This document shows, in pieces, positions 1 to 64,000 of a stretch of DNA of 64,000 nucleotides (its first letter is position 1; each line of letters begins with the position of its first letter). The notes under the pieces were generated by a model. The model searched no databases and was not told where the DNA came from. It worked only from the letters and a program-made list of their open reading frames with translations. The DNA is taken from assembly GCA_023151115.1 (NCBI GenBank), contig JAKLJP010000032.1, positions 3,227 through 67,226 of the forward strand, given 5' to 3'. A program made the translations under genes and the position numbers. The stretch comes from Anaerolineae bacterium (GTDB taxonomy: Bacteria > Chloroflexota > Anaerolineae > 4572-78 > J111).

Positions 1-186
1 CTGGAACCGGCCTTTACCGCGCTGATCGCTTATGTCCTGCTGGGCGAACGACTGAACGGCTGGCAGCTTACCGGCAGCTTGCTGATTCTGACCGGCGTGG
101 TCTTCCTGAGAGTTTACGAAGGGCGGCTGGCGAGCCAACGCCCAGCCCCACCGCCGAGGGTTAGAGAAGCCGTTTCGGTGGAGTAA
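1..186 (+). CDS. EamA/DMT-family exporter, C-terminal end (5' partial)
   Basis: The reading frame is open from the first base and stops with TAA at 184-186, giving the last 61 residues of a protein that begins outside the window. The visible part reads LEPAFTALIAYVLLGERL, then a hydrophobic helix (SLLILTGVVFL) and a short basic, proline-rich tail. The 'LEP..A.....LGE.L' pattern followed by a final transmembrane helix is typical of the last repeat of EamA-domain drug/metabolite transporters (ten-helix inner-membrane exporters). The substrate cannot be told from this fragment. It converges on the MFS gene, with a terminator hairpin between them. Confidence 0.75.
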   Translation: MEPAFTALIAYVLLGERLNGWQLTGSLLILTGVVFLRVYEGRLASQRPAPPPRVREAVSVE

Positions 187-193
187 AAAAATA

Positions 194-224
194 AGGAGTG
201 CAAAAGCTAAGCTTTTGCACTCCT
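194..224 (-). terminator. Rho-independent terminator of the MFS gene
   Basis: Perfect inverted repeat 194-208 / 210-224 (arm AGGAGTGCAAAAGCT). Read on the minus strand it is followed by a T-rich run (complement of TAAAAAAATA, 184-193), as expected for intrinsic termination of the minus-strand MFS gene. It may also slow plus-strand transcripts of the DMT gene, although no T-run follows on that strand. Confidence 0.75.
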
Positions 225-228
225 GGAA

Positions 229-290
229 AACAGTAACCAATGATCAGTCTGACTGTCTGGCTACTGATTACTGTTCACTGACCACTGCCC
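229..290. repeat. Heptad tract (ACTGNNN) at the MFS stop codon
   Basis: Four consecutive 7-nt units ACTGATT, ACTGTTC, ACTGACC, ACTGCCC run from 263 to 290, with a partly complementary tract (AACAGTAACC...) at 229-250. On the minus strand this tract encodes the last residues (VVSEQ) and the TAA stop of the MFS protein, so the repeat overlaps the end of the gene. Confidence 0.7.
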
Positions 291-1587
291 CAGCTATAGA
301 AGGCGCTTCGCCGGCCCGCGAAACTGATTGGATTCGTGAAACTGCCCCTGGCCGGGTGCGTAGCACCACCAGGGTGAGAGCAATAGCCGCTCCCGTAACC
401 AGGGCCGAGGTCAGAAAGATGCTTTGGGCCGAGAGCCACCAACTAGCAACAGCTACCAATAGCGGACCAACCACCCCGCCCAACGCCGCCGACGACTCTT
501 TGAGGCCCATCACTTTGGCCCGATGTTCCTCGGCGGTCAAGTCGAGATAGAAGGCGCTCAAGGCCGGGGCCAACAGCGCTCCACCCAACCCGGCGATAAT
601 GGCGACCACAAACATCGGCCAGAACCGCTCTACCACCGTCATCCCCAGGTAGAATAACAGGTTCAAGCTAAAGCCAAGGGCAATGATCCAGCGGCGGCCA
701 AAGCGGTCGCTCAGCCGGCCCAGCGTCGTCTGGCCGGCGACCATAGCCAGACCATAACCGCCGACAATCAGGCCAAACTCGGTGGTGGTAAAGCCCAAGT
801 TATCGTAAAAGTAAAAGACCATCTGCGGCTCGATGAAGGCGAAAGCAAATACACTCACAAAGTCGAGCAGCAGCAGCGTACCCAAAATCAGCAGCGGCCG
901 GGGCAGCGAGGCCAGCCAACCGCCTGCTTCGCCATTCGCCGGACGCAGCGCGGCCACCGTCGGGCGCACCAGGACCGAGCGGGTTTCGGGCACCAAAAAA
1001 ATGGCCGATAGCAGCCCCAAAAAAGCCAGTCCTGCCGACAGCCCAAACGGGGCAGCAAAACCCCAGTGATCGTACAGGAAGCCGCCTATGGCCGGGCCAA
1101 AGATAAAGCCAGCCCCATAGCTGCCCATCAAAATCCCCACCCACTGAGCGCGCTGTTGTTCGGGCATAATATCGGCCACCACGCCCATCGCCGACGGCAG
1201 CAGGCCCGCCGTAATCGCGCCCTGGAAGAAACGCACAGCAATGTAAGCGCCGGTTGACTCGACCAGCAGATAGGCCAAGTTCGCCAGCACCACACCGGCC
1301 AGGGCTACGAGGATGAGTGGGCGGCGGCCAAAACGGTCGGCCAGCGTGCCCATAAAAGGAGCTAACAAGAACTGGGCAATAGCAAAGGCCATGGTCATAA
1401 AGCCCAGCGCCTCCACCCCAGAGCCAAATTCGCCCAGGCGCTTGGCAAAGACTGGCATGACAATGCCATAGCCGGTCATCATCAGGCCCACGCTGGCGGC
1501 TAACAGCATGATGATGGTCCGCGCCCGGCGTGGTTCAAACACGACCGCTTCTTTAATGGCAGGTTGATTTTTGGTTGAATGTTCCAT
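268..1587 (-). CDS. MFS transporter, DHA1/Tet-like drug or metabolite exporter
   Basis: About 439 residues with a 12-helix hydrophobicity pattern. MFS motif A appears in the loop after helix 2 (GTLADRFGRRPLIL) and again as a degenerate copy in the second half (GRLSDRFGRRWII), the duplicated 6+6 layout of the superfamily. This indicates proton-coupled transport at the inner membrane, in a Tet/Bcr-like efflux subfamily; the substrate is unknown. I start at the ATG at 1585-1587 (MEHSTKNQ), which has AAAAGGTG upstream. An upstream in-frame start would add 38 non-hydrophobic residues lying in the leader. A terminator follows at 194-224. The last five codons lie in a heptad repeat. Confidence 0.85.
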   Translation of the reverse strand: MEHSTKNQPAIKEAVVFEPRRARTIIMLLAASVGLMMTGYGIVMPVFAKRLGEFGSGVEALGFMTMAFAIAQFLLAPFMGTLADRFGRRPLILVALAGVVLANLAYLLVESTGAYIAVRFFQGAITAGLLPSAMGVVADIMPEQQRAQWVGILMGSYGAGFIFGPAIGGFLYDHWGFAAPFGLSAGLAFLGLLSAIFLVPETRSVLVRPTVAALRPANGEAGGWLASLPRPLLILGTLLLLDFVSVFAFAFIEPQMVFYFYDNLGFTTTEFGLIVGGYGLAMVAGQTTLGRLSDRFGRRWIIALGFSLNLLFYLGMTVVERFWPMFVVAIIAGLGGALLAPALSAFYLDLTAEEHRAKVMGLKESSAALGGVVGPLLVAVASWWLSAQSIFLTSALVTGAAIALTLVVLRTRPGAVSRIQSVSRAGEAPSIAGAVVSEQ

Positions 1588-1733
1588 GATTGCAAACACA
1601 CCTTTTGGGGATAGATTCAATTTCAGTTGGGAATTGGGGCCCAAAGCTTGCTTTGACTCTTCCAAACCAAGGTTTGGCCTCCAATTTCGGCAATCGCCCA
1701 CTCATTTTGGTTACATCCATTTCACACCTGCCC

Positions 1734-1762
1734 AGTATAGCAATGATTAGCCGCCGCGTCAT
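1734..1762 (-). promoter_or_regulatory. Candidate sigma70 promoter of the MFS gene
   Basis: Minus strand: ATGACG (1757-1762), 17-bp spacer, TATACT (1734-1739), with TGC directly before the -10 (extended -10). Predicted start is near 1727, giving a leader of about 140 nt before the ATG at 1587. Confidence 0.45.
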
Positions 1763-1790
1763 CCGATAAAAGGTGTATTCGCGACTCAAC

Positions 1791-1826
1791 AAAAAAGGGA
1801 GCGACTGGGGTAGCCGCTCCCTTAAA
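1791..1826 (-). terminator. Rho-independent terminator of the DnaB-like gene
   Basis: Inverted repeat AAGGGAGCG (1795-1803) / CGCTCCCTT (1815-1823), GC-rich, followed on the minus strand by a run of six T residues (complement of 1791-1796). It lies directly downstream of the minus-strand gene ending at 1844. Confidence 0.8.
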
Positions 1827-1843
1827 AACACTTGTTTCTACAC

Positions 1844-3049
1844 TTATTCGACAATAATTTTCTCGTCAATCAATTTCTGCTCCACCAGGTTGCCTTTGGG
1901 GTTAAAGCAGAAATGCTGCGGGCGCATTTGAAATTCCACATCAATCATAGCCCGGCCGGCCCGGTTCTTCTCCAGCGTAAAGACAACCCAATCGCGGTAG
2001 CTGTCGCTTTTGTAGGGGTTGAAGGAGACATGATCTTTGGAGAGGATGTGGAATTTGTTGTTCATGATGATGGCAATATCACACTCATAATCCAGGGCGG
2101 AACTGCCGCGCAGGTGGTACAGGTGCATACGTTTGCTGCGCAGCCCTTCGCGGTCGGCGGCCACAATAGCCACAATCGGAATATTTTGGGTCATGGCCAG
2201 GTCTTTCAACCCTTCGACAATGATGGTGACTTTGTCGTTTTCGTCGGCGGCGCGCTCCGGGTAAATGGCAATCTTTTGCAGGTAATCTAAAAAAAGGACC
2301 ATCTTGCCGCCGGTGGCTTCGGCAATCTGGCGGGTCATCTCGCGGATGCTGTTGAGTGTAGTCACGGCCGGGCTGGCCTTCATCAGAATCAGGCGGTCGG
2401 CATAGCGGTTAATTGTTTCCATCGCTTTGGCAGTCTTGGGATGCTGTGATAGAATCTGTTGTAGACCGACATTCCCATCGTTTCGTACCCACTCCCGCGC
2501 CCGTTTGCTGACCACGATGTTATGCAAATCCTTAAGGCGAATCCCCGCACTGGCATCACTGGTGGTTGGATCAATACTTTCCTGGCAAATCAGTCGGTTT
2601 AATAAGTGAACTTCACTGTGTTCATAGGAGATGTAAAAAGCGTAGGTGGCTTCATTCAAGGCCAGGTTACGGGCCATTTGAAGGGCGGTAATGGTTTTGC
2701 CAATGCCTTGTGCGCCACCCAGCAGAACCAATTCGGTGCGGCGCAGCCCGCCGCCAATCAGGCGGTCAAGCTGGTCAAAGCCGGTGGGTACAGGTAAATA
2801 TTCGTCAAGTTCACCCTGGACCACCATACGGTCGGCTTCTCTTAAAACCTGGCTCAGGCTGCGGGGGGCAGGGCCGCCGGGGCGGCGCTGGGCGGTAGCA
2901 GTCCCACGCGGCACGCGGGGCGCGGGCGATTGATCTGGAGGCGCACTCTGAGCGCTAGCTGGCGGCGTTGGCTGTGGCCGTGACGGCAGCGGCTGAACGG
3001 GGCGCTGCGATGGCGGCTGTGGCATTGGCTTTTCCGGCGAGGCTGGCAT
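1844..3049 (-). CDS. DnaB-like RecA-fold ATPase with proline-rich N-terminus
   Basis: 401 residues. The first ~75 are low-complexity, rich in Pro, Gln, Ser and Arg. A RecA/DnaB C-terminal ATPase domain follows: 'PTGFDQLDRLIGGGLRRTEL' entry, Walker A GGAQGIGKT, and Walker B MVLFLDYLQKIA ending in the DnaB-type hydrophobic-Asp-Tyr-Leu. The DnaB N-terminal helical collar domain is absent, so this is not the main replicative helicase. It could be an accessory helicase or a KaiC/RadA-like ATPase acting on DNA or protein. The start is the ATG at 3049 with AAGGGG about 6 nt upstream. It is monocistronic, with its own promoter candidate and a strong terminator. Confidence 0.8.
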   Translation of the reverse strand: MPASPEKPMPQPPSQRPVQPLPSRPQPTPPASAQSAPPDQSPAPRVPRGTATAQRRPGGPAPRSLSQVLREADRMVVQGELDEYLPVPTGFDQLDRLIGGGLRRTELVLLGGAQGIGKTITALQMARNLALNEATYAFYISYEHSEVHLLNRLICQESIDPTTSDASAGIRLKDLHNIVVSKRAREWVRNDGNVGLQQILSQHPKTAKAMETINRYADRLILMKASPAVTTLNSIREMTRQIAEATGGKMVLFLDYLQKIAIYPERAADENDKVTIIVEGLKDLAMTQNIPIVAIVAADREGLRSKRMHLYHLRGSSALDYECDIAIIMNNKFHILSKDHVSFNPYKSDSYRDWVVFTLEKNRAGRAMIDVEFQMRPQHFCFNPKGNLVEQKLIDEKIIVE

Positions 3050-3177
3050 AGTTTCCCCTTAGCATCCCACTTGTCTGTTAGAAGATGAGAAAAGCAGTTG
3101 CCTCAGCCTGTGTTCTCCCCAAACAGATTGAAGCATCTACTTTATTAGATAAGTTGTTGAAGTTGATTATCTCAGTC

Positions 3178-3206
3178 ATTATACCAGATAGGCCACCTCA
3201 AAACAA
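3178..3206 (-). promoter_or_regulatory. Candidate extended -10 promoter of the DnaB-like gene
   Basis: Minus strand TTGTTT (3201-3206), 17-bp spacer, TATAAT (3178-3183) preceded by TGG, an extended -10 element. The predicted 5' leader is about 120 nt. Confidence 0.5.
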
Positions 3207-3270
3207 CTGTGGCTTGTAGGTGATAAGTCCTAGCAATGTTAAAAGAGTTAAGGTAAAGATCAAGTAAATT

Positions 3271-3313
3271 CCCCAATCTCGTTCCCAAACTGAGTTTGGG
3301 AACGAGATTGGGG
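3271..3313. repeat. Perfect palindrome, family A (CTCGTTCCCAAAC)
   Basis: Two perfect 20-bp arms, 3271-3290 and 3294-3313, separated by TGA. Core CTCGTTCCCAAAC / GTTTGGGAACGAG. Copies sharing this core occur at 18903-18943, 23626-23666 and 23697-23727. REP-like dispersed palindrome; its right end (GGGG at 3310-3313) supplies part of the ribosome-binding region of the next gene. Confidence 0.85.
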
Positions 3314-3328
3314 AAAGGCAAACTACTG

Positions 3329-3853
3329 TTGAAAACGCATCCTTTTATCCGCCTGGCCTATCAGGCCATCGAAACCTATTTAACAACCGGCAAAATCATA
3401 GCCCCCCCGCAGCCTCTACCGGTTGAACTGGCCGAGCCTGGCGCGGTTTTTGTCTCGCTCCACCTGGCCGATGGGCGGCTGCGCGGCTGCCGGGGCACGG
3501 TTACCCCCACCCACCCCAACCTGGCCGAAGCCATTATCCACACGGCCATCGCTTCGGCCACCGATGACCCCCGCTTTCCGCCCATGACGGCGGCTGAACT
3601 GCCCGGACTGCAAGTAAAAGTAGATGTCCTCAGCCCTATGGAACCCGTGACCGACTTGAGCCAATTGGACGAAAAAATCTATGGGGTTTTTATTCAATCC
3701 GGCTACCGCCGCGCCTTGTTGTTACCCGATATCCCGTCGGTTGACAGCGTTCCCCGGCAGTTGGAACTGGTTCGGCTCAAGGCCGGCCTGTCTCCCACTG
3801 AACCGGCCGAGCTTTTCCGGTTTACAGTGACTCGTTATCAAGAGAAAGGTTAA
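3329..3853 (+). CDS. AMMECR1-domain protein
   Basis: 174 residues covering a whole AMMECR1 domain (COG2078). The 'HPFIRLAYQAIETYL' opening, 'AVFVSLHLADGRLRGCRGT', 'DPRFPPMTAAELPGLQVKVD' and 'LLLPDIPSVDSVPRQLEL' are landmarks of the family. In many prokaryotes AMMECR1 travels with MEMO and radical-SAM domains (AmmeMemoRadiSam). Neither is visible here, so it stands alone; the biochemical role is unknown. I choose TTG at 3329 because GGGGAAAGG (3310-3318) lies about 10 nt upstream and the protein then opens at the conserved HPF. A longer frame from TTG 3296 would start inside the palindrome. It ends 4 nt before the C39-like gene, suggesting one transcript. Confidence 0.85.
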   Translation: MKTHPFIRLAYQAIETYLTTGKIIAPPQPLPVELAEPGAVFVSLHLADGRLRGCRGTVTPTHPNLAEAIIHTAIASATDDPRFPPMTAAELPGLQVKVDVLSPMEPVTDLSQLDEKIYGVFIQSGYRRALLLPDIPSVDSVPRQLELVRLKAGLSPTEPAELFRFTVTRYQEKG

Positions 3854-3857
3854 GTTA

Positions 3858-5174
3858 ATGCAGACTCGTGTTCGACGCCCTTACGAAAAAAAGTTAATTA
3901 GCAAGGGCGGGGCGCTGATTTTTGGCCTGGGCCTGGGCGCTTTGCTGGCAACCGCTGCTATCGGCGTCGCCTTGGCCATGCCCACCCTTAGCCCTCATCT
4001 GGACAACCTGGTTTACCGCGCCCGCACTTATTATCGTAAACTCATACCTCATCCCGAATATTTGCCCACTCCTGTCCCGACAGCCGTGGTAACTGGGCTA
4101 ACTCCGGCGGCGCCGATCCAGGCGCACCCCCCAGAATCTACCCCCACCTCTACGGCGACTTTGTCGCCAACTTCCACCCCCATTCCCATAACAACTAGCC
4201 TCACCGAACAGGTAATTACACCTTCGCCGTCTCCTATCCCCAACGTCGCTTTGCAATCCGTTGGTAGCAGCATTCAACTCAGTGGAATTAACCATCAATG
4301 GCAAACATGGAACAACTGCGGACCGGCTACGGTAACGATGAATCTCAGCTATTTTGGCCGGCCCGAACTGCAAGCCGACGCCGCGCCTTTTCTTAAACCC
4401 AACCGCGATGATAAAAACGTCAACCCGGAAGAGTTGGCGGCCTATGCCCGCACCACCGGCATGGAAGCGCTGGTCCGGCGGGGCGGCTCGATTGAGCAGC
4501 TTAAACTTTTGCTCAGCAACAACCTGCCGGTGCTGGCCGAAACATGGCTGGTCCACGATGGCGACGGCCTGGGGCATTACCGGTTGGTTACCGGCTTTGA
4601 CGATACCGCCGACCAGTTCAACACTTTTGACTCGCTCAACGGCCCGGACTTCAAAGTGACTTATGAGCAGTTCGACAGCGATTGGCGCGTCTTCAACCGT
4701 ACCTACGTGCTGGTCTATCCGTCAGAGCAGGCTGAGACGGTGGCGGCGATTATTGGCCCGGATATGGACGACACTACCCTAAATGAACGACTGACGGCCG
4801 AGGCTCAGGCTGAAACTGAAGCTAATCCAAATGACGCTATTGCTTTTTTCAACCAGGGCGATGCTCTGACCCGCCTGGGCCGCTTTCAAGAAGCGGTAGC
4901 CGCATTTGACCGGGCGCGGCAGTTGGGGTTACACTGGCGGCGGCTGTGGTATCAATTTACCCCGTTTGAAGCGTATTATGCCGCCGGTCGCTACCAGGAT
5001 GTTTTGGACCTGGCCGAGGCGACCCTCAAAGGTTCGGGTGGTCTGGAAGAAGCTTACTATTACAAGGGGCTGGCTCTGCGAGCATTGGGTCAGCCGGGTG
5101 CGGAGCAAGAGTTTCAGGCTGCGTTGGATTACAATCCTAACTTTGCCGCCGCAGCCGAGGCGATGCAAAATTAA
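3858..5174 (+). CDS. Membrane-anchored C39-like cysteine peptidase with TPR tail
   Basis: 438 residues. A basic N-terminus and one transmembrane segment (about 15-40) act as a signal anchor. A Thr/Pro/Ser-rich linker (about 70-130) follows, then a peptidase_C39_2-type papain fold (about 140-290) with Cys in NNCGPATV, His in GLGHYRLVTGFD and Asp in FDSLNGPD, i.e. the expected catalytic Cys-His-Asp. After it come about 130 residues of tetratricopeptide-like helices (FFNQGDALTRLGRFQEAV and later copies). The catalytic part should face outside the membrane. The target is unknown; the domain is related to bacteriocin-leader and thiol proteases. Likely cotranscribed with the AMMECR1 gene. Confidence 0.8.
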   Translation: MQTRVRRPYEKKLISKGGALIFGLGLGALLATAAIGVALAMPTLSPHLDNLVYRARTYYRKLIPHPEYLPTPVPTAVVTGLTPAAPIQAHPPESTPTSTATLSPTSTPIPITTSLTEQVITPSPSPIPNVALQSVGSSIQLSGINHQWQTWNNCGPATVTMNLSYFGRPELQADAAPFLKPNRDDKNVNPEELAAYARTTGMEALVRRGGSIEQLKLLLSNNLPVLAETWLVHDGDGLGHYRLVTGFDDTADQFNTFDSLNGPDFKVTYEQFDSDWRVFNRTYVLVYPSEQAETVAAIIGPDMDDTTLNERLTAEAQAETEANPNDAIAFFNQGDALTRLGRFQEAVAAFDRARQLGLHWRRLWYQFTPFEAYYAAGRYQDVLDLAEATLKGSGGLEEAYYYKGLALRALGQPGAEQEFQAALDYNPNFAAAAEAMQN

Positions 5175-5175
5175 T

Positions 5176-5247
5176 GGAACTGAGGGAACTAAGGGAACTC
5201 GTAGGAACTGAGGGCAATAAGTTCCTTTAGTTCCTACGAGTTCCTTA
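5176..5247. repeat. Repeat-built hairpin after the peptidase gene
   Basis: Iterated GGAACTNA-type words (5176-5210) facing complementary TTCCT words. A perfect 16-bp inverted repeat pairs 5194-5209 with 5229-5244. It begins two bases after the TAA stop; no T-run follows, so it is not a canonical terminator. Confidence 0.65.
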
Positions 5248-5272
5248 AACCCCTTTAAAAAGCAGGTTATCC

Positions 5273-6445
5273 GTGTGGTACTTCCGTAGCCCTGAAATTG
5301 TCTTTGGACCGGACGCCCTCGATCATTTGACGCAGTTGAGTGGCCAGCGCGCTTTTATTGTGACCGACGAAACACTGGTCGGCCTGGGCTTTGCCCAACG
5401 AGTCCAGGAAAAATTAACGCTGGCCGGTATTGCCAGCCAGGTTTTTAGCCAGGTTGAAGCCGAACCGGCCATCGCCACCATCCAGCGGGGCGCAGACGCG
5501 ATGGCCGCCTACCAACCGGATTGGGTGGTTGGCCTGGGCGGCGGTTCGGCCATTGATGCCGCCAAAGCCATGTGGATTCTATATGAGAACCCACAGCTTA
5601 ATATTCTTGCCGTCACCCCTTTTGAACCACTGGGGCTGCGTCAAAAAGCTAAAATGGTGGCTATTAGCGCCACCAGCGGCACCGGGGCCGAAGTAACCTG
5701 GGGCATCGTCCTGACTGACCCGGAAGACCAGCGCAAAGTCGCCATCGGCTCACCGGAGAATATCCCCGATATTGCTATTGTAGACCCTTCACTGGCGGCG
5801 ACTATGCCGCCCCAACTTACCGCCGATACCGGCATGGACGCCCTCACCCACGCCATTGAAGGCTATACTTCTACCTGGAACAACGATTTTGCCGATGGCC
5901 TGTGCCTGAAAGCAATCCGGCTTATTTTTGACTACCTGCCCCGCGCCGTAGCCAACGGCGCGGATGAAGAGGCCCGCGAAAAGATGCACAATGCCGCCGC
6001 CATTGCCGGCCTCGGCTTTATCAATTCGATGTGTTCGCTGGCTCATGCGCTGGGGCACAGTCTGGGAGCGGTTTATAATTTGCCGCATGGCCGGACAGTC
6101 GGTTTGTTTTTGCCCTATACCATCCAGTTTAACAGCCTGGGCGACACCCCCCAGCCGCGCTACGCTGACCTGGCCGCGCTGTTAGGTCTACCGGCCGCTA
6201 CACCCCAGCAAGGCGCCGCGAGTCTGGTCCAGGCCATTCGCCGGCTGGCAGCCAACATCGGCCAGCCGCTCTCCATCCGGCAAGCGGCCGAGATTTCGCC
6301 CGCAGACCTGGAAAAAAATCTTGATAAACTTGTTGAAAATGCCGAAAGCGACAGTCAAATTGTCACCCCCACCCGCCCACCCAGCACAGAGGACATCCGC
6401 CAGCTCTTTCTCTATGCTTACCAGGGCAAAGATATTGATTGGTAA
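5273..6445 (+). CDS. Iron-containing alcohol dehydrogenase
   Basis: 390 residues, the usual length for group III (Fe-ADH, FucO/YqhD-like) enzymes, which interconvert an alcohol and an aldehyde with NAD(P). The nucleotide-binding GGGSAIDAAKAMW lies at 89-101. Metal ligands appear intact: Asp189 and His193 in MDALTHAIEG, His258 in SLAHALGHSLG, and His272 in YNLPHGRTVG. The start is GTG 5273 (MWYFRSPEIVFG, matching the family's N-terminus). Substrate cannot be read from sequence. It is separated from the downstream epimerase by a heptad-repeat spacer rather than a close operon junction. Confidence 0.88.
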   Translation: MWYFRSPEIVFGPDALDHLTQLSGQRAFIVTDETLVGLGFAQRVQEKLTLAGIASQVFSQVEAEPAIATIQRGADAMAAYQPDWVVGLGGGSAIDAAKAMWILYENPQLNILAVTPFEPLGLRQKAKMVAISATSGTGAEVTWGIVLTDPEDQRKVAIGSPENIPDIAIVDPSLAATMPPQLTADTGMDALTHAIEGYTSTWNNDFADGLCLKAIRLIFDYLPRAVANGADEEAREKMHNAAAIAGLGFINSMCSLAHALGHSLGAVYNLPHGRTVGLFLPYTIQFNSLGDTPQPRYADLAALLGLPAATPQQGAASLVQAIRRLAANIGQPLSIRQAAEISPADLEKNLDKLVENAESDSQIVTPTRPPSTEDIRQLFLYAYQGKDIDW

Positions 6446-6449
6446 TTAA

Positions 6450-6519
6450 GGTAGACAGTAAACGGTAGACGGGGGATTTTTCTGACTACTGATTACTGAT
6501 TACTGACTTCTGCCCACAA
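6450..6519. repeat. Heptad tract between Fe-ADH and epimerase
   Basis: A purine-rich tract with GTAGACAGTAAACG / GTAGACGG words (6453-6473) is followed by ATTTTT and a pyrimidine-biased tract of 7-nt units: ACTGATT, ACTGATT, ACTGACT, then TCTGCCC. Confidence 0.65.
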
Positions 6520-6530
6520 GGACACCACAC

Positions 6531-7508
6531 TTGATTCTGATTACCGGAGCGAGCGGCTTTCTAGGGCGAAACTTGTGCGAGCATTTAGCCAGCCAGAGCC
6601 ACTCTCTGCGGGCGCTGGTTCGACCGGCCACTGAAACAACTTTTTTAGAGAATTTGGGGATTGAAATTGCCCGCGGCGATGTGACCGATGCTGCTTCGGT
6701 ACAGGCGGCTGTGATCGGCTGTGATTACGTTATCCACGCGGCGGCCCACTTTCGGCTGTGGGGACCTCCACCGCCTTTTGTCAAAACTAACGTCGAAGGC
6801 ACACGCAATGTTTTAGAAGCGGCGCTGGCTGCGGGAGTCAAGCGATTTATTCATATCAGCACTATCATCGTGGTCGGGCCGCAGCCGCCGGGGGTCATCA
6901 TTACCGAGGAGACCCCCTGCCGGCCCTATCCCACCGACAATTATGCCCTGACCAAACACCAGGGTGAACGCCTGGCCCGCGCTTATGTGGATAAAGGACT
7001 GCCGGTGGTTGTTCTCCGCCTGGGCGCACTCTATGGACCGCACGGCCATTATGCCTTTAACCGCCTCTTTTTTGAGGAGTTTCTGCGCAATTGGCGGGTG
7101 CAGGTCCACCAGGGCCGCCATTTTATCTTTCCCTGCTACGTCGGCGACGCGGCCAGGGCGATTGAAACAGCATTGACGCGGGGGCGAGTCGGCGAGGTTT
7201 ATAACATTTCCAACCAGAGCATTTCCCATCACGAGGCCAACTTTATTGTCAGTTGCCTGGCCAATCGCAGCAGTTGGCGGATCAACTTTCCCGGCTGGAT
7301 CATGATCGAGTTTTCTCGGCTGTTAGAGTTTATGGCCCTCTTTACCCGGCGCGAACCCTTTTACCCAAAAAACCTGGAACCGTATGTTTTTCATGACTGG
7401 ATTGTGGATTTCAGCAAAGCCCAGCGCGAGTTAGGGTTTGAACCTTCCACTTTTAGCGAAGGCGCTCAACGCACGCTGGAATGGTATCGGTCTATTGGGT
7501 ACGTGTAG
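6531..7508 (+). CDS. NAD(P)-dependent epimerase/dehydratase (extended SDR)
   Basis: 325 residues. N-terminal Rossmann motif TGASGFLGRNL, the acidic residue after beta-2, and active-site Tyr-X3-Lys in YALTKHQ, with 'HISTIIVVGPQ' just before it. Resembles dihydroflavonol-4-reductase / NAD-sugar epimerase-like SDRs acting on sugar nucleotides, steroids or flavonoid-like ketones; the exact substrate is unknown. The start is TTG 6531 with AAGGA (6517-6521) upstream. The stop codon TAG (7506-7508) lies inside the GTAGCAA repeat that separates this gene from the convergent glycosyltransferase. Confidence 0.8.
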   Translation: MILITGASGFLGRNLCEHLASQSHSLRALVRPATETTFLENLGIEIARGDVTDAASVQAAVIGCDYVIHAAAHFRLWGPPPPFVKTNVEGTRNVLEAALAAGVKRFIHISTIIVVGPQPPGVIITEETPCRPYPTDNYALTKHQGERLARAYVDKGLPVVVLRLGALYGPHGHYAFNRLFFEEFLRNWRVQVHQGRHFIFPCYVGDAARAIETALTRGRVGEVYNISNQSISHHEANFIVSCLANRSSWRINFPGWIMIEFSRLLEFMALFTRREPFYPKNLEPYVFHDWIVDFSKAQRELGFEPSTFSEGAQRTLEWYRSIGYV

Positions 7509-7567
7509 CAAGTAGCAAGGTAGCAAGTAGCAGGGTAACAAAAATGCTACCCTGCTACTTGCTACTT
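7505..7567. repeat. Repeat hairpin holding the stop codons of two convergent genes
   Basis: GTAGCAA / GTAGCAAG words (7505-7539), loop CAAAAAT, then the complementary GCTACCCTGCTACTTGCTAC (7544-7563). Arms pair over about 16 bp with one mismatch. The plus-strand epimerase ends with TAG inside the left arm. The minus-strand transferase ends with TAG at 7555-7557 in the right arm, its last residues TSSK being repeat-encoded. A bidirectional terminator role is plausible. Confidence 0.75.
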
Positions 7568-8592
7568 GTCTTTGCCAACCACCACAACAGGGCCAAAGTC
7601 AGGCCGGCCATCACGGCCAGGGCGACCAGTTTGAAAAGCCGGTCCTCGATGAGGAGGGCCAGCAGGCCAAAAGCGGTGCAGAAAGTGTAGTAGAGCGACA
7701 CAATCTGGCGCTGGCTGAAACCCAAATCAAGCAGGCGGTAGTGGAGATGGTCACGCCCGGCTACGGTGGGATTGCCGCGCTGCCGCCAGCGTTGAACAAT
7801 CAACCAGACCACATCCAGAATGGGAATGCCCAGCACCAGCAGCGCCGTAGCAACTTTGGCCGGGGCCAAAATAGAGAGCGAGGCCAGGGCAAAGCCAAGC
7901 AGCATGCTGCCGCTGCTGCCCATAAAAATACGCGCCGGGTGGAAGTTAAAGGGCAAAAATCCCAGGCAGGCCGCGGCCAGCGCCAGCGGAAACAAGGCCA
8001 CCACCGTCTGCCCCAAGCTGTAGGCATGAATGGCAAAAAGCAAACTGGCAATCGCCGCCACCCCGGCGGCCAGCCCGTCCAACCCATCAAGCCAATTGAC
8101 CGTATTAATCATGCCCATAATCCAAAAAATGGTCAACGGATAGGTAATCCACAGCGGAAAAACGGTGTAGCCGCGGATGGGCAGCGTGACCCGCTCGACG
8201 ATAATATCAAAGCCAATGGCTATCAAGGCCGCACCGAATTGGGCCGCAAATTGGGGCCAGGCAGGCAGTTCGCGCCGGTCATCCCATAACCCAAAGAGAA
8301 AAACAATGGTACTGCCCACCAACACGCCGGTCAGCAGCTTGCGGTCTTCCGCACCGATGGGCGGCCACACTCCCAGCAGACTCAGAGCAAAGACCAGCAA
8401 TCCCGCGCCTACAAAGCCGACGAACAGGGCAATCCCACCAACACGGGGTACTTCCCCCTGGTGCTCCCGTCGCCCGCCGGGCCGGTCAGTCAGCCTCAGC
8501 CGCTGCCCAAGCTTGGCGCTGAAAGGGGTAGTCAGCCAGGTTAGCATAAAAGCAGTGATAAAAATCACTAAATAACTCATCGAACTGAGCAT
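7555..8592 (-). CDS. Undecaprenyl-phosphate sugar-1-phosphate transferase (WecA/TagO-like)
   Basis: 345 residues, polytopic. Family landmarks are 'DRPGGRREHQGEVPRVGG' after helix 1, the Asp-rich FGLWDDRRELP, NTVNWLDGLDGLAAG (catalytic Asp region), IFMGSSGSMLLGF and the histidine-rich loop AGRDHLHYRLLDLG. These belong to the MraY/WecA/TagO polyprenyl-phosphate transferases, which load a UDP-sugar phosphate onto undecaprenyl phosphate at the cytoplasmic face. A separate mraY lies in the dcw cluster, so this copy likely starts a secondary polymer or exopolysaccharide. I start at ATG 8592; TTG 8616 and ATG 8580 are alternatives. Confidence 0.85.
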   Translation of the reverse strand: MLSSMSYLVIFITAFMLTWLTTPFSAKLGQRLRLTDRPGGRREHQGEVPRVGGIALFVGFVGAGLLVFALSLLGVWPPIGAEDRKLLTGVLVGSTIVFLFGLWDDRRELPAWPQFAAQFGAALIAIGFDIIVERVTLPIRGYTVFPLWITYPLTIFWIMGMINTVNWLDGLDGLAAGVAAIASLLFAIHAYSLGQTVVALFPLALAAACLGFLPFNFHPARIFMGSSGSMLLGFALASLSILAPAKVATALLVLGIPILDVVWLIVQRWRQRGNPTVAGRDHLHYRLLDLGFSQRQIVSLYYTFCTAFGLLALLIEDRLFKLVALAVMAGLTLALLWWLAKTSSK

Positions 8593-8818
8593 AAAAGCAT
8601 CGGCACAAATGAGCAAATCAGGTTATAGTTATTTTAATAGTGAGTTACCTTATTAGCGATATAGCCAACCAGAACAATTTCTTCCAAAATATTATGGAGC
8701 CGGGATTAGGGGATGAAAGGGATTTTTCTCAAATTTTTTAATTCCCTCACCCCCTAATTCCGGCAAAAACTTTTCGGGACACCTATGTTTGATTATAATG
8801 AAATTTGGAGGAGTATTG

Positions 8819-9352
8819 ATGAAAACCGTGCTGATTTTGCGCCATGCCAAATCGGATTGGGGAAATTCAGGGCAGACGGATTTTGAGCGGCCTCTGGCTA
8901 AACGCGGGTTGGAAGACGCGCCGCGTATGGGTGAGGTACTGGCCCGTTTTGGCTATGTGCCCGATAAAATTTTGGCCTCGCCGGCGCAACGGGCCAAACA
9001 AACGGCCCAACTTGCTGCCGAGGCTTGCGGTTATCGGAAAGCGATTCAATGGGAGGAGTCTTTTTATGGTGGCAGCAGTGAGGATTTGATGGCCGCTTTA
9101 CAGCAGTTGCCCACCACCGTTGAACGAGCACTGCTGGTTGGACACAACCCGACTCTGGAGGAAACGGTGGCAGTCTTGTCCAATCCTCAAGGAGGCAAAG
9201 AGCGGTGGACCAACGGCTGGGCCATCAAACTTCCCACCGCCGGCCTGGTCTGCATTAATTTTGACATTACGGATTGGCAGGAATTAGAACCCGGCGAGGG
9301 CGTCCTACAGTGGTTTGTCATTCCCAAGTTGGTCAAAGCGTTGTTGGAATAA
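8819..9352 (+). CDS. sixA: SixA-type phosphohistidine phosphatase
   Basis: 177 residues, a compact histidine-phosphatase fold. Opening strand LILRHAKSDW carries the catalytic RH. Further landmarks are 'RPLAKRGLEDAPRMG', 'ILASPAQRAKQTAQL' and the second catalytic His in LLVGHNPTLEE. SixA-type enzymes remove phosphate from protein histidines, e.g. Hpt or PTS carriers. A strong Shine-Dalgarno GGAGGAG (8807-8813) decides the ATG at 8819 over an upstream in-frame start. TATAAT at 8794-8799 overlaps the leader, but its spacing to the start would be very short. A heptad hairpin follows the stop. Confidence 0.85.
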   Translation: MKTVLILRHAKSDWGNSGQTDFERPLAKRGLEDAPRMGEVLARFGYVPDKILASPAQRAKQTAQLAAEACGYRKAIQWEESFYGGSSEDLMAALQQLPTTVERALLVGHNPTLEETVAVLSNPQGGKERWTNGWAIKLPTAGLVCINFDITDWQELEPGEGVLQWFVIPKLVKALLE

Positions 9353-9357
9353 GGCGG

Positions 9358-9465
9358 CGAGGAGAACAGAGATAGTAGATGGTAGATGGTGGATAGTAGA
9401 TGGTAGATAGTAGACCTATCCTCTATTCTCTATCTTCCATCCTCTATCCTGTTCTGCCTCGCCTC
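9358..9465. repeat. Two-tract heptad element between sixA and the LURP-like gene
   Basis: Six 7-nt units from 9375 to 9416 (GTAGATG, GTAGATG, GTGGATA, GTAGATG, GTAGATA, GTAGACC), then five units from 9417 to 9451 (TATCCTC, TATTCTC, TATCTTC, CATCCTC, TATCCTG). The purine-rich first tract can pair loosely with the pyrimidine-rich second; the outer GAACAG / CTGTTC ends are complementary. A clear example of the architecture seen across the window. Confidence 0.85.
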
Positions 9466-9474
9466 CTGCGCCCG

Positions 9475-10077
9475 TCATCCCCGACTGCGCTCCAAGAGGG
9501 TCATCATGAGTAGGCTGAGCAAAATTTGCTCTTCTTCTTTGGCGCTTAAGGTTTGATCAATTTTTTCAACCTTAAAGCCCGTTTCCAAAAAGGCAGGTTG
9601 TTTTGATAAGCGCATCACCGTAGGACCGGGCTGGCCGGCTGAGCCGGGGCGCGTCACCAGATAAGCCGGATTAAAAACATAACCGGAAAACATGCCAATG
9701 ACCGGGATTTCGCCAAAAAGGGCGTCTATGACTTTGATCATGGCGTTCTCTTCCTGAATGTGGAAAACAACCTGTTCGCCGTCAAAGATGTCGTAGCTGG
9801 CTTTCCAGAGCGAGCGCATCCCGCGCCGCTTGATTGCCCCCAGGCTCATGCCCTGGCTATCGCTAAAGTTGTAACGAGCTGAGAAATCAATAATCCGGTC
9901 GGCTTTAATAGCGTAAATCTGGCGGCTCTGTGATTGGTCGGAGAAGATGTTGATAGCTTCTTTCAGCTTGAACAGCTTTTGCTTAACATACATAATTTCT
10001 GTGCCGTTGGCATCGCGCACAAAAATTTGGGGAGCCAGGGCCAGAACTTTGAAGGTCATCGTTAGAGGGTAGTTCAC
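9475..10077 (-). CDS. LURP-one-related / scramblase-like protein
   Basis: About 200 residues with an antiparallel beta-strand pattern and family phrases such as 'MYVKQKLFKLKEAINIFSD', 'IYAIKADRIIDFSARYNF' and 'SLWKASYDIFDGEQVVFHI', typical of the LURP-one-related fold (PF04525, Tubby-like). Function in bacteria is unknown; eukaryotic relatives bind membranes. I start at GTG 10077 because AAGGAG lies about 7 nt upstream. The longer frame to 10101 has no such site. No signal peptide. Monocistronic, convergent with sixA. Confidence 0.65.
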   Translation of the reverse strand: MNYPLTMTFKVLALAPQIFVRDANGTEIMYVKQKLFKLKEAINIFSDQSQSRQIYAIKADRIIDFSARYNFSDSQGMSLGAIKRRGMRSLWKASYDIFDGEQVVFHIQEENAMIKVIDALFGEIPVIGMFSGYVFNPAYLVTRPGSAGQPGPTVMRLSKQPAFLETGFKVEKIDQTLSAKEEEQILLSLLMMTLLERSRG

Positions 10078-10181
10078 AAATTTCTCCTTGGCACGCTGCA
10101 ACTTTCCATAACAATTCCATTATAACCATGTTGGGGAAGATTCGCAACGTTGCTTTTATTTTTCGTGAGGGTTAGAAGATC

Positions 10182-10931
10182 ATGATCCAACTCACATTAG
10201 AACAAATCGTCTCTTTAAAAAACTGGTTCCTGCCCGACTGGCCAGGCCCGCTAGTCGGCTTGCATATTATCCACACCGGATATGGGCATGGTTGGGCTGA
10301 CCGCTGGCCCAACCCCAGGGCGTTACTGGTGGAAACCGCCCACAACTACTCCTTTGCGGGCGATCCGGCGGCACTAACCTCGACCGGTCTGAAAGGCTTA
10401 ATTTCAGGCTTTGTCGAAGCGCCGGAGCCTTTTGTTCCACTGCTGCAAGAAACCTTTCCCGATGCCTATGAGTGGGGGCGGGTGATGTTTGAACTACCAG
10501 CTCAGCCGGATTTTTCGTGGCCGGATGATTTTCTGGTCCGCCGGCTCCAGGCTGCCGATAGCGGTCATCTTGAAGGCTTGAGCCAGGAGACGGGCTGGAT
10601 CAGCAAAACCTGGGGCGGTCCGGCCGGGCTGGCGGCAAGCGGCATGGCCTGGGGTGCGTTTGCCGGAGCGCGGCTTGTTTCGGTGGCCTGCTCATTTCTT
10701 GTGGGCGAACGGTACGAGGACATTGGAGTCGTGACCGAGGCGGAGTATCGGGGCTTGGGGTTAAGCCAGGCCTGCGCCGGGGCGCTCTGCCAGGATATTA
10801 TCCAACGAGGCCGCCGGCCCAGTTGGACCACCTCGCTGGACAACGCCGCCAGCCGGCGGGTAGCCGAAAAACTGGGCTTTACTTTTCACCGACACAACCG
10901 GCTTTTTCTGGTTGGGATAGACGTTCCGTAA
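10182..10931 (+). CDS. GNAT-family N-acetyltransferase
   Basis: 249 residues. The C-terminal half carries a GNAT core: 'DIGVVTEAEYRGLGLSQAC' is the acetyl-CoA pyrophosphate loop (R/Q-x-x-G-x-G/A), followed by 'SLDNAASRRVAEKLGF', the classic terminal strand. The N-terminal ~110 residues resemble the extra domain of GNAT_acetyltran-type proteins. The acceptor substrate is not predictable. Start ATG 10182 (MIQLTLEQ). It precedes the debranching-enzyme gene by about 110 bp containing a separate promoter candidate, so probably its own unit. Confidence 0.8.
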   Translation: MIQLTLEQIVSLKNWFLPDWPGPLVGLHIIHTGYGHGWADRWPNPRALLVETAHNYSFAGDPAALTSTGLKGLISGFVEAPEPFVPLLQETFPDAYEWGRVMFELPAQPDFSWPDDFLVRRLQAADSGHLEGLSQETGWISKTWGGPAGLAASGMAWGAFAGARLVSVACSFLVGERYEDIGVVTEAEYRGLGLSQACAGALCQDIIQRGRRPSWTTSLDNAASRRVAEKLGFTFHRHNRLFLVGIDVP

Positions 10932-10982
10932 CCCCTATACCCTTTGAAAATCCGTTAGATTCCTTCATCCCCCGCTATTTTA

Positions 10983-10991
10983 TGTTATACT
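10983..10991 (+). promoter_or_regulatory. Extended -10 element before the debranching enzyme
   Basis: TGT followed by TATACT (10986-10991), a TGn-extended -10, about 50 nt before the chosen start at 11043. No good -35 is seen, consistent with extended -10 promoters. Confidence 0.4.
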
Positions 10992-11042
10992 ATTTAGGTC
11001 CAAATTAAAACCCGGCACAACGACGTGAAAGGATATCACCTT

Positions 11043-13058
11043 ATGTACAATCTTACCCTGGGACGGGCCGAGTGCAGCCATTATGATTGCGCCACGCGGA
11101 AGGAGTGGCTGGTAACCAATGGACTGGGCGGCTATGCCAGCGGCACGGTCAGCGGAGCCAATACCCGCCGCTACCATGGGCTGCTGGTAGCGGCCCTGCG
11201 GCCTCCGCTGGAACGGGTGATGCTGGTCCCCAAAATTGATGTCATGGCTCATTACGATGGCGATGGCAAAATCTATCCCCTGGCCACGAACGAATACACC
11301 AGCAATACCATTGAGCCTCGCGGGTATCACCACATCGAATCCTTTCATCTAGAAGGGTTGATCCCGGTTTGGGTTTATGCCCTGGCCGACGCCCGGCTGG
11401 AACAGCGCATCTGGATGGCGCACGGCCACAATACCACCTATCTAACCTTAAGCTTGGTTCGGGCCAGCGACACCCTCTGGCTAAAATTGACCCCGTTTTG
11501 CGCTTATCGAGATTACCACAGCCACCAGCGCAGTAGTTGGCGGCCCAAAATCATTCCGGTCAAGGGAGGCTTTGAAGTGCAAGCCTCGGCCGAAGCTCAA
11601 CCTTATCGCATTATGGCCGACCGGGGCCGTTTTACCCCTCACGGGGAGTGGTATTGGAATTTCAGGCACCGTGAAGAAAAACAGCGGGGACTGGACGAGG
11701 TAGAGGATTTGTATACCCCCGGCTATTTCAATATGACCTTATACCCCGGTGAAACCCTGACCCTGGTTTGCTCCACCGAGCCGCTTGAGCCGCATGCCGG
11801 GCTTGAACCGTTACAACAGGAACGCCAGCGCCAGACGGTCCTTAGCCAAAACAACCCGCCTGATGAACCTGCCTGGATTAGCCACCTGGCTCTGGCCGCC
11901 GATCAGTTTATTGCCCGGCGGTCTATCCCTTTGCCGGATGCTGCCCAGAAAGCAGAGGCTGGCACAACCATCATGGCCGGTTACCCCTGGTTTAGTGATT
12001 GGGGCCGTGACACCATGATCGCCCTGCCAGGGTTAACTCTGGTCACAGGCCGCTATACCGTAGCTGCCAGTATTTTGCGTACCTTTGCCCGTTATCTCAA
12101 CCAGGGCATGCTGCCCAATCGTTTTCCCGATACCTCCCCCATTCCCGATTACAACGCCGTTGACGCTACTCTCTGGTATTTTTACGCCATCTATCAATAC
12201 GTGCGCTACACTCAGGACCTTAGCCTGGTTAAAGAACTGTATGACAAGCTGGTTGAAATCATTGACTGGTATCGGCAGGGGACGCGCTACAATGTTTACG
12301 TGGATCAGGCCGATGGCCTGGTCTATGCCGGCGAGCCGGGCCTCCAACTAACCTGGATGGACGCCAAGGCCGGCAACTGGGTGGTTACGCCGCGCACCGG
12401 CAAACCGGTCGAGGTCAATGCTCTGTGGCACAATGTACTGCGGGTTATGGCCGACCTATCACAGCGGTTGAATCATAAAACAGCGGCGCGCGACTATCAC
12501 AGCCAGGCCGATTTTGTGGCGGCGCAGTTCCGGCAGCGCTTTTGGTTTGAGGCCGGCGAGTATCTTTATGACGTGATTGATGGCCCCTTGGGTGAGCTTC
12601 ACCCTGATGGCCGGCGTTACGATGATAGTTTGCGGCCCAATCAAATCCTGGCGGTATTCCTCCCCTTTCCATTGTTGAGCGAGGCCCAGGCCAAGGCGGT
12701 GGTTGACATCTGTGCCTTGCACCTGGTCACTTCTTACGGTTTGCGCACCCTGGCCGCGGAAGACCCGGCCTATCGGCACCGCTGCCGGGGCGACGCGCTG
12801 CAGCGTGACAGCGCCGCCCATCAAGGCACAGTGTGGACCTGGCTGCTAGGACCTTTTGTGACCGCCCATTATCGGGTTTACCAAAACCCGGAACTGGCCC
12901 GCTCTTTTTTGACCGCCCTGGAGCATCATCTGTGGGATGCCGGCCTGGGGTCCATCGGCGAAACGTTTGATGGCGACCCGCCCCACACCCCACGCGGCTG
13001 CATCGCCCGTGCCTGGAGCGTAGCCGAGGTGCTGCGGGCATGGCGAGAAACCCAATAG
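11043..13058 (+). CDS. Glycogen debranching enzyme / amylo-alpha-1,6-glucosidase (GH133-type)
   Basis: 671 residues. The N-terminal bacterial/archaeal GDE domain opens with 'KEWLVTNGLGGYASGTVSG' and 'NTRRYHGLLVAA' and runs to about residue 270. The C-terminal (alpha/alpha)6 glucosidase domain contains AGYPWFSDWGRDTMIALPGL, 'LPNRFPDTSPIPDYNAVDA' and 'GSIGETFDGDPPHTPRGC', where catalytic acids of the family lie. It hydrolyses alpha-1,6 branch stubs of glycogen in the cytoplasm. Start ATG 11043, with AAAGGA about 9 nt upstream, preferred over GTG 11025. No other glycogen genes are in the window. Confidence 0.9.
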   Translation: MYNLTLGRAECSHYDCATRKEWLVTNGLGGYASGTVSGANTRRYHGLLVAALRPPLERVMLVPKIDVMAHYDGDGKIYPLATNEYTSNTIEPRGYHHIESFHLEGLIPVWVYALADARLEQRIWMAHGHNTTYLTLSLVRASDTLWLKLTPFCAYRDYHSHQRSSWRPKIIPVKGGFEVQASAEAQPYRIMADRGRFTPHGEWYWNFRHREEKQRGLDEVEDLYTPGYFNMTLYPGETLTLVCSTEPLEPHAGLEPLQQERQRQTVLSQNNPPDEPAWISHLALAADQFIARRSIPLPDAAQKAEAGTTIMAGYPWFSDWGRDTMIALPGLTLVTGRYTVAASILRTFARYLNQGMLPNRFPDTSPIPDYNAVDATLWYFYAIYQYVRYTQDLSLVKELYDKLVEIIDWYRQGTRYNVYVDQADGLVYAGEPGLQLTWMDAKAGNWVVTPRTGKPVEVNALWHNVLRVMADLSQRLNHKTAARDYHSQADFVAAQFRQRFWFEAGEYLYDVIDGPLGELHPDGRRYDDSLRPNQILAVFLPFPLLSEAQAKAVVDICALHLVTSYGLRTLAAEDPAYRHRCRGDALQRDSAAHQGTVWTWLLGPFVTAHYRVYQNPELARSFLTALEHHLWDAGLGSIGETFDGDPPHTPRGCIARAWSVAEVLRAWRETQ

Positions 13059-13099
13059 TTGTCAGGTTTAAAAGAGGCTTTTTATCTTTTTGCAGTGGG

Positions 13100-13108
13100 T
13101 GCTATAAT
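13100..13108 (+). promoter_or_regulatory. Extended -10 element before the AI-2E permease
   Basis: TGC followed by TATAAT (13103-13108), 35 nt before the ATG at 13144; a consensus extended -10. The -35 is weak. Confidence 0.45.
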
Positions 13109-13143
13109 TTGTCTATTCTGAATTATTTCTTGCAGGAGCCTGA

Positions 13144-14439
13144 ATGAGCGCCGAATGGAGCAAACCAACTAAATACATTGTCGGAGTGGGTTTATTTCTG
13201 TTTAGCCTGTATATCCTTTACCTCAGTCGAGACGCGCTTACCCTGCTCATTGTGGCCGCGCTCATCGCCTTTTTGCTGACGCCGCTGATCAACTTTTTTC
13301 ATCAACGTCTGAAAATCCCGCGAGGGTTAGCGGTGCTGTTGTCCTATTTACTGCTTATTTTGTTTATTTTACTCAGCCCGCTGATTTTACTACCCCCCAT
13401 TATTGATGGTTTGCAGATCATTGCCTCCATTGATTACCAGATTTTGATTGACCGCAGCCAGAACTGGTTGACCAGTACCCTGTTGAGCCTCCGTGCCAGC
13501 GGCCTGCACATTTTTGGCATGCCGATTGATCTCTCGGGGTTAGTTGACCCCGCTCTGGAAGCGCTCCAGGCTTCAGACTCGACCACCCTGACCCTGCCGT
13601 CGCTCCAGGCGATCATCGAGCCGCTGCGCTCGGCCGCGACCATCACCTATGGGCTGGCCACCAGCGTAGCCGGGACCGTAGTTTCGGGGGCATTGAGTGT
13701 GGTCTTTACCCTTTTCTTTGCTATTTATATGAGCCTGGACTCCTACAAATTTCGGCCTTGGTTTTTAAGGGGCATTCCCGAAGCCTACCGGCCCGAAATT
13801 GCCCATTTGCTGGAGCGGCTGCGCCGCATCTGGCAGGCGTACTTTAGGGGGCAGCTTACTCTTATGATTACCATAGGCATTATCACCTGGATTGGCAATA
13901 CCGCCTTGGGGCTGCCCGGTGCATTTGCCCTGGCCTTTATCGCCGGGGTAATGGAGTTAATTCCCAACCTGGGACCTTTTTTGGCCGCCGTTCCGGCCGT
14001 TATTGTGGCTCTGATTCAAGGCTCGACTTACCTGGATATCAATAACTTTTACTTTGCGTTGATGGTGATTGGCTTTTACTGGCTGGTCCAGGTAACCGAA
14101 AATAATCTGATCGTGCCGCGTGTGTTAGGCGAAGCAGTCGAACTCCCCCCGCTGGTGATAATGGTGGGTGTATTTGTCGGGGCCAGCGTGGGTGGTATTT
14201 TGGGAGCGCTGCTGGCTGCCCCGGTGATTGCTTCGGCCCGCGAGGTTTTGAGTTATCTTTACGCCAAATTGTGGGGCCAGGAGCCTTTCCCGCTTGAAAC
14301 ACTCGAAGCGTTGAGCCAGGCCAGGCCCTCGCTGTGGGACCAGCTAAAAACAATGCTGGCCAGGCTACAGTTAAGGCTTAACGGCCGGCCCAAGCTGCCC
14401 CAATCCGAAAAAAAACAAGCTGAGACTTCGGAAAATTGA
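13144..14439 (+). CDS. AI-2E family permease
   Basis: 431 residues with about eight transmembrane helices in the PF01594 layout: paired helices at the N-terminus (LYILYLSRDALTLLIVAALI), a central amphipathic region, then TVVSGALSVVFTLFFAIYMS, and the conserved C-terminal block containing 'FIAGVMELIPNLGPF' and 'ENNLIVPRVLGEAVELPPL'. Family members export small solutes (TqsA, AI-2) or work as Na+/H+ antiporters; the substrate here is unknown. A charged Gln/Lys-rich tail closes the protein. Start ATG 13144 preceded by AGGAGCC. About 100 bp separate it from the downstream trio. Confidence 0.88.
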   Translation: MSAEWSKPTKYIVGVGLFLFSLYILYLSRDALTLLIVAALIAFLLTPLINFFHQRLKIPRGLAVLLSYLLLILFILLSPLILLPPIIDGLQIIASIDYQILIDRSQNWLTSTLLSLRASGLHIFGMPIDLSGLVDPALEALQASDSTTLTLPSLQAIIEPLRSAATITYGLATSVAGTVVSGALSVVFTLFFAIYMSLDSYKFRPWFLRGIPEAYRPEIAHLLERLRRIWQAYFRGQLTLMITIGIITWIGNTALGLPGAFALAFIAGVMELIPNLGPFLAAVPAVIVALIQGSTYLDINNFYFALMVIGFYWLVQVTENNLIVPRVLGEAVELPPLVIMVGVFVGASVGGILGALLAAPVIASAREVLSYLYAKLWGQEPFPLETLEALSQARPSLWDQLKTMLARLQLRLNGRPKLPQSEKKQAETSEN

Positions 14440-14537
14440 CCGGCTCGATCAGGTCTGTCAAATTGCTTGACTGTAAGTTCCAGATAAGCTATATTACTGA
14501 CTACTTTAACTCACTCGTCCAGAAAATAGGAAATTTG

Positions 14538-15239
14538 ATGACCCAAAATTCAGACAATGGCTCCAAGAAATCCCGGAAACCCACTGCGCCTACCACCGTT
14601 TTGTTTATTCGCCATGGTGAAAATGCCTGGACCGAGAGCCATAAATTGGCCGGACGGACGCCGGGAGTTTCCTTAAATGAGTACGGCCAGCAGCAAGCCG
14701 AGGCCTTGGGCAAACGGCTGGCCGAGGTCAAACTGCATGCCATCTATGCCAGTCCGTTAGAACGCACAATGGAAACGGCCCAGGCCATTGCCCAACACCA
14801 CCCTCACCTGGAGGTAAGAGCCTATCCCGGCCTGTTGGAAGTGGATTATGGGGAGTGGACCGGCGAAGCTATCAAAAAATTAGTCAAAACCAAAGCCTGG
14901 CCCATTATCCAGGCTTACCCAACCGGGGCCAGTTTTCCAGGTGGGGAAACTATGTTTGAGATGCAGGCCCGCTGCATCAGAGAAATCAACCGGCTGGTTA
15001 CATGCCATCCTGAGGAAATGATTGCCATCGTGGGTCACGCCGATCTGATTAAAGCGGCCGTGGCCCATTATCTGGGCGTCCATTTTGATTTGTTTCAACG
15101 TCTAGTCATCAGCACGGCTTCGATCACCACTATCAGTTTCAGCCCTATGGGGCCGCGGGTGCTGGCGGTTAATGACACCAGTCATAACCCTCCCCGGCCC
15201 CAGTCGAACAAGAAGGCCAATAAACAAAAAGGAAACTAA
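14538..15239 (+). CDS. Histidine-phosphatase family phosphomutase (MSMEG_4193-like)
   Basis: 233 residues. Phosphoglycerate-mutase fold with RHG in TTVLFIRHGENAWTES, 'SLNEYGQQQAEALGKRL', 'AIYASPLERTMETAQAI', acidic 'LLEVDYGEWTG' and second catalytic His in 'AIVGHADLIKAAVAHYLG'. This spacing and the company of DUF3090 and an SCO1664-like gene place it in the MSMEG_4193 group known from actinobacteria. The substrate is unknown. ATG 14538 preceded by AGGAAATTTG is chosen; the frame extends upstream into the AI-2E gene without initiation signals. First gene of a tightly packed three-gene operon. Confidence 0.82.
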   Translation: MTQNSDNGSKKSRKPTAPTTVLFIRHGENAWTESHKLAGRTPGVSLNEYGQQQAEALGKRLAEVKLHAIYASPLERTMETAQAIAQHHPHLEVRAYPGLLEVDYGEWTGEAIKKLVKTKAWPIIQAYPTGASFPGGETMFEMQARCIREINRLVTCHPEEMIAIVGHADLIKAAVAHYLGVHFDLFQRLVISTASITTISFSPMGPRVLAVNDTSHNPPRPQSNKKANKQKGN

Positions 15240-15246
15240 TAAAATT

Positions 15247-15780
15247 ATGGCAGGTGAACTTGTGGATTTTAATCCGGTTTCACGTATTACCATTGGCAGC
15301 GTTGGCCCGCCCGGACAGCGTGTGTTTTTGTTACAGGCTAACCAGGGCACGGCCATGATTACCTTGAAGTTGGAAAAAGAACAGGCCATGGTTTTAGCTT
15401 CAAGTGTCATTGAACTGCTGGAAGAATTGGACGAAAAATATCCTCGCCCCCAATCTAAATTTGATAAACCGCTTAGCGCCGATTTGATGCTGCGTGAACC
15501 GATGGAACCAACCTTTGCCATCGGCCAGATTGGGCTGGGGTATGATCAGGAACACGATTTGGTGGTTCTGGTGGTCCAGGAAATTGAGTTTGAAGGCCTG
15601 GAAAAGCCGGCTACTGCCCGCTTTTGGGCTACTCGCGCCCAAATTCAAGCCCTCAGCGATCACACCCTGGAGATAGCCAGCAAGGGACGGCCCATTTGTC
15701 CCCTGTGCGACTCACCCATGGACCCAGAAGGTCACTTTTGCCCCCGGAGTAATGGACACGAAAAACCGTTATGGTCCTGA
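15247..15780 (+). CDS. DUF3090 family protein
   Basis: 177 residues. Contains 'PVSRITIGSVGPPGQRVFLL' near the N-terminus, a middle helix 'MVLASSVIELLEELDE', and a C-terminal Cys cluster RPICPLCDSPMDPEGHFCP, a likely zinc site (C-x2-C ... H-x-C). These are the marks of DUF3090, seen with the MSMEG_4193 phosphomutase and SCO1664 kinase-like protein; function undetermined. Starts 8 bp after the phosphomutase stop; its last 10 bp overlap the next gene. Confidence 0.85.
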   Translation: MAGELVDFNPVSRITIGSVGPPGQRVFLLQANQGTAMITLKLEKEQAMVLASSVIELLEELDEKYPRPQSKFDKPLSADLMLREPMEPTFAIGQIGLGYDQEHDLVVLVVQEIEFEGLEKPATARFWATRAQIQALSDHTLEIASKGRPICPLCDSPMDPEGHFCPRSNGHEKPLWS

Positions 15781-16595
15781 AGCACGCGCTTGAACCAGAT
15801 GAAGTTCTGGCCCAAATAAGAACAGTTCGTTTATTAAATAAGGCCGGTTCATCCTTCTATGGCTCGCCGCAGGAGGATGAACAAATCTCGATTGCCTTGC
15901 TCAATGGCCTGATGGAACTGCAAGGTTTGATGCCGTGGAGTTCCAACTATACCTTTTTGGTAAGTTTGGGCCAACTGGCCGATCAGACCAAGCTGCTGGC
16001 CATTTACAAGCCCTGCCAGGGAGAACGCCCCCTGTGGGACTTTCCCGATGGGACCTTGTGCCGGCGTGAATTTGCCAGCTATCTGGTGAGTCAAGCATTG
16101 GGTTGGCCCAGTATTCCACCGACGGTGTTGCGCGATGGACCTCACGGCCCCGGCTCGGTGCAGCTTTTTATTGATGCCGAATACGAAGCTCACTACTTCA
16201 ACATGCGTGACGACTCCGGTTTTACCGATGAGTTCCGGCGGGTCGCTTTATTTGATTTTATCGTTAATAATGCCGACCGCAAAGGCGGGCACTGCCTTAA
16301 AGCCAAGGATGGCCGGCTGTGGGTCATTGACCACGGACTGACGTTCCACACCGATTTTAAGCTGCGGACGGTCATCTGGGAATTTTGCGAGGAAGCCATT
16401 CCTGCGACTCTATTGAAAGATTTGCAAAGGCTGCAAAGCCAGATGGAAACGTCGTCAGAATTTTGCCAAATCCTGTCCTGTTTGATCAGCACCCGCGAAA
16501 TTCAGGCCTTGAAAAAGCGGCTTGATCGGCTGATTGCCGCCGGCCGCCTGCCAGAACTGCACCCAGGGCGAAACATTCCCTACCCGCCGGTTTAG
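15771..16595 (+). CDS. SCO1664-like protein, PI3/4-kinase-related fold
   Basis: 274 residues. An ATP-binding N-lobe (YTFLVSLG...LLAIYKPCQGERPLWDF, with a Lys placed like the kinase ATP lysine), catalytic-loop-like 'FDFIVNNADRKGGHCL' and metal-binding 'LWVIDHGLTFH' equivalent to DFG. This is the SCO1664 / phosphatidylinositol 3- and 4-kinase-related family; its acceptor is unknown. The 10-bp overlap with DUF3090 and the trio order imply one functional module. A strong terminator follows at 16611. Confidence 0.8.
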   Translation: MVLKHALEPDEVLAQIRTVRLLNKAGSSFYGSPQEDEQISIALLNGLMELQGLMPWSSNYTFLVSLGQLADQTKLLAIYKPCQGERPLWDFPDGTLCRREFASYLVSQALGWPSIPPTVLRDGPHGPGSVQLFIDAEYEAHYFNMRDDSGFTDEFRRVALFDFIVNNADRKGGHCLKAKDGRLWVIDHGLTFHTDFKLRTVIWEFCEEAIPATLLKDLQRLQSQMETSSEFCQILSCLISTREIQALKKRLDRLIAAGRLPELHPGRNIPYPPV

Positions 16596-16610
16596 GATTA
16601 ACAACTTCGT

Positions 16611-16646
16611 AAGAGTCCAGCGACGATGCTGGACTCTTTTTATTTA
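16611..16646 (+). terminator. Rho-independent terminator of the phosphomutase-DUF3090-SCO1664 operon
   Basis: Perfect 11-bp stem AAGAGTCCAGC (16611-16621) / GCTGGACTCTT (16628-16638), six-base loop, then TTTATTT. Confidence 0.9.
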
Positions 16647-16650
16647 AGCC

Positions 16651-16698
16651 GAAAATCACCCTTCGATACGGGCTAACGCCCTACTCAGGATGATTTTC
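16651..16698. repeat. Palindromic element, family B (TTCGATACGG...CTACTCAGGATG)
   Basis: GAAAATCACC at the left pairs with GGATGATTTTC at the right (one mismatch), around CTTCGATACGGG...CCTACTCAGG. A related copy lies at 37002-37050. Each copy's outer arms are self-complementary even though they differ between copies (AAAATCA versus CAGCATC). Confidence 0.75.
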
Positions 16699-16706
16699 GA
16701 GCTAAT

Positions 16707-18158
16707 TTAAGGAATGGGGATAGCAATAGTAATTCCCAGGGCTTGCAACGGCTCGATCAGCACCGCCGGAAACAGGCCCAACAGGACGGTGGCCGCCGAG
16801 AGCAGCACAATCAGCAGCAACAGCAGGGGAGGTTCCTGGACGGTAAAAACAACGGTAGGTCTGGCTGACCCTTTGTTGGATCGGGTCAGCCGGCGTGGCA
16901 ATAAGGTGGACCTGAACCCGCGCAGGTACCCCAGGGCCACCCCCAACCCGGCCAGAGCCAGCAACACAGACCAACCCGGCCCTACCGCCGCCATCGAGCG
17001 CAAAAGCTGCCAGTGGGTGGCAAAACCGGCCGTAAAGGGGGTCCCGGCCAGAGTCAAGCCGCCCAAAGTCAGGCCGGCAGTGGCGATTGGCATTTGTTGG
17101 GCCATCTCTCGCAGTTCAGCAAAACCATCACTTCCGGCGCGGAGGCGAATGGCCGAGGTGCTGGCGGCAATCAAGGTCAAGGCCAGCGCCCGCCCGATTA
17201 AACTAACCAGAATGGTGATAACGCCGGTCTCCCCACCCAGGCCCAATAAGGTCAGGGTACAACCCAGGTCAAACAGCGCGGCATAGCCCATGAGTTCGCT
17301 AAAACCGCGCTGCACACTGGCCGTAATCCCCCCCATCAACGCCGTTGCCACTCCACCCATAATCAGGGCTTGCACCGCTTGCGGCGATTCGACCAGCCAG
17401 GGGAAATCGGCCAGCAGATGGATTAGAGTTGAAAAAGCAATAATGGGAAAAGCGATCAGTACAAAGGCGGCGGTGGCCGGCGCAGACTCGCCGGAGGTAG
17501 TGGTCAGCCAACTATGAAAAGGCACAACCGCCAACCAGAGGGCAAATCCAAAGCCCACCAGCAATGTGGTTTGTTCTAAATTACCACTCGTTTGCAACCC
17601 GCCGCTCAACTGATAAAAGTCAATACGCCAGGCCGCCAGCAAAAACAAGGGCGTCGCCAGCGACATCAGCACCAAAAAGCGCAGGGCAGCGCGGGTAGAG
17701 TCAACTCGCCCCCCTTGAATCACAAAAACCGTTAAAATAACCGCCACTTCAATGAGAATAGCGATAATCCCCAGATGGCGCGACAGGCTGGCCGCCCCCA
17801 AAAGCCCCAAAATAGCCAACCCGGCCGGATAAAAGGTGCGATTGTCACGCCAACTGGTGCTGGCCGCCGTCCGGCTTTCGCGTTTGGGCCGCGTCTGGGG
17901 GAGCAGGGCCGGTATTAAAAAAAGCAGGGCGGTAGCGGCAAACAACAACAACAAAGTTACTTGCGAAAAACGGTCCAACTCGATGCTGCGACCTAAAAAA
18001 TTTAAGATGATGCCGGTCGGCAGCCAGGTAACGAACCAGGCTAAAAGGAGAGCTACTCCTGCGGCCATAATCGCGCCCAGCCCCAGCCGCCGCAGCACAT
18101 AAACAATAGGGACAGCCCCAATGGGTAAAGCGATGAGCCAGAAGGCTTGAGGGATCAA
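16707..18158 (-). CDS. Proton-conducting membrane subunit (NuoN/MrpD-like)
   Basis: 484 residues, about 14 helices. The core resembles the antiporter-like subunits of complex I and Mrp: 'LWLAVVPFHSWLTTTSGESA' followed by 'AFVLIAFPIIAFSTLIHLL' matches the 'PFH.W...A...A' signature, and 'RGFSELMGYAALFDLG' matches the conserved helix with discontinuity. Likely moves protons or Na+ across the membrane. Start chosen at TTG 18158: GGAGGAGG lies just upstream and the TTG overlaps the previous gene's TGA (TTGA), suggesting translational coupling. The longer frame to 18377 would be an antisense-like stretch over the neighbour. Last gene of a three-gene minus-strand module. Confidence 0.75.
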   Translation of the reverse strand: MIPQAFWLIALPIGAVPIVYVLRRLGLGAIMAAGVALLLAWFVTWLPTGIILNFLGRSIELDRFSQVTLLLLFAATALLFLIPALLPQTRPKRESRTAASTSWRDNRTFYPAGLAILGLLGAASLSRHLGIIAILIEVAVILTVFVIQGGRVDSTRAALRFLVLMSLATPLFLLAAWRIDFYQLSGGLQTSGNLEQTTLLVGFGFALWLAVVPFHSWLTTTSGESAPATAAFVLIAFPIIAFSTLIHLLADFPWLVESPQAVQALIMGGVATALMGGITASVQRGFSELMGYAALFDLGCTLTLLGLGGETGVITILVSLIGRALALTLIAASTSAIRLRAGSDGFAELREMAQQMPIATAGLTLGGLTLAGTPFTAGFATHWQLLRSMAAVGPGWSVLLALAGLGVALGYLRGFRSTLLPRRLTRSNKGSARPTVVFTVQEPPLLLLLIVLLSAATVLLGLFPAVLIEPLQALGITIAIPIP

Positions 18159-18877
18159 AATTCCTCCTCCAACCCGGCCCCTTTGGCAATAATCAGGTAG
18201 CCAATTGCCAGGGCAATCAATAAATTGACGGCGCCCCACAGCCCGGTCATCAATAAACTCTTCTCGATGGTGGTGTAATACAAATCGAAGCCGGTCAAAG
18301 CGGTAAAGAGGCCATGCGCTACTCGCATGGGGTCTTCGGTCAGGATCAGGGTGACCAGGCCGGCTAAAACCAGCCAATAGACCGCCGTAGTCATATTCAG
18401 CGATAAATCCGGCAGCGCAAATGTATTACTCAAGGTGTTGGCAATGATGATCATCAGTAAGACCACCAAAACCCTGAACATGAACCCGGTAGCGGCCGGG
18501 CTGCGCCGGCGGTCTTGACCCTTTATCAGTGACATGAGAGAGAAATTAGGCCACCATTTAAAATTGATCCAGCCGGCGCCTTTATTCCGCTCTGCCGGGG
18601 AGGTAAAAAAGGCCAGCCGAGTGGAAACCTGTCGGGCCGACAAAAAAAGAATGGGGCAGATAAACGCGCCAATCATGACCTTTAAAGCCGCCAGGTCGGG
18701 CCGGATAACACGAGATAAAATCAGGCCGGCCAGGATATACTGCATCAGCAAAGCCAGAATTAGCGTTCGCCAATCCCGCGCCACCAGAATAACCCCGGCG
18801 GTGATAAATAGCCCCAGCAGGGCTGACTCTTGGGTTAAAAATTGTAATCGAGCTAAAATTTCCGGTAAGGTTGGCAT
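18155..18877 (-). CDS. Membrane subunit of the antiporter-like module
   Basis: 240 residues, about six to seven helices with a basic loop in the middle (INFKWWPNFSLMSLIKGQD). I do not recognise a family with certainty. Its position between two complex-I/Mrp-type large subunits suggests a small membrane subunit comparable to NuoJ/K or HyfE-type proteins, but this is inference from context. Start ATG 18877 lacks an obvious Shine-Dalgarno. Its stop TGA overlaps the TTG start of the next gene. A family A palindrome with flanking direct repeats separates it from the upstream gene. Confidence 0.6.
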   Translation of the reverse strand: MPTLPEILARLQFLTQESALLGLFITAGVILVARDWRTLILALLMQYILAGLILSRVIRPDLAALKVMIGAFICPILFLSARQVSTRLAFFTSPAERNKGAGWINFKWWPNFSLMSLIKGQDRRRSPAATGFMFRVLVVLLMIIIANTLSNTFALPDLSLNMTTAVYWLVLAGLVTLILTEDPMRVAHGLFTALTGFDLYYTTIEKSLLMTGLWGAVNLLIALAIGYLIIAKGAGLEEEF

Positions 18878-18887
18878 TAAAAATAGG

Positions 18888-18958
18888 TGTTCGCTTTAGA
18901 TTACTCTCGTTCCCAAACTGACGCGAAGCGTGGGAACGAGAGTAAGATGTTCGCTTTA
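18888..18958. repeat. Family A palindrome flanked by 11-bp direct repeats
   Basis: Arms ACTCTCGTTCCCA (18903-18915) and TGGGAACGAGAGT (18931-18943), 15-nt loop. The 11-mer TGTTCGCTTTA stands on both sides (18888-18898 and 18948-18958), as a target-site duplication would. The right copy contains the stop codon of the minus-strand gene ending at 18956. Confidence 0.8.
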
Positions 18959-20578
18959 CGTTCCTAACAAAATAATCAAAATACCGACTAGCGCGGTGAA
19001 CAAGGCCCAGCCCATATAGTGGCGACCCTCAAGAATGACTCGTATCCGCAAGATAAAACGGCCCAGCCAGTTTAGCCAAGCGGCCCACCAGGGTAATAAC
19101 CAGCCCAGGCGGGCAAAATCGGCCAGCAGGAAAGGAGCTATTTTTAGTCGGCTAGTCAAAGTTGGCCTGAAATAGCCCAGCCCAAATCCACCCAGAATTG
19201 TGACCACCAAAGCGCCTACAATGGCGGCTTCCTGTTGAAAATTGGCCGGGGGCAAGTTTGTCCGGGTCAGCGTCGCCAGAATCAAAGGGGCCAGGCCGGG
19301 GATCAAAAACGGGACCATGACCACAATACCCACCATTGAACGCCGCTCGCTCTGTTCGTCCCCTTGCCATAAGAGTAGCCAATAACGGACCAGCCCACTC
19401 AAGGCCAGGCTTTCGGACAAAATGACCAAAAACAGCAGCGGGATATTATCTCTCAGCAGCAAGGCGTGGTAAAGGGTCGTCCGGGCTAACCAGCCCAGCG
19501 AGAAAGGCAGCCCGATTAGAGTCAATGTGGCCGCAACAGCCGGCAGATAGGGCCAGGACCAGGCGCCTTCGGTGAGGCGGGGTCTACCCAGATGAGGTGT
19601 GATCCACAAAACGACGATGCTCAACATCAAGCCGACGCTGTAGGCTGTCGTCGCTCCCTGGTCCAGCGGCGCAACCAGCACCAAAAACGCCATTCCAACC
19701 AGCAACAAGCGAGCCAGCAAATCCGGTTGCTCGTCCGACAGCCAGGCCAGCAGCCCATTGAGCAGCATAAACAGCCCGAACAACCAGGGCATCAGGCCGG
19801 TCTGCGGTTGAACCAGCACCCGCATTGCCAGGTAGACGCCAATGACCAGCGACAGCGCCAGATAAGCCAGCGTCCCATAATCCTGCCAGCGACCATGCAC
19901 GTTGGTTTCGATAAAAGGATACAACCCCAGCCGTAGCCACAAGGCCAAGCCCAACCACAGCGCCCCTGGCCCGGCGCCCGGCGTTGGCCCCAGGCTGGCC
20001 AACATCAGCCCGGCGATAGTAAATAAGCCCAGAAAGATGCGGGCAATACTCAGCTCGCGGTGGCCGCGCTGAAGCCAGTAAAACATGGTCAGTACATCGA
20101 AGCCCAGGACGGCATACACCAGGGTCAGGCCGTTGGCCGAGACAAACAGAAAACACGCCCCCGCGCCCAGGACCAACCAGATTGCCAGGTCGCTGACATT
20201 TTCTTCTCGCTTAGGAGGCGCGGGGAGGATCAAGGGAGTAGCCAGCGTGACTGCCAGCAAAATCAAGATGGTCAGCAGCAAAAAGGGCAGACTCAGCGCG
20301 TCGGCGCGAATGGTCAAAGCGGCGACCGTATCGGCGCTGGAGAAGTTCCAGCCGGAGAGCAGTTCCAATCCCTCGCCGGCCGCATCCGCTCCAAAGGTGA
20401 GGCGCACCCCCGCCAAAGCTACGGCGGCCAGACCAACCACCACCGGCGCACTCCAATGGCGCAATTCCGATTGCGCCCGCCAGCGCGAGGCCAATTGCAA
20501 GGCAACCAACGGCAAAATGAAAGCGCCCAACAGCAAAACCGCCGCCGGCGCTAAGGGAGAAAATAAAGCCCCGAACAT
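18956..20578 (-). CDS. Divergent complex-I/antiporter-like membrane protein
   Basis: 540 residues, about 14-16 helices. Weak similarity to NuoL/NuoM/MrpA-type subunits: 'LSLPFLLLTILILLAVTLATP' near the start and 'LWLRLGLYPFIETNVHGRWQD' where those proteins have the 'PFH.WLP.A...A' segment. The family's His and most acidic positions there are changed, so it may be a structural or altered ion-channel subunit. I place the start at ATG 20578, 10 nt after a promoter-like TACAAT, which would give a nearly leaderless message. First gene of the three-gene module; no NADH- or ferredoxin-binding subunit lies nearby. Confidence 0.6.
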   Translation of the reverse strand: MFGALFSPLAPAAVLLLGAFILPLVALQLASRWRAQSELRHWSAPVVVGLAAVALAGVRLTFGADAAGEGLELLSGWNFSSADTVAALTIRADALSLPFLLLTILILLAVTLATPLILPAPPKREENVSDLAIWLVLGAGACFLFVSANGLTLVYAVLGFDVLTMFYWLQRGHRELSIARIFLGLFTIAGLMLASLGPTPGAGPGALWLGLALWLRLGLYPFIETNVHGRWQDYGTLAYLALSLVIGVYLAMRVLVQPQTGLMPWLFGLFMLLNGLLAWLSDEQPDLLARLLLVGMAFLVLVAPLDQGATTAYSVGLMLSIVVLWITPHLGRPRLTEGAWSWPYLPAVAATLTLIGLPFSLGWLARTTLYHALLLRDNIPLLFLVILSESLALSGLVRYWLLLWQGDEQSERRSMVGIVVMVPFLIPGLAPLILATLTRTNLPPANFQQEAAIVGALVVTILGGFGLGYFRPTLTSRLKIAPFLLADFARLGWLLPWWAAWLNWLGRFILRIRVILEGRHYMGWALFTALVGILIILLGT

Positions 20579-20588
20579 GAGGGTTTGA

Positions 20589-20617
20589 ATTGTAGCACAA
20601 GGCAAAGAAAAGACCAA
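20589..20617 (-). promoter_or_regulatory. Candidate promoter of the antiporter-like module
   Basis: Minus strand TTGGTC (20612-20617), 17-bp spacer, TACAAT (20589-20594) with TGC in front. The gene starts 10 nt downstream, so the message would be nearly leaderless. It lies after the ftsZ terminator, where an independent promoter is needed. Confidence 0.35.
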
Positions 20618-20683
20618 AATACTCGGTCTTCCATCTTGCGTGTTGCATTTGGGGTTAAGATATGACGGTCCGCCATCAGCGGT

Positions 20684-20724
20684 CTAAAAAAAGAGCGCCC
20701 CTGGTTGAGAGAGACCAGGGGCGC
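20684..20724 (-). terminator. Rho-independent terminator ending the dcw cluster
   Basis: GC-rich 11-bp stem GCGCCCCTGGT (20695-20705) / ACCAGGGGCGC (20714-20724), followed on the minus strand by CTTTTTTT (20684-20691). About 140 bp downstream of the ftsZ stop, the end of the division operon. Confidence 0.85.
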
Positions 20725-20800
20725 AGTGGGGATGCGGTGTGTGGTTTTTGCCTGCCACACTCAGGCCATAGGAGGGTACTGGATATCAAAAGGATAAGAT

Positions 20801-20862
20801 GACGCGAGGAGGCGAGGAGGCGTTTATCGTATCTTCGCCTCCCCGCCTCACCTTTCATCGCG

Positions 20863-20864
<2 letters not shown>
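20801..20864. repeat. Repeat hairpin touching the ftsZ stop
   Basis: GACGCGAGGAGGCGAGGAGG facing CGCCTCCCCGCCTC and a distal TCGCGTC. Words of 8 nt (GGCGAGGA) on one side, complementary on the other, loop TTTATCGTATCTT. The right end abuts the ftsZ TGA (20863-20865). Confidence 0.7.
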
Positions 20865-22026
<1,162 letters not shown>

Positions 22027-22043
22027 GATGTTTCCTCCTATGA

Positions 22044-22170
22044 TACGGTAGACAGTAGACGGTAGACAGGGATAGAAGATAGAGGATAGAGGATAGAGGA
22101 TGGAAGATAGTAAATACTTTTTTGCTATGTACCATCTGCTACCTGCTATTCGCTATCTGCTGCCTGCTAC
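22044..22170. repeat. Heptad tracts between ftsA and ftsZ
   Basis: Plus strand: GTAGACA, GTAGACG, GTAGACA (22048-22068), then six units from 22071 to 22112 (GATAGAA, GATAGAG three times, GATGGAA, GATAGTA), an AT-rich spacer, and GCTACCTGC-type words to 22170. The ftsA stop TAG (22167-22169) lies in the last words. Confidence 0.8.
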
Positions 22171-23393
22171 CCCGGTAAAAACACTTTCAGCCATCCCGGC
22201 ATTTTCAATGAACTCCCACTGGGTTGATGATTAACCTGCTGCGGCAAATCGTGTTTGATGCCCCACTCAAGCAGGCCCACGCTGGTGGTAAAGGCCGGGC
22301 TTTGCAGCGAGTCGACCAGGCCGCGCAAATTCTGCGGCTGGCCGATACGGGCGGGTAAACCCATAATATCACGGGCCAAATCGCGCAAGCCGGCCAGGTC
22401 AGCCACACCTCCGCAAAGCACCAGTCCCGCCGGCAACAGCCCATCGTAGCCGCTGCGCTTGATCTCTTTCAAGACCATCTCCAAAATTTCCTCGGCGCGG
22501 GCTTCGATAATTTCCGACAAAAACTGGCGCGAGATACCCTGCTGGCCATCCTCTCCAAACATATTCACCCTGACCGTTTCTTCGGGCATAATGGTGTGGG
22601 ACAGGGCGTGGCCGTATTTGATTTTTAACTCTTCCGCCGTACTGAAGGGGGTGCGTAACCCCACCGCAATATCGTTGGTCACTTGTTCGCCGCCGGTGGG
22701 CAAAACCACCGTATGCCAGATGCTGCCCTCGATGAAGATGGCAATGTCGGTGGTGCCGCCGCCAATATCCACCAGCACCACCCCCATCTCCCGCTCGATG
22801 TCGGTCAGGGCGGCCTCACCGGAGGCTAACGGTTCCAGCACCAGCGCGTCAATTTGAATCCCGGCATTTTGGACACACTTGATCAGGTTACGGATGGAGG
22901 AGGTTGAGCCGGTGACAATGTGCGCTTCGACTTCCAGGCGGTAGGCTTGCATGCCCAGCGGGTCGCGCACCCCGTCGTCGCCATCTACGGTAAAACCGCG
23001 CGGGATAATGTGCAGAATTTCGCGGTTGTGGGGGATGTCAATGGCGCGGGCCTGCTCCAGCGCCCGTTCGACATCTACCGGGCGGATCCCCCGCTCGCCC
23101 CGGCTGATGGCGACCACCCCCCGGCTGTTGATAGAGCTAATATGCGCCCCGGCCAAACCCACATAGGCGCTGGCAATGCCATAGCCCGAAGTCCGCTCGG
23201 CCCGCTGAACCGACTCGGTGATGGCCGCCGTCACTTCACCTACATTGACCACCACCCCTTTGCGAATGCCCTTCGAGGGGACAACGCCCACCCCAACAAT
23301 GCGCATGGCATTTTCCGGGGGCGGTCCCACTTCGGCGACGAGGGTGCAAATTTTGGTAGTGCCTATATCTAAGGCCACAACTGTCCGGTCCAC
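22167..23393 (-). CDS. ftsA: Cell division protein FtsA
   Basis: 408 residues. Actin-family ATPase that anchors FtsZ to the membrane. Phosphate-1 'VVALDIGTTKICTLVAE', the 1C domain (about 85-165), phosphate-2 'GVVLVDIGGGTTDIAIF', adenosine motif 'GLVLCGGVADLAGL', and a C-terminal amphipathic helix MPGWLKVFLPG expected to insert in the membrane. The last bases and stop fall in a repeat tract. Located between ftsQ (346 bp upstream) and ftsZ. Confidence 0.97.
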   Translation of the reverse strand: MDRTVVALDIGTTKICTLVAEVGPPPENAMRIVGVGVVPSKGIRKGVVVNVGEVTAAITESVQRAERTSGYGIASAYVGLAGAHISSINSRGVVAISRGERGIRPVDVERALEQARAIDIPHNREILHIIPRGFTVDGDDGVRDPLGMQAYRLEVEAHIVTGSTSSIRNLIKCVQNAGIQIDALVLEPLASGEAALTDIEREMGVVLVDIGGGTTDIAIFIEGSIWHTVVLPTGGEQVTNDIAVGLRTPFSTAEELKIKYGHALSHTIMPEETVRVNMFGEDGQQGISRQFLSEIIEARAEEILEMVLKEIKRSGYDGLLPAGLVLCGGVADLAGLRDLARDIMGLPARIGQPQNLRGLVDSLQSPAFTTSVGLLEWGIKHDLPQQVNHQPSGSSLKMPGWLKVFLPG

Positions 23394-23625
23394 CCTAAGC
23401 CTCCTCGCCGCTGGCGGTTAAGAAAGGATGAAGGCTGAAGGAGGAAAGATGAAAAATAGGTTTTATTTTTCGCCTTCGCTCTCCCGCTTTCCACCTTTCT
23501 TTAAAATGTGGCCGAATCAACCAATAAAGCCGGTAAGATGCAAAAATTAGTTTACCACAATATGTAGTATTTTGCAATAGGTTTGACCACAACATCTTGT
23601 GTTTTTCCTTAAAATTTCTCTCATT

Positions 23626-23666
23626 TCTCTCGTTCCCAAACTAACGCGAAGCCTGGGAACGAGAGA
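23626..23666. repeat. Family A palindrome, copy 3
   Basis: Arms TCTCTCGTTCCCA (23626-23638) / TGGGAACGAGAGA (23654-23666), loop containing AACGCGAAGCC, almost the same loop as the copy at 18903. Confidence 0.85.
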
Positions 23667-23685
23667 ATAAGAGCACGGTTCATTT

Positions 23686-23728
23686 TCTCTCGTTCCTCTC
23701 GTGCCCAAACTGAGTTTGGGCACGAGAG
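23686..23728. repeat. Family A palindrome, copy 4, with a truncated neighbour
   Basis: TCTCGTGCCCAAAC (23697-23710) / GTTTGGGCACGAGA (23714-23727) around TGA, the same TGA loop as the copy at 3271 but with a compensated T-to-G change (GTTCCC to GTGCCC, matched by GGGCAC in the other arm). Preceded by a truncated left arm TCTCTCGTTCC (23686-23696). Confidence 0.8.
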
Positions 23729-23730
23729 AC

Positions 23731-23765
23731 TTCTTATTTCTAATTTCTTATTTCTAATTTCTTAT
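23731..23765. repeat. Heptad tract encoding the C-terminus of FtsQ
   Basis: Five perfect 7-nt units TTCTTAT / TTCTAAT alternating from 23731 to 23765. On the minus strand they encode the last residues of FtsQ (DKKLEIRN) and provide its TAG stop. Confidence 0.85.
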
Positions 23766-24606
23766 CCCCTATCCCAGGCTGCCCGATTTGAATCACCGAA
23801 GCCGGTTTGTAAACCGGCCGCAGCGGGTCACGCATATCAATATAGGCCGGGGTAATATTGCGCTCTTTCAAGTCGCTCAGCACAGCAGTCAAGACGACCA
23901 ATTTGGCTTTGATTTCGTCGCCGCTACCCAGGTAAACCGGCCAGCCTTCGGGTGTGGCGACGGTGAGACCGCGCAGACGTGAGTAACGAATGGTGGTCAC
24001 ATCCGGGGCCAGCACCCGTAGGGTTTGTGCGCCCTGCACAATATTAAAATCAATCTGGTAGCCCACCTCAAGGGGCTGGCGGTCGTCATCAATAATCCGC
24101 AGCATGCCGGTCAAATCTTCTTTGGGCGGGACCACAGTGCCTTCCTGGTCAATCCACCACAGGGTTTGGCCGCTCTGCCACAGCAGTTCGGGCCGCCGCT
24201 CGCTGACTTCAATCACCACTCTGGCCGGCAGCGCCAGCGAGACCGTAGCCGATTTGATATTGGGCAGGGTCATCACCCGTTTGACCACCTCCGCCGGGTT
24301 GATCCAAAAAATACTCTGGCGGTCAATGCCGCTGCTGGTATAAATCTCGCGGGCCGACACCGCCACATTGCCCCGGATTTCGGCAGTGTAGACAAAAAAG
24401 GCCGGCCGGGTAAAAAGCAAATACATCACCAAACCCAACAACATCAACACCAGCAGACCACTCAACTTGACCCCTCGAGTCTGCCAGAAATTCAAGGCCG
24501 GGGCCAACGTCAGACGGGGCTGAAATGCCGTTGCTTCGTAATTAACCGCTTGTTTGCCCAGCCGCACCTCGGACCGGCGGCGGCGCTGTTGCTTGACCTT
24601 AAACAT
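23740..24606 (-). CDS. ftsQ: Cell division protein FtsQ/DivIB
   Basis: 288 residues. Basic cytoplasmic N-terminus, one transmembrane helix (about 50-70, GLLVLMLLGLVMYLLF), a POTRA domain (about 75-145: 'VYTAEIRGNVAVSAREIYTS' ... 'ARVVIEVSERRPELLW'), and the FtsQ beta domain. It bridges FtsZ-side and septal peptidoglycan-side components and binds FtsL and FtsB/DivIC. The C-terminal residues are encoded by the heptad tract at 23731-23765, so the native end may have been replaced. Sits between ddl and ftsA, as in many bacteria. Confidence 0.9.
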   Translation of the reverse strand: MFKVKQQRRRRSEVRLGKQAVNYEATAFQPRLTLAPALNFWQTRGVKLSGLLVLMLLGLVMYLLFTRPAFFVYTAEIRGNVAVSAREIYTSSGIDRQSIFWINPAEVVKRVMTLPNIKSATVSLALPARVVIEVSERRPELLWQSGQTLWWIDQEGTVVPPKEDLTGMLRIIDDDRQPLEVGYQIDFNIVQGAQTLRVLAPDVTTIRYSRLRGLTVATPEGWPVYLGSGDEIKAKLVVLTAVLSDLKERNITPAYIDMRDPLRPVYKPASVIQIGQPGIGDKKLEIRN

Positions 24607-24609
24607 AAT

Positions 24610-24685
24610 CTTTGGGAGTAGGGAGTAAGTAGTAGGAAGTAGGGGTAAAAAACAACCTGCAACCTGCTACTTGCAACCTGTTACT
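24610..24685. repeat. Heptad tracts between ddl and ftsQ
   Basis: Plus strand GGAGTAG, GGAGTAA, GTAGTAG, GAAGTAG (7-nt period), spacer GGGGTAAAAAACA, then ACCTGCAACCTGCTACTTGC words. The ddl stop TAA (24681-24683) is in the second tract. Confidence 0.75.
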
Positions 24686-25814
24686 CCGCCTGCCTCACAT
24701 CAAACATAGTTTCCGACTGCTGCTTATCGGCGTGCCGTTCCAGGGCCAGTTCGATCAGCCGGTCGAGCAGTTGGCTGTAGGATAAGCCGCTGGCTTCCCA
24801 CAGTTTGGGATACATGCTGATGGGGGTGAAGCCAGGCATGGTGTTGATCTCGTTGACAAAAACTTCGCCGGTCGCTTTTTCCAATAATAAATCCACGCGA
24901 GCCAGGCCGGCGCAGTCCAACGCCTTGAAAGCCATCACTGCCAACTGCCGGATCAACTCGGTGTGCTCCTGGCTCAACGGGGCCGGGATGAGCAGTTCCG
25001 AGGAATTGTCAATATATTTAGCCGCGTAGCTGTAAAATTCCCGCGAAGGGATGATCTCGCCCGGCACAGAGGCGATGGGATCATCGTTGCCCAATACGCT
25101 GACCTCGATTTCCCGCGCCTCCAATCCCTGCTCGACAATCAACTTGCGGTCATAGCGGGCTGCGTCGTCCAATCCTGCCTGTAACTCGGCCCTGTCTTTG
25201 GCCTTGTGGACGCCCACGCTGCTGCCCAGGTTGGCCGGTTTGACAAACATTGGGTAGGGCATAGCCGCTTCACACTCGTCAATGACTGCCTGGGGGTCAT
25301 TTTGCCACTGCTTACGCAGAAAAACCCGGTGCGTCACAATCGGCAGGCCATGCGCCCGAAAAATATCCTTGCAGACTGCCTTATCCATCCCCGTTGCGCT
25401 GGCCGTTACCCCCGCCCCAACGTAGGGGATGCCGACCAACTCCAAAAAACCCTGCACCGTGCCATCCTCGCCAAAAGGACCGTGCAAAACCGGAAAGACC
25501 ACATCCAGCGGGCCGGTTGCTGAAATTGGCAAAGCCAGGGCATTCTCCACCGGCGGCGTCTCGGTTGGCTCCGCTTTGGCCCCGGCCTCAAGCACCGGAT
25601 GCCCGGCCGCCGCGTCGAGCAGCCGCTGGTGGATGTCGCCGCCGGTTAACCACTGGCCGGTTTTGGTGATCCCAATCGGCACCACCTCGTATTTTTGCTT
25701 ATCCAGGGCGGCCATAATACCTTTGGCGGAAGTCAGGCTGACCTCGTGCTCACCGCTCCGCCCGCCAAAAAGCACGCCCACCCGTAGTTTTCGATACTGC
25801 TCCGAAGAACTCAC
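24681..25814 (-). CDS. ddl: D-alanine--D-alanine ligase
   Basis: 377 residues. ATP-grasp enzyme making D-Ala-D-Ala for MurF. N-terminal '[19 protein letters not shown]' and '[19 protein letters not shown]'; ATP-grasp '[18 protein letters not shown]'; metal and substrate end '[19 protein letters not shown]' (Asn-Glu-Ile-Asn). The ~25-residue segment between '[19 protein letters not shown]' and '[14 protein letters not shown]' is a typical variable loop. Start ATG 25814 ([14 protein letters not shown]). Between murB and ftsQ in the dcw cluster. Confidence 0.95.
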
Positions 25815-25839
25815 AAAAACCTCTCAACAACTAAGCTTA

Positions 25840-25896
25840 GAGATTGGAGATTAGAGATTAAAAATTATCAATCTCCAATCTCTAATCTCCAATCTC
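25840..25896. repeat. Perfectly phased heptad hairpin at the murB stop
   Basis: GAGATTG, GAGATTA, GAGATTA (25840-25860), loop AAAATTAT, then CAATCTC, CAATCTC, TAATCTC, CAATCTC (25869-25896). The two tracts are complementary. The murB stop and last residues (EEIGD) are encoded by the second tract. Confidence 0.9.
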
Positions 25897-26928
25897 CTCT
25901 CCCCCAACCACTTCTATTTCCAATTCCAACTTGACTCCAAATTTCGACTCAACCGTTATCTGGGCCGTTTCAATCAAGCTCAATACCTCTGTTGCTGTGG
26001 CCCCGCCCAGGTTTTGAAAGAAATTAGCGTGAAGGGGTGAAATCCGGGCCTGGCCGATTTTGTACCCTTTCAACCCCGCCGCTTCGATCAAACGGCCAGC
26101 ATAATCCCCCGGCGGATTTTTGAACATGCTGCCAATCGTCGCGCCGGGCGGCTGGCTGGCCTTGCGCCGCCGGTTGAACTCATCCATCCGGGCTTTGATT
26201 TCTGTCACCGAAGCAGGAGTTAGGGATAACTCTGCTCGGAGAACGATCCAGCCTTCCCCACGACCGGGGACCGAGGACCGAAGACCGAGATTTTCTGACC
26301 CCTGACCCCTGACTTCTGACTTCTGATTACTCTTCAATCTCGACGTGCGGTAGCCATATTCAAACCATTCGACCGGCTGCCAGAGCCGCTCCCCGGTGAG
26401 GGTGAGCAGTTCGGCCCGGCTCAGGCTGTGAGCCATATCGCTGCCGTAAGCGCCGGCATTGTTAACTACGGCCCCGCCGATCGTGCCGGGGACGCCCACC
26501 GCCCATTCCAGCCCGCTCAAGCCGCGCCGGGCGCAGCGGCGAGCCAGGTTTGGCAGGACCGTTCCACTCTCAGCCACAATTTTAACCTTGCCCCCTTCTT
26601 CTGCTTTGAAGGGAGAGGACGGAATTTCCACGTTATTGGCCCGGTTCTCGATGACCAGGCCCCGAATGCCCGTATCTCTGATCAACAAGTTCGCCCCGCC
26701 GCCGAGCATGAACACCGGCACATGGTACTGCCGGGCCAGGGTGACGGCGGTCACCAGTTCGTTAACGCTTTCCACCGCCAGCCATATTTCCGCCGGACCG
26801 CCCAGCCGGAGCGTGGTATGTCCGGCCAGTAATTCATTCTGGCAAGGCCGGTCGCCAAAATGCGCCGTCAACACCTCCAAAAACGTTGAACGTTCAACGT
26901 TAGACTCAGGCGGCAGGGTGGATTTCAT
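25882..26928 (-). CDS. murB: UDP-N-acetylenolpyruvoylglucosamine reductase
   Basis: 348 residues. FAD enzyme reducing the enolpyruvyl group to give UDP-MurNAc. FAD-binding 'TTLRLGGPAEIWLAV' and 'FMLGGGANLLIRDTG'; 'LEWAVGVPGTIGGAVVNNAG'; catalytic Ser region 'PPGATIGSMFKNP'; final 'ISPLHANFF'. Two oddities: between 'YGYRTSRLK' and 'WIVLRAELSL' there is an extra ~27 residues encoded by heptad repeats (26262-26329), and the N-terminal NVERST comes from a 20-bp palindrome. The frame stays open. Its first 23 bp overlap the upstream 85-codon ORF. Confidence 0.95.
   Translation of the reverse strand: MKSTLPPESNVERSTFLEVLTAHFGDRPCQNELLAGHTTLRLGGPAEIWLAVESVNELVTAVTLARQYHVPVFMLGGGANLLIRDTGIRGLVIENRANNVEIPSSPFKAEEGGKVKIVAESGTVLPNLARRCARRGLSGLEWAVGVPGTIGGAVVNNAGAYGSDMAHSLSRAELLTLTGERLWQPVEWFEYGYRTSRLKSNQKSEVRGQGSENLGLRSSVPGRGEGWIVLRAELSLTPASVTEIKARMDEFNRRRKASQPPGATIGSMFKNPPGDYAGRLIEAAGLKGYKIGQARISPLHANFFQNLGGATATEVLSLIETAQITVESKFGVKLELEIEVVGGEEIGD
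26262..26329. repeat. Heptad element inside murB, in frame
   Basis: Four units GACCGGG, GACCGAG, GACCGAA, GACCGAG (26262-26289), spacer ATTTT, then five units CTGACCC, CTGACCC, CTGACTT, CTGACTT, CTGATTA (26295-26329). Encodes an insertion in a loop of MurB with no counterpart in ordinary family members. Confidence 0.88.
26882..26901. repeat. 20-bp perfect palindrome in the murB 5' end
   Basis: AACGTTGAACGTTCAACGTT is identical to its reverse complement; it encodes NVERST of the MurB N-terminus. Related AACGTTCAA words occur at the murD start spacer (34080-34100) and at the murF stop (35540-35560, encoding NVER). Confidence 0.75.
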
Positions 26929-27163
26929 CCAATTCTTGCAGCTCGCTCATAATGCGAGAAATCATAGCCTGCCGGGCCGCTTTGGCCGCCGTCAAGGCCC
27001 GGAAACGGGCTGCTTCCGCTCGCTCGGCGGGAGTCAGAGGAGGCAGAGGCGTGGTGCGTGGTGCGTGATGCGTGATACGTGAAGCGTGATTGTCGGCAGC
27101 GTTACTGTTAGACAATGTTTGTTTTTTTTGATTTTTGACTAATTTAAGTTTTGTTTCAGCCAT
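26906..27163 (-). CDS. Small Ala/Lys-rich protein upstream of murB
   Basis: 85 residues, family not recognised. ATG 27163 has a good ribosome site (TAGGAG, 5 nt spacing), which supports translation. The N-terminus is Lys-rich; the middle (NHASRITHHAPRTTPLP) is encoded by a heptad tract; the C-terminus is a predicted alpha-helix (ERAEAARFRALTAAKAARQA ... SELQELDEI). Overlaps murB by 23 bp, so it may act in coupling murB translation. Could be a cytoplasmic helical protein or a partly spurious ORF. Confidence 0.5.
   Translation of the reverse strand: MAETKLKLVKNQKKQTLSNSNAADNHASRITHHAPRTTPLPPLTPAERAEAARFRALTAAKAARQAMISRIMSELQELDEIHPAA
27049..27090. repeat. Heptad tract inside the small ORF
   Basis: Six 7-nt units GCGTGGT, GCGTGGT, GCGTGAT, GCGTGAT, ACGTGAA, GCGTGAT, read on the minus strand as the ITHHAPRTT segment. 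Confidence 0.85.
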
Positions 27164-27184
27164 GGTTACTCCTAAGAAAAAAAG

Positions 27185-27345
27185 ATGCGATGATGCGTGA
27201 GGCGAGGAGGCAGAAGATTCTTCGCGTCCTCGTGTCCTCGCCTCCTCGCCTCATTTTCATCATTGGTGGCGTACCCCAAGTTCATAAACACTCCTTACCC
27301 CCTACTCCCTACTCCTTACTTCCTACTCCCAACTCTGCCAACACC
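27185..27345. repeat. Compound repeat spacer at the murC end
   Basis: Left half: GATGATGCGTGAGGCGAGGAGG facing CCTCGCCTCCTCGCCTC (27187-27252), 8-nt words. Right half: CCCTACT / CCTTACT / TCCTACT heptads (27300-27336) that encode the C-terminus (GVGSKE) and stop of MurC. Confidence 0.7.
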
Positions 27346-28703
27346 CTCTCGCCAATCAAATAACCATCACCCGCCCCCAGGGTAATCAGCACCGCCGGGG
27401 GGGTGAGATGTGCCGCCAGGTAATCGGCGGCTTCGGCCAACCCGCCCAGATAACGGGCGTCGGGGTGGCGCATGCGGGCCAGAATATCGCTGCTTTTGAC
27501 CAGACCCATGTCGGTTTCGCGGGAGGCAAAGATATCGGTGATGATGACGTGGTCGGCGTCGGCAAAGGCGTGAGCAAAATCGTCGAGCAGGGCCAGGGTG
27601 CGGCTAAAGGTATGCGGTTGAAACGCCGCCCATATCGGGCGACCGGCAAAGCGAACGCGGGCGGCGGCCAGAGTCGCTTTGATTTCGGTGGGATGATGGG
27701 CGTAATCATCAATAATGGTGATACCGTTGACTTCGCCTTTTAATTCAAACCTGCGCCCTGCCCCCGTAAAGTGACCGGCAATCTCCGCCGCCTGGGCCAG
27801 TTCGACGCCGCAGCGTTCGGCGGCAATTAAGACAGCCAGAGTGTTGCTGACATTGTGCAAGCCGGGGAGGGAGAGGGAGACGGAAATGAAGGATGAAGGA
27901 TGAGGGATGAAGGATGAAGGATGAATCTGTTTGACCTTAAAATCGTGGCCGCCGCGGGCGTTGGGTTGGATGTCCACCGCTTGCCAGTCGTTTTCGGGGT
28001 GGAGGCCGTAAGTGGTAGTGGAGGCAGCGGCCTGGGTCAGCACGTGACGCGCGCCAGGGTCGTCGCCGCAGCCGATGACCAACCCGTGAGGCGGGACCAA
28101 GCGCACAAAATCCTCAAAGGCGCGGGTCAAAATTTGGGGCGAAGCAAACATATCAGGGTGATCCCATTCCACATTCGTTACCACAGCCACCTCGGGCCGC
28201 AGCCCCAAAAACATATAATCGTACTCGTCGGCCTCGATTACAAAGGCGTCGCCTTGGCCGGCGGCAGCGCCGGTATCCAGCTGCGGGATGAAGCCGCCGA
28301 TAATAAAAGTAGGCTCCAGCCCGGCATGGTGCAAGATAAAAGCGATCAGGGCCGTCGTGGTGGTTTTGCCGTGCGTTCCGGCCACGGCCACCCCGACTTT
28401 GCCGGCCATCATCCGGCCCAGCCACTCGGCTCGTTTGACCACCGCCAGGCCGCGCCGTTTAGCTTCAACCAGTTCGGGATTATCGGCCGGAATGGCCGAG
28501 GAGATGATGACCGTATCGAGCGAGTCGGGCAGGTTTTCAGCCCGGTGGCCGATGAAAATTGTCGCGCCCAATTGGGCCAGCCGCTCGGTAGCCGGAGAGG
28601 CCTGCCGGTCAGAGCCGGTCACTTGATAGCCTTGTTGTAAAAGTACGGTGGCAATGGAGGATACCCCCGCGCCGCCAATGCCGATGAGATGAATATTTGA
28701 CAT
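27309..28703 (-). CDS. murC: UDP-N-acetylmuramate--L-alanine ligase
   Basis: 464 residues. Mur ligase adding L-Ala to UDP-MurNAc. N-terminal 'IHLIGIGGAGVSSIATVL' UDP-binding fold, P-loop AGTHGKTTTT, 'EADEYDYMFLGLRPEVAVVT', C-terminal 'IIDDYAHHPTEIKATL' and 'QPHTFSRT'. Between 'DFKVKQ' and 'SVSLSLPGLHNVSN' sits an extra ~15-residue peptide made of the 7-residue unit HPSSFIP, encoded by five heptads (27891-27925). C-terminal GVGSKE and stop also come from a repeat. Upstream neighbours in transcription order are the tandem membrane paralogues and murG. Confidence 0.96.
   Translation of the reverse strand: MSNIHLIGIGGAGVSSIATVLLQQGYQVTGSDRQASPATERLAQLGATIFIGHRAENLPDSLDTVIISSAIPADNPELVEAKRRGLAVVKRAEWLGRMMAGKVGVAVAGTHGKTTTTALIAFILHHAGLEPTFIIGGFIPQLDTGAAAGQGDAFVIEADEYDYMFLGLRPEVAVVTNVEWDHPDMFASPQILTRAFEDFVRLVPPHGLVIGCGDDPGARHVLTQAAASTTTYGLHPENDWQAVDIQPNARGGHDFKVKQIHPSSFIPHPSSFISVSLSLPGLHNVSNTLAVLIAAERCGVELAQAAEIAGHFTGAGRRFELKGEVNGITIIDDYAHHPTEIKATLAAARVRFAGRPIWAAFQPHTFSRTLALLDDFAHAFADADHVIITDIFASRETDMGLVKSSDILARMRHPDARYLGGLAEAADYLAAHLTPPAVLITLGAGDGYLIGERVLAELGVGSKE
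27891..27925. repeat. Heptad tract inside murC, in frame
   Basis: Five 7-nt units GGATGAA, GGATGAG, GGATGAA, GGATGAA, GGATGAA; on the minus strand they encode the repeated HPSSFIP peptide. Confidence 0.9.
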
Positions 28704-28773
28704 GGCCTAAAAATAATCAATTCTTAATCATCAAAGCTACTTAAACAGTTTATCAATAACCTCTTCCACGTTC

Positions 28774-29520
28774 TTAGGTTTTTTGGCCGGGGGGAGGCGC
28801 GCTGTAAAACGGCGGTAATTTTTTGGAATTAATCCTGGTGCCGCCTTCCTTATTCTTTTCGATAACGACTCTGGTCGTAAAAGCCGCAATCGCCAGCAAA
28901 ACACCACCTCCAATGACCAGCCACGGGATAGCGCTATCCAGCAAGGTCACACTCGGTAAATTAGTGGCCTGGAGGGTAATTGTCGAACTGGCCGAGCCAA
29001 AGGCGCTTGCTCCAACCATGGTTATTTCGTCAGTTTGAGGCGTTTGGCCAGGCAGAGCGCGGCCATCCAGGTATTCTCTGACCAGGTTGAGGACTAGGAA
29101 ACCGTTCAATCCACCCATGAGCGCTCCCAAAAAAGCGCCCAGGGCTGTCGGCTTGTTGTTAAAGCTGTACCGGCCAATCAGCGTCGAAGCTGCTACGACC
29201 ACAAGCAAAATAATAACCCATACGCCCGGATTGGTGGCGCTAATTTGAGGCGTACCACTGGCGGCGCTGATACCTAAAAAAGTTTCGAGTGTATCGCTAA
29301 TCAAGGCTTGCAACGAGGCCGGGATGATTTCCCAAATTGTACTGATGAGACCGTTTAATCCATCAATCAAACCAAGCGCCAAATCCGGCTGTTGCAGCAA
29401 AAAAACCAATATCGCCAAAAAAGCGGTGGTAACAGCTTCTTTCCACCAGCCTCGGGCGAGTCCAGACCAAGCGAAGAAACCGATTACCAGACAGGTGACC
29501 AGCGCCCAATTAATAACCAT
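28774..29520 (-). CDS. Membrane protein in the dcw cluster, paralogue 2
   Basis: 248 residues. Helix 1 (about 5-22), a GWWKEA motif, helix 2 (TAFLAILVFLL), helix 3 near 100, helix 4 region GGLNGFLVLNLVREYLDGR, a Ser/Thr-rich segment ending TNLPSVTLLDS, a last helix (about 195-215) and a basic tail. Layout recalls CvpA-type proteins, but I do not recognise the family. Clearly homologous to the next upstream gene: shared GWWKEA, LVREYLDGR.LPG, EITM, LQAT.LPS.T.LDS. Start ATG 29520 preceded by AAGGTAAGAAGCT. Its place between murC and murG suggests an envelope-biogenesis role, an inference only. Confidence 0.7.
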   Translation of the reverse strand: MVINWALVTCLVIGFFAWSGLARGWWKEAVTTAFLAILVFLLQQPDLALGLIDGLNGLISTIWEIIPASLQALISDTLETFLGISAASGTPQISATNPGVWVIILLVVVAASTLIGRYSFNNKPTALGAFLGALMGGLNGFLVLNLVREYLDGRALPGQTPQTDEITMVGASAFGSASSTITLQATNLPSVTLLDSAIPWLVIGGGVLLAIAAFTTRVVIEKNKEGGTRINSKKLPPFYSAPPPGQKT

Positions 29521-29596
29521 AGCTTCTTACCTTAAATATCCACTCATTTCGACATAATTTTGCCAAGATAGTAATTACACCTTTTTTGAGTCATCG

Positions 29597-30379
29597 TCAT
29601 TTTTTCTCAAGTGGAACATAATCAACTCTTTTATAGCCAAAGGGTGGTTTATATTCTATCTTTCTAAATTTATCTTTATCGGTCTTAATATCAATCCGGT
29701 TTTTGAATACAGCCAACAAAAACAACAGACCGATTAAAATAATAATCCAGGGCAAAAAACTGTCTAAAACGGTAAAACTGGGCAATTGGGTTGCCTGTAA
29801 AGTGACTCCCGATGAAGCAGTTCCAACCGAACCGCCGCCGGCCATGGTTATTTCTGACGGCAGTGAACTGCCGCCGCCCGGCAAGTTTCGTCCATCCAGG
29901 TATTCCCTGACCAGATTGATAACCAGTAAGCCATTGAACCCTCCAATCAATCCGCCCAATATGCTTCCCTGCGGGGTCACCATATAAGCTGTCCCTTTGG
30001 GCTTATCAATCCGATTGGGCAGTGTGGCCCAGCCAATCAGGGTGGCCACGGCCACAAATACAATGAGCAGAACCAACCAAGTTTGTCCGCTGGTGGCGTC
30101 GGCCTGAATCACACCGCCGGCGCCGCTAATCCCCAACGCCGTTTCAAAGAAATCCGTCAAAAATATGCGGATAGAGTCGGGTAAAACTCCCCAAATAAAG
30201 GTCAGAAAACGGTTGAACAGGTCAACCAAAGCTTCGGCAACACCTGGCACTCTTAACAAGAAAACCAGAATTGCCAGAAACAAAGTAATAATGGCCTCTT
30301 TCCACCACCCTTTGAGGAACCCGGAGAGGGCAAAAAGACCGACTACCAGGTATGTTATGAGGGTCCAATTAATTTCCAC
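29597..30379 (-). CDS. Membrane protein in the dcw cluster, paralogue 1
   Basis: 260 residues, same architecture as the downstream paralogue: short N-terminus, helix with GWWKEA, FLAILVFLLRVPG, a central helix (about 105-125), GGFNGLLVINLVREYLDGR, Gly/Ser-rich linker with EITMAGG, LQATQLPSFTVLDSFLPW, final helix and a Lys-rich cytoplasmic tail ending LEKK. GTG 30379 is chosen because GGAGGTG lies 7 nt upstream, inside the 3' end of murG; it overlaps murG by 11 bp. Tandem duplication of an unrecognised envelope protein inside the division cluster. Confidence 0.7.
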   Translation of the reverse strand: MEINWTLITYLVVGLFALSGFLKGWWKEAIITLFLAILVFLLRVPGVAEALVDLFNRFLTFIWGVLPDSIRIFLTDFFETALGISGAGGVIQADATSGQTWLVLLIVFVAVATLIGWATLPNRIDKPKGTAYMVTPQGSILGGLIGGFNGLLVINLVREYLDGRNLPGGGSSLPSEITMAGGGSVGTASSGVTLQATQLPSFTVLDSFLPWIIILIGLLFLLAVFKNRIDIKTDKDKFRKIEYKPPFGYKRVDYVPLEKK

Positions 30380-31496
30380 GGTCTCCCACCTCCACAATTA
30401 CTTCAGCCAAACGAGCCGCCGCTTCCGGTTGAGTCAGGCTGGCGCTGGCGCGGCTCATGGCCTCAAGTTTTTCCTTATTACTAAGCAATTCCATCACCAT
30501 CCCCTTGAGTTTGTGGCTCAAATCTTCATCCTTGACGACCACCGCCGCTCCTTGCCGAGCCAAATAGTCGGCGTTGAGCCGTTGATGCGCCCCGGCGTAG
30601 GGATACGGCGCTAAAATGGCGGGCAGCCCTGCCGCCGGAAATTCGCCCAGCACACTGGCCCCGGCCCGCGAAATGACCAGATCGGCGGCCAAAAGGGCCG
30701 TGACCATCTCTTCGTGCAGATAGGCCGACACCCGGTAACGAATCTGCCACTCCGGCGACAACTCGGCCCGGCGAGCCAATACCCAGGCTTCGTCCAGCGT
30801 CCCGGTCACGTGGACAACCTGGCAGAGCGGCAGAAAATCGGCCAAACAATCCGCCACCGCCTGATTGATGCTGCGCGCCCCGCGGCTGCCGCCAAAGACC
30901 ATCAGCACCGGCAGGTCGTCGCGCAACCCTAATTGGCGGCGGGCGGCGGCTTTGACCTCCCCCCGCCCCCCTCCTTTCAAGGAGGGGGAGAAGAATTCAT
31001 CTCGGACCGGGTAGCCGGTCACGACGGTCAGGCCGGGTTTGAAAAACTGCTGCGCTTCCGGCGCTGTTACCGCCACCCGTTGGGCAAAGCGGGCCAGAAA
31101 CTTGATGGCCAGGCCCGGCTCGATATCGGGTAGATAAATTACAACTGGCACTCCCGCCCGCCGCGCTGCCAGCGTGACCGGCACGCAGACGTACCCGCCG
31201 GTTACAAATAAGACGTCGGGGCGAAAGTGGTCAATAATCCGGCGGCTTTGGCGATAACCCTGAGCCAGCGCCCACAAGCCCCGTCCCACCGCCACCGGGT
31301 TTTTGCCACGCAGCCCTAGCGCCGCAATTGCTTCAAATGTTAAGCCGGCCCGTTCCACCAAAGCCTGTTCCATGCCGCCTTTACTACCCAGCCATAAAAT
31401 TTCCAGATCAGCGCGCAACTGCTTTAGCTTTGGCGCGACGGCCAGGGCCGGGTAAACGTGGCCCCCGGTTCCGCCGCCGGAGATGATCAACCTCAC
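30369..31496 (-). CDS. murG: UDP-GlcNAc--lipid I N-acetylglucosaminyltransferase
   Basis: 375 residues. GT28 enzyme making lipid II at the inner membrane. N-terminal G-loop LIISGGGTGGHVYPALAVA, 'FVTGGYVCVPVTLAARRAGV', second G-loop 'LMVFGGSRGARSINQAV', and UDP-GlcNAc site 'SRAGASVLGEFPAAGLPAIL'. GTG 31496 with GAGGAG upstream is chosen; a longer frame to 31598 lies within ftsW. The first 89 bp overlap the end of ftsW. An in-frame peptide SLKGGGRGE (after 'VRDEFFSP') is encoded by a palindrome at 30967-30988. Confidence 0.95.
   Translation of the reverse strand: MRLIISGGGTGGHVYPALAVAPKLKQLRADLEILWLGSKGGMEQALVERAGLTFEAIAALGLRGKNPVAVGRGLWALAQGYRQSRRIIDHFRPDVLFVTGGYVCVPVTLAARRAGVPVVIYLPDIEPGLAIKFLARFAQRVAVTAPEAQQFFKPGLTVVTGYPVRDEFFSPSLKGGGRGEVKAAARRQLGLRDDLPVLMVFGGSRGARSINQAVADCLADFLPLCQVVHVTGTLDEAWVLARRAELSPEWQIRYRVSAYLHEEMVTALLAADLVISRAGASVLGEFPAAGLPAILAPYPYAGAHQRLNADYLARQGAAVVVKDEDLSHKLKGMVMELLSNKEKLEAMSRASASLTQPEAAARLAEVIVEVGDRGN
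30967..30988. repeat. Short palindrome inside murG
   Basis: CCCCCTCCTT (30967-30976), loop TC, AAGGAGGGGG (30979-30988); encodes the SLKGGGRG insertion of MurG. Confidence 0.8.
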
Positions 31497-32616
31497 GGCG
31501 CTCCTCTTTTTCTTGCGGGTCTTCCGGCATGGTTCGGCGCGACACGGCCAACAGCAGCCCCACACTGGCCATTGTGACCACCAGCGATGAGCCGCCAAAA
31601 CTGATAAAGGGCAGGGTCACGCCGGTGAAAGGGATACTGGCTGTCACCACTCCCACGTTGACAATGGCCTGAAAAATAAGGCTGCAGGTAATCCCGGAAG
31701 CCAGCACCCGGCCAAATGAGTCTGGGGCCAGCATGGCCACCCGAAAACCTCGATAAGCCAGAAAGGCAAACAGCCCCAACACCGCCAGCGACCCCACCAA
31801 TCCCAGCTCTTCGCCCAAAATGGCAAAAATGCCGTCGGTGTGCGAAGCGGGGATATAACCAAACTTCTGGCGGCTGGCTCCTAACCCCAACCCGGTCAAC
31901 CCGCCCGACCCCAAGGCAATCAAAATTTGGCGAATCTGGTAGCCGCTGTCCAGTGGGTCGGCGTTAAGCGGGTCCAAAAAAGTGGCCACGCGGGTCAAAC
32001 GATAGGCTGATTGGGCCGTCAAAAAGGCAATGGTGCCCCCGCCCAAAATGCCACTGGCAATGATTTGCCATAAATTGCCGCCGGCAATAAAAAACATGGC
32101 AATGGCTGTCATGGCAATCAAGACCGCCGTACTCAAACTGCGCTGTAACACAATCAGGCCGGTAATCATCCCCAGCAAAATGGCAAAGGGGATGAGGCCG
32201 TAACTGACCTTGCGAATTTGCTCGCCTTTGGACGAGAGCCAATCGGCAATATAAATGATAATGGCCAGTTTACTGAGCTCCGACGGCTGGATGGAGCCAT
32301 TGAGCAGCCAGCGTTGCCCGCCAAAGCGCTCCTGCCCCACCAGCAGCACCACCCCCAGCAAAAGCAAAGTAAAGGTCATCAGCAAAATCGAGAAGCGCCG
32401 CCAGGTGTGGTATTCCACCCGGGCAAAGATAATCATCACCAGCAGCCCGACCCCCATCCACAACAGTTGACGAATGAAATAGTAGGTGGGTTGATCGTAC
32501 AACTGATAGCCCAGGGCAAAGGTGGCGCTGTAGATCATCATCAAGCCAATGATGAGCAGGGCGGCGATGGTGATAATTAATAGATAATCGTATTTGTGCG
32601 ACTCGTCGGTTTTCAT
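31408..32616 (-). CDS. ftsW: SEDS-family cell-wall polymerase FtsW
   Basis: 402 residues, about ten transmembrane helices. SEDS features: 'GQERFGGQRWLLNGSIQPSEL' loop, 'GGLTGLGLGASRQKFGYIPA' and 'HTDGIFAILGEELGLVGSL', then 'GVVTASIPFTGVTLPFISFG'. Peptidoglycan glycosyltransferase that works with the class B PBP encoded upstream in the operon. The C-terminal ~30 residues form a highly basic tail (DHLRRRNRGPRLPGPGRRAK) encoded by the region that overlaps murG in another frame. 5 bp after murD. Confidence 0.93.
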   Translation of the reverse strand: MKTDESHKYDYLLIITIAALLIIGLMMIYSATFALGYQLYDQPTYYFIRQLLWMGVGLLVMIIFARVEYHTWRRFSILLMTFTLLLLGVVLLVGQERFGGQRWLLNGSIQPSELSKLAIIIYIADWLSSKGEQIRKVSYGLIPFAILLGMITGLIVLQRSLSTAVLIAMTAIAMFFIAGGNLWQIIASGILGGGTIAFLTAQSAYRLTRVATFLDPLNADPLDSGYQIRQILIALGSGGLTGLGLGASRQKFGYIPASHTDGIFAILGEELGLVGSLAVLGLFAFLAYRGFRVAMLAPDSFGRVLASGITCSLIFQAIVNVGVVTASIPFTGVTLPFISFGGSSLVVTMASVGLLLAVSRRTMPEDPQEKEERREVDHLRRRNRGPRLPGPGRRAKAKAVAR

Positions 32617-32621
32617 GACTT

Positions 32622-34064
32622 TTACAATTTCTGCACTAACTCTTTGAACCTTTCGCCGCGTTCGGCGTAGCTGCGAAAGGCATCGTAACTGGCGCAGCCG
32701 GGAGATAACAATACGACGTTGCCCGGTTGGGCCAGTTGGGCGGCCAGATTAACCGCTTCTTCCAAGTTGGCCGCCCGCTGAACACGGGTCTGCGACTGGG
32801 GTATTTCATGACGTACTTTGGCCAGAGCCTTGGCGATCAGGTCGGTTGCCTCGCCAAACAGGATGACCACACGGACCTTGTGGAGGATCAGGCGGGCAGC
32901 GTCATCCCAGGGTAGATTTTTATCCCGCCCCCCCACCAGCAGCACGATTGGCTCAGTGTAGGAGTGCAGGGCGGCAATCAAACGGCCCGGCGTGGTGGAG
33001 ACGCTGTCGTTGAAGTAGCTCACGCCATCTCTTTCGCGCACAAACTCCAGGCGATGGGTGACGCCGGTAAAGGTGGTAATAACGCTCCGCATGGCCTCGA
33101 TAGACGCACCGGCTTCCCTGGCCAGTAGACAGGCCGCTAAAATATTGCTCAGATTATGCGCCCCGCGCAGCTTGACCTCCTGGCGGGTGGCGACGAAGTG
33201 GGGCATATTGTTTTGGTCAAGCAAGACCAGGTCATTCCGGGCCAGTGAGGCCCCATTCGGCATTTGCGCTTCTAAGCTAAACCAGCGGACCTTATGCCGA
33301 TATTGATGGCCTATCGTCCGGGTCATGTCATTGTCTAGGCCCATAACAATCACTCCTTCTGGCCCCTGGTAATCAATCAACGCTCGTTTGGCCCGCACGT
33401 AATGCTTCATCGAAGGGTGGCGGTCCAGGTGGTTGGGGGTAATGTTCAGGATGGCGCTGATGGGTGGACTCCAATTAGCCAACAGCGCCGCCAGGCCCGG
33501 ATGCTCGGTTTTCACCCCCTGGTTCAACCGGGCGTGAAAATACTCCAGTTGAAAACTGCTCAGTTCCATCACCACCACATCCGCCGGGCTGATCTGGTCC
33601 ACCACTTCGATGAGCGGCCGGCCGATATTGCCCCCGACCCAGGTTTTCCGGCCGCTGGCTTCCATGATTTTGCCCACCAGGGTGGTCGTAGTGGTTTTGC
33701 CACTGGAGCCGGTAATCCCGATAATCTGCGCCGGGCAGAGATAACAGAACAAGCGGCTTTCGGTGCTGAGGGGAATTTTGCGGGTGCGGGCCGCTTCGAG
33801 AAAAGGTATCTCCAGCGGCACACCGGGGCTGACCAAAAGCAAATCAGCCTCGTCCAGGAGAGACAATGGATGCTCCCCCAACACCAGTGACACTCCCGCC
33901 GCGGCCAGCGTGGCAGGAACGGACCCCAATTTTTCTGCGGGTTGGGCGTCGGTGACCGTTACCCTAAAGCCGTGCCTGGTCAAATAGGTTGCCAGAGCCG
34001 TTCCTTCTTGCCCCAGGCCAACGATCACCACACGCAGCCCGGCCAGCGTGTTGATGTCTGCCAT
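32622..34064 (-). CDS. murD: UDP-N-acetylmuramoyl-L-alanine--D-glutamate ligase
   Basis: 480 residues. Mur ligase adding D-Glu. Rossmann-like N-terminus VVIVGLGQEGTALATYL, P-loop ITGSSGKTTTTTLV, 'WSPPISAILNITPNHLDRH', 'HNLSNILAACLLA', 'RLEFVRERDGVSYFNDSVST' and C-terminal 'VLLVGGRDKNLPW' and 'LLSPGCASYDAF', all usual MurD landmarks. Followed 5 bp later by ftsW. The upstream spacer contains AACGTTCAA-type palindromic words. Confidence 0.96.
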   Translation of the reverse strand: MADINTLAGLRVVIVGLGQEGTALATYLTRHGFRVTVTDAQPAEKLGSVPATLAAAGVSLVLGEHPLSLLDEADLLLVSPGVPLEIPFLEAARTRKIPLSTESRLFCYLCPAQIIGITGSSGKTTTTTLVGKIMEASGRKTWVGGNIGRPLIEVVDQISPADVVVMELSSFQLEYFHARLNQGVKTEHPGLAALLANWSPPISAILNITPNHLDRHPSMKHYVRAKRALIDYQGPEGVIVMGLDNDMTRTIGHQYRHKVRWFSLEAQMPNGASLARNDLVLLDQNNMPHFVATRQEVKLRGAHNLSNILAACLLAREAGASIEAMRSVITTFTGVTHRLEFVRERDGVSYFNDSVSTTPGRLIAALHSYTEPIVLLVGGRDKNLPWDDAARLILHKVRVVILFGEATDLIAKALAKVRHEIPQSQTRVQRAANLEEAVNLAAQLAQPGNVVLLSPGCASYDAFRSYAERGERFKELVQKL

Positions 34065-34106
34065 AAATTTATTTACCGTTTAACGTTCAAACGGTCAACG
34101 CTTGAA

Positions 34107-34418
34107 TTAAGCGGCCAACTCTTGGGCCGGCAGCCAGAGCAGGTCGTGGCTCTGCTCTTCCGGCAGCAGCAGGTCGTTGTCCAGGATGGCTCGCACCACT
34201 TCGTCCAGGGTAGTCAACAACACCCCGGTTTTGTTGCGGTAGTGACGAATGCCGCGGGTCAGGTCCTCGTCAATACGCGCCACCAATTTGAGAGCCGCCT
34301 GATAGGTCGCTTCACGCTCGGCCATGGACGGAGTTTTAACCAATTCCGGGTAAACTCGCGGGGTTTTGAACCGATGATTGCGGCCTAAAGTTCGCGTTTG
34401 CGCTTGCGGGTGTTCCAT
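34107..34418 (-). CDS. Hypothetical protein between mraY and murD
   Basis: 103 residues from ATG 34418, preceded by AAGGAGGATTC, a good ribosome site. No recognised family. Helical, charged and soluble: 'MAEREATYQAALKLVARIDE', then 'DEVVRAILDNDLLLPEEQS' and a C-terminal LLWLPAQELAA. No signal peptide or membrane segment. Genes of this kind inside a dcw cluster are lineage-specific; function unknown. Confidence 0.6.
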   Translation of the reverse strand: MEHPQAQTRTLGRNHRFKTPRVYPELVKTPSMAEREATYQAALKLVARIDEDLTRGIRHYRNKTGVLLTTLDEVVRAILDNDLLLPEEQSHDLLWLPAQELAA

Positions 34419-34481
34419 TTTTACTGAATCCTCCTTCACCACTATATGCCAACTTTTTATATGAGCGCCAAATAGGCGGTC

Positions 34482-34558
34482 TCAACAAAGGATGAAGGCT
34501 GAGGGCTGAAGGATGAAAGGTTTTAATTTCCGCCTTCATCCTTCCTCCTTCCGCCTTA
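34482..34558. repeat. Repeat hairpin at the mraY stop
   Basis: AAAGGATGAAGGCTGAGGGCTGAAGGATG (heptad words GGATGAA / GGCTGAG / GGCTGAA) then TTTTAATTT and CGCCTTCATCCTTCCTCC-type complement. It touches the mraY TAA. Confidence 0.75.
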
Positions 34559-35533
34559 AATTAGAGCCAGGGCAATGCCCAACATAGCCGATAAAATTCC
34601 GATGAGCCAGAAACGCTGGGTGACATGCGTTTCCGACCAGCCCAACAGTTCAAAATGATGATGTAAGGGACTCATTTTGAACAGGCGTTTGCCGCCGGTC
34701 AACTTAAAATAGGCCACCTGCAAAATCACCGAAGCGGCTTCGGCCATAAAGACAAACCCGACAACAGGCAACAGCAGCCACTGGCCGGTCATCAGGGCCA
34801 CCACAGCTAAGGTCGCACCGATGGCTAACGAGCCGGTGTCGCCCATAAAGAGTTCGGCTGGGTGGGCGTTGTACCACAGAAAGGCCAGCAGCGCCCCCAC
34901 TACGGTAAAGATAAACGCGACCAGCCAGATTTGCCCCTGCAAAAAAGCGATAACGCCGTAAGCCGCAAATGCTACCGCGGCGATGCTTCCGGCCAATCCA
35001 TCGAGGCCATCTGTTAAATTGACCGCGTTCGATGTCCCCACGATAATGAACATAGCGACCGGAATGTAAAACCAACCGATGTCAATTCTCTGAGCAATGC
35101 CGGGCACGGCAATGCTGCGCAAATCCAAAACATAATGCAAGAAAAGGGCCGTGACCAGGGCAAAGATGAGCTGCCACATCAATTTGTAACGTCCCAACAA
35201 ACCGGTCGTAATAACTTTGACCCCCATCAAATCATCCACTGCGCCCAGCGCACCAAAGGCAACCAGCACACCCAGCGGTACCAGGATAGACCGCCCAATG
35301 AGGTTGTAGCCCAGCACATTGGCCACATTGAGCATGCCGGTAATGACCAGAACCGGGATCAGGATCATCAGGCCGCCCATCGTCGGTGTGCCGGTTTTAA
35401 CCTGATGGGTGCTTGGCCCCTCAATCCGAATCCCTTTACCAATTCCTAACTGCCGCAATAAATTAATCAACGGGCGTCCCCAAATAACCGCCAATAAGAA
35501 TGCAATCGTACCCAGCGTTAGCGAGTAAGCCAT
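34556..35533 (-). CDS. mraY: Phospho-N-acetylmuramoyl-pentapeptide transferase
   Basis: 325 residues, ten helices. Makes lipid I from UDP-MurNAc-pentapeptide and undecaprenyl phosphate. 'GPSTHQVKTGTPTMGG' after helix 1, 'VDDLMGVKVITTGLLGRYK' with the Asp pair, 'SNAVNLTDGLDGLAG', 'ELFMGDTGSLAIG' and the histidine motif 'FKMSPLHHHFELLGW' are all intact. 6 bp separate it from murF. Confidence 0.97.
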   Translation of the reverse strand: MAYSLTLGTIAFLLAVIWGRPLINLLRQLGIGKGIRIEGPSTHQVKTGTPTMGGLMILIPVLVITGMLNVANVLGYNLIGRSILVPLGVLVAFGALGAVDDLMGVKVITTGLLGRYKLMWQLIFALVTALFLHYVLDLRSIAVPGIAQRIDIGWFYIPVAMFIIVGTSNAVNLTDGLDGLAGSIAAVAFAAYGVIAFLQGQIWLVAFIFTVVGALLAFLWYNAHPAELFMGDTGSLAIGATLAVVALMTGQWLLLPVVGFVFMAEAASVILQVAYFKLTGGKRLFKMSPLHHHFELLGWSETHVTQRFWLIGILSAMLGIALALI

Positions 35534-35539
35534 GAGTGT

Positions 35540-36982
35540 TTAACGTTCAACATTGGACGTTTTACCTTCTATCGTTAAGGCCGAAACAATCTCGGCCAAC
35601 CGCTGCGAGTTTGAGCCTTTTAACAAAACAATATCGCCAGCCTGCAAAATTTCTGCCAGGTAATTAATCGCCGCCTGATTGTGGTCCAATTCCAGGATCG
35701 CCGCCGGGTCCAGGCCACAGGCGCGGGCTTCGGCAGCAATCCATTTGGCCCGGCTGCCAATCACCAGCAGCAGGTCTACCACATCGGCGGCGCGGCAGCC
35801 CACCTTGCGATGCCCCTCTTCCTCAAAGCTGCCCAACTCCATCATATCACCCAACACCGCAATCTTTCTACCGCCGTTCAAATCGTCTAGCAGATTCAGG
35901 GCGGCAATCGTCGAAGCGGGACTGGCATTGTAAGTATCATCCAAAATGGTCGAGCCGTTCGGCCCGGCCACCGCGACCAGCCGCAGTTGGGCGCTGCTGG
36001 GCAGCGTTTGCAAGCCGGAAATGATCTCTTCCCAATCCAACCCTTCCACCAGACCCACCAGCGCCGCCCGCAGTGCGGTATGGACGCTGTGCCGCCCCAA
36101 CAGGGGCACGCGGACGTGGACGGTCTGGCCTTGATGGTTAAAAATAAAGCGGACTCCTTCCAACCCGGCGCTCATCACCTCGCTGGCCCACAAATCGGCC
36201 TGCGGCGACAGGCCGTAGGTGAGAACGCGGGCGCGGGTTTGCTGGGCCATTGGCAGCACCAGGGGGTCGTCGTAATTTAACAGGGCCACGCCCCCTTCAT
36301 CGGCGGCCGGCAAAGCCTGCACCAATTCCGTTTTGGCCTCAACAATCCGCTCCATCGTGCCCAGCCGCTCCAGATGCGTCGGGCCGATATTTGTTATCAC
36401 CCCTACATGGGGTTGAGCAATGTCGCACAGCAGCGCAATCTCGCCCAAAGCGTACATGCCCATCTCCAGCACCACCCGCTCGTGGCTGGCTTTTAAATTC
36501 AGCAGGGTCAGCGGCAGGCCAATTTCGTTGTTCAGGTTGCCCTCGTTTTTGAGGGTCTCAAACCGGCTCGACAACACCGCCCAGACCAGCTCTTTGGTGG
36601 TACTTTTGCCCACACTGCCGGTAATCCCAATCACCCGCACGTTGAACTTTCTGCGCCAGAAAGCAGCCAGTTGCTGTAACCCGGCCAGGCTGTCCTCGAC
36701 CTGAATGCACACCGGCGGCGTGACTTGGGCCGGAGCTTCAGCCGCCGCTGTGATAATCTGGGCCGCCGTTTGCACCGGCTGATGGATAATCACCGCCAGC
36801 GCGCCCTGCTGAAACGCCTGTTCCACAAACTGATGGCCGTCGTGTTTTTGGCCGGGCAGGGCCACAAAAACAGTTCCCGCTGTTACCTGGCGTGAATCCA
36901 CTACCACTTTTTCAACCCTCTGCGGCGCGTCTATTCGATTTCCGGTCAGGCCCTCAATCACATCGGCCAGAGTCAAATCCAT
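35540..36982 (-). CDS. murF: UDP-N-acetylmuramoyl-tripeptide--D-alanyl-D-alanine ligase
   Basis: 480 residues. Adds D-Ala-D-Ala (from Ddl) to the tripeptide precursor. 'VVVDSRQVTAGTVFVALPG', P-loop GITGSVGKSTTKELV, 'VLEMGMYALGEIALLCDIA', 'ILDDTYNASPASTIAAL', 'VLGDMMELGSFEEEGHRKVG' and 'VLLKGSNSQRLAEIV'. C-terminal NVER is encoded by the AACGTTCAAC word seen near murB. Start ATG 36982 with AAAGGG upstream. Confidence 0.96.
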   Translation of the reverse strand: MDLTLADVIEGLTGNRIDAPQRVEKVVVDSRQVTAGTVFVALPGQKHDGHQFVEQAFQQGALAVIIHQPVQTAAQIITAAAEAPAQVTPPVCIQVEDSLAGLQQLAAFWRRKFNVRVIGITGSVGKSTTKELVWAVLSSRFETLKNEGNLNNEIGLPLTLLNLKASHERVVLEMGMYALGEIALLCDIAQPHVGVITNIGPTHLERLGTMERIVEAKTELVQALPAADEGGVALLNYDDPLVLPMAQQTRARVLTYGLSPQADLWASEVMSAGLEGVRFIFNHQGQTVHVRVPLLGRHSVHTALRAALVGLVEGLDWEEIISGLQTLPSSAQLRLVAVAGPNGSTILDDTYNASPASTIAALNLLDDLNGGRKIAVLGDMMELGSFEEEGHRKVGCRAADVVDLLLVIGSRAKWIAAEARACGLDPAAILELDHNQAAINYLAEILQAGDIVLLKGSNSQRLAEIVSALTIEGKTSNVER

Positions 36983-37001
36983 CACAAACCCTTTACTACT
37001 C

Positions 37002-37050
37002 CAGCATCCTTCGATACGGTTTCGCTTCGCTCAACCTACTCAGGATGCTG
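37002..37050. repeat. Palindromic element, family B, copy 2
   Basis: CAGCATCCT (37002-37010) pairs with AGGATGCTG (37042-37050) around TCGATACGG...TCAACCTACTC. Shares CCTTCGATACGG and CTACTCAGGATG with the copy at 16651. Confidence 0.8.
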
Positions 37051-37085
37051 TTTAACTTAATGATAATGACTCATACCTAATCCCT

Positions 37086-37120
37086 TACTACCTACTACCT
37101 ACTGCCTACTCCTTACTCGC
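37086..37120. repeat. Heptad tract at the ftsI stop
   Basis: TACTACC, TACTACC, TACTGCC, TACTCCT, TACTCGC in perfect 7-nt phase. Encodes the C-terminal ASKE of the PBP and its TAG stop (37106-37108). Confidence 0.88.
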
Positions 37121-38815
37121 AACTTCTCCGGTGGCATAATCCGGCGGAATATTCAACAGCACCACCAACTGCTCGGCAATTCGCTTGAAGGTCGGCGCGG
37201 CGGTGGTATTGCCCCAGCGGGAGGTGGTGGGGCGGTCAATAATCACCAAAACTAATACCTGCGGGTCGTTTGCCGGTAGATAACCGGCAAACGAGGCCAG
37301 GGTCAGCGTGGGATGATAGCCGCCGGGAACGGGGATTTCGGCGGTGCCGGTTTTACCGGCCACATCGTAGCCAGGAACCATGGCCTCGGAATTGGCCCGC
37401 TCCAGCGCCTCGACCAGCATGCCGGTCAACGTTTTAGCCGTTTGTTCCGAGACGGCCCGCCGCACTACCACCGGTTCGACCTGAACTTCTCGTTCACTGT
37501 CCACAATGCGGCTGACAATATGGGGCTTCATCAGCAGGCCATTGTTGGCGACTGCCCCCACCGCCAGCGCAATTTGCAGCGGCGTAACCGCAATGCCCTG
37601 CCCAAACGAATTAGTCCCCAGGTCGCTTTCGTGCCAGTCGGCATCTTTGGGTGTTTTGAGTGTGCCCGGTCCCTCGCTGCTCAGATCGGCTCCGGTCAAA
37701 AGGCCAAAGCCAAAGCGCTTGACATAGGTATAAAATCGGTCTTTACCCAGGGCCACCGCCACCTGGGCGATACCGACGTTTAAACTTTTGGCCAACACAT
37801 CGGTCATATCTACGGTTTCGTGAGCCTGGCGGTCCCAGTTATAAATTACCCGTCCGCCGACCTCAATCGAGCCGCCATCATAGATAGTTCCCATCGGCCC
37901 AACGACCCCGGCATCCAGCCCGGCGGCCATCGTCACCACCTTAAAAACCGAACCTGGCTCATACTGGCGGCTGACCACCGGATCAAAATAAAGGTCTTCG
38001 TCGCTGGCCCCGTAATTGTTGGGGTCATAAGTGGGGTAGCTGGCCATACCCAGAATCGCCCCGGTTTTTGGCTCCAACACCACCACCGACCCGCCCTGCG
38101 CCCCGTATTGTTTGACCGCCGATTTTAACTCACGTTCGATCAAATGCTGAATGCTGCGGTCCACCGTTAGATACAAATTAGCGCCGCTGACCGGCGGCAC
38201 ATAATGACTGGCCCCCAGCGGAATAATCTCGCCGAAAGGACTGCGCTCGCCGGTTTGCAAGCCGGCGGCGCCGCGCAGCATATCGTCATAAAATCCTTCC
38301 ACGCCATAAAAACCATTACCGTTACTATTGACAAAACCCAGCAGATGCGCCGCCGAGTCCCCTTCCGGGTAGACCCGCTTGGCTCGCGGCTCAACCTTCA
38401 GCCCAACTATATCCCATTCGATAATCGTTTCCCCCACCGCCTGAGATGCGCCTTTGGCTAAGGGCACCCAGGGGCTGTCATTGGTCAAACTCTTCAACAG
38501 ATCCTCGCGCGGCACATTCAGCAGCCGATACAACCGATCTGCGGTGGCATAAGGGTCGCTGATAATCTTGGGGCTGGCCGAAATATCATATTGAATCACA
38601 TCTGCGGCCAAAATATGCCCATTTCGATCATGGATTTCCCCGCGATGGGGCGGGATGACCAACTCATTCTGGTGCTCGGCCTCAGCCAACTGGGCAAAAC
38701 GATGGTGCTCAAGCACCTGCCAGCGAATCAATTGGCCCACCAGCACCAGTCCCGCTGCCGACATCACGGCCATGACCGTTATAATTCTGTAATTAGAGCG
38801 CTCGGATGTTTTCAT
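37106..38815 (-). CDS. ftsI: Class B penicillin-binding protein (FtsI/PBP2-like transpeptidase)
   Basis: 569 residues. N-terminal signal-anchor helix (about 10-30), dimerisation/pedestal domain with 'RGEIHDRNGHILAADVIQYD', transpeptidase domain with SxxK in EPGSVFKVVT, SxN in KSLNVGIAQ and KTG in VAGKTGTAEI. Cross-links septal peptidoglycan with FtsW. No PASTA repeats at the C-terminus. Located between the ftsL-like gene and murF. The last residues are repeat-encoded. Confidence 0.94.
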   Translation of the reverse strand: MKTSERSNYRIITVMAVMSAAGLVLVGQLIRWQVLEHHRFAQLAEAEHQNELVIPPHRGEIHDRNGHILAADVIQYDISASPKIISDPYATADRLYRLLNVPREDLLKSLTNDSPWVPLAKGASQAVGETIIEWDIVGLKVEPRAKRVYPEGDSAAHLLGFVNSNGNGFYGVEGFYDDMLRGAAGLQTGERSPFGEIIPLGASHYVPPVSGANLYLTVDRSIQHLIERELKSAVKQYGAQGGSVVVLEPKTGAILGMASYPTYDPNNYGASDEDLYFDPVVSRQYEPGSVFKVVTMAAGLDAGVVGPMGTIYDGGSIEVGGRVIYNWDRQAHETVDMTDVLAKSLNVGIAQVAVALGKDRFYTYVKRFGFGLLTGADLSSEGPGTLKTPKDADWHESDLGTNSFGQGIAVTPLQIALAVGAVANNGLLMKPHIVSRIVDSEREVQVEPVVVRRAVSEQTAKTLTGMLVEALERANSEAMVPGYDVAGKTGTAEIPVPGGYHPTLTLASFAGYLPANDPQVLVLVIIDRPTTSRWGNTTAAPTFKRIAEQLVVLLNIPPDYATGEVASKE

Positions 38816-38821
38816 AAGAAT

Positions 38822-38906
38822 TAAAAATTAAGGGTTAAGAAATTAGAAATTAGAATGTAAGAAAGGCGATCAATTCTTTCTTAATTCTTATTTCTTAAAT
38901 TCTCCA
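38822..38906. repeat. AT-rich repeat hairpin between ftsL-like and ftsI
   Basis: AAATTAAGGGTTAAGAAATTAGAAATTAG words facing TTCTTTCTTAATTCTTATTTCTTAAATT, same design in an AT-rich word set. Confidence 0.65.
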
Positions 38907-38909
38907 GCT

Positions 38910-39389
38910 TCACTCCCGCCCTTCGAGCCAACCGGCCAGGTTATCTAATATATGGGTCCACCATGTGGTTTGATTGAACTCTGGTCCGGTTGAGTCAAAA
39001 CTATTTCGTCCCGGCTGTCCACCCATGACCACTTTTTGCGGCTCTGGCGGCAGTGGGTAATCGGCGACCGGGATATAGCGCACGTCGGTGGTTGGCCCAA
39101 ACCCCAATTCGCGGGCGCGGGCTTCCACCCGGTCCAGAGCTTCGAGTTGGGCAATTTCCAATGTCAAGGCTGCATTCTGATTTTTGATCTGGTCCAGTTC
39201 CAGCCGCAGCGCGTCAATGCGGTAGCTGGTGGCTGTGACTGCGCTCGCCTGAGTCAGATAAAGCCAGCCCACCAAACTAAACATGGCCAGCAGCAGCAAA
39301 AGCCCCAAAGCGGCCTTACTGTCTACACGCCACGGCAACTGGCGGATGACATTTTCCGGTCTCAGACTAATCAGAATATTACTTGACAT
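38910..39389 (-). CDS. FtsL-like division protein
   Basis: 159 residues. One transmembrane helix (about 27-47, AALGLLLLLAMFSLVGWLYL) followed by a coiled coil (about 55-90, 'IDALRLELDQIKNQNAALTLEIAQLEALDRVEARARELGF'-type heptads), the FtsL/DivIC build, then a Pro-rich 60-residue extracytoplasmic tail ending in a Trp-rich helix. Low sequence conservation is usual for FtsL; position between rsmH and ftsI is the standard ftsL locus. Four bases separate it from rsmH. Confidence 0.8.
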   Translation of the reverse strand: MSSNILISLRPENVIRQLPWRVDSKAALGLLLLLAMFSLVGWLYLTQASAVTATSYRIDALRLELDQIKNQNAALTLEIAQLEALDRVEARARELGFGPTTDVRYIPVADYPLPPEPQKVVMGGQPGRNSFDSTGPEFNQTTWWTHILDNLAGWLEGRE

Positions 39390-39393
39390 AATA

Positions 39394-40320
39394 TTATACC
39401 CTTTTTAATTCAACGACCCGCAGCTTTGCGCTGCGGGCCCGTGGATTTGCCTCTATTTCTTTCCTACTAGCCGTTATCGGCTTTTTGGTTATAATATCTA
39501 TAGTCGCTTTATGCCTACACGTACAGACCGGCTGTTCTGGTGGACAGATACAATCTTGCGACTCTTGTTTAAAGTAGTTTTTGACAATGCGATCTTCCAG
39601 CGAATGAAAACTGATGACTGCCAGCCGGCCTCCTGGTCTGAGCCATTCCAACGCTTGAGGCAGAGTTCGCTCCAGAGCGCCCAGTTCATCGTTAACCGCA
39701 ATCCGCAAAGCTTGAAAGGTGCGGGTGGCCGGGTGGATTTTGGTTCGCTCCGACCGGCTGACTCCACCGGCCCTGAGTACAATCTGAGCCAATTCTGCCG
39801 TGCTGCGGATGGGCCGCGCCTTGACAATGGCCCTGGCGATGCGCCGGCTGTGCCGTTCCTCAGCGTACTGGTAAATCAGGTTAGCCAGGTCCTCTTCCGG
39901 CAAGCCATTGATCAGGTCGGCGGCGGTTGGCCCCACCGAAGCGTCCATCCGCATATCCAAAGGACCTTCGGTTTGAAACGAAAAGCCGCGTTCCGGCTGG
40001 TCGAACTGCATGGACGAGACGCCCAAATCGAGCAGGATGCCATCGGCCTTCGGCAGGCCGTGCGCCTGGGCAATCTCAGCCAGCCGGTCAAAATTGGCCT
40101 GAAAGAGGTGAACTCGTTGACCAAACTGCGCTAATTGCCGTCTGGCTAATTCCAACGCGCTCTGATCTCGATCAAAACCAAATACCTGCCCATCTGGGGC
40201 CGACGCTGCCAATAAAGCAGCGGTATGTCCCCCCGCCCCGACGGTGCCATCAATATAGACGCCACCGGGATGGGGCTGTAGCGCGGCGATAACTTCTGCC
40301 AAAAGAACAGATTGGTGCAT
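39394..40320 (-). CDS. rsmH: 16S rRNA (cytosine-1402 N4) methyltransferase
   Basis: 308 residues. SAM-dependent methylation of C1402 of 16S rRNA. '[20 protein letters not shown]' start, '[14 protein letters not shown]' SAM motif I, '[20 protein letters not shown]', '[18 protein letters not shown]', '[18 protein letters not shown]' and 'RARSAKLRV' end. ATG 40320 is preferred to the frame start at 40341 since those seven residues come from the upstream repeat. Second gene of the dcw operon after mraZ. Confidence 0.97.
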
Positions 40321-40324
40321 GCTC

Positions 40325-40408
40325 CGGGTTGCAGGGTGCAAGTTGCAAGTTTCAGGTTAAAGACTTCTGCACCCCTGCGACTCTGCTACCCTGCTACCCT
40401 GTTACTTT
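40325..40408. repeat. Repeat spacer between mraZ and rsmH
   Basis: TTGCAGGGTGCAAGTTGCAAG words, then CTGCACCCCTGCGAC, TGCTACCC, TGCTACCC: purine-rich tract followed by a complementary-style pyrimidine tract, ending 2 nt from the mraZ stop. Confidence 0.65.
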
Positions 40409-40840
40409 CTAAATTCCTAAGTCCTGCAACTGGGCCACAATGTCTTCGGTTGCCTGCTCGACCGTAGTCACCACTTCGCCCCACTTGGCCGGACTCCAGA
40501 TTTCAAGTTTGTTTTTAACGCCGATGATAATGGTCTCATCCTGAATTTCGGCGTAATCGCGTAGTTTTTGGGGCAATAAGATGCGCCCCTGGCGGTCGGG
40601 GATCGAGTCAAAAGCGCCTGAAAACATAAAACGGGCGAAATTTCGGGCCGCCGGGTTGGTGGTGGGTAGTTGGGCAATTTTATCGGCCAAAATGTCCCAT
40701 TCTGACCGGCCATAGGCCCATAAACAGCCATCCAACCCACGGGTAATGACGACGCCGCTCTCAAGTTCGTCGCGGAATTTGGCCGGAATTGTCAGGCGGC
40801 CTTTATCGTCAATGGTGTGGCTATATTCGCCCAAAAACAT
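40409..40840 (-). CDS. mraZ: Transcriptional regulator MraZ
   Basis: 143 residues, the normal length, with two SpoVT/AbrB-type halves: 'FLGEYSHTIDDKGRLTIPAKFRDEL' pattern at the N-terminus and 'DSIPDRQGRILLPQKLRDYA' in the second half, each with the DxxGR motif. MraZ forms ring oligomers that bind tandem TGGG boxes in its own promoter and represses the dcw operon. Six such boxes lie upstream (40912-40967). First gene of the cluster. Confidence 0.97.
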   Translation of the reverse strand: MFLGEYSHTIDDKGRLTIPAKFRDELESGVVITRGLDGCLWAYGRSEWDILADKIAQLPTTNPAARNFARFMFSGAFDSIPDRQGRILLPQKLRDYAEIQDETIIIGVKNKLEIWSPAKWGEVVTTVEQATEDIVAQLQDLGI

Positions 40841-40894
40841 GTGGCAAGAACCTTTTTTAGGGAGTGTGGGTCATTTTCCCCCATTTTGGGTACA

Positions 40895-40906
40895 GAACAG
40901 ATGTTC
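40895..40906. promoter_or_regulatory. LexA/SOS-box-like palindrome in the mraZ leader
   Basis: GAACAGATGTTC, extended by A/T to AGAACAGATGTTCT (40894-40907). It fits GAAC-RNRY-GTTC, the Gram-positive LexA box that is also reported for the Chloroflexota Dehalococcoides. It lies about 35 nt downstream of the predicted transcription start and 55 nt before the mraZ ATG, where a repressor could block elongation. Confidence 0.5.
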
Positions 40907-40911
40907 TATCA

Positions 40912-40967
40912 CCCATTTTACCCCACTTTGACCCATAACTCCCCACATTATAACCCACTTTGTCCCA
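40912..40967 (-). promoter_or_regulatory. MraZ operator: six phased TGGG boxes
   Basis: On the minus strand TGGG occurs at plus-strand positions 40964-40967, 40954-40957, 40942-40945, 40932-40935, 40922-40925 and 40912-40915, i.e. spacing 10, 12, 10, 10, 10. This matches the TGGGN-N5 arrangement bound by MraZ. Boxes overlap the -10/-35 spacer and the start site, expected for autorepression. Confidence 0.85.
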
Positions 40968-40975
40968 CCTGTCTA
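40947..40975 (-). promoter_or_regulatory. Promoter of the dcw operon (PmraZ)
   Basis: Minus strand TAGACA (40970-40975), 17-bp spacer, TATAAT (40947-40952). Predicted start near 40940, inside the MraZ box array, leader about 100 nt. Confidence 0.75.
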
Positions 40976-41006
40976 GTCCATTGGTGGATTTTTAAGGTTG
41001 GTTCTG

Positions 41007-41035
41007 TTGCCCATGCTAAGATTTAGGGCTATAAT
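41007..41035 (+). promoter_or_regulatory. Promoter of the GDP-sugar reductase gene
   Basis: TTGCCC (41007-41012), 17-bp spacer, TATAAT (41030-41035). Predicted start near 41042, leader about 55 nt. Divergent from PmraZ. Confidence 0.55.
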
Positions 41036-41097
41036 GTGCCTGCTAGGGTGGCATGAGCAGAAATGCTCGACGCCCTTTTTTTTTGGAGGAGTCTCTT

Positions 41098-42042
41098 GTG
41101 CGAGCACTGATAACAGGTATAACCGGTTTTGCCGGGGGCCATCTGGCACAGACCTTATTGGATCAGGGTGACGAGGTCTTTGGAATGGCTCGCGACGCCG
41201 GTCAGGGCCTGACCCATTTGAGCCGAGAAATCAGGCCGGCGATTATTGATATGCGCGACCCGATAGCCGTAGACACCTTACTCCGCGAGACCCAACCCGA
41301 CGCTATTTATCATCTGGCGGGTCAGGCTTTTGTTCCACTGGCCTGGGCCGACCCCTGGATGACGTTGGAAAACAACATCCGGCCCCAACTCCACATCCTG
41401 CAAGCGATGGTTCGGCAAAAATCGCGGGCCAGGCTGCTAATTGTGGCCTCGAATGAAGTCTATGGGCGCGTCCGCACTGATGAACTGCCAGTCAAGGAAG
41501 ATACCCCGCTGCGGCCCAACAATCCGTACGGTGTGAGCAAGGTGGCCCAGGATATCTTGGGGCTGCAATATTTTTTAAGCCATGGCGTAGATGTGATTCG
41601 GGTGCGGGCCTTTAATCACATTGGCCCCCGCCAGAGTCCGGTGTTTGTGGCCGCTTCTTTTGCCAAACAGCTGGCCGAAATTGAAGCCGGGCTGATTGAG
41701 CCGGTGCTGCGCGTGGGCAATTTGGAAGCCAAACGGGATTTTACCGATGTGCGTGATGTGATGCGGGCCTATGCCTTGCTGGTGCAGCATGGCGACTCAG
41801 GCGAGGCGTACAATGTTGGTACCGGCGAGGCTCATTCTATTCAATCGCTGCTGGATATTCTGTTAAGCTATACTAATGTTAAGGTAAAGGTTGAGATGGA
41901 CCCGACACGCATGCGCCCTTCGGATGTGCCGGTCATTTATGCCGATAATAGCAAACTCCGGGCCAAAACCAGCTGGACTCCTGCCTGCAAATTTGAAGAT
42001 AGCCTGCATCAAGTGCTTGATTACTGGCGTGAAGAAGTAAAA

Positions 42043-42060
<18 letters not shown>
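41098..42060 (+). CDS. rmd: GDP-4-dehydro-6-deoxy-D-mannose reductase-like SDR
   Basis: 320 residues. Extended [21 protein letters not shown] Rossmann motif, 'NEVYGRVRTDELPVKEDTPL', active-site YGVSK (Tyr-X3-Lys), 'RDFTDVRDVMRAYALLVQHG'. These fit RMD enzymes that reduce GDP-4-keto-6-deoxymannose to GDP-rhamnose. The neighbour gmd makes the substrate, which supports the call; a GDP-fucose-type synthase is less likely. Start GTG 41098 with GGAGGA (41085-41090). C-terminal NRVAG and stop TAG are read from the GTAGCAGG repeat. The symbol is by inference. Confidence 0.78.
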
Positions 42061-43191
<1,131 letters not shown>

Positions 43192-43192
43192 T

Positions 43193-43285
43193 GAAGACAC
43201 GAGGATAGAAGATGGTAGATAGAAGATAGCAGAAATCAGTGTTCCTTCTTATTTATCATCCATCTACTATCTTCTATTCACTCTT
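43193..43285. repeat. Heptad tracts after gmd
   Basis: GATAGAAGATGGTAGATAGAAGATAGCAG words (43206-43232), spacer, then CATCCATCTACTATCTTCTATTC. Purine then pyrimidine tract, 7-nt spacing of GATAGAA / GATGGTA / GATAGAA / GATAGCA. Confidence 0.75.
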
Positions 43286-43288
43286 CCT

Positions 43289-43317
43289 TTGACACCTCCC
43301 TCCATTGCCGGTATGAT
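43289..43317 (+). promoter_or_regulatory. Promoter of the DUF2085-ubiX-arginase operon
   Basis: TTGACA (43289-43294, consensus), 17-bp spacer, TATGAT (43312-43317); gene start at 43351. Confidence 0.8.
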
Positions 43318-43350
43318 TATCCCTATAAAAATTCCCCAAAGGATAATCTT

Positions 43351-44118
43351 ATGAATGTTGGCGCTCAAAATTCAGAACCGGCCCCGTTGGCTCCGTCGGT
43401 TGTGGCCCCGGTAAAGCTGACGTTAGCTTACCGGCTGACCCGCTGGTTTGAAAGTCACTGGCTGCTGGCCTTCAATACGGCCTGGGGCGTGTTTGTCACC
43501 CTGCCCTGGCTGGCCCCCATCTTGATGGCCCTGGGCCTGACCTGGCCGGGGCGAGCGGTTTACTTTATTTACAACTTTTTCTGCCACCAACTGCCGGAGC
43601 GATCCTGGTTTCTATTTGGGCCAAGCTTTACCTACAGCCAGGCCCAAATAGCCGAGGCGTGGGGCCGCCCGCTGGAAAGCATTACCAACGAGTTGATTCG
43701 CCGCCAATTTATCGGCACGCCGGAGTTGGGTTGGAAAGTGGCCTGGTCTGACCGGATGGTTTCCATGTACGGCAGTATCTTTTTGTTCGGGCTGCTCTAT
43801 GCCGTGCTGCGGGAGCGGGGCATACGCCTCAACGCTATCCCCTGGTGGCTCTTTGTCCTCTTTATTGTGCCCATGGCCCTCGACGGCACGACCCATTTGA
43901 TTAACGATGCCCTGCGGCTGGATTTCCGCCAGACCAATGAATGGGCGGCTGTTCTCACCGGCCACGTCTTCCCCACCGATTTTTATGCTGGCGACCATTT
44001 TGCCTCACTCAACTCGGTGCTGCGCCTGGCAACGGGGGTTCTTTTTGGGTGGGGGGTAGTCGGCTTTTTGTGGCCGCTAATGGATAGCGAGTTTTCGCCC
44101 CGGCGCGAGGTAATTTGA
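43351..44118 (+). CDS. DUF2085-like membrane protein
   Basis: 255 residues. Helix 1 (about 45-68), FFCHQLPERSWFLFG, two central helices (MVSMYGSIFLFGLLYAV and PWWLFVLFIVPMALDGTTHL), C-terminal helix. The CHQ.P.RS motif is diagnostic for DUF2085, but the second 'RC.G' motif of typical members is replaced by SMYGS, so a Cys-based site would be incomplete. Also carries a longer loop (about 95-130) than most. Role unknown. Its TGA overlaps the TTG of ubiX by 4 bp. Confidence 0.7.
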   Translation: MNVGAQNSEPAPLAPSVVAPVKLTLAYRLTRWFESHWLLAFNTAWGVFVTLPWLAPILMALGLTWPGRAVYFIYNFFCHQLPERSWFLFGPSFTYSQAQIAEAWGRPLESITNELIRRQFIGTPELGWKVAWSDRMVSMYGSIFLFGLLYAVLRERGIRLNAIPWWLFVLFIVPMALDGTTHLINDALRLDFRQTNEWAAVLTGHVFPTDFYAGDHFASLNSVLRLATGVLFGWGVVGFLWPLMDSEFSPRREVI

Positions 44119-44714
44119 AACAACGCCTCATTGTTGGCCTCTCCGGCGCGAGCGGCATTATCTACGGCATCCGCCTGCTGGAAGTGCTGCGGGGCGTCGA
44201 AGAGATTGAAACGCACCTGATTATCAGCAGCGCGGCCAAGCGCACGGCGCTGCTGGAAACCGATTACCCCATTGACCAAATCGAGCGCCTGGCCGACAAA
44301 GTCTACGGCTTTAACGACATCGCCGCCTCCATCTCCTCCGGCTCCTACAAAACGATGGGCATGGTCATCATTCCCTGCGCCATCAAAACCCTGTCCGGCA
44401 TTGCCAACTCCTACAATGACAACCTTATCTTGCGCGCCGCCGATGTGGTGCTCAAAGACCGGCGCAGGCTGGTGTTGGTGCTGCGCGAAACCCCACTTCA
44501 TCTCGGCCACGTCCGGCTGATGGCCCAGGTCATCGAGCTGGGGGCTATCCTCATGCCACCCATGCCCGCCTTCTACCACCGCCCCCAAACCATTGACGAC
44601 ATCATTAACCAGACCGTTAACCGAGTCCTTGATCTATTTGACATCGAACTACCCGAAGATTTGTTCAACCGCTGGCAAGGCCCGGCCTACGGTCCCGCCG
44701 ACCGGCGCGAGTAA
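44115..44714 (+). CDS. ubiX: UbiX-type flavin prenyltransferase
   Basis: 199 residues. Makes prenylated FMN for UbiD-type decarboxylases. 'LIVGLSGASGIIYGIRLLEV' N-terminus, 'FNDIAASISSGSYKTMGMVI' with the SGSxxTxGM flavin loop, 'ADVVLKDRRRLVLVLRETPL' and C-terminal 'MPPMPAFYHRPQTIDDIIN'. Start TTG 44115 with GAGG just upstream, coupled to the previous gene's stop (TTGA). No ubiD is visible in the window. Confidence 0.93.
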   Translation: MKQRLIVGLSGASGIIYGIRLLEVLRGVEEIETHLIISSAAKRTALLETDYPIDQIERLADKVYGFNDIAASISSGSYKTMGMVIIPCAIKTLSGIANSYNDNLILRAADVVLKDRRRLVLVLRETPLHLGHVRLMAQVIELGAILMPPMPAFYHRPQTIDDIINQTVNRVLDLFDIELPEDLFNRWQGPAYGPADRRE

Positions 44715-44720
44715 GGAAAC

Positions 44721-45614
44721 ATGACCCACCCTTCTACCACAACTATTATCGGTGTGCCGATAGACGGCGCCGGCCATGCAACCGGCGTCGAGCGCATGCC
44801 CGCCGCGCTTCGGGCTGCCGGACTGGCCCGGCGCTTGGGTCTGCCCGACTTGGGCGATTTGCCGGTCACGCTTGACGACCCTCGGCGCGATCCCGTTACC
44901 GGCATAATCGGCTTTGAGGCTGTTTGCACGGCTTCGGCGGGTATTCGAGCCGGGGTGGGGGCGCTGCTGGCGCGGGGCGAACGGCCTTTGGTCGTCGGCG
45001 GCTGCTGCACTCTGCTCCTGGGCGTTTTTGCCGCCCTGCGTGACCATTTCGGTCGAACCGGGCTGGCCTTTGTGGATGGACACCTGGATTTTTACGATGG
45101 TCAAACGTCGCCCACCGGTGAGCCGGCCGATATGGAACTGGCTATTTTGACCGGGCTGGGTCCCGCCGGATTGGTTGACCTGGCCGGGGCGCTGCCGCTG
45201 GTAGACCCATCTGACGTTTTTGTGTTGGGCTACCGCGATGCCGAACAGTCGGCCCAGGATGGCGCACCGGACCCCAAAGGGGTAACGCCGGAGATACACT
45301 TGTTTGAAGCTCAGACCGTGCGGCAGGCTCCCGCCTCAATGGGCAGTCAGGTGGCCGAAAAACTGTCGGCTGCGCCGGGCCACTACTGGCTGCACCTCGA
45401 CCTGGATGTGCTGGACGAAACAGCCTTACCCGCCGTTGATTACTTAATGCCCGGCGGTCTCGACTGGGCTGAACTGGCCGCCCTGGTGCGCCCGCTGGCT
45501 CAATCGCCGGCCATGCTCGGGCTGGATGTCACCATCTACAATCCCACCCTCGACCCCAACGGCAAATACGCGCGCCAAATTGTCGAACTGCTTGAAATCA
45601 TCTTGAGACCTTGA
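44721..45614 (+). CDS. Arginase/agmatinase-fold protein with altered metal motif
   Basis: 297 residues of ureohydrolase fold. Normal metal motifs are GGDHS, DAHxD and DxD. Here the first reads VVGGCCTLLLG (Asp-His-Ser replaced by Cys-Cys-Thr), the second VDGHLDFYD (His and Asp kept) and the third HLDLDVLDE (Asp-x-Asp kept). A one-metal or changed active site is possible, so I avoid naming a substrate. Start ATG 44721 with AAGGAAAC. Third gene of the operon, 6 bp after ubiX. Confidence 0.78.
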   Translation: MTHPSTTTIIGVPIDGAGHATGVERMPAALRAAGLARRLGLPDLGDLPVTLDDPRRDPVTGIIGFEAVCTASAGIRAGVGALLARGERPLVVGGCCTLLLGVFAALRDHFGRTGLAFVDGHLDFYDGQTSPTGEPADMELAILTGLGPAGLVDLAGALPLVDPSDVFVLGYRDAEQSAQDGAPDPKGVTPEIHLFEAQTVRQAPASMGSQVAEKLSAAPGHYWLHLDLDVLDETALPAVDYLMPGGLDWAELAALVRPLAQSPAMLGLDVTIYNPTLDPNGKYARQIVELLEIILRP

Positions 45615-45644
45615 CCTCCCTGCATCAGAAACGAGAGAACAGTC

Positions 45645-46047
45645 ATGTCCAAACAAATCCCCAAACGCTCTCAAAAAGCCGGTCTCCCACCCGGTACGCC
45701 TATGTACATCGGCGACACCCCCACCGAAACCGCCCGAATCACCATTATCCACTACAGTGAAACCGAACTGGAAGAGAGACAAGTTGAACATCTGGAAGAA
45801 TGTTTCGCTTTCAAAGATAAGCAGACGGTCAACTGGATCAATGGGGATGGCCTGCATGCCGGGGGTATCGCCCAACTGGGCCACTGTTTCGGGGTGCCGG
45901 CGCTGGTGTTGGAAGATATTCTCAACACCCACCAGCGGCCCAAACTTGAGGATTTTGACGGCAGTCTTTACCCTGCCGGTATCGCTGCTGATGCTGCTCG
46001 TCGGCATGGGCATGGTGGTTTATTTCAAAAGAAAGAAGTGGCTATAA
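45645..46047 (+). pseudogene. corA remnant (Mg/Co transporter) with internal deletion
   Basis: The frame from ATG 45645 encodes the CorA N-terminus: 'GLPPGTPMYIGDTPTETARI', 'VNWINGDGLHAGGIAQLGHCFG', 'ALVLEDILNTHQRPKLEDFD'. Right after this the similarity jumps, in the +1 frame, to a CorA-like C-terminal tail: LPVSLLMLLVGMGMVVYFKRKKWL pattern ending with TAA at 46047. The whole middle (most of the cytoplasmic funnel, TM1 and the GMN motif) is missing, roughly 200 residues. The junction is near 45955-45970. Reading the first frame on gives a meaningless tail to 46064. Not a functional channel. Confidence 0.75.
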
Positions 46048-46049
46048 GA

Positions 46050-46131
46050 AATTGTGAATGGTGAATTGTCAATAGTGAATTGTTAATGAGTGTCAAACCA
46101 TTCACAATTCATTATTCACAATTCACAATTA
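46050..46131. repeat. Heptad hairpin upstream of the CotH-type gene
   Basis: GTGAATGGTGAATTGTCAATAGTGAATTG (46055-46083) facing ATTCACA, ATTCATT, ATTCACA, ATTCACA (46100-46127). Strong potential stem; it ends at the Shine-Dalgarno of the next gene. Confidence 0.85.
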
Positions 46132-46140
46132 GGAGGTCTT

Positions 46141-49100
46141 GTGTACGCTCTCAACATTGACCCGCTCAATCCCAAAGGGAATCCAACCATCGCCGAACTA
46201 CGCAATTTGGGCGTCAAGGCGGTGCGCTACAGTTACAAAGACGCCAGCAGCGGCAGCCAACTCGATTCGCAGCGATTGAGCTTCTACAGTAACCACCTGC
46301 AAGGACTGCTCCAGGCCAACATTGACCCGCTGATTATCCTGACCTATGAAACCTATCCCGGCGCCCCCATCCACCCCGTCACCGATGCGGTCTGGGACAA
46401 TTACATTGCCGCATTTGCCCGGCGAGCTGGTCAACTGGCCCAGATGTTGGCCCCGCTGCAACCCACCTTTCAGGTCTGGAATGAGCCGGATTTGCCGCCC
46501 CATCCCGAATACATCCGCACCATGCCAGAAGCTGTGTTTGGGCGGATGCTCCGCCGCACCTACGACGCTATCAAAGCCGCCGCGCCTCAAACGCGGGTCA
46601 TCGCCGCCGGGTTGGGTTCCGGCAATTGGAACTGGCTGGCCAGCGTTATCACCAGCCAAAAGGGCAGCCTGCCTGCCGACGCCATAGCCATCCATCCTTA
46701 TGGCCAGCGTCCCGAACCGAACTGGCCCAGCTCTACCTGGGGCTTTGGCTATGTCGGCAACTTGATTGCCAATTACGGGCGCGTCACCAACCTGCCCCTC
46801 GTCATCAGCGAAATCGGCGAGCAGCACCTCGACCGCCCGCAGCAAGCCGAATATTTGTGGCGCTTTTATCGCACCATCATCAACCAGTTCAGCAGCTCGG
46901 TCGAGCGGGTCTTTTGGTTTTGCTACAGCGACGGTATGGTCTCGCCTTACGGCCTGCTCGATGCCAACAGCCAGCCCAAACCGGCCCACCAGACCTTTCG
47001 CACCCTGGCTACCGCCGCCCCGCCCGACCGTCAGCCCGGTTTAATGACCCTAACCGCTATTGTCAACAAGGCCGACTACGATAATATGGTCCGTAATCCG
47101 GCCCAAAAGCTGGAAATTGCCGCCGACCTCCGCGTTGACGGCGTACTGCACCGCCAGGGCGAAATCAGTTATCGCGGCACAACTTCGCTCAACTTTCCCA
47201 AAAAAGGCTTCAAAATCAAATTTGCCAAAAAGCAGCTTTACCAGGGTAACACCCGCCGCATTGACCTGAGCAGTAGCTACAGCGACAAAAGCCTCATCCG
47301 CGAGCGCCTCTCCTTTGACCTCTTTGCCAAAACCAAAGTCACTGTCTCCAAAGCCTGGCACGTGGATTACGCCATCCGCAGCCGCGAGGGCCAGGTATTG
47401 GAGCGCGGCGTCTACACCGGCCTGGAGCACGTGGACGAATATTTCTTCCGCAACCGCCAGCGCGAGATTGGCAGCCTGTTCCAGGCCAACGGCGGCGTGA
47501 TTAACGGCGTCTTTGTCGGGGCCACCCTCGACCCGCAGCCGCCGGAATTACTACCCTTGTTATACGAAAAAGACCATCCAGAAGACGGGGATTTTAGCGA
47601 CCTCGACGCCTTTATCCGCACCCTCACCAGTTGGGACGCCAACACCATTGCCCAATTTCTCGACCAAATTCTGGATGTGGAGGCCTACCTGGACTGGCTG
47701 GCAGTCAACACCCTAGTCCAGGCCAACGACAACTACCATAAAAACTATTACGTCCACCGCCGCCCCGCCGACGACAAACGTGAGATTTTGCCCTGGGATT
47801 ACGATTTGAGCTGGGGCCGCAGCTGGAACGATTTCTGCGACGGCCTGTGCGATGACCTATCGGAAGGGACCTCGATTAAAGGCTCAAACCAGTTGAACAA
47901 CGCCTTGAGTAAGCGCGTCCTCAACAATTCCGTTTTCTACCAGCGGCTGCGGGCCAAACTAACCGACCTGTTAAACAACGAATTTACCGAAGCCAAACTC
48001 TTTGCCAAAATTGACGGCTATTACAACGACATCCGTGCTCTGGTCCAGCAGGATCCCAAAAAGTGGCCTACCAACGAGCAGTTTGAGCAGGAGCGCGACC
48101 GGCTCAAAGATTGGATTCGCCGCCGCCGGGCCTTTTTGTTCAAAGAGTTGGGCACGCCGCCCAGTCAACTGGCCGACACCATCGTGGCGGCGGTTGGTTT
48201 TGGCAAGTCCACCCTGGTCGAGGGCGAAACGCTCACCTTCGAGGCAACCGTGCGCAACATGGGTGGAGCGATTACCGGGGGGACGGTCGGCGTGGCTTTT
48301 TTGGTAGATGGAACTTATATTACCTTTGGCACCTCGCCAGCGCTTGAAGCCGGGGGCAGCCGGGTTATCAAAGCCGTTGCTCCCTGGACGGCGACTGTGG
48401 GAGAGCACACCCTGACCGCCGTTGTAGACGACATCAACCGCTACCCTGAAGCTTCGGAAACCAACAACTCCCTGGCGGTCAAGTTCCAGGTAGAGCGCAA
48501 ACCCGCCCCCGGCCTGGCCGATACCCTCATCCGCGACATCGCCTTCGAGCGGCTGGAAGGCGGGCAGGTGCGTTTGGCGGCGTTGGTGGCCAACGTCGGG
48601 ACCGCCGAAACCACCGCTCAGGTTGGGGTAGCCTTTTTTGTGGACGATAAATACACTACCTTTGGGATTATCTCACCCCTGCCCGCCGGCGACGAAAAAC
48701 CGGTCCGCGCTCAGCAGGCCCTCAACTTGACCGGCAGTCACAAAATCACGGCCATCGTGGACGACATCAATCGCTACCCGGAGCAAAACGAGCAGAACAA
48801 CGTGTTGGTCAAGCAGGTCAACTTTGGCGCTCCCGGTCCTGCTCCCCTGGCCGATACGCTCATTCTCAACCTCAGCCTGGGCCAGAGCCGCTTCAACGAA
48901 GGCGACCTGTTGACCTTTGAAGCCCTGGTGCGGAACATCGGCACAGCCGCCACCGGCGAGGTGGTCGGCGTGGCTTTTTTGGTCAACGGCCAGCAGATTA
49001 CCTTTGGCAACACCTCGGCCCTGACCGCCGGCGAGAGCCGCACTGTGCGGGCCGTCACCCCCTGGCGGGCCGTGGCCGGCCGACACCGGCTCACTGCTGT

Positions 49101-49506
49101 AGTGGATGACGTCAACCGCTACCCTGAAATTTCCGAAACCAACAACGCCTTTGAACTGGAATTTCAGGTTCTGCCCAGCACCGGCCCGGCCCTCCCCGAC
49201 TCGACGCTCGACGCGCTTGGCTTTGAGCGCACCCCCTCCGGCCAAATCACCCTCAGCGCCGTTGTCTCCAACACCGGCAGCGCCGCCACCCCCGATGTGG
49301 TCGGTGTGGCCTTTTTTGTCAACGGCCAGTATGCTACTTACGGCCTCACCCCGCCCATGGCGGCTGGCGCTACCCAGACCATTCGCGCCGTTCAGCCGCT
49401 GTCCCTGCGCGGTAAACAAACCATCACCGCCATTGTGGATGACATCAATCGCTATGACGAGGTGACTACCCAGAATAATGCGTTGACACGGGAATTTACT
49501 TTTTGA
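46141..49506 (+). CDS. Glycoside hydrolase-like / CotH / CARDB multidomain protein
   Basis: 1121 residues. 1-300: TIM-barrel glycosidase-like domain with WNEPDLP (acid/base Glu115) and LVISEIGEQH (nucleophile-like Glu224). About 300-670: CotH domain, beginning 'LTAIVNKADYDNMVRNPAQK' with 'QGEISYRGTTSLNFPKKGFK', 'DLSSSYSDKSLIRERLSFDL', and kinase-like 'NDNYHKNYYVHRRPADDKRE' / 'ILPWDYDLSWG' (Asp-Tyr-Asp). About 680-1121: four CARDB-type adhesion repeats, each ending in a 'ITAIVDDINRYPE'-like strand. GTG 46141 is fixed by AGGAGG; no signal peptide is visible. CotH proteins are secretory-type protein kinases; a role on surface glycoproteins is inference. Confidence 0.8.
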   Translation: MYALNIDPLNPKGNPTIAELRNLGVKAVRYSYKDASSGSQLDSQRLSFYSNHLQGLLQANIDPLIILTYETYPGAPIHPVTDAVWDNYIAAFARRAGQLAQMLAPLQPTFQVWNEPDLPPHPEYIRTMPEAVFGRMLRRTYDAIKAAAPQTRVIAAGLGSGNWNWLASVITSQKGSLPADAIAIHPYGQRPEPNWPSSTWGFGYVGNLIANYGRVTNLPLVISEIGEQHLDRPQQAEYLWRFYRTIINQFSSSVERVFWFCYSDGMVSPYGLLDANSQPKPAHQTFRTLATAAPPDRQPGLMTLTAIVNKADYDNMVRNPAQKLEIAADLRVDGVLHRQGEISYRGTTSLNFPKKGFKIKFAKKQLYQGNTRRIDLSSSYSDKSLIRERLSFDLFAKTKVTVSKAWHVDYAIRSREGQVLERGVYTGLEHVDEYFFRNRQREIGSLFQANGGVINGVFVGATLDPQPPELLPLLYEKDHPEDGDFSDLDAFIRTLTSWDANTIAQFLDQILDVEAYLDWLAVNTLVQANDNYHKNYYVHRRPADDKREILPWDYDLSWGRSWNDFCDGLCDDLSEGTSIKGSNQLNNALSKRVLNNSVFYQRLRAKLTDLLNNEFTEAKLFAKIDGYYNDIRALVQQDPKKWPTNEQFEQERDRLKDWIRRRRAFLFKELGTPPSQLADTIVAAVGFGKSTLVEGETLTFEATVRNMGGAITGGTVGVAFLVDGTYITFGTSPALEAGGSRVIKAVAPWTATVGEHTLTAVVDDINRYPEASETNNSLAVKFQVERKPAPGLADTLIRDIAFERLEGGQVRLAALVANVGTAETTAQVGVAFFVDDKYTTFGIISPLPAGDEKPVRAQQALNLTGSHKITAIVDDINRYPEQNEQNNVLVKQVNFGAPGPAPLADTLILNLSLGQSRFNEGDLLTFEALVRNIGTAATGEVVGVAFLVNGQQITFGNTSALTAGESRTVRAVTPWRAVAGRHRLTAVVDDVNRYPEISETNNAFELEFQVLPSTGPALPDSTLDALGFERTPSGQITLSAVVSNTGSAATPDVVGVAFFVNGQYATYGLTPPMAAGATQTIRAVQPLSLRGKQTITAIVDDINRYDEVTTQNNALTREFTF

Positions 49507-49515
49507 GGAAGATTT

Positions 49516-49705
49516 ATGGAAACTATAGACCTCATCCTATTTATTTTAATCCTGTTCGCGGCGCTCACCTGCGGGTTGATCGGCGGCATATTTTATGGTT
49601 TTTCCACGTTTATCTATTATGAAAGCCCTCGGACGGATTCCTACAGAGGCCGGCATTGCCGCCATGCAGACGATTAACATCACCGTACTCGGGTTATTAA
49701 GCTAG
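49516..49705 (+). pseudogene. DUF1772 (anthrone-oxygenase-like) remnant, frameshifted
   Basis: ATG 49516 opens 'LILFAALTCGLIGGIFYGFS', the first helix of DUF1772 proteins. The family sequence then continues in another frame from 49619: MKALGRIPTEAGIAAMQTIN, ending at TAG 49703-49705. So there is one frameshift near 49610-49620 and the last two thirds of the gene are missing. Located between two long genes; its end overlaps the stop codon of the minus-strand subtilase. Confidence 0.7.
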
Positions 49706-51699
49706 CTACCGGCCAAAGTCATTTCAAGGGTAAAACTGCGAATCTGGCCTACATCGCGCCGGGCCTTGTCGGCCACTTCCAGTGTCCACGATCCGGCGGG
49801 GTTTTTGCCCTTAAAGGCAGCCAGACTCGGCGCATTGACCTCGTCATAAGTTTTCTTAAGATTATCCGTAGGCCCACCCTGGCGGTTGTGCAGAACGACC
49901 GGGTTAGCGCTCAGGCCGGCGGGCGGTTTGACCGTGACCACCAGGTCGCCGATGTAGGTATGTTCGATGTCTACCGTGACCTTGATCGCTTTCAAGGGGG
50001 CGGTATCGGCAACGGCCAGGGTAAGCTGGGCGGTCTGAAGGTCTTTGATGGGCACATCTTGCGTTATACTGCGGATAACGATGGGGTCTGGCTGGGGCGG
50101 CAGGGCCAGTTCGACGGCCTTCTTGGCATTGAGCCGGCCATAGCCATAAAAGGCGCTGTGGCCGGTCTCATCGTAATCGCCACCGGCTTCATCAATTCGG
50201 TCCCCGCAGCGCTTGAGAATGTCGCGCACTTCGTCCCAGCGCAGATTGGGGTTGCGGCTGAGAATGAGCGCCGCTACCCCGGCCGCGCCGGGGCAGGCGC
50301 TGGAGGTGCCGCCAAAGCGGTTGGTATAATTACCCGCCGCATCCCCCAGCCTCACCTGGCCGGAATTGTAGCCCTGGCTCCCGGAACGGTCGGTGGTCCA
50401 GATGCCCGGCGTAAGCGAGAGCAGGCCGTGATTGCTGGGGAAACAGCACCAAACCGCCGGCCCAAAGTCGCTGTAGGCGCTTTTTTGGCCCTGGTCGTTG
50501 CAGGCCGCTACGGCGATAACCTTTTCAAAGCTGGCATAACCGTCGTTGTTGACGCTCTCATTCCCATTACCCGCCGCAAAAAGGATGACACAGCCTTTGC
50601 CGTTGCGGCCCTGAGTGACCGCAAACTCCATCGCCAGGCGCGTCGAATCGGGCAGCGGCACCACCTGCTTGTGAACCGGGTCAGCGGGATCGGTCCAATC
50701 CCCGTCAGCCGGCCCCCAACTGCACGAAATCACATCGGCCCCGTGTTGAGCGGCCCAGACAAAAGCATCGGCTTCCGCCTGCGACCCCAGCACCGAGGCT
50801 AAGCGAATCGGCATAAGCTGCGCGCCGGGGGCCACACCTGATGCGCCGACATTGCCGCTGGCGCAGGCCACCCCAGCGCAGGCCGTGCCGTGGTTGTTGA
50901 AGTTCCCTGGCCTGGGGTTGTCGGTCTGGCGCGTTACATCGCGCGGCGCGACGATCTTGGCCGAAGAGCGAAACTCTTCGTGGTCCAGGTCCACCCCATC
51001 GTCAATAATGGCGATGATCGTCCCGGCGCCGGTGCTCAAGGACCAAGCTGCCTCGACATTGGCGTGGGCAGTGATGACTTGGCCATTAACCGTGGTCTCT
51101 TTGAGATGCCACTGCTGCGGAAAGGCGACCCGCTGCCGCGCCTCGCGGATCAGCTCAGGGTGGCACAGTTCCACCGTTTCCTCTTGCAAAAGCTGCTGGG
51201 CGATCTCGAAGATGACCAGGCCCGTGCCTTCGGGGGCCTGGACAAAATAGGCGTTGCGAGCATATTCAAGCTCGCGCTTGACGATCAGGTTATATTTTTT
51301 CAGGATTTCCAGGCAGGCGCCGGGCGCTGCATCACTGTCGAATTTGACAAAGAAGTTTTCGGTATAAACCACCGGCTGTTTGGCACGCGGTTCCACCAGC
51401 ACACGCCCGGCAAATTCGATGGCCGGCTCTTGTTTGAGAATGGTCCGGGCCGTATCGCGCAAGGCTCGGCTTCCGCGCCGGACTTTGGTCCGCAAAACCT
51501 CAACCCCCGCCTCACGAAAGCGCGTCCACAGGTCGAACTCATTCAGGATGCTCCGGGCTTCTCGCGACAGCGGGACGACTTCAAACGGTCGTTCCTCTGT
51601 CAAGACCCCCCGGCTTTCGGTGCGGACCACCATAAATTCGTCGCTTTCGGCCAGCGAGAACGCCTTACCCCTTTTGCCGCCATAACGAAAGGTGAACAT
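49702..51699 (-). CDS. Subtilisin-like serine protease with propeptide and P domain
   Basis: 665 residues. No signal peptide. 1-110 unclassified; 110-186 an I9-like/fervidolysin-type propeptide (ENFFVKFDSDAAPG ... AYFVQAPEGTG); 225-530 S8 catalytic domain with Asp233 in IIDDGVD, His270 in NNHGTACAG, oxyanion Asn378 in AAGNGNES and Ser466 in FGGTSSACPGAAG; 555-665 a proprotein-convertase P domain (PF01483; 'TYIGDLVVTVKPPAG' and 'PAGSWTLEVADKARRDVG'). Likely active once the propeptide is removed. The divergent gene at 51906 encodes a protein resembling the propeptide. Confidence 0.88.
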   Translation of the reverse strand: MFTFRYGGKRGKAFSLAESDEFMVVRTESRGVLTEERPFEVVPLSREARSILNEFDLWTRFREAGVEVLRTKVRRGSRALRDTARTILKQEPAIEFAGRVLVEPRAKQPVVYTENFFVKFDSDAAPGACLEILKKYNLIVKRELEYARNAYFVQAPEGTGLVIFEIAQQLLQEETVELCHPELIREARQRVAFPQQWHLKETTVNGQVITAHANVEAAWSLSTGAGTIIAIIDDGVDLDHEEFRSSAKIVAPRDVTRQTDNPRPGNFNNHGTACAGVACASGNVGASGVAPGAQLMPIRLASVLGSQAEADAFVWAAQHGADVISCSWGPADGDWTDPADPVHKQVVPLPDSTRLAMEFAVTQGRNGKGCVILFAAGNGNESVNNDGYASFEKVIAVAACNDQGQKSAYSDFGPAVWCCFPSNHGLLSLTPGIWTTDRSGSQGYNSGQVRLGDAAGNYTNRFGGTSSACPGAAGVAALILSRNPNLRWDEVRDILKRCGDRIDEAGGDYDETGHSAFYGYGRLNAKKAVELALPPQPDPIVIRSITQDVPIKDLQTAQLTLAVADTAPLKAIKVTVDIEHTYIGDLVVTVKPPAGLSANPVVLHNRQGGPTDNLKKTYDEVNAPSLAAFKGKNPAGSWTLEVADKARRDVGQIRSFTLEMTLAGS

Positions 51700-51745
51700 T
51701 GTTGGACCTCCTTGCCCGATTAATGGAAGCGTAACTACTCCCCTT

Positions 51746-51808
51746 TAAGGCTAAGGCTAAAGCTGAGGCTAAGGCAAGAAAATTAATCTTAGCCTTAGCC
51801 TCAGCCTT
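51746..51808. repeat. Repeat hairpin between protease and propeptide-like genes
   Basis: AAGGCTAAGGCTAAAGCTGAGG (51746-51767) facing CTTAGCCTTAGCCTCAGCC (51788-51806), unit here 6 nt (GGCTAA / AGCTGA). Same purine-then-pyrimidine design. Confidence 0.75.
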
Positions 51809-51829
51809 CTGCTGTGACTGAGTAGCTAC

Positions 51830-51857
51830 TTGGAAACTATTTTTTAATAGCTATAAT
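51830..51857 (+). promoter_or_regulatory. Candidate promoter of the propeptide-like gene
   Basis: TTGGAA (51830-51835), 16-bp spacer, TATAAT (51852-51857), about 50 nt before ATG 51906. Confidence 0.45.
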
Positions 51858-51905
51858 GACTATAGCGAGATATTGGATGGAAGCAAGTTGAAAGTTGGTT
51901 TTAAG

Positions 51906-52412
51906 ATGAGCGTTGAGAAGAATGAATTTGCCAGGTACCCCCAGCAAATTCGGGCCAATATGAGCGCGTCTGCGCCCTTATATGTCCGTAAAGCCGACCA
52001 TTACGCCGTTCACCAGCGGTCCCCCGACCTGCCGGCCCGCGGGGCAGTTTTACTCCTGGAAGATGGGGCGATTGCGGTCTTTCAGGGCCGGCCTGATGAG
52101 GCCAATATCGCGGGCCAGGCCGGCCGCCTCGGTCCTGTGTACGGCTTACAGCCCAGCGGCCTGCCCGCCGTTCCGACCGGGCGGGTTTTGGTACGCTTTG
52201 CCGCCGGCATTAAAGCCAACTCCCGCCGCCAGGAGATCGAGCAGGTCGGTTACGAACTGGTCGAGAGCCTGGCCTACGCCCCGCAAGCCGCCTGGCTGCG
52301 TGCTCAGTCGGATGACATCGCCGACGCCCTGGCCGGACTTTCCCGGCTGGAGCAGTTGCCGGACATCGAAAATGTGGAACCGCAAATGCTGCTGGAGAGC
52401 GTCCGGCGGTAG
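51906..52412 (+). CDS. Stand-alone subtilase-propeptide-like protein
   Basis: 168 residues. No known name. Residues 92-163 (TGRVLVRFAAGIKANSRRQE ... ENVEPQMLLES) can be aligned by eye over about 70 positions with residues 112-186 of the divergent subtilase (ENFFVKFDSDAAPG...), including strand-helix-strand pattern and the 'YAPQAAWLRA' / 'YARNAYFVQA' strand. The first 90 residues also share a beta-rich start (LYVRKADHYAVHQR). It lacks any catalytic domain, so it may act as a trans inhibitor or folding helper of the protease. Start ATG 51906 is a choice; TTG 51873 and ATG 51960 are alternatives. Confidence 0.6.
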   Translation: MSVEKNEFARYPQQIRANMSASAPLYVRKADHYAVHQRSPDLPARGAVLLLEDGAIAVFQGRPDEANIAGQAGRLGPVYGLQPSGLPAVPTGRVLVRFAAGIKANSRRQEIEQVGYELVESLAYAPQAAWLRAQSDDIADALAGLSRLEQLPDIENVEPQMLLESVRR

Positions 52413-52753
52413 GAAGTCTCAAGGGCTTCTTCCCAGTACACCCTCTTTAATACACCCCCCATCAAGTTATCAAATTGTCAAACTTTTGATATGAAAACAA
52501 TAAGATTCTGGCCGCTTTGAGTGTTACAATAGCTTACAAAGTTGGAGTCTGTTGCTTTCTGGCTAAATTGGACATTTTGAAGAGAGTTTGAGTGAAAATT
52601 GAGTGGGATCAGGTACACTCCAACAAAAGTTTTTAGGGGTCTGGCTCGAAGACTCTTGGTAGTGTTACTTGCTTGAATGAGACCCACACCGTGTCTGGGC
52701 CATGTAAAATTTGAGACCCGTTCAAGGGGTCTAAGGATGGGGGGGTATATCCT
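52413..52753. other. 341-bp gap without recognised genes
   Basis: AT-richer than its surroundings. No ORF with coding character, no tRNA and no palindrome family member. A run AAGGATGGGGGGG precedes the patatin start and may contain a weak ribosome site. I see no convincing promoter. Confidence 0.5.
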
Positions 52754-55177
52754 ATGTTAATTACTATCGTCATTGTTGTCCTGAGTATGCTTGTATTGAT
52801 CCTCATGCTTCGTCCTTTACAGCGACGCTTTTCAGTACAGCCACGCTATTTATTTGAATACCTGATCTTCTTACGCTATCCTATTCTCTGTGCGCTTACC
52901 TTGATTTTACTGCCGCTGATAGCAACGACGCTGCTGCCCACCTTTATTGCCAATTTATTTATTGTTGATGACTGGATGGGTTTAGCGATTATCACCGCTC
53001 TGGGCATCTTGTGCAGTTGGGTGATCATGTTCACCGGCGGTTTGATCATTGTCGGAGCACCCCAACGCTTTGACCTGCGCCCTCTTGAGCAGCCGGAGGC
53101 GTCCGAAACCAGGGCAGAGGCTTCCCCTAACCCCAGCTTCATAAGACGGATCATTGCGCCCATTAGAGACCCTATCATTAAATTTCTCGTATCTCTCAAC
53201 CGGATTATTGTAGATACCGTGTGCCTTCTGTGGGAGCAGCCGCGGACGATAAGAGAAGATCGTCCGGCCCTAAAGTTCAGACAATTCCGCCGCCTGTGGT
53301 GGTACGATTTCCGCGAAAATTTCAACTATTTGGCAATTCTCTTTCCGGTTTTGCTTGTCTGGTCACTCTTGATGAACTTGTACGATCAAGCAACTTTGGG
53401 GTTCTGGCTGGTAGTGGCAGCTATTACCGCGGGTATCATCATCGCCTTTCTTGTCGGCCTTCTCGTGTTGACCCTACAGTTGCTCATGCTGTTGCTTTTG
53501 CAGTGGGGCTGTGCCAAATTGAGAGACACAAAAATTTGGATCGGCCTACAACAGCGGCTGGATGAGGCCAAGTTAGCCGAAGTGGATATGCACAAAATTC
53601 CAGGGGTGCGAGAGGTTGTTGATAGCTTTCGTCAGGGTTACATAAACCCGAATGAAAAACCTTATGAAACACCCTTTACCCATCGCCGGGCCATCTTTTT
53701 GTTTTTGATCGTGGGGCTGATGTATGGGATCGGTTACACTTTATTAAATCCAGCCCAGCCCAACTTTCTTACATACCATACACCGCCGCTGGCCTACTTT
53801 ATTGTGTTGATCACATTGGCCGCATTGATCTTGCCCAGCCTGTCCTATTATTTTGATCGTTACCGTGTGCCCATGGTGTTTTTTATCACTATCATCTATA
53901 TCATCTCCTATTATATGCCCGGCGTTGACCACTATTATGAATTTACTGCCGCCCCCACCCTTTCCGCGTCCTCAACGCCGCCCATAGAAACACCCAAAGA
54001 GGTTGTGACCGCATGGAATAGGCATTACAGCGCCGACCAACATCCGGTTATGGTTGTGGTGACAGCCAGTGGCGGCGGCATCAAGGCGGCGGCCTGGACA
54101 GCGCATGTATTGGGAGAGCTACGACGTGATCCCGATTTGGGTCAGGCCTTTGCCGAATCAATCACCCTGGTCAGCACCGTCTCCGGCGGCAGTGTGGGTG
54201 GCATGTATGTGCTTGACCAATACCGGCAGCCGGACCTGCCGCTGGACAAGGCGGTAAACCAAGCCGGTCAGTCCAGTCTCAATGCCATTGCCTGGGGGAT
54301 GGCTTACCCCGATCTGCTGCGCACGATGGATCCGTTTAACTGGTTAGTGGATAAAACTAATGATCGCGGCGCGGCAGCGGAACATGCCTGGCGCGCTCAA
54401 TTCGGCCAGGAGCCAAGCACACTGCTCATGTGGCCTCAGACTGTTGAAAAACAGTGGCAGCCGCTCCAGGTGTTCAACACCACCATTGCCGAAACAGGAC
54501 AGCGGCTCTTGTTGTCGCCGATTGAAATCCGCAGCCCTTTTACAATAACAAACTCTGCCAGGGCGCAAAATTTTATTACCTTGTATGAAGGGTGCGATCT
54601 CTCGGTGGTAACTGCCGCCAGACTCTCGGCTACCTTTCCCTATGTGACGCCGATTGCCCGGCCCTTAGCCACCGAAACATGCGCCCACGGCCCGCAGACG
54701 CGCTATCATCTGGCCGATGGGGGTTATTATGATAACTTTGGCGTTGTAACGGCGGTTGAGTTTTTGAGCGCGCTGACCCCGCAGGTGTACAAGAAGGAGT
54801 TCAACCGAGAAAAAATACTCCTGGTACAAATCCGCGCCTCACCCCTGGAGGATGTGGAGGCCAGGTCGGCCTCGGCCGATGGTTTTATCTATGCCAGCCT
54901 GGGACCGGGCCTCACTGCCCTCCAAGTCCAAACAGCCACTCAGATTGGACGGAATGATCTCGAACTCGCCCTCTTGCAACAGAACTGGGCCAGAGACGGA
55001 GTAACTATCGAATCGGTTGTTTTTGAACTGCGCAAAGAAGTTGCGCTCTCCTGGCATCTTTCCGCCCAGGAAAAGCAGGATATTGCCCAGGAATTTACTG
55101 AACCTCGCAATCAAAAAAATCTTGCCAGGCTGAAGCAATTTTGGGGTATTACCAATCTAACCACAGCTTCCCCTTAA
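52754..55177 (+). CDS. Membrane-anchored patatin-like lipase
   Basis: 807 residues. About eight hydrophobic helices in the first 390 residues (pairs near 3-20, 43-70, 76-100, 190-250, 313-330, 345-365, 372-390), then a patatin catalytic domain: oxyanion motif ASGGGIKAAAW (438-448), nucleophile Ser480 in VSGGSVGG (GxSxG) and Asp655 in LADGGYYDNFG. The catalytic Ser-Asp dyad is complete. Probable phospholipase or acyl hydrolase at the cytoplasmic face; lipid target unknown. Patatins serve as defence effectors in several systems, but no sensor gene is adjacent. Confidence 0.82.
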   Translation: MLITIVIVVLSMLVLILMLRPLQRRFSVQPRYLFEYLIFLRYPILCALTLILLPLIATTLLPTFIANLFIVDDWMGLAIITALGILCSWVIMFTGGLIIVGAPQRFDLRPLEQPEASETRAEASPNPSFIRRIIAPIRDPIIKFLVSLNRIIVDTVCLLWEQPRTIREDRPALKFRQFRRLWWYDFRENFNYLAILFPVLLVWSLLMNLYDQATLGFWLVVAAITAGIIIAFLVGLLVLTLQLLMLLLLQWGCAKLRDTKIWIGLQQRLDEAKLAEVDMHKIPGVREVVDSFRQGYINPNEKPYETPFTHRRAIFLFLIVGLMYGIGYTLLNPAQPNFLTYHTPPLAYFIVLITLAALILPSLSYYFDRYRVPMVFFITIIYIISYYMPGVDHYYEFTAAPTLSASSTPPIETPKEVVTAWNRHYSADQHPVMVVVTASGGGIKAAAWTAHVLGELRRDPDLGQAFAESITLVSTVSGGSVGGMYVLDQYRQPDLPLDKAVNQAGQSSLNAIAWGMAYPDLLRTMDPFNWLVDKTNDRGAAAEHAWRAQFGQEPSTLLMWPQTVEKQWQPLQVFNTTIAETGQRLLLSPIEIRSPFTITNSARAQNFITLYEGCDLSVVTAARLSATFPYVTPIARPLATETCAHGPQTRYHLADGGYYDNFGVVTAVEFLSALTPQVYKKEFNREKILLVQIRASPLEDVEARSASADGFIYASLGPGLTALQVQTATQIGRNDLELALLQQNWARDGVTIESVVFELRKEVALSWHLSAQEKQDIAQEFTEPRNQKNLARLKQFWGITNLTTASP

Positions 55178-55206
55178 GACCTACCGGCCCGAGCTCATCA
55201 TAAACT

Positions 55207-55395
55207 TCAAGCTGGATAACAAACCGCCACGAGAAACGACTCCTCGCGGCGGTTTGTAGTTAACTTCGCCAAGCGATGTTTTAGCAGTTTTTCTTTACTA
55301 CTAACAGGAATACGATACCAGTGTTGCTCATAAGCAAGATTGAAGTCAAGACGATTATTGAGAATAGCGACGAGGACTTCACCACGAACAGTCAT
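55207..55395 (-). pseudogene. Truncated N-terminus of an unnamed conserved protein
   Basis: 62 codons starting ATG 55395. The opening 'VLVAILNNRLDFNLAYEQHW' followed by YRIPVSS is, from memory, the start of a widespread uncharacterised family (pattern xDFxxAxxxxWYRIP) whose members are several times longer. The reading breaks into an unrelated tail (LTTNRREESFLVAVCYPA) that reads through the hairpin at 55219. So I take it as a 5' remnant rather than a gene. Confidence 0.5.
55219..55257. terminator. Hairpin, family C (ACCGCC), between the patatin gene and remnant genes
   Basis: ACAAACCGCC (55219-55228) / GGCGGTTTGT (55248-55257) with an inner CGAG/CTCG pairing. Near the patatin stop; no good T-run on either strand. 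Shares the ACCGCC core with the hairpin at 57829; the 10-mer GGCGGTTTGT also occurs at the broken nuclease junction near 55625. Confidence 0.55.
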
Positions 55396-55412
55396 AAAAA
55401 TCCAAATTTCAG

Positions 55413-56191
55413 CTAACGGACTTCTATTTGCAGCGACAAATCGGTTTCCACTTCGGCCAGGCGGCGGTTATAGATCTGGACGATTTCTTGCAAAATGGCA
55501 AAGAAGTCCTTGTTTTCTTCCGTGGCTAACTCCATAATGTTTGGAGCGACAAACGCTTCAATAGAAACAATCGCCAGGTCTTTATCAATCCCTTCATCCT
55601 GGGCTAGCGCCTTGGCTCGATATGGCGGTTTGTCGAAAGTTGTGTAAATTGCCCGTCTCCCTCAAGGGAATCGGGGTTTAACACAAAATTTGTGATACCG
55701 CCCCCTGACCGCTGCTTCGCATTTTCGACGATGAGATTGATCCAGGTGGTAGGTGCTTGCCGCCGGTCAAGATCGAGTTTCAAATTTTGCCGCTTGAGCC
55801 ATTCCGTCGCTCTGTTTGATAAATCTTCGATCAGTTCAAGGAGTAGCTGTTCTCTTTCTGCCTGGGTTAAATCTGCCAGTTTGTGGCCCCAGCCAAACGC
55901 TTCAAAGAGCCTTTGTCCATCTTGATGCCCTTGCCGCGTGGTCACTTCTTTCAGATAAGTACGCGGGATGCCATAAACCTCAAGAATGTTTCTAAGCCCT
56001 GAACGCGCTCCTTTCACTTCCCCACCCTGTGAAATAACCTCATCTCTCACTGCCGGGCATTTTCGACGTAAGTGATCAAAAACAACAATGCCCATTGCGA
56101 CCGTGTTTCTGGATATGTTGCCGCCGCGTGTACAGGAAGCAATCCAATCATTGAGAATTTGATAACTTTCTTGCTCAATGTTGTCGGTCAT
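55413..56191 (-). pseudogene. DUF4928-like type II restriction endonuclease, broken
   Basis: The N-terminal 180 residues read well from ATG 56191: 'NISRNTVAMGIVVFDHLRRK', 'YLKEVTTRQGHQDGQRLFEA', 'VENAKQRSGGGITNFVL', resembling DUF4928 nucleases that pair with C5 methylases. After about 55650 the sequence loses similarity and stops at 55604. The family's C-terminus resumes in another frame, from about 55640 to TAG 55413 ('KALAQDEGIDKDLAIVSIEA', 'IYNRRLAEVETDLSLQIEV'). About 80 residues in between, where family members carry their conserved acidic motif, are missing. Start overlaps vsr by 4 bp. Confidence 0.65.
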
Positions 56192-56622
56192 TTATCGGTT
56201 CCTGCCTTGATAGCCTGGCGTATCCTATCTCTGATTTGCAGCCGATCAGCCGGTTTTTTTAGTTCATGTTCCCATATCCGTATCACCGTCCAGCCGTTTT
56301 CAAGGAGTTTTTGATTATGGGACTTGGCTAACTCAATGTTACGGTTGATTTTTCGCTCCCAGTAGTGGCGATTGCTGTCCGGCTTCAGCTTTCTTTGACA
56401 ATGGGGACAGCCGTGCCAGAAACAACCATCCACAAAGATGGCGATGTGCTCATGACTAAAAACAACATCTGGTTTGCCGGTAATGTCGGCGGCGTTTTTC
56501 CGCCAGCCTTTTAATCTCATCCCGGCAAGCATGGCAAAAAGACGCCGTTCCGGCGTTGTGCCCTTGCCTTTGACTGCCCGCATGGCCTTTTGACGGTCTG
56601 CGGGTTTCAGATTGTCAGCCAT
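56188..56622 (-). CDS. vsr: Very short patch repair endonuclease
   Basis: 144 residues, the usual length. 'DRQKAMRAVKGKGTTPERRL' start, 'DITGKPDVVFSHEHIAIFVD' with catalytic Asp, GCFWHGCPHC (zinc/catalytic His-Cys cluster), and 'WTVIRIWEHEL'. Nicks 5' of the T in T:G mismatches that arise when 5-methylcytosine deaminates, at the sites methylated by the partner methylase. The gene lies 5 bp after dcm and overlaps the broken nuclease gene, the typical vsr position in C5 restriction-modification units. Confidence 0.93.
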   Translation of the reverse strand: MADNLKPADRQKAMRAVKGKGTTPERRLFAMLAGMRLKGWRKNAADITGKPDVVFSHEHIAIFVDGCFWHGCPHCQRKLKPDSNRHYWERKINRNIELAKSHNQKLLENGWTVIRIWEHELKKPADRLQIRDRIRQAIKAGTDK

Positions 56623-56627
56623 AGTAT

Positions 56628-57773
56628 TCAGGCAAGCTGAACTTCTTGGTTCAGCAGGTGCTTTTCAAACAGGGGATTAAGAACATGCTGCGCTATCCAG
56701 GTAATAACCGGAACGCAAACGGCGTCGCCAAAGCCGGTGAGCGCTTGCACGCCATTCACAGTGATCGGGTATTCATCCGGGACGCCTTGCAAACGCGCAT
56801 ATTCACGGGGAGTCATGGCCCGCATTTTTAGCTGGCCCCCACCGACTTTAATCAAGAACTGCTTCCCACTGCCGCCGACGGCAGTCCGCAGGCAGCCGGA
56901 TAAATCGTCGGGCCTGACCTCGGCTCGCTGCTGCCCTTTGCGGCGGCGGCGGAAAAAGGTGCGGTAGGCTGCTTCTTCATGGACGACAAGTTGGGTCACT
57001 CTTTGGTAATGCGCCGGATCCATCATGTGCAGGTGGCGTTTCACTTCGTCCTCATGCCACCACCTGGCATCATCATCGCTCATTGGCTCGATAATTTTTG
57101 ATAAACCGCCGCTGCGCAAAGGGGGAGGGGCCGGCAGTTCGTTATAAAACCAATCCAGGTCAAGGTTGGCAAAAATGCTTTTTCTAAGCTGGTCGGGCAG
57201 CAGAGAAGGGGGACGGCTGAGGATTAAGTGCGGATTCTTGTTGCCCTGTACCCTTGTGCCGACCAGAAAGACGCGCAGGCGGCTTTGCGGGGTAAAGCGC
57301 AAGGCGTCGAGGGTAAAGACATCACAGACATAGCCTAATTGATTGAGCGCCTGAATGGTGAGGCGAAAATCCGCGCCTTTATTGGAGTATAACCAGCCGG
57401 GGACGTTCTCGACGAGGAGCAGCGGCGGAGCAGCTTCCCCTTGCGCTTTGAGAATCTTGATAAAGCCCCAAAAGGCGCTGGAATGGTCGCCGCTCATCCC
57501 ATTCATATTCCCGGCCAGGGACAGGTCAATACAGGGAAACGAACAAGTGGCTAAGGTGGTTAAAGGCACAGAGGTCGGGTTTATCTCAAAAATATCTTTT
57601 ACAAGATAATGGCGGTTGGCGTCGGGGAAAAAGGCGCGGTACAGTTCATACTTCTTGGCCGAGATGTCGTTGGCCCAGACCACCCGCCAGCCCAGCGGCT
57701 CTAAGCCCATTCGCACCAGGTCAATCCCGGCAAAATATTCGGCTACCGTTGGGGAAGTAACTGGATTGCTCAT
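56628..57773 (-). CDS. dcm: DNA (cytosine-5) methyltransferase
   Basis: 381 residues. C5 methylase motifs: I VAEYFAGIDLVRMGLEPLG, IV TCSFPCIDLSLAG with catalytic Cys81, VI LLLVENVPGWL, VIII QSRLRVFLVGTR, IX 'RAMTPREYARLQGVPDEY' region and X 'GFGDAVCVPVITWIAQHVL'. The variable target-recognition region between VIII and IX cannot be decoded by eye. First gene of the R-M unit; TATATT (57786-57791) with TTGCTT 16 bp upstream is a possible weak promoter. All motifs intact, so methylation should persist although the partner nuclease is broken. Confidence 0.95.
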   Translation of the reverse strand: MSNPVTSPTVAEYFAGIDLVRMGLEPLGWRVVWANDISAKKYELYRAFFPDANRHYLVKDIFEINPTSVPLTTLATCSFPCIDLSLAGNMNGMSGDHSSAFWGFIKILKAQGEAAPPLLLVENVPGWLYSNKGADFRLTIQALNQLGYVCDVFTLDALRFTPQSRLRVFLVGTRVQGNKNPHLILSRPPSLLPDQLRKSIFANLDLDWFYNELPAPPPLRSGGLSKIIEPMSDDDARWWHEDEVKRHLHMMDPAHYQRVTQLVVHEEAAYRTFFRRRRKGQQRAEVRPDDLSGCLRTAVGGSGKQFLIKVGGGQLKMRAMTPREYARLQGVPDEYPITVNGVQALTGFGDAVCVPVITWIAQHVLNPLFEKHLLNQEVQLA

Positions 57774-57828
57774 AGGTTGGATTTTAATATAACCTATTCC
57801 AAACTACAAGCAAATATTAGAGTAATAA

Positions 57829-57861
57829 AACCGCCGCAAGATGGTATCTCTTGCGGCGGTT
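57829..57861 (-). terminator. Terminator hairpin, family C, of the alpha-2-macroglobulin gene
   Basis: Perfect 13-bp stem AACCGCCGCAAGA (57829-57841) / TCTTGCGGCGGTT (57849-57861), followed on the minus strand by TTATTA. Just upstream of dcm. Confidence 0.75.
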
Positions 57862-57898
57862 GGTTGTTCTACGGCGGTCTGCCGTCAGCGGTCTGTGG

Positions 57899-60800
57899 TC
57901 ACTCCGTCACCCGGAACACCCCCCCATCCCCGCGCCCAAACACCTCCGGGAAGTACATCTCCTCGGCGTGAGTGGGGATGACCCGGAACTCGCCGGGGAT
58001 GGAGGCGCGAATGGAGTAGGTATACTCATAGGTGCCTTTAGGCAGATAAGTGGCAAACAGGGCCGCCTTCTCGTCGCGCAGTTCGCTGTGCGAGAACCAC
58101 CACCAGCCGTAGCCGCCGCCCCAGGGATTGCGCCGGTCGGTGCGGGTCAGCTCCGGCTGCTCGCCGACGACGCTGGTGGTAGCCAGGCTGGCGTCAATAC
58201 CCTCGGTGCCGGCGGGGAAGGGGTCTTCGACCACGACGTAGTGCAAATCATTGGGGGCGATAATGGTCAGCTTGACCCGGATAATGTCGCCCACTTTGGC
58301 TTCGGTGATGGGTTTGCCATCTTCGTCACCTTCCAGGCTGTACTGGCGGGAGACGATAATCCCCCGGTCCAGCGCTTTGACTTCCTGCACCGGCTTGTAG
58401 TAGGTCAGGTAAGCCGAGTAATACAACCGCCCCGGCGACTCCTCGGACACGTCGCCGCCGAGCGGGTCGCGCTCAATCGCCAGCCGGTTGACGGCATCCG
58501 CCAGTAAATCTCCAATCTCCAATCTCAGCTTAACCGTTTCGTCAATATTCTCTTCATTGACCGTGCCTTCGCCCAACCCTTCGCCGTTCAAGGTGACATT
58601 CCAGGCATAGTTGCCTTCCAGTTCGCCGGTGGCCACCATAAAATCGGTCAGGCCGATGATAGCCCAGGCCGTTTCCTGGGTGGTTTCCCAGTGGCCGCCG
58701 TTCTCGCGGACGCTCATCAGCCAGCGCACGGCGTTAGCCAGCAGCGGGTGATCGGGCTGGATGCGCGACAGGGCGGCGATGATGATGGCCGTGCTGCGGG
58801 TGTCGGTGTTCATGGCGTAGTAATCCACCTGGGCCTCTTCCCAATGCGCCCCGGTCGCGCTGACAATGGCCGCACTGGTGATGTCGTCGAGCAGGGTGTC
58901 AATCTGGCTGGCATTTTCGTCCAGCAGGTGGATGGCCATGGCCAGGTAAGCCCGGCCAAAGAGGTCCAGCTTTTGCCGCTGATCAAATAGGGCGATGCTG
59001 CGGCCCAGATCGCCGGAGCCGGCTTCGGCCAGCACGTAGAGGATGAAGGCCTGGCGGTTGCCCTGCCACGAGTCCTCGATGTCTTTGGGGGCGGTCAGAC
59101 TGGCCTCCAGGTAAGAGATAGCCTGCTCGACCACGTAATCATCCACCGGGAAGTCGGCCCGGCGGGCCTCGACCAGGCCCAATAGGACGTAAGCGGTCAG
59201 GAAGGGGTTGCTCTCGTCCAGCACCCACCAGCCCCAGCCGCCGTCCACGTGCTGCTGGCTGTAGAGCCGCTGTAAACCCAGGCCGACCAGTCCGGGCAGC
59301 TTCGCTTCCAGTTCCGGGTTGTTCATGTTGAGCTGCTCGTAAGCGCGGAAGGTGAAGACGTTGGGCAAAAAGCGGCTGACCGTCTGCTCGGTACACTCGT
59401 AGCGGAAATGCTCCAGGTAGGTCAGCCCATCGCGCATGCCGGCGGCCAGGCTGGGGTCTACGCTCACGGTCAGGTCGCCCTGGGTCGGGTCGAAATTGGC
59501 CGGGAGCGCAATGCCTTCGGTGCGCGTGCCGTCTTCGACCAGCACCCCAGCAGTGGCGACGGTTTCCGGCGTGCTAAAGCGATAGATGGGCAGGTCAAAG
59601 GTCAGCGCGTCGCCGTAATCGGCGGATTTCGCGCCCATGGTCAGGCTGGCCGTTTCGGCATCCGTGACCGTCACCTTGAACTCAACCTTGATGCGTTCTC
59701 CATTCTTGACCTCTAGAGTAGGTGTACCCTCGCTCTGCCATTCGCCATTCGCTATTCGCCATTCCCCAATCTCTAACCCTGCCGCCTCAAACCTGGCTTC
59801 GACCTCCTGCGTTGCTTGGGTATTGTTCTGGACAATCAGGCCCAAGACGGCCTCATCGCCGACCACAAAGAAGCGCGGGGCGACCGGGCGGACCAGCAGC
59901 GGCTTGGCGCTGACAATCTCGACCGTACTTTCGCCCACCAGGGTATCAGCCCCGGTGACGCCCTTGCCGGTCAGGGTCCAGGTGGTCAGGTTGTCGGGCA
60001 GCTTGGCCTCGACCGTGCCCTCGCCGTTTTCGTCGGTGGTGAAGTCGGCAATCCAGAGGGCCGTATCTTTGAACTCGCCCCGAATGTTGCCAAAGCCTTC
60101 GTCAAAGCCGCCGCCGCCGCCCTTGGCTTCGGGGGCTACGGCCAGGTTGATGCGGTCAATGGCCAGGGTCAGGCCGCCGGCGGTGGTCACGCCCAGACCG
60201 CGCGTGCGCCAGAAAGTGCTCAAAAGCTGGCCCGGTGTTTCCGGGGCCAGGGTTAGCACGGCCTTGTCTACCAGAGCCAGGGAGAGTTCGGCCTTGACCG
60301 GCTGGCCCTGCGCGTCGGTGACCTGCACCTTGTATTCGGCGGTTTCGCCGGGTTGGTAGGTTTCCTCGGCGGGTTTGTTGGGGGTTAAAGTAATTTGTAA
60401 CTGCTTTTCGCTGGTGTTGATGGGCAGGCTGGCGTAGCCGACCTTAAAGCTGGGCAGTTCGCCGCTGACCTGCTCTTCTTCGCCGACGGTAATCAGCGAA
60501 GGCGGCGAGATAACCACCACCGAGACGTACATGTTGGGGATCATCTCCTCGGTGATGGGGATTTCAAGCTGCTCGCTGTTGGTGGGCAGTTCGGTCACGT
60601 AGTGGTCGTAGATGTGGCCGCGCTCCAGCGTAACCAAAGCCTTGACCGTGCCGCTGTAAGGGTGAGGCACCAGCACCGTGGCCGTATCGCCGATGTTGTA
60701 CTCGCGTTTGTCGGCCACCAAATCAATCCGGTCGTTGTTTTCCTGCCGCCAGTTGACATACTCCGCGCCGCTGACCCACATGTAGGTTGAGGAACGGATT

Positions 60801-63800
60801 TCGTTGCCGGCGCGGTCGCTCCCACTGGCAGTGATTTTGTAGATGCCACCGTTGTCCGGGGTAAAACTGGCCACGGCTAAACCGTCATTAGCGGTGGTGA
60901 CGGTGGTGGTGAAAACCGGAATGTCTTCCACCACGCTGTCCCAGTAGAAAGAGCCGTCTTCATACTGCTTCTGGACGCTGTACCAGTTGTGCTCCGAGAA
61001 GACCAGTTGGACCTCCAGCTGCGGCGACGGCTCGCTCTGCCAATCTACGGTCATCACGTTGACCTGGTTCTCCTGGCCCGTTCGCCCCACGTATTCCTCC
61101 GGGCGCAGGCCGATGTAAAAATCGCCTTTGTGGACCACCGCGCTGGCCTGGGTAGCCACTTCCTGGTTGTTGAGGTCGGTGATGGTGATGTCGAAGGTAA
61201 ACCTCTGGCTGGCGATGCGCTCAGCGATGTCGGCGTCCACCTCAAAGGTGAAGCGGCCCTGGGCGTCGGTGACGCCTTCGCCCTCGGCAATCTGTTCGCC
61301 GTAGACGCCGTAGTTGTAGGCGTCGCTGCGGCTGAAATCGTAATCGGTAAAGTCGTAGTAGCCGTCGCCCTGGTAAGCAAAGCTGTAATCATCGGAGAGG
61401 ACTGTCCATTTGACGGCGGCGTTGGAAACCGGCCCACCGAAGAAGAATTGGGCGGTGGTGGTCACTTTGATGGTTTCACCGTTGGCGTATTCGGGCTTGT
61501 CGGTGCTGGCCTCGACGATATATTCCGGCTTGCGGTAGGCAGCCACCTGGAAATCGCTGTAAAAGGTGTTGTCGGTGTCGTAGGTGGCTTGAATGGAGTA
61601 GGAACCGAGGACGGCGTTCTCGTCCAGTTGGAACTCGCCGTTGACCGTGCCCATGTCGCTCAGGGGGAAATCCTCATTGAAGACCTCTTTGCCCTGTGAG
61701 TCGGTGATGTAGATATTCACGGTATCGGCGGCGGTGGGCAGACTGTAGCGGGCGTCGTCGTCGGCGCGGAGGACGCCTTTGAAGTAGACGCTCTGGCCGG
61801 GGCGATAAATCTTGCGGTCGGTGTAGAAGTGGGCGTTGTAGGGCTGCTGGTAATCCTCGACGCTGACGTTGTTGAAGCTGTAGCGGTCAATGCCGTCGGT
61901 CCAATTGCTGACGGTCACGGCGAAATTTTCATCCGGCTCACTGGCGTCGCCGACAAGGGCAATACGCGGTTCGTAGGCGTCGGGGCGCGGGTCGTACTCC
62001 ACTTTGGCCACGCCATCCTGATCGGTGCTGGCCTGGCCCAGCCGCTCCGAGGCCGTGGCCTGGCCGCTTTCGTAATCGTAGCCGCCGCCGGCCACAAAGG
62101 TCAGCGGCAAATCGGGCACAGGCTGGCCGGTTTGCAGGTCAGTCACCCAGGCCAGGGCTTCGCTGCCGGACGTTTTGAGGGTGATGTTATTCTGGCTGAC
62201 GACCAGGATTTGGCGCTCGCGGGCCTCGACAAAACTGGATGATTTGGCCTCCGGGTAAACCACGTCGGCGTCGGCGGTAGCTTCCAGGTAGTACAGGCCG
62301 GGCGGCAGCCGGTCGCCGAGGCCGCTGCGCGCCCCCAAATCAACCCGGTAGATGACACTGCTGTTCAACTCTGGGGTGGTATTGAGCGACCAGTCGGCGA
62401 TGAGGTTGGCCTGGTCGGGAAAATACTGGTCCCAGGCGTCCCACCAGTTGGTCCCGTTGAGTTGGATAAAGTCGTCCAGCGGCAGGCGATAGAGGCCAAA
62501 ATCTACCCGGCTGAGGTTACGCACGGTCACAAAGGTCAGGGTGTCGGTGTAGGCGTTGTAGGTGGCAATGCGGCCCGGCGTATGCATGAACAGCAGCGGG
62601 TCGGCGGCGCGGGTGGTCCAGGCGATGGTGGTCGGCGCGCCAAGCTGCTGGCCGTAGCGCCCTTCGATGTCTGCGCCGAGGGTGACGCGGTAGCTGCTGC
62701 TGGCCTCGATGGGGAAGTTGATTTCAAAGTTGGTATTGCTGCTCCACCAATAGCTGTAAACCTGGGTGGCGGCCACGGTCGGCTGGATGATCAGATTTTC
62801 GCCCAACACCAGGCTTTCCGGGTTCATGGGGGCGTTGAAAGTGATTTGCAGCGAGCCATACGGATCGGCCGCTTCGTCGCCATCGGCGGGGTAGCTGCTG
62901 GTCACAGCCGGGTAGGGGGTGACGGTAAAGCTGGCGCTGTAATCATTTTGGGTTTCGGCCTGGCCGATGGTTCCTTTGACCCCGGCCGGCAGTTCGATCC
63001 GGTAAACGGTCTCAAAGTCAAGCGTTACATCCGGGGTAAATTGAACCGTTTCCACGCCGACTGTCTCCGGGCCGGCCCCTTCGGCGTAGAGGTAGTCGTA
63101 GTAGCCGGGGTCGTCGGGACCGGGCGGCGGTGGGGTTAGACCCTCAGCCGCCCAGGCAAATTTGCCGGGAATGGTTTCGCCGGTGCTGTCGTTGACCAGT
63201 TTAAAGGCTGCTTCGACGCTCTGGCGGTTCATGGCCTGATTGAAGGTGACGCTGATAACCGGCGTCGGGCTGACGTAGACATCGCCGTTGGCCGGCAGGC
63301 TGGCCACGGCGGCGGGGGTCACAGTGGTGAAAATCCACTCGTAGTCATCTTCCAACTCGGCCTGACCCAGCGCATCCTTCAAGCCCTGGCCGACGCGGGC
63401 GGTGTAGGTAGTGGCCGGTTCAAAGCCTTTGTCCGGCGTAAATTGATAAATGGAGGTGTTGAGCCACTCGCCTTTGCCTGTTACCGGCGGGGTAAAGGTG
63501 AGCGGTTGGGGCAGGCTGGCCGCATCTTCGATGGCGTTCAAGGGCACGACCGGGCGGTTAAAGAGCACGGTCACAATCGTATCGGGCAAAATTTCGGCGG
63601 CGTCGTTGGCCGGCTGGACGTTGGTCACTTCCAGAGAGCCAACCGCGCTGAAGCGCAGTTCAAAGGGACGCTGCATAGCCAGGCCAGCCTGGCTCTGGGC
63701 CGACTCGATGACCCGGACGCGGTAGCGTTCGCCCCGTTTGAAGCCGTCTTTGGGGCTGAACTGCATCGTCTGGTCATCGGTCCAGGTAAAGGTTCCATCC

Positions 63801-64000
63801 ACGCTGGCCCCCGGCTCGATGGCAAAGGCTTTCTCGACGCTCTCGCGGTCCATCGGCTGGTCAAAGGTGATTTCTATCGGCGCGTCGAGGGGCTGCTCCT
63901 GGCCTGCTTCGGGCGAGGTGCGTAAAACCATTGGAGGCAGCGGTTCGGGCGTGGCGGTTGGGGGGGCGGGGGGTTCGGTGGGTTCAGCCGTGGCCTCAAG
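57899..64000 (-). CDS. Alpha-2-macroglobulin family protein (5' partial)
   Basis: At least 2033 residues; the frame is open to the window edge and the most 5' visible codons (EATAEPTEPPAPPTAT) are a Thr/Pro linker expected after a lipoprotein or signal region outside. About four Ig-like repeats ('FDQPMDRESVEKAFAIEPG' type) come first, then MG and bait-region-like domains with 'YNAHFYTDRKIYRPGQSVYF', and the thioester domain with CTEQ in FRYECTEQTVSRF (codons at 59384-59395). The internal thioester can therefore form. Bacterial relatives trap proteases in the periplasm or at the surface. In-frame repeat insertion at 59739-59773. Confidence 0.9.
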   Translation of the reverse strand, partial: LEATAEPTEPPAPPTATPEPLPPMVLRTSPEAGQEQPLDAPIEITFDQPMDRESVEKAFAIEPGASVDGTFTWTDDQTMQFSPKDGFKRGERYRVRVIESAQSQAGLAMQRPFELRFSAVGSLEVTNVQPANDAAEILPDTIVTVLFNRPVVPLNAIEDAASLPQPLTFTPPVTGKGEWLNTSIYQFTPDKGFEPATTYTARVGQGLKDALGQAELEDDYEWIFTTVTPAAVASLPANGDVYVSPTPVISVTFNQAMNRQSVEAAFKLVNDSTGETIPGKFAWAAEGLTPPPPGPDDPGYYDYLYAEGAGPETVGVETVQFTPDVTLDFETVYRIELPAGVKGTIGQAETQNDYSASFTVTPYPAVTSSYPADGDEAADPYGSLQITFNAPMNPESLVLGENLIIQPTVAATQVYSYWWSSNTNFEINFPIEASSSYRVTLGADIEGRYGQQLGAPTTIAWTTRAADPLLFMHTPGRIATYNAYTDTLTFVTVRNLSRVDFGLYRLPLDDFIQLNGTNWWDAWDQYFPDQANLIADWSLNTTPELNSSVIYRVDLGARSGLGDRLPPGLYYLEATADADVVYPEAKSSSFVEARERQILVVSQNNITLKTSGSEALAWVTDLQTGQPVPDLPLTFVAGGGYDYESGQATASERLGQASTDQDGVAKVEYDPRPDAYEPRIALVGDASEPDENFAVTVSNWTDGIDRYSFNNVSVEDYQQPYNAHFYTDRKIYRPGQSVYFKGVLRADDDARYSLPTAADTVNIYITDSQGKEVFNEDFPLSDMGTVNGEFQLDENAVLGSYSIQATYDTDNTFYSDFQVAAYRKPEYIVEASTDKPEYANGETIKVTTTAQFFFGGPVSNAAVKWTVLSDDYSFAYQGDGYYDFTDYDFSRSDAYNYGVYGEQIAEGEGVTDAQGRFTFEVDADIAERIASQRFTFDITITDLNNQEVATQASAVVHKGDFYIGLRPEEYVGRTGQENQVNVMTVDWQSEPSPQLEVQLVFSEHNWYSVQKQYEDGSFYWDSVVEDIPVFTTTVTTANDGLAVASFTPDNGGIYKITASGSDRAGNEIRSSTYMWVSGAEYVNWRQENNDRIDLVADKREYNIGDTATVLVPHPYSGTVKALVTLERGHIYDHYVTELPTNSEQLEIPITEEMIPNMYVSVVVISPPSLITVGEEEQVSGELPSFKVGYASLPINTSEKQLQITLTPNKPAEETYQPGETAEYKVQVTDAQGQPVKAELSLALVDKAVLTLAPETPGQLLSTFWRTRGLGVTTAGGLTLAIDRINLAVAPEAKGGGGGFDEGFGNIRGEFKDTALWIADFTTDENGEGTVEAKLPDNLTTWTLTGKGVTGADTLVGESTVEIVSAKPLLVRPVAPRFFVVGDEAVLGLIVQNNTQATQEVEARFEAAGLEIGEWRIANGEWQSEGTPTLEVKNGERIKVEFKVTVTDAETASLTMGAKSADYGDALTFDLPIYRFSTPETVATAGVLVEDGTRTEGIALPANFDPTQGDLTVSVDPSLAAGMRDGLTYLEHFRYECTEQTVSRFLPNVFTFRAYEQLNMNNPELEAKLPGLVGLGLQRLYSQQHVDGGWGWWVLDESNPFLTAYVLLGLVEARRADFPVDDYVVEQAISYLEASLTAPKDIEDSWQGNRQAFILYVLAEAGSGDLGRSIALFDQRQKLDLFGRAYLAMAIHLLDENASQIDTLLDDITSAAIVSATGAHWEEAQVDYYAMNTDTRSTAIIIAALSRIQPDHPLLANAVRWLMSVRENGGHWETTQETAWAIIGLTDFMVATGELEGNYAWNVTLNGEGLGEGTVNEENIDETVKLRLEIGDLLADAVNRLAIERDPLGGDVSEESPGRLYYSAYLTYYKPVQEVKALDRGIIVSRQYSLEGDEDGKPITEAKVGDIIRVKLTIIAPNDLHYVVVEDPFPAGTEGIDASLATTSVVGEQPELTRTDRRNPWGGGYGWWWFSHSELRDEKAALFATYLPKGTYEYTYSIRASIPGEFRVIPTHAEEMYFPEVFGRGDGGVFRVTE
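59739..59773. repeat. Heptad tract inside the alpha-2-macroglobulin gene
   Basis: CATTCGC, CATTCGC, TATTCGC, CATTCCC, CAATCTC in perfect 7-nt phase. On the minus strand it encodes the heptapeptide-like repeat GEWRIAN GEWQSEG. Confidence 0.88.

Follow-up and report, generated by a model that had tools for sequence, protein, structure and literature searches.

Heptad repeats have long been known in bacteria, and the STRR heptads of cyanobacteria stand in tandem between genes, as do the arrays described here, with words that differ from ours. Heptads were reported to be the most abundant longer simple-repeat class in most bacterial genomes studied, for a reason that has so far only been suggested, and a preference for slippage in 7-nt steps has been proposed (Mrazek 2007, as cited in PMC4679880). 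The TAACTGA repeats of Beggiatoaceae and cyanobacteria, as portrayed in PMC4679880, are likewise intergenic heptads, located by start codons, with 7-nt indels between relatives and other heptads intermixed at some sites; unlike the arrays here, they are direct repeats of one word, in the Guaymas genome mostly oriented forward to the start codon. Chloroflexus aurantiacus, a member of the same phylum, has (GATAGRA)n satellites (PMC6749651) that share the heptamer and the word of two arrays studied here (22071 and 43201), but their description is of one-word satellites and, as far as it goes, mentions neither hairpins nor polarity nor word replacement. In the trnL intron of Nostoc, complementary heptads likewise make up a stem, P6b, at a fixed site that keeps its structure through repeated word-class replacement, although that account (PMC4476775) concerns two word classes at one group I intron locus, whereas here there are many intergenic loci and 77 classes. 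REP/RAYT palindromes are likewise small, dispersed, extragenic hairpins, and different REPs occur at about one site in Xanthomonas recB; the account in PMC3733652 sets them apart by a GTAG or CGTC tag, a size of 20–40 bp and association with a transposase, and heptads do not figure in that description. Among the words themselves, many contain neither GTAG nor CGTC, the tag that in REP/RAYT systems stands unpaired at one end of each unit.

Here, we analyze 64,000 nucleotides (the window) of contig JAKLJP010000032.1 from an Anaerolineae bacterium, DNA that we place in Anaerolineales (Chloroflexota), together with two related MAGs, H5_CFX5 (~90–92% nucleotide identity to the window) and H5_CFX7 (mostly 75–82%). 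The heptads themselves are not new; the polarity of the hairpins that they form is a new observation of this analysis. In some uncultured Chloroflexota, hairpins between genes often keep their site while the word changes, and the G-rich arm nearly always leads; this combination points to an unusual making and remaking of small repeats.

Period-7 arrays in the window and its relatives

At a score of at least 12, the window holds 23 arrays of period 7 versus 1 of period 6, 4 of period 8 and 1 of period 9, with periods 14 and 21 appearing as harmonics, and 60 local triplet shuffles of the window yielded no period-7 array at score 12. The same ranking, with period 7 dominant and period 8 second, is seen in 560 kb of H5_CFX5 (119 arrays versus 5 of period 6 and 35 of period 8), in an additional 240 kb of that genome (25 versus 3 and 8) and in 800 kb of H5_CFX7 (83 versus 12 and 16). 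The excess over periods 6 and 8 on which an earlier note on this DNA depends holds in the window and in both relatives. Ten of the eleven loci listed in that note score above 11.0, the top value reached in 20 shuffles, but the one at 263–290 scores 9.5, inside the shuffle range, and the units, described as uninterrupted, are in fact degenerate. Array length differs between relatives, a comparison that the note had proposed: the TTCTTAT array at 23731–23775 has ~4.6 units in the window and is far longer at the same place in H5_CFX5.

The arrays are tandem 7-nt units that lie mainly between genes, as in other bacterial heptanucleotide tandem repeats; 40 of the 119 H5_CFX5 arrays fall mostly within ORFs, where 106 would be expected.

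Hairpin arms and their polarity

Many arrays are arms of hairpins. Pairing between tracts, which the earlier note describes, exceeds chance in H5_CFX5, where 55 of 119 arrays find a partner in the flank beside them and 3 of 119 in the flank of another array, but it is not general. A reverse-complementary partner scoring at least 14, either flanking the locus or inside its interval, is present at 4 of the eleven listed loci (9375, 22048, 25840 and 46100), which falls short of the claim that most loci are pairable tracts. Hairpins in the window include TAAGAAT / TTCTTAA at 38815–38897 and AATTGTG / ATTCACA at 46050–46130.

The hairpins are strongly polar. Of 78 loci, 70 have the G-rich arm first, 7 the C-rich arm and 1 is mixed, whereas intergenic inverted repeats without heptads show no polarity (116:117, with 37 equal); exact pattern searches for three words returned 55 G-first loci and no C-first locus. 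Five of the seven C-first loci belong to one H5_CFX7 word type, GGTCNGC/GACCGNC. Polarity is weaker beyond the two main genomes, with arms counted singly giving 9 G-first and 4 C-first in other genomes of the family, and 6 G-first, 2 C-first and 1 equal in other phyla. Period-9 arms of the main set are G-first in 8 cases and C-first in 3, and both loci on the Trichormus plasmid NC_007410, the sole cyanobacterial check, are G-first.

Convergent gaps keep the polarity (11:1), as in the AGATAGT / CTATCCT hairpin at 9370–9450, which lies between convergent ORFs with its G-rich arm first, and single tracts in co-directional gaps show no sense-strand bias (27 G-sense, 35 C-sense). Together these observations argue against translation or R-loops as causes, and we rejected both a ribosome-site cause, given the convergent gaps, and a transcription-linked origin, given the single tracts. 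Tracts within ORFs have a C-sense excess of 40 to 17, which fits avoidance of stop codons.

Selection on mRNA, with the hairpins acting in stability, attenuation or termination, is an improbable origin. In its favor, occupancy is conserved across species, and among gaps of at least 40 bp arrays occupy 86 of 602 co-directional and 15 of 170 divergent ones. However, convergent gaps are not enriched (14 of 139), a T tail or A lead accompanies 9 of 59 heptad inverted repeats versus 77 of 270 others, mismatches in co-directional gaps show no sense-strand G-U preference (14 sense, 22 antisense), unit variants are unmatched between arms, and arrays also occur in genes. Intrinsic terminators, which combine a hairpin with a T run and convergent enrichment, are not supported, nor is selection for RNA pairing, for which neither a sense G-U bias nor a unit register is seen. 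No Rfam match at gathering score was found within the window.

The reading that we favor, tentatively and at somewhat less than even confidence, is that these are fast-turnover, mainly intergenic hairpins of the DNA itself, arising by 7-nt slippage, fold-back of the G-rich strand and copying between loci. Slippage in ~7-nt units would first give heptad tracts. Next, the G-rich strand would fold back at its 3' end and be extended on itself, leaving an inverted copy downstream of the G-rich tract; this step is suggested by the polarity, because the G-rich arm comes first. On either strand the product would be a G-rich arm, a usually AT-rich loop and a C-rich arm. Finally, mutation, slippage and copying from other hairpins of the genome would alter the word while the site keeps its hairpin, often in both arms and sometimes in one, a pattern that is directly visible even though its mechanism is conjectural. 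A one-arm case is the chimera at 6450–6512, which, read by eye, has a GTAGACA/GTAAACG 5' arm, the apex GGGGGATTTTT and a CTGACTA 3' arm, and which is also present in both relatives, there with a palindromic insert (by eye).

Several features count against this reading. In 23 GTAGACR hairpins the arms are near-uniform, and any difference in length is in favor of the C-rich arm, with four units in 16 of 23 3' arms and 11 of 23 5' arms; simple fold-back does not predict this. The two arms do not mirror each other in unit order (mean percentile 0.35, below the permuted mean; 23 hairpins, Wilcoxon p = 0.02), and 48 of 113 neighboring tract pairs have unrelated words (distance of at least 3); that one word type makes up most C-first loci is a further point. 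The variable position of GTAGACR is matched between arms in 12 of 44 cases, with 21 expected; in a permutation test with one orthologue dropped, 16 of 65 matched against a permuted mean of 30 (P = 0.0002). CAGTARY hairpins show no such deficit (14 and 13 of 23 matched at their variable positions, 11.1 and 10.0 expected). Because the loci are not independent, we read the GTAGACR mismatch as a founder effect; with the unmirrored order, it means that no trace of recent templating remains.

We give little credence to a dedicated arm-rewriting activity, in which sites would keep their hairpin while an enzyme or template-switching complex primed on the G-rich 3' strand overwrote either arm or both, taking heptads from a lexicon specific to the genome; the same activity would fix the word, the polarity and an arm length of about four units.

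Word replacement at orthologous sites

Occupied gaps stay occupied across species while their words drift or are replaced, at times in both arms. Among 33 gap pairs of the window and H5_CFX5, 11 are occupied in both, 2 and 2 in one only and 18 in neither (Fisher 2.6e-5); the corresponding counts for 53 pairs of H5_CFX5 and H5_CFX7 are 8, 10, 3 and 32 (p = 0.004). In the 8 gaps that the latter share, word distance is at least 3 in 6 (5 when run from H5_CFX7).

Could the words change only by point mutation and homogenization within arrays, with no exchange between loci? Such concerted evolution is in accord with orthologous words being closer than random (mean distance 1.12 for window/H5_CFX5 and 2.0 for window/H5_CFX7, versus 3.08) and with a lexicon that forms a one-step network. 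Nevertheless, we consider it very doubtful, given that apices recur at unlinked loci, that at 382917 of the joined H5_CFX5 stretch a period-7 hairpin gives way to one of period 8 (by eye), and that three window loci have words as far apart as random (distances 3, 3 and 4) at ~92% flank identity. These are the ddl-murB gap with its GAGATTG / CAATCTC hairpin (25834–25897; a GCGTGAT hairpin in H5_CFX5 and no array in H5_CFX7), the ACTCCCT array (27290–27335; a TTCTTAT hairpin in H5_CFX5) and the GATAGAA / CTATCTTCTATTC hairpin (43201–43279; GAATGGC / GCCATTC in H5_CFX5). Both arms, read by eye, changed word at 25834, at 43201 and at the AAGGATG / CCTTCAT hairpin (34488–34557), whose gap in H5_CFX7 holds an AGGAGTA / CCTACTC hairpin.

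Other sites vary similarly. The GTAGCAA / TTGCTAC hairpin (7505–7568) corresponds to a GACCGCC-type hairpin in H5_CFX7, and the GCGTGAT array (27049–27090) to a GTGGTGC-type one in H5_CFX5. The GTAGACA+GATAGAA / CTGCTAC hairpin (22045–22171), upstream of the ORF preceding ftsA (ftsZ by position), has another word in both relatives. Upstream of ftsA, the AAGGATG array (23424–23457) keeps its word in H5_CFX5 and has no counterpart in H5_CFX7, which also lacks the TACTACC array (37086–37120). The ddl-ftsQ gap carries the GGGAGTA / CAACCTG pair (24614–24685) in the window, CAGTAGT in H5_CFX5 and GTAGACG in H5_CFX7; five different words occur there across these three and genomes G010 and G011, and it is bare of any hairpin in G005 and G006.

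A common lexicon and probable copying between loci

The notion that every locus has its own word proved wrong: the 250 arrays of four sequence sets fall into 77 of the 1,172 word classes, and one class, AAGGATG, accounts for three window arrays (23424, 27886 and 34488). The words are interdependent and together form a limited lexicon, in which 76 of 77 have a one-substitution neighbor (random 0.76 ± 0.06). A lexicon common across phyla was rejected (3 of 35 arrays of L003–L080 versus 6.7% by chance), and exact GATAG hairpins occur in 1 of 400 Chloroflexota genomes (G001). Seeding of words by stop codons was likewise rejected, as distinct words show no enrichment (0.524 versus 0.518 shuffled); intergenic arrays are mildly enriched on this measure (0.703 versus 0.604 ± 0.034).

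GTAGACR hairpins, at 18 loci in H5_CFX5 and 9 in H5_CFX7, have word, phase and arm size in common, and 14 of 23 parsed ones have the apex GGG...CCC; CAGTARY hairpins (13 and 10 loci) have the apex CAGA...TCTG in 7 of 15. Among 40 loci whose flanks were compared, related flanks are confined to two orthologous pairs and to two matches, one of 26 and one of 33 bases. The limited lexicon and these apices at unrelated flanks indicate that copying between loci probably contributes. Hence, the earlier proposal of a generating process rather than one copied element stands as to a single period, many words and their drift or replacement at orthologous gaps, but copying is probably involved too.

Such copying could also be that of whole elements, each word being a family of small mobile hairpins, akin to REP/REPIN or to short dispersed repeats in cyanobacteria, moved in trans by a transposase, with slippage of the internal heptads. 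This is unlikely in our judgment, even though it would account for the features common to GTAGACR and to CAGTARY copies, the mostly unrelated flanks, the orthologous gaps that have no hairpin and the few near-identical loops at unrelated loci (L237/L243 and L236/L240); preferred apices and such loops are themselves points against slippage and fold-back. Y1 transposase domains occur in 9 of 10 genomes, 8 above cut-off. However, loops differ between most loci, a single gap can be re-occupied by different words, and no target duplication was seen by eye at the loci inspected. The MITE pattern of fixed terminal inverted repeats with a target duplication was not seen by eye at these loci. Moreover, 4 of the six Y1 genes of H5_CFX5 and H5_CFX7 have no period-7 array in the surrounding 3.6–3.8 kb and the other 2 have arrays 1.1–1.2 kb away, so that no Y1/RAYT transposase is linked to flanking repeats at these six loci. 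Reverse transcriptases follow no pattern, with one in each of the two heptad-rich genomes and three in G009, whose 15.8-kb sample holds no array.

Returning to slippage, fold-back and copying, the strict polarity, the rapid change of words at sites that stay put and the many loci per genome make the generating mechanism testable as to priming direction, the role of hairpin nucleases and arm copying between loci. The elements probably serve no dedicated cell function and appear to occupy insertion-tolerant places, often by stop codons between co-directional genes and sometimes within genes. Examples of the latter in the window are the AATCTCC (58507–58526) and GCCATTC (59737–59771) arrays in a 2010-aa ORF, the mutually non-complementary GACCGAG and CTGACCC tracts between the two Pfam domains of murB (26262–26329), and the GGATGAA array in murC (27886–27925), where H5_CFX5 has a GCGAGGAG-type repeat. 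In murB and murC, the arrays put variable peptide stretches into cell-wall genes.

Period-7 arrays and their words

The window is syntenic over most of the alignment with two related Anaerolineales MAGs, H5_CFX5 (nucleotide identity mostly 90–92%) and H5_CFX7 (mostly 75–82%), and its Ddl (24681-25814) shares 97% identity with the H5_CFX5 protein (L001) and 86% with the H5_CFX7 one (L002). A Pfam search of ten ORFs placed ftsA, ftsQ, ddl, murB and a presumed murC (identified as a Mur ligase) at 22-29 kb; the name ftsZ for the ORF following ftsA is given by position alone.

The window has 23 short tandem arrays of period 7, versus 1 of period 6 and 4 of period 8, and none of period 7 reached the same threshold in 60 triplet shuffles. 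The dominance of period 7 proposed in the earlier note is therefore borne out, likewise in 560 kb of H5_CFX5 (119 versus 5 and 35) and 800 kb of H5_CFX7 (83 versus 12 and 16). Ten of the 11 loci it listed lie above the shuffle maxima, but 263-290 does not. Arrays avoid ORFs, as called by a simple greedy method by which some may be spurious. In a set of 64 loci spanning many phyla (L017-L080; 1.02 Mb in all), period 7 was the commonest of ten periods tried, with 28 arrays (period 14, 18; period 6, 11; period 9, 9), at a density approximately thirteen times thinner than in the window. Heptad arrays, some in hairpins and with mostly other words, occur in Kuenenbacteria (L046), Deltaproteobacteria (L060), another Anaerolineae (L038) and Ignavibacteria (L029).

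The claim that no two loci share a word fails, given that 250 arrays from the window, two H5_CFX5 stretches and one H5_CFX7 stretch use only 77 of 1,172 possible word classes. A one-substitution neighbour exists within the list for 76 of the 77 words versus a random 0.76, and 19 of 25 arrays in one H5_CFX5 stretch have words also present in the other. Array sets and hairpin locus counts are not fully independent, because the stretches of both relatives include a part orthologous to the window. For Chloroflexus aurantiacus, PMC6749651 gives 22 (GATAGRA)n satellites.

Hairpins and arm polarity

Partners were defined as reverse-complementary tracts scoring at least 14 in an array's own 100-bp flank, with another array's flank as control. 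The proposed complementarity of tracts holds in that own-flank partners far exceed controls in H5_CFX5 (55 versus 3 of 119), but it reaches only 9 of 23 window arrays (control 1); the second H5_CFX5 stretch has 7 of 25 (control 2) and H5_CFX7 26 of 82 (control 2). Words are reverse-complementary (distance 0-1) in 38 of 113 neighbouring tract pairs (null 4.5%) and unrelated in 48.

The G-rich arm leads at 70 of 78 loci and the C-rich arm at 7 (five of them one word type of H5_CFX7), and 1 is mixed; this count excludes arrays that have as many G as C or that lack a partner scoring 14. Exact inverted repeats overlapping heptads are G-first, C-first and equal in 52, 3 and 4 cases between genes and 15, 2 and 4 in ORFs; non-heptad intergenic inverted repeats have no bias (116, 117 and 37). 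Counting arms singly, G-first outnumbers C-first 27 to 1 at period 8 and 8 to 3 at period 9, and when the G/C and A/T skews disagree, the order follows G (33 versus 10 arms). The bias is weaker in other family genomes (9 to 4) and other phyla (6 to 2). Window arrays of periods 8 and 6 lie at 40373-40405, 42045-42107 and 51746-51808; the period-6 pair forms a hairpin with its G-rich arm first, and no partner of score 14 was found for the period-8 arrays.

Exact whole-genome searches, with overlapping matches merged, found G-first hairpins of GTAGAY at 18 loci in H5_CFX5 and 9 in H5_CFX7, of CAGTARY at 13 and 10, and of GATAGRA at 5 in H5_CFX5, at least two pairs between these genomes being orthologous; the C-first order of all three was absent from every search. 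GTAGAY and CAGTARY hairpins were absent in either order from genome G010. The backwards control matched 11 times in H5_CFX5, because it is itself a G-first pattern.

This polarity puts the inverted copy downstream of the G-rich strand, whose 3' end may self-prime and so lay the copy there. A 7-nt slippage preference has been proposed for bacterial heptads (Mrazek 2007, as cited in PMC4679880). Copying between loci, by arm conversion or transposition, would also be at work, since apices and some loops are common to unlinked loci. Most GTAGACR arms have three to four units, and a strict GGG...CCC apex fits 14 of 23 such hairpins around AT-rich loops varying in sequence and length; by eye, CAGA...TCTG closes 7 of 15 parsed CAGTARY loci, and a few unrelated loci have near-identical loops (L237/L243, L236/L240). 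The 40 fetched hairpin loci have unrelated flanks, except for two pairs of orthologues and two short matching stretches. Heptads closely flank none of the Y1 transposase genes of H5_CFX5 and H5_CFX7. Terminators, sense-RNA pairing, ribosome sites and R-loops found no support as explanations.

Turnover at orthologous sites

Compared gap by gap, array occupancy is conserved. In a comparison by locus, the orthologous H5_CFX5 interval has an array for 17 of 19 window loci, and the word distance is 0 at 8. Word distances, taken as the smallest over all words in the interval, are otherwise 1 in 3, 2 in 3, 3 in 2 and 4 in 1 (null mean 3.08). Occupancy is 7 of 18 from the window to H5_CFX7, and 16 of 35 from H5_CFX5 to H5_CFX7. 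By eye, both arms at 25834, 34488 and 43201 changed between species while matching within each. The ddl-ftsQ gap, for which 6 of 11 sequences were read, has five different words in the window, H5_CFX5, H5_CFX7, G010 and G011, and is a bare few bases in G005 and G006; loci of G004, G007, G008 and G009 had no array at threshold 12. At one site the hairpin is of GTAGACR in H5_CFX5 (L223) but of AGTGAAC/CAGTAAT in H5_CFX7 (L233), and 6450-6512 combines one GTAGAC-type with one CAGTA-type arm in all three genomes.

In a stem of the Nostoc trnL intron, PMC4476775 describes how one heptad class has repeatedly replaced another. In the titles and abstracts searched, with most subscription journals outside the scope, we found no report of heptad hairpin polarity or of word replacement over many intergenic sites.

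Heptad tracts within murB (26262-26329) and murC (27886-27925) form variable stretches in cell-wall enzymes, and the murC word is not the same between relatives. At 6440-6540, the orthologous 3' heptad arm holds differing palindromic MITE-like inserts in H5_CFX5 and H5_CFX7 and none in the window.

Other dispersed palindromes

Variants of an intergenic palindrome (CTCGTTCCCAAACT...GGGAACGAG) were recognized by eye at 3270-3315, 18895-18945 and 23600-23730; the place in H5_CFX5 orthologous to 18895-18945 seemingly holds a GAATGGC hairpin, also by eye. Another palindrome, around CCTTCGATACGG...CCTACTCAGGATG, recurs at 16590-16760 and 36980-37060, and the interior of the former is inverted between the window and H5_CFX5.
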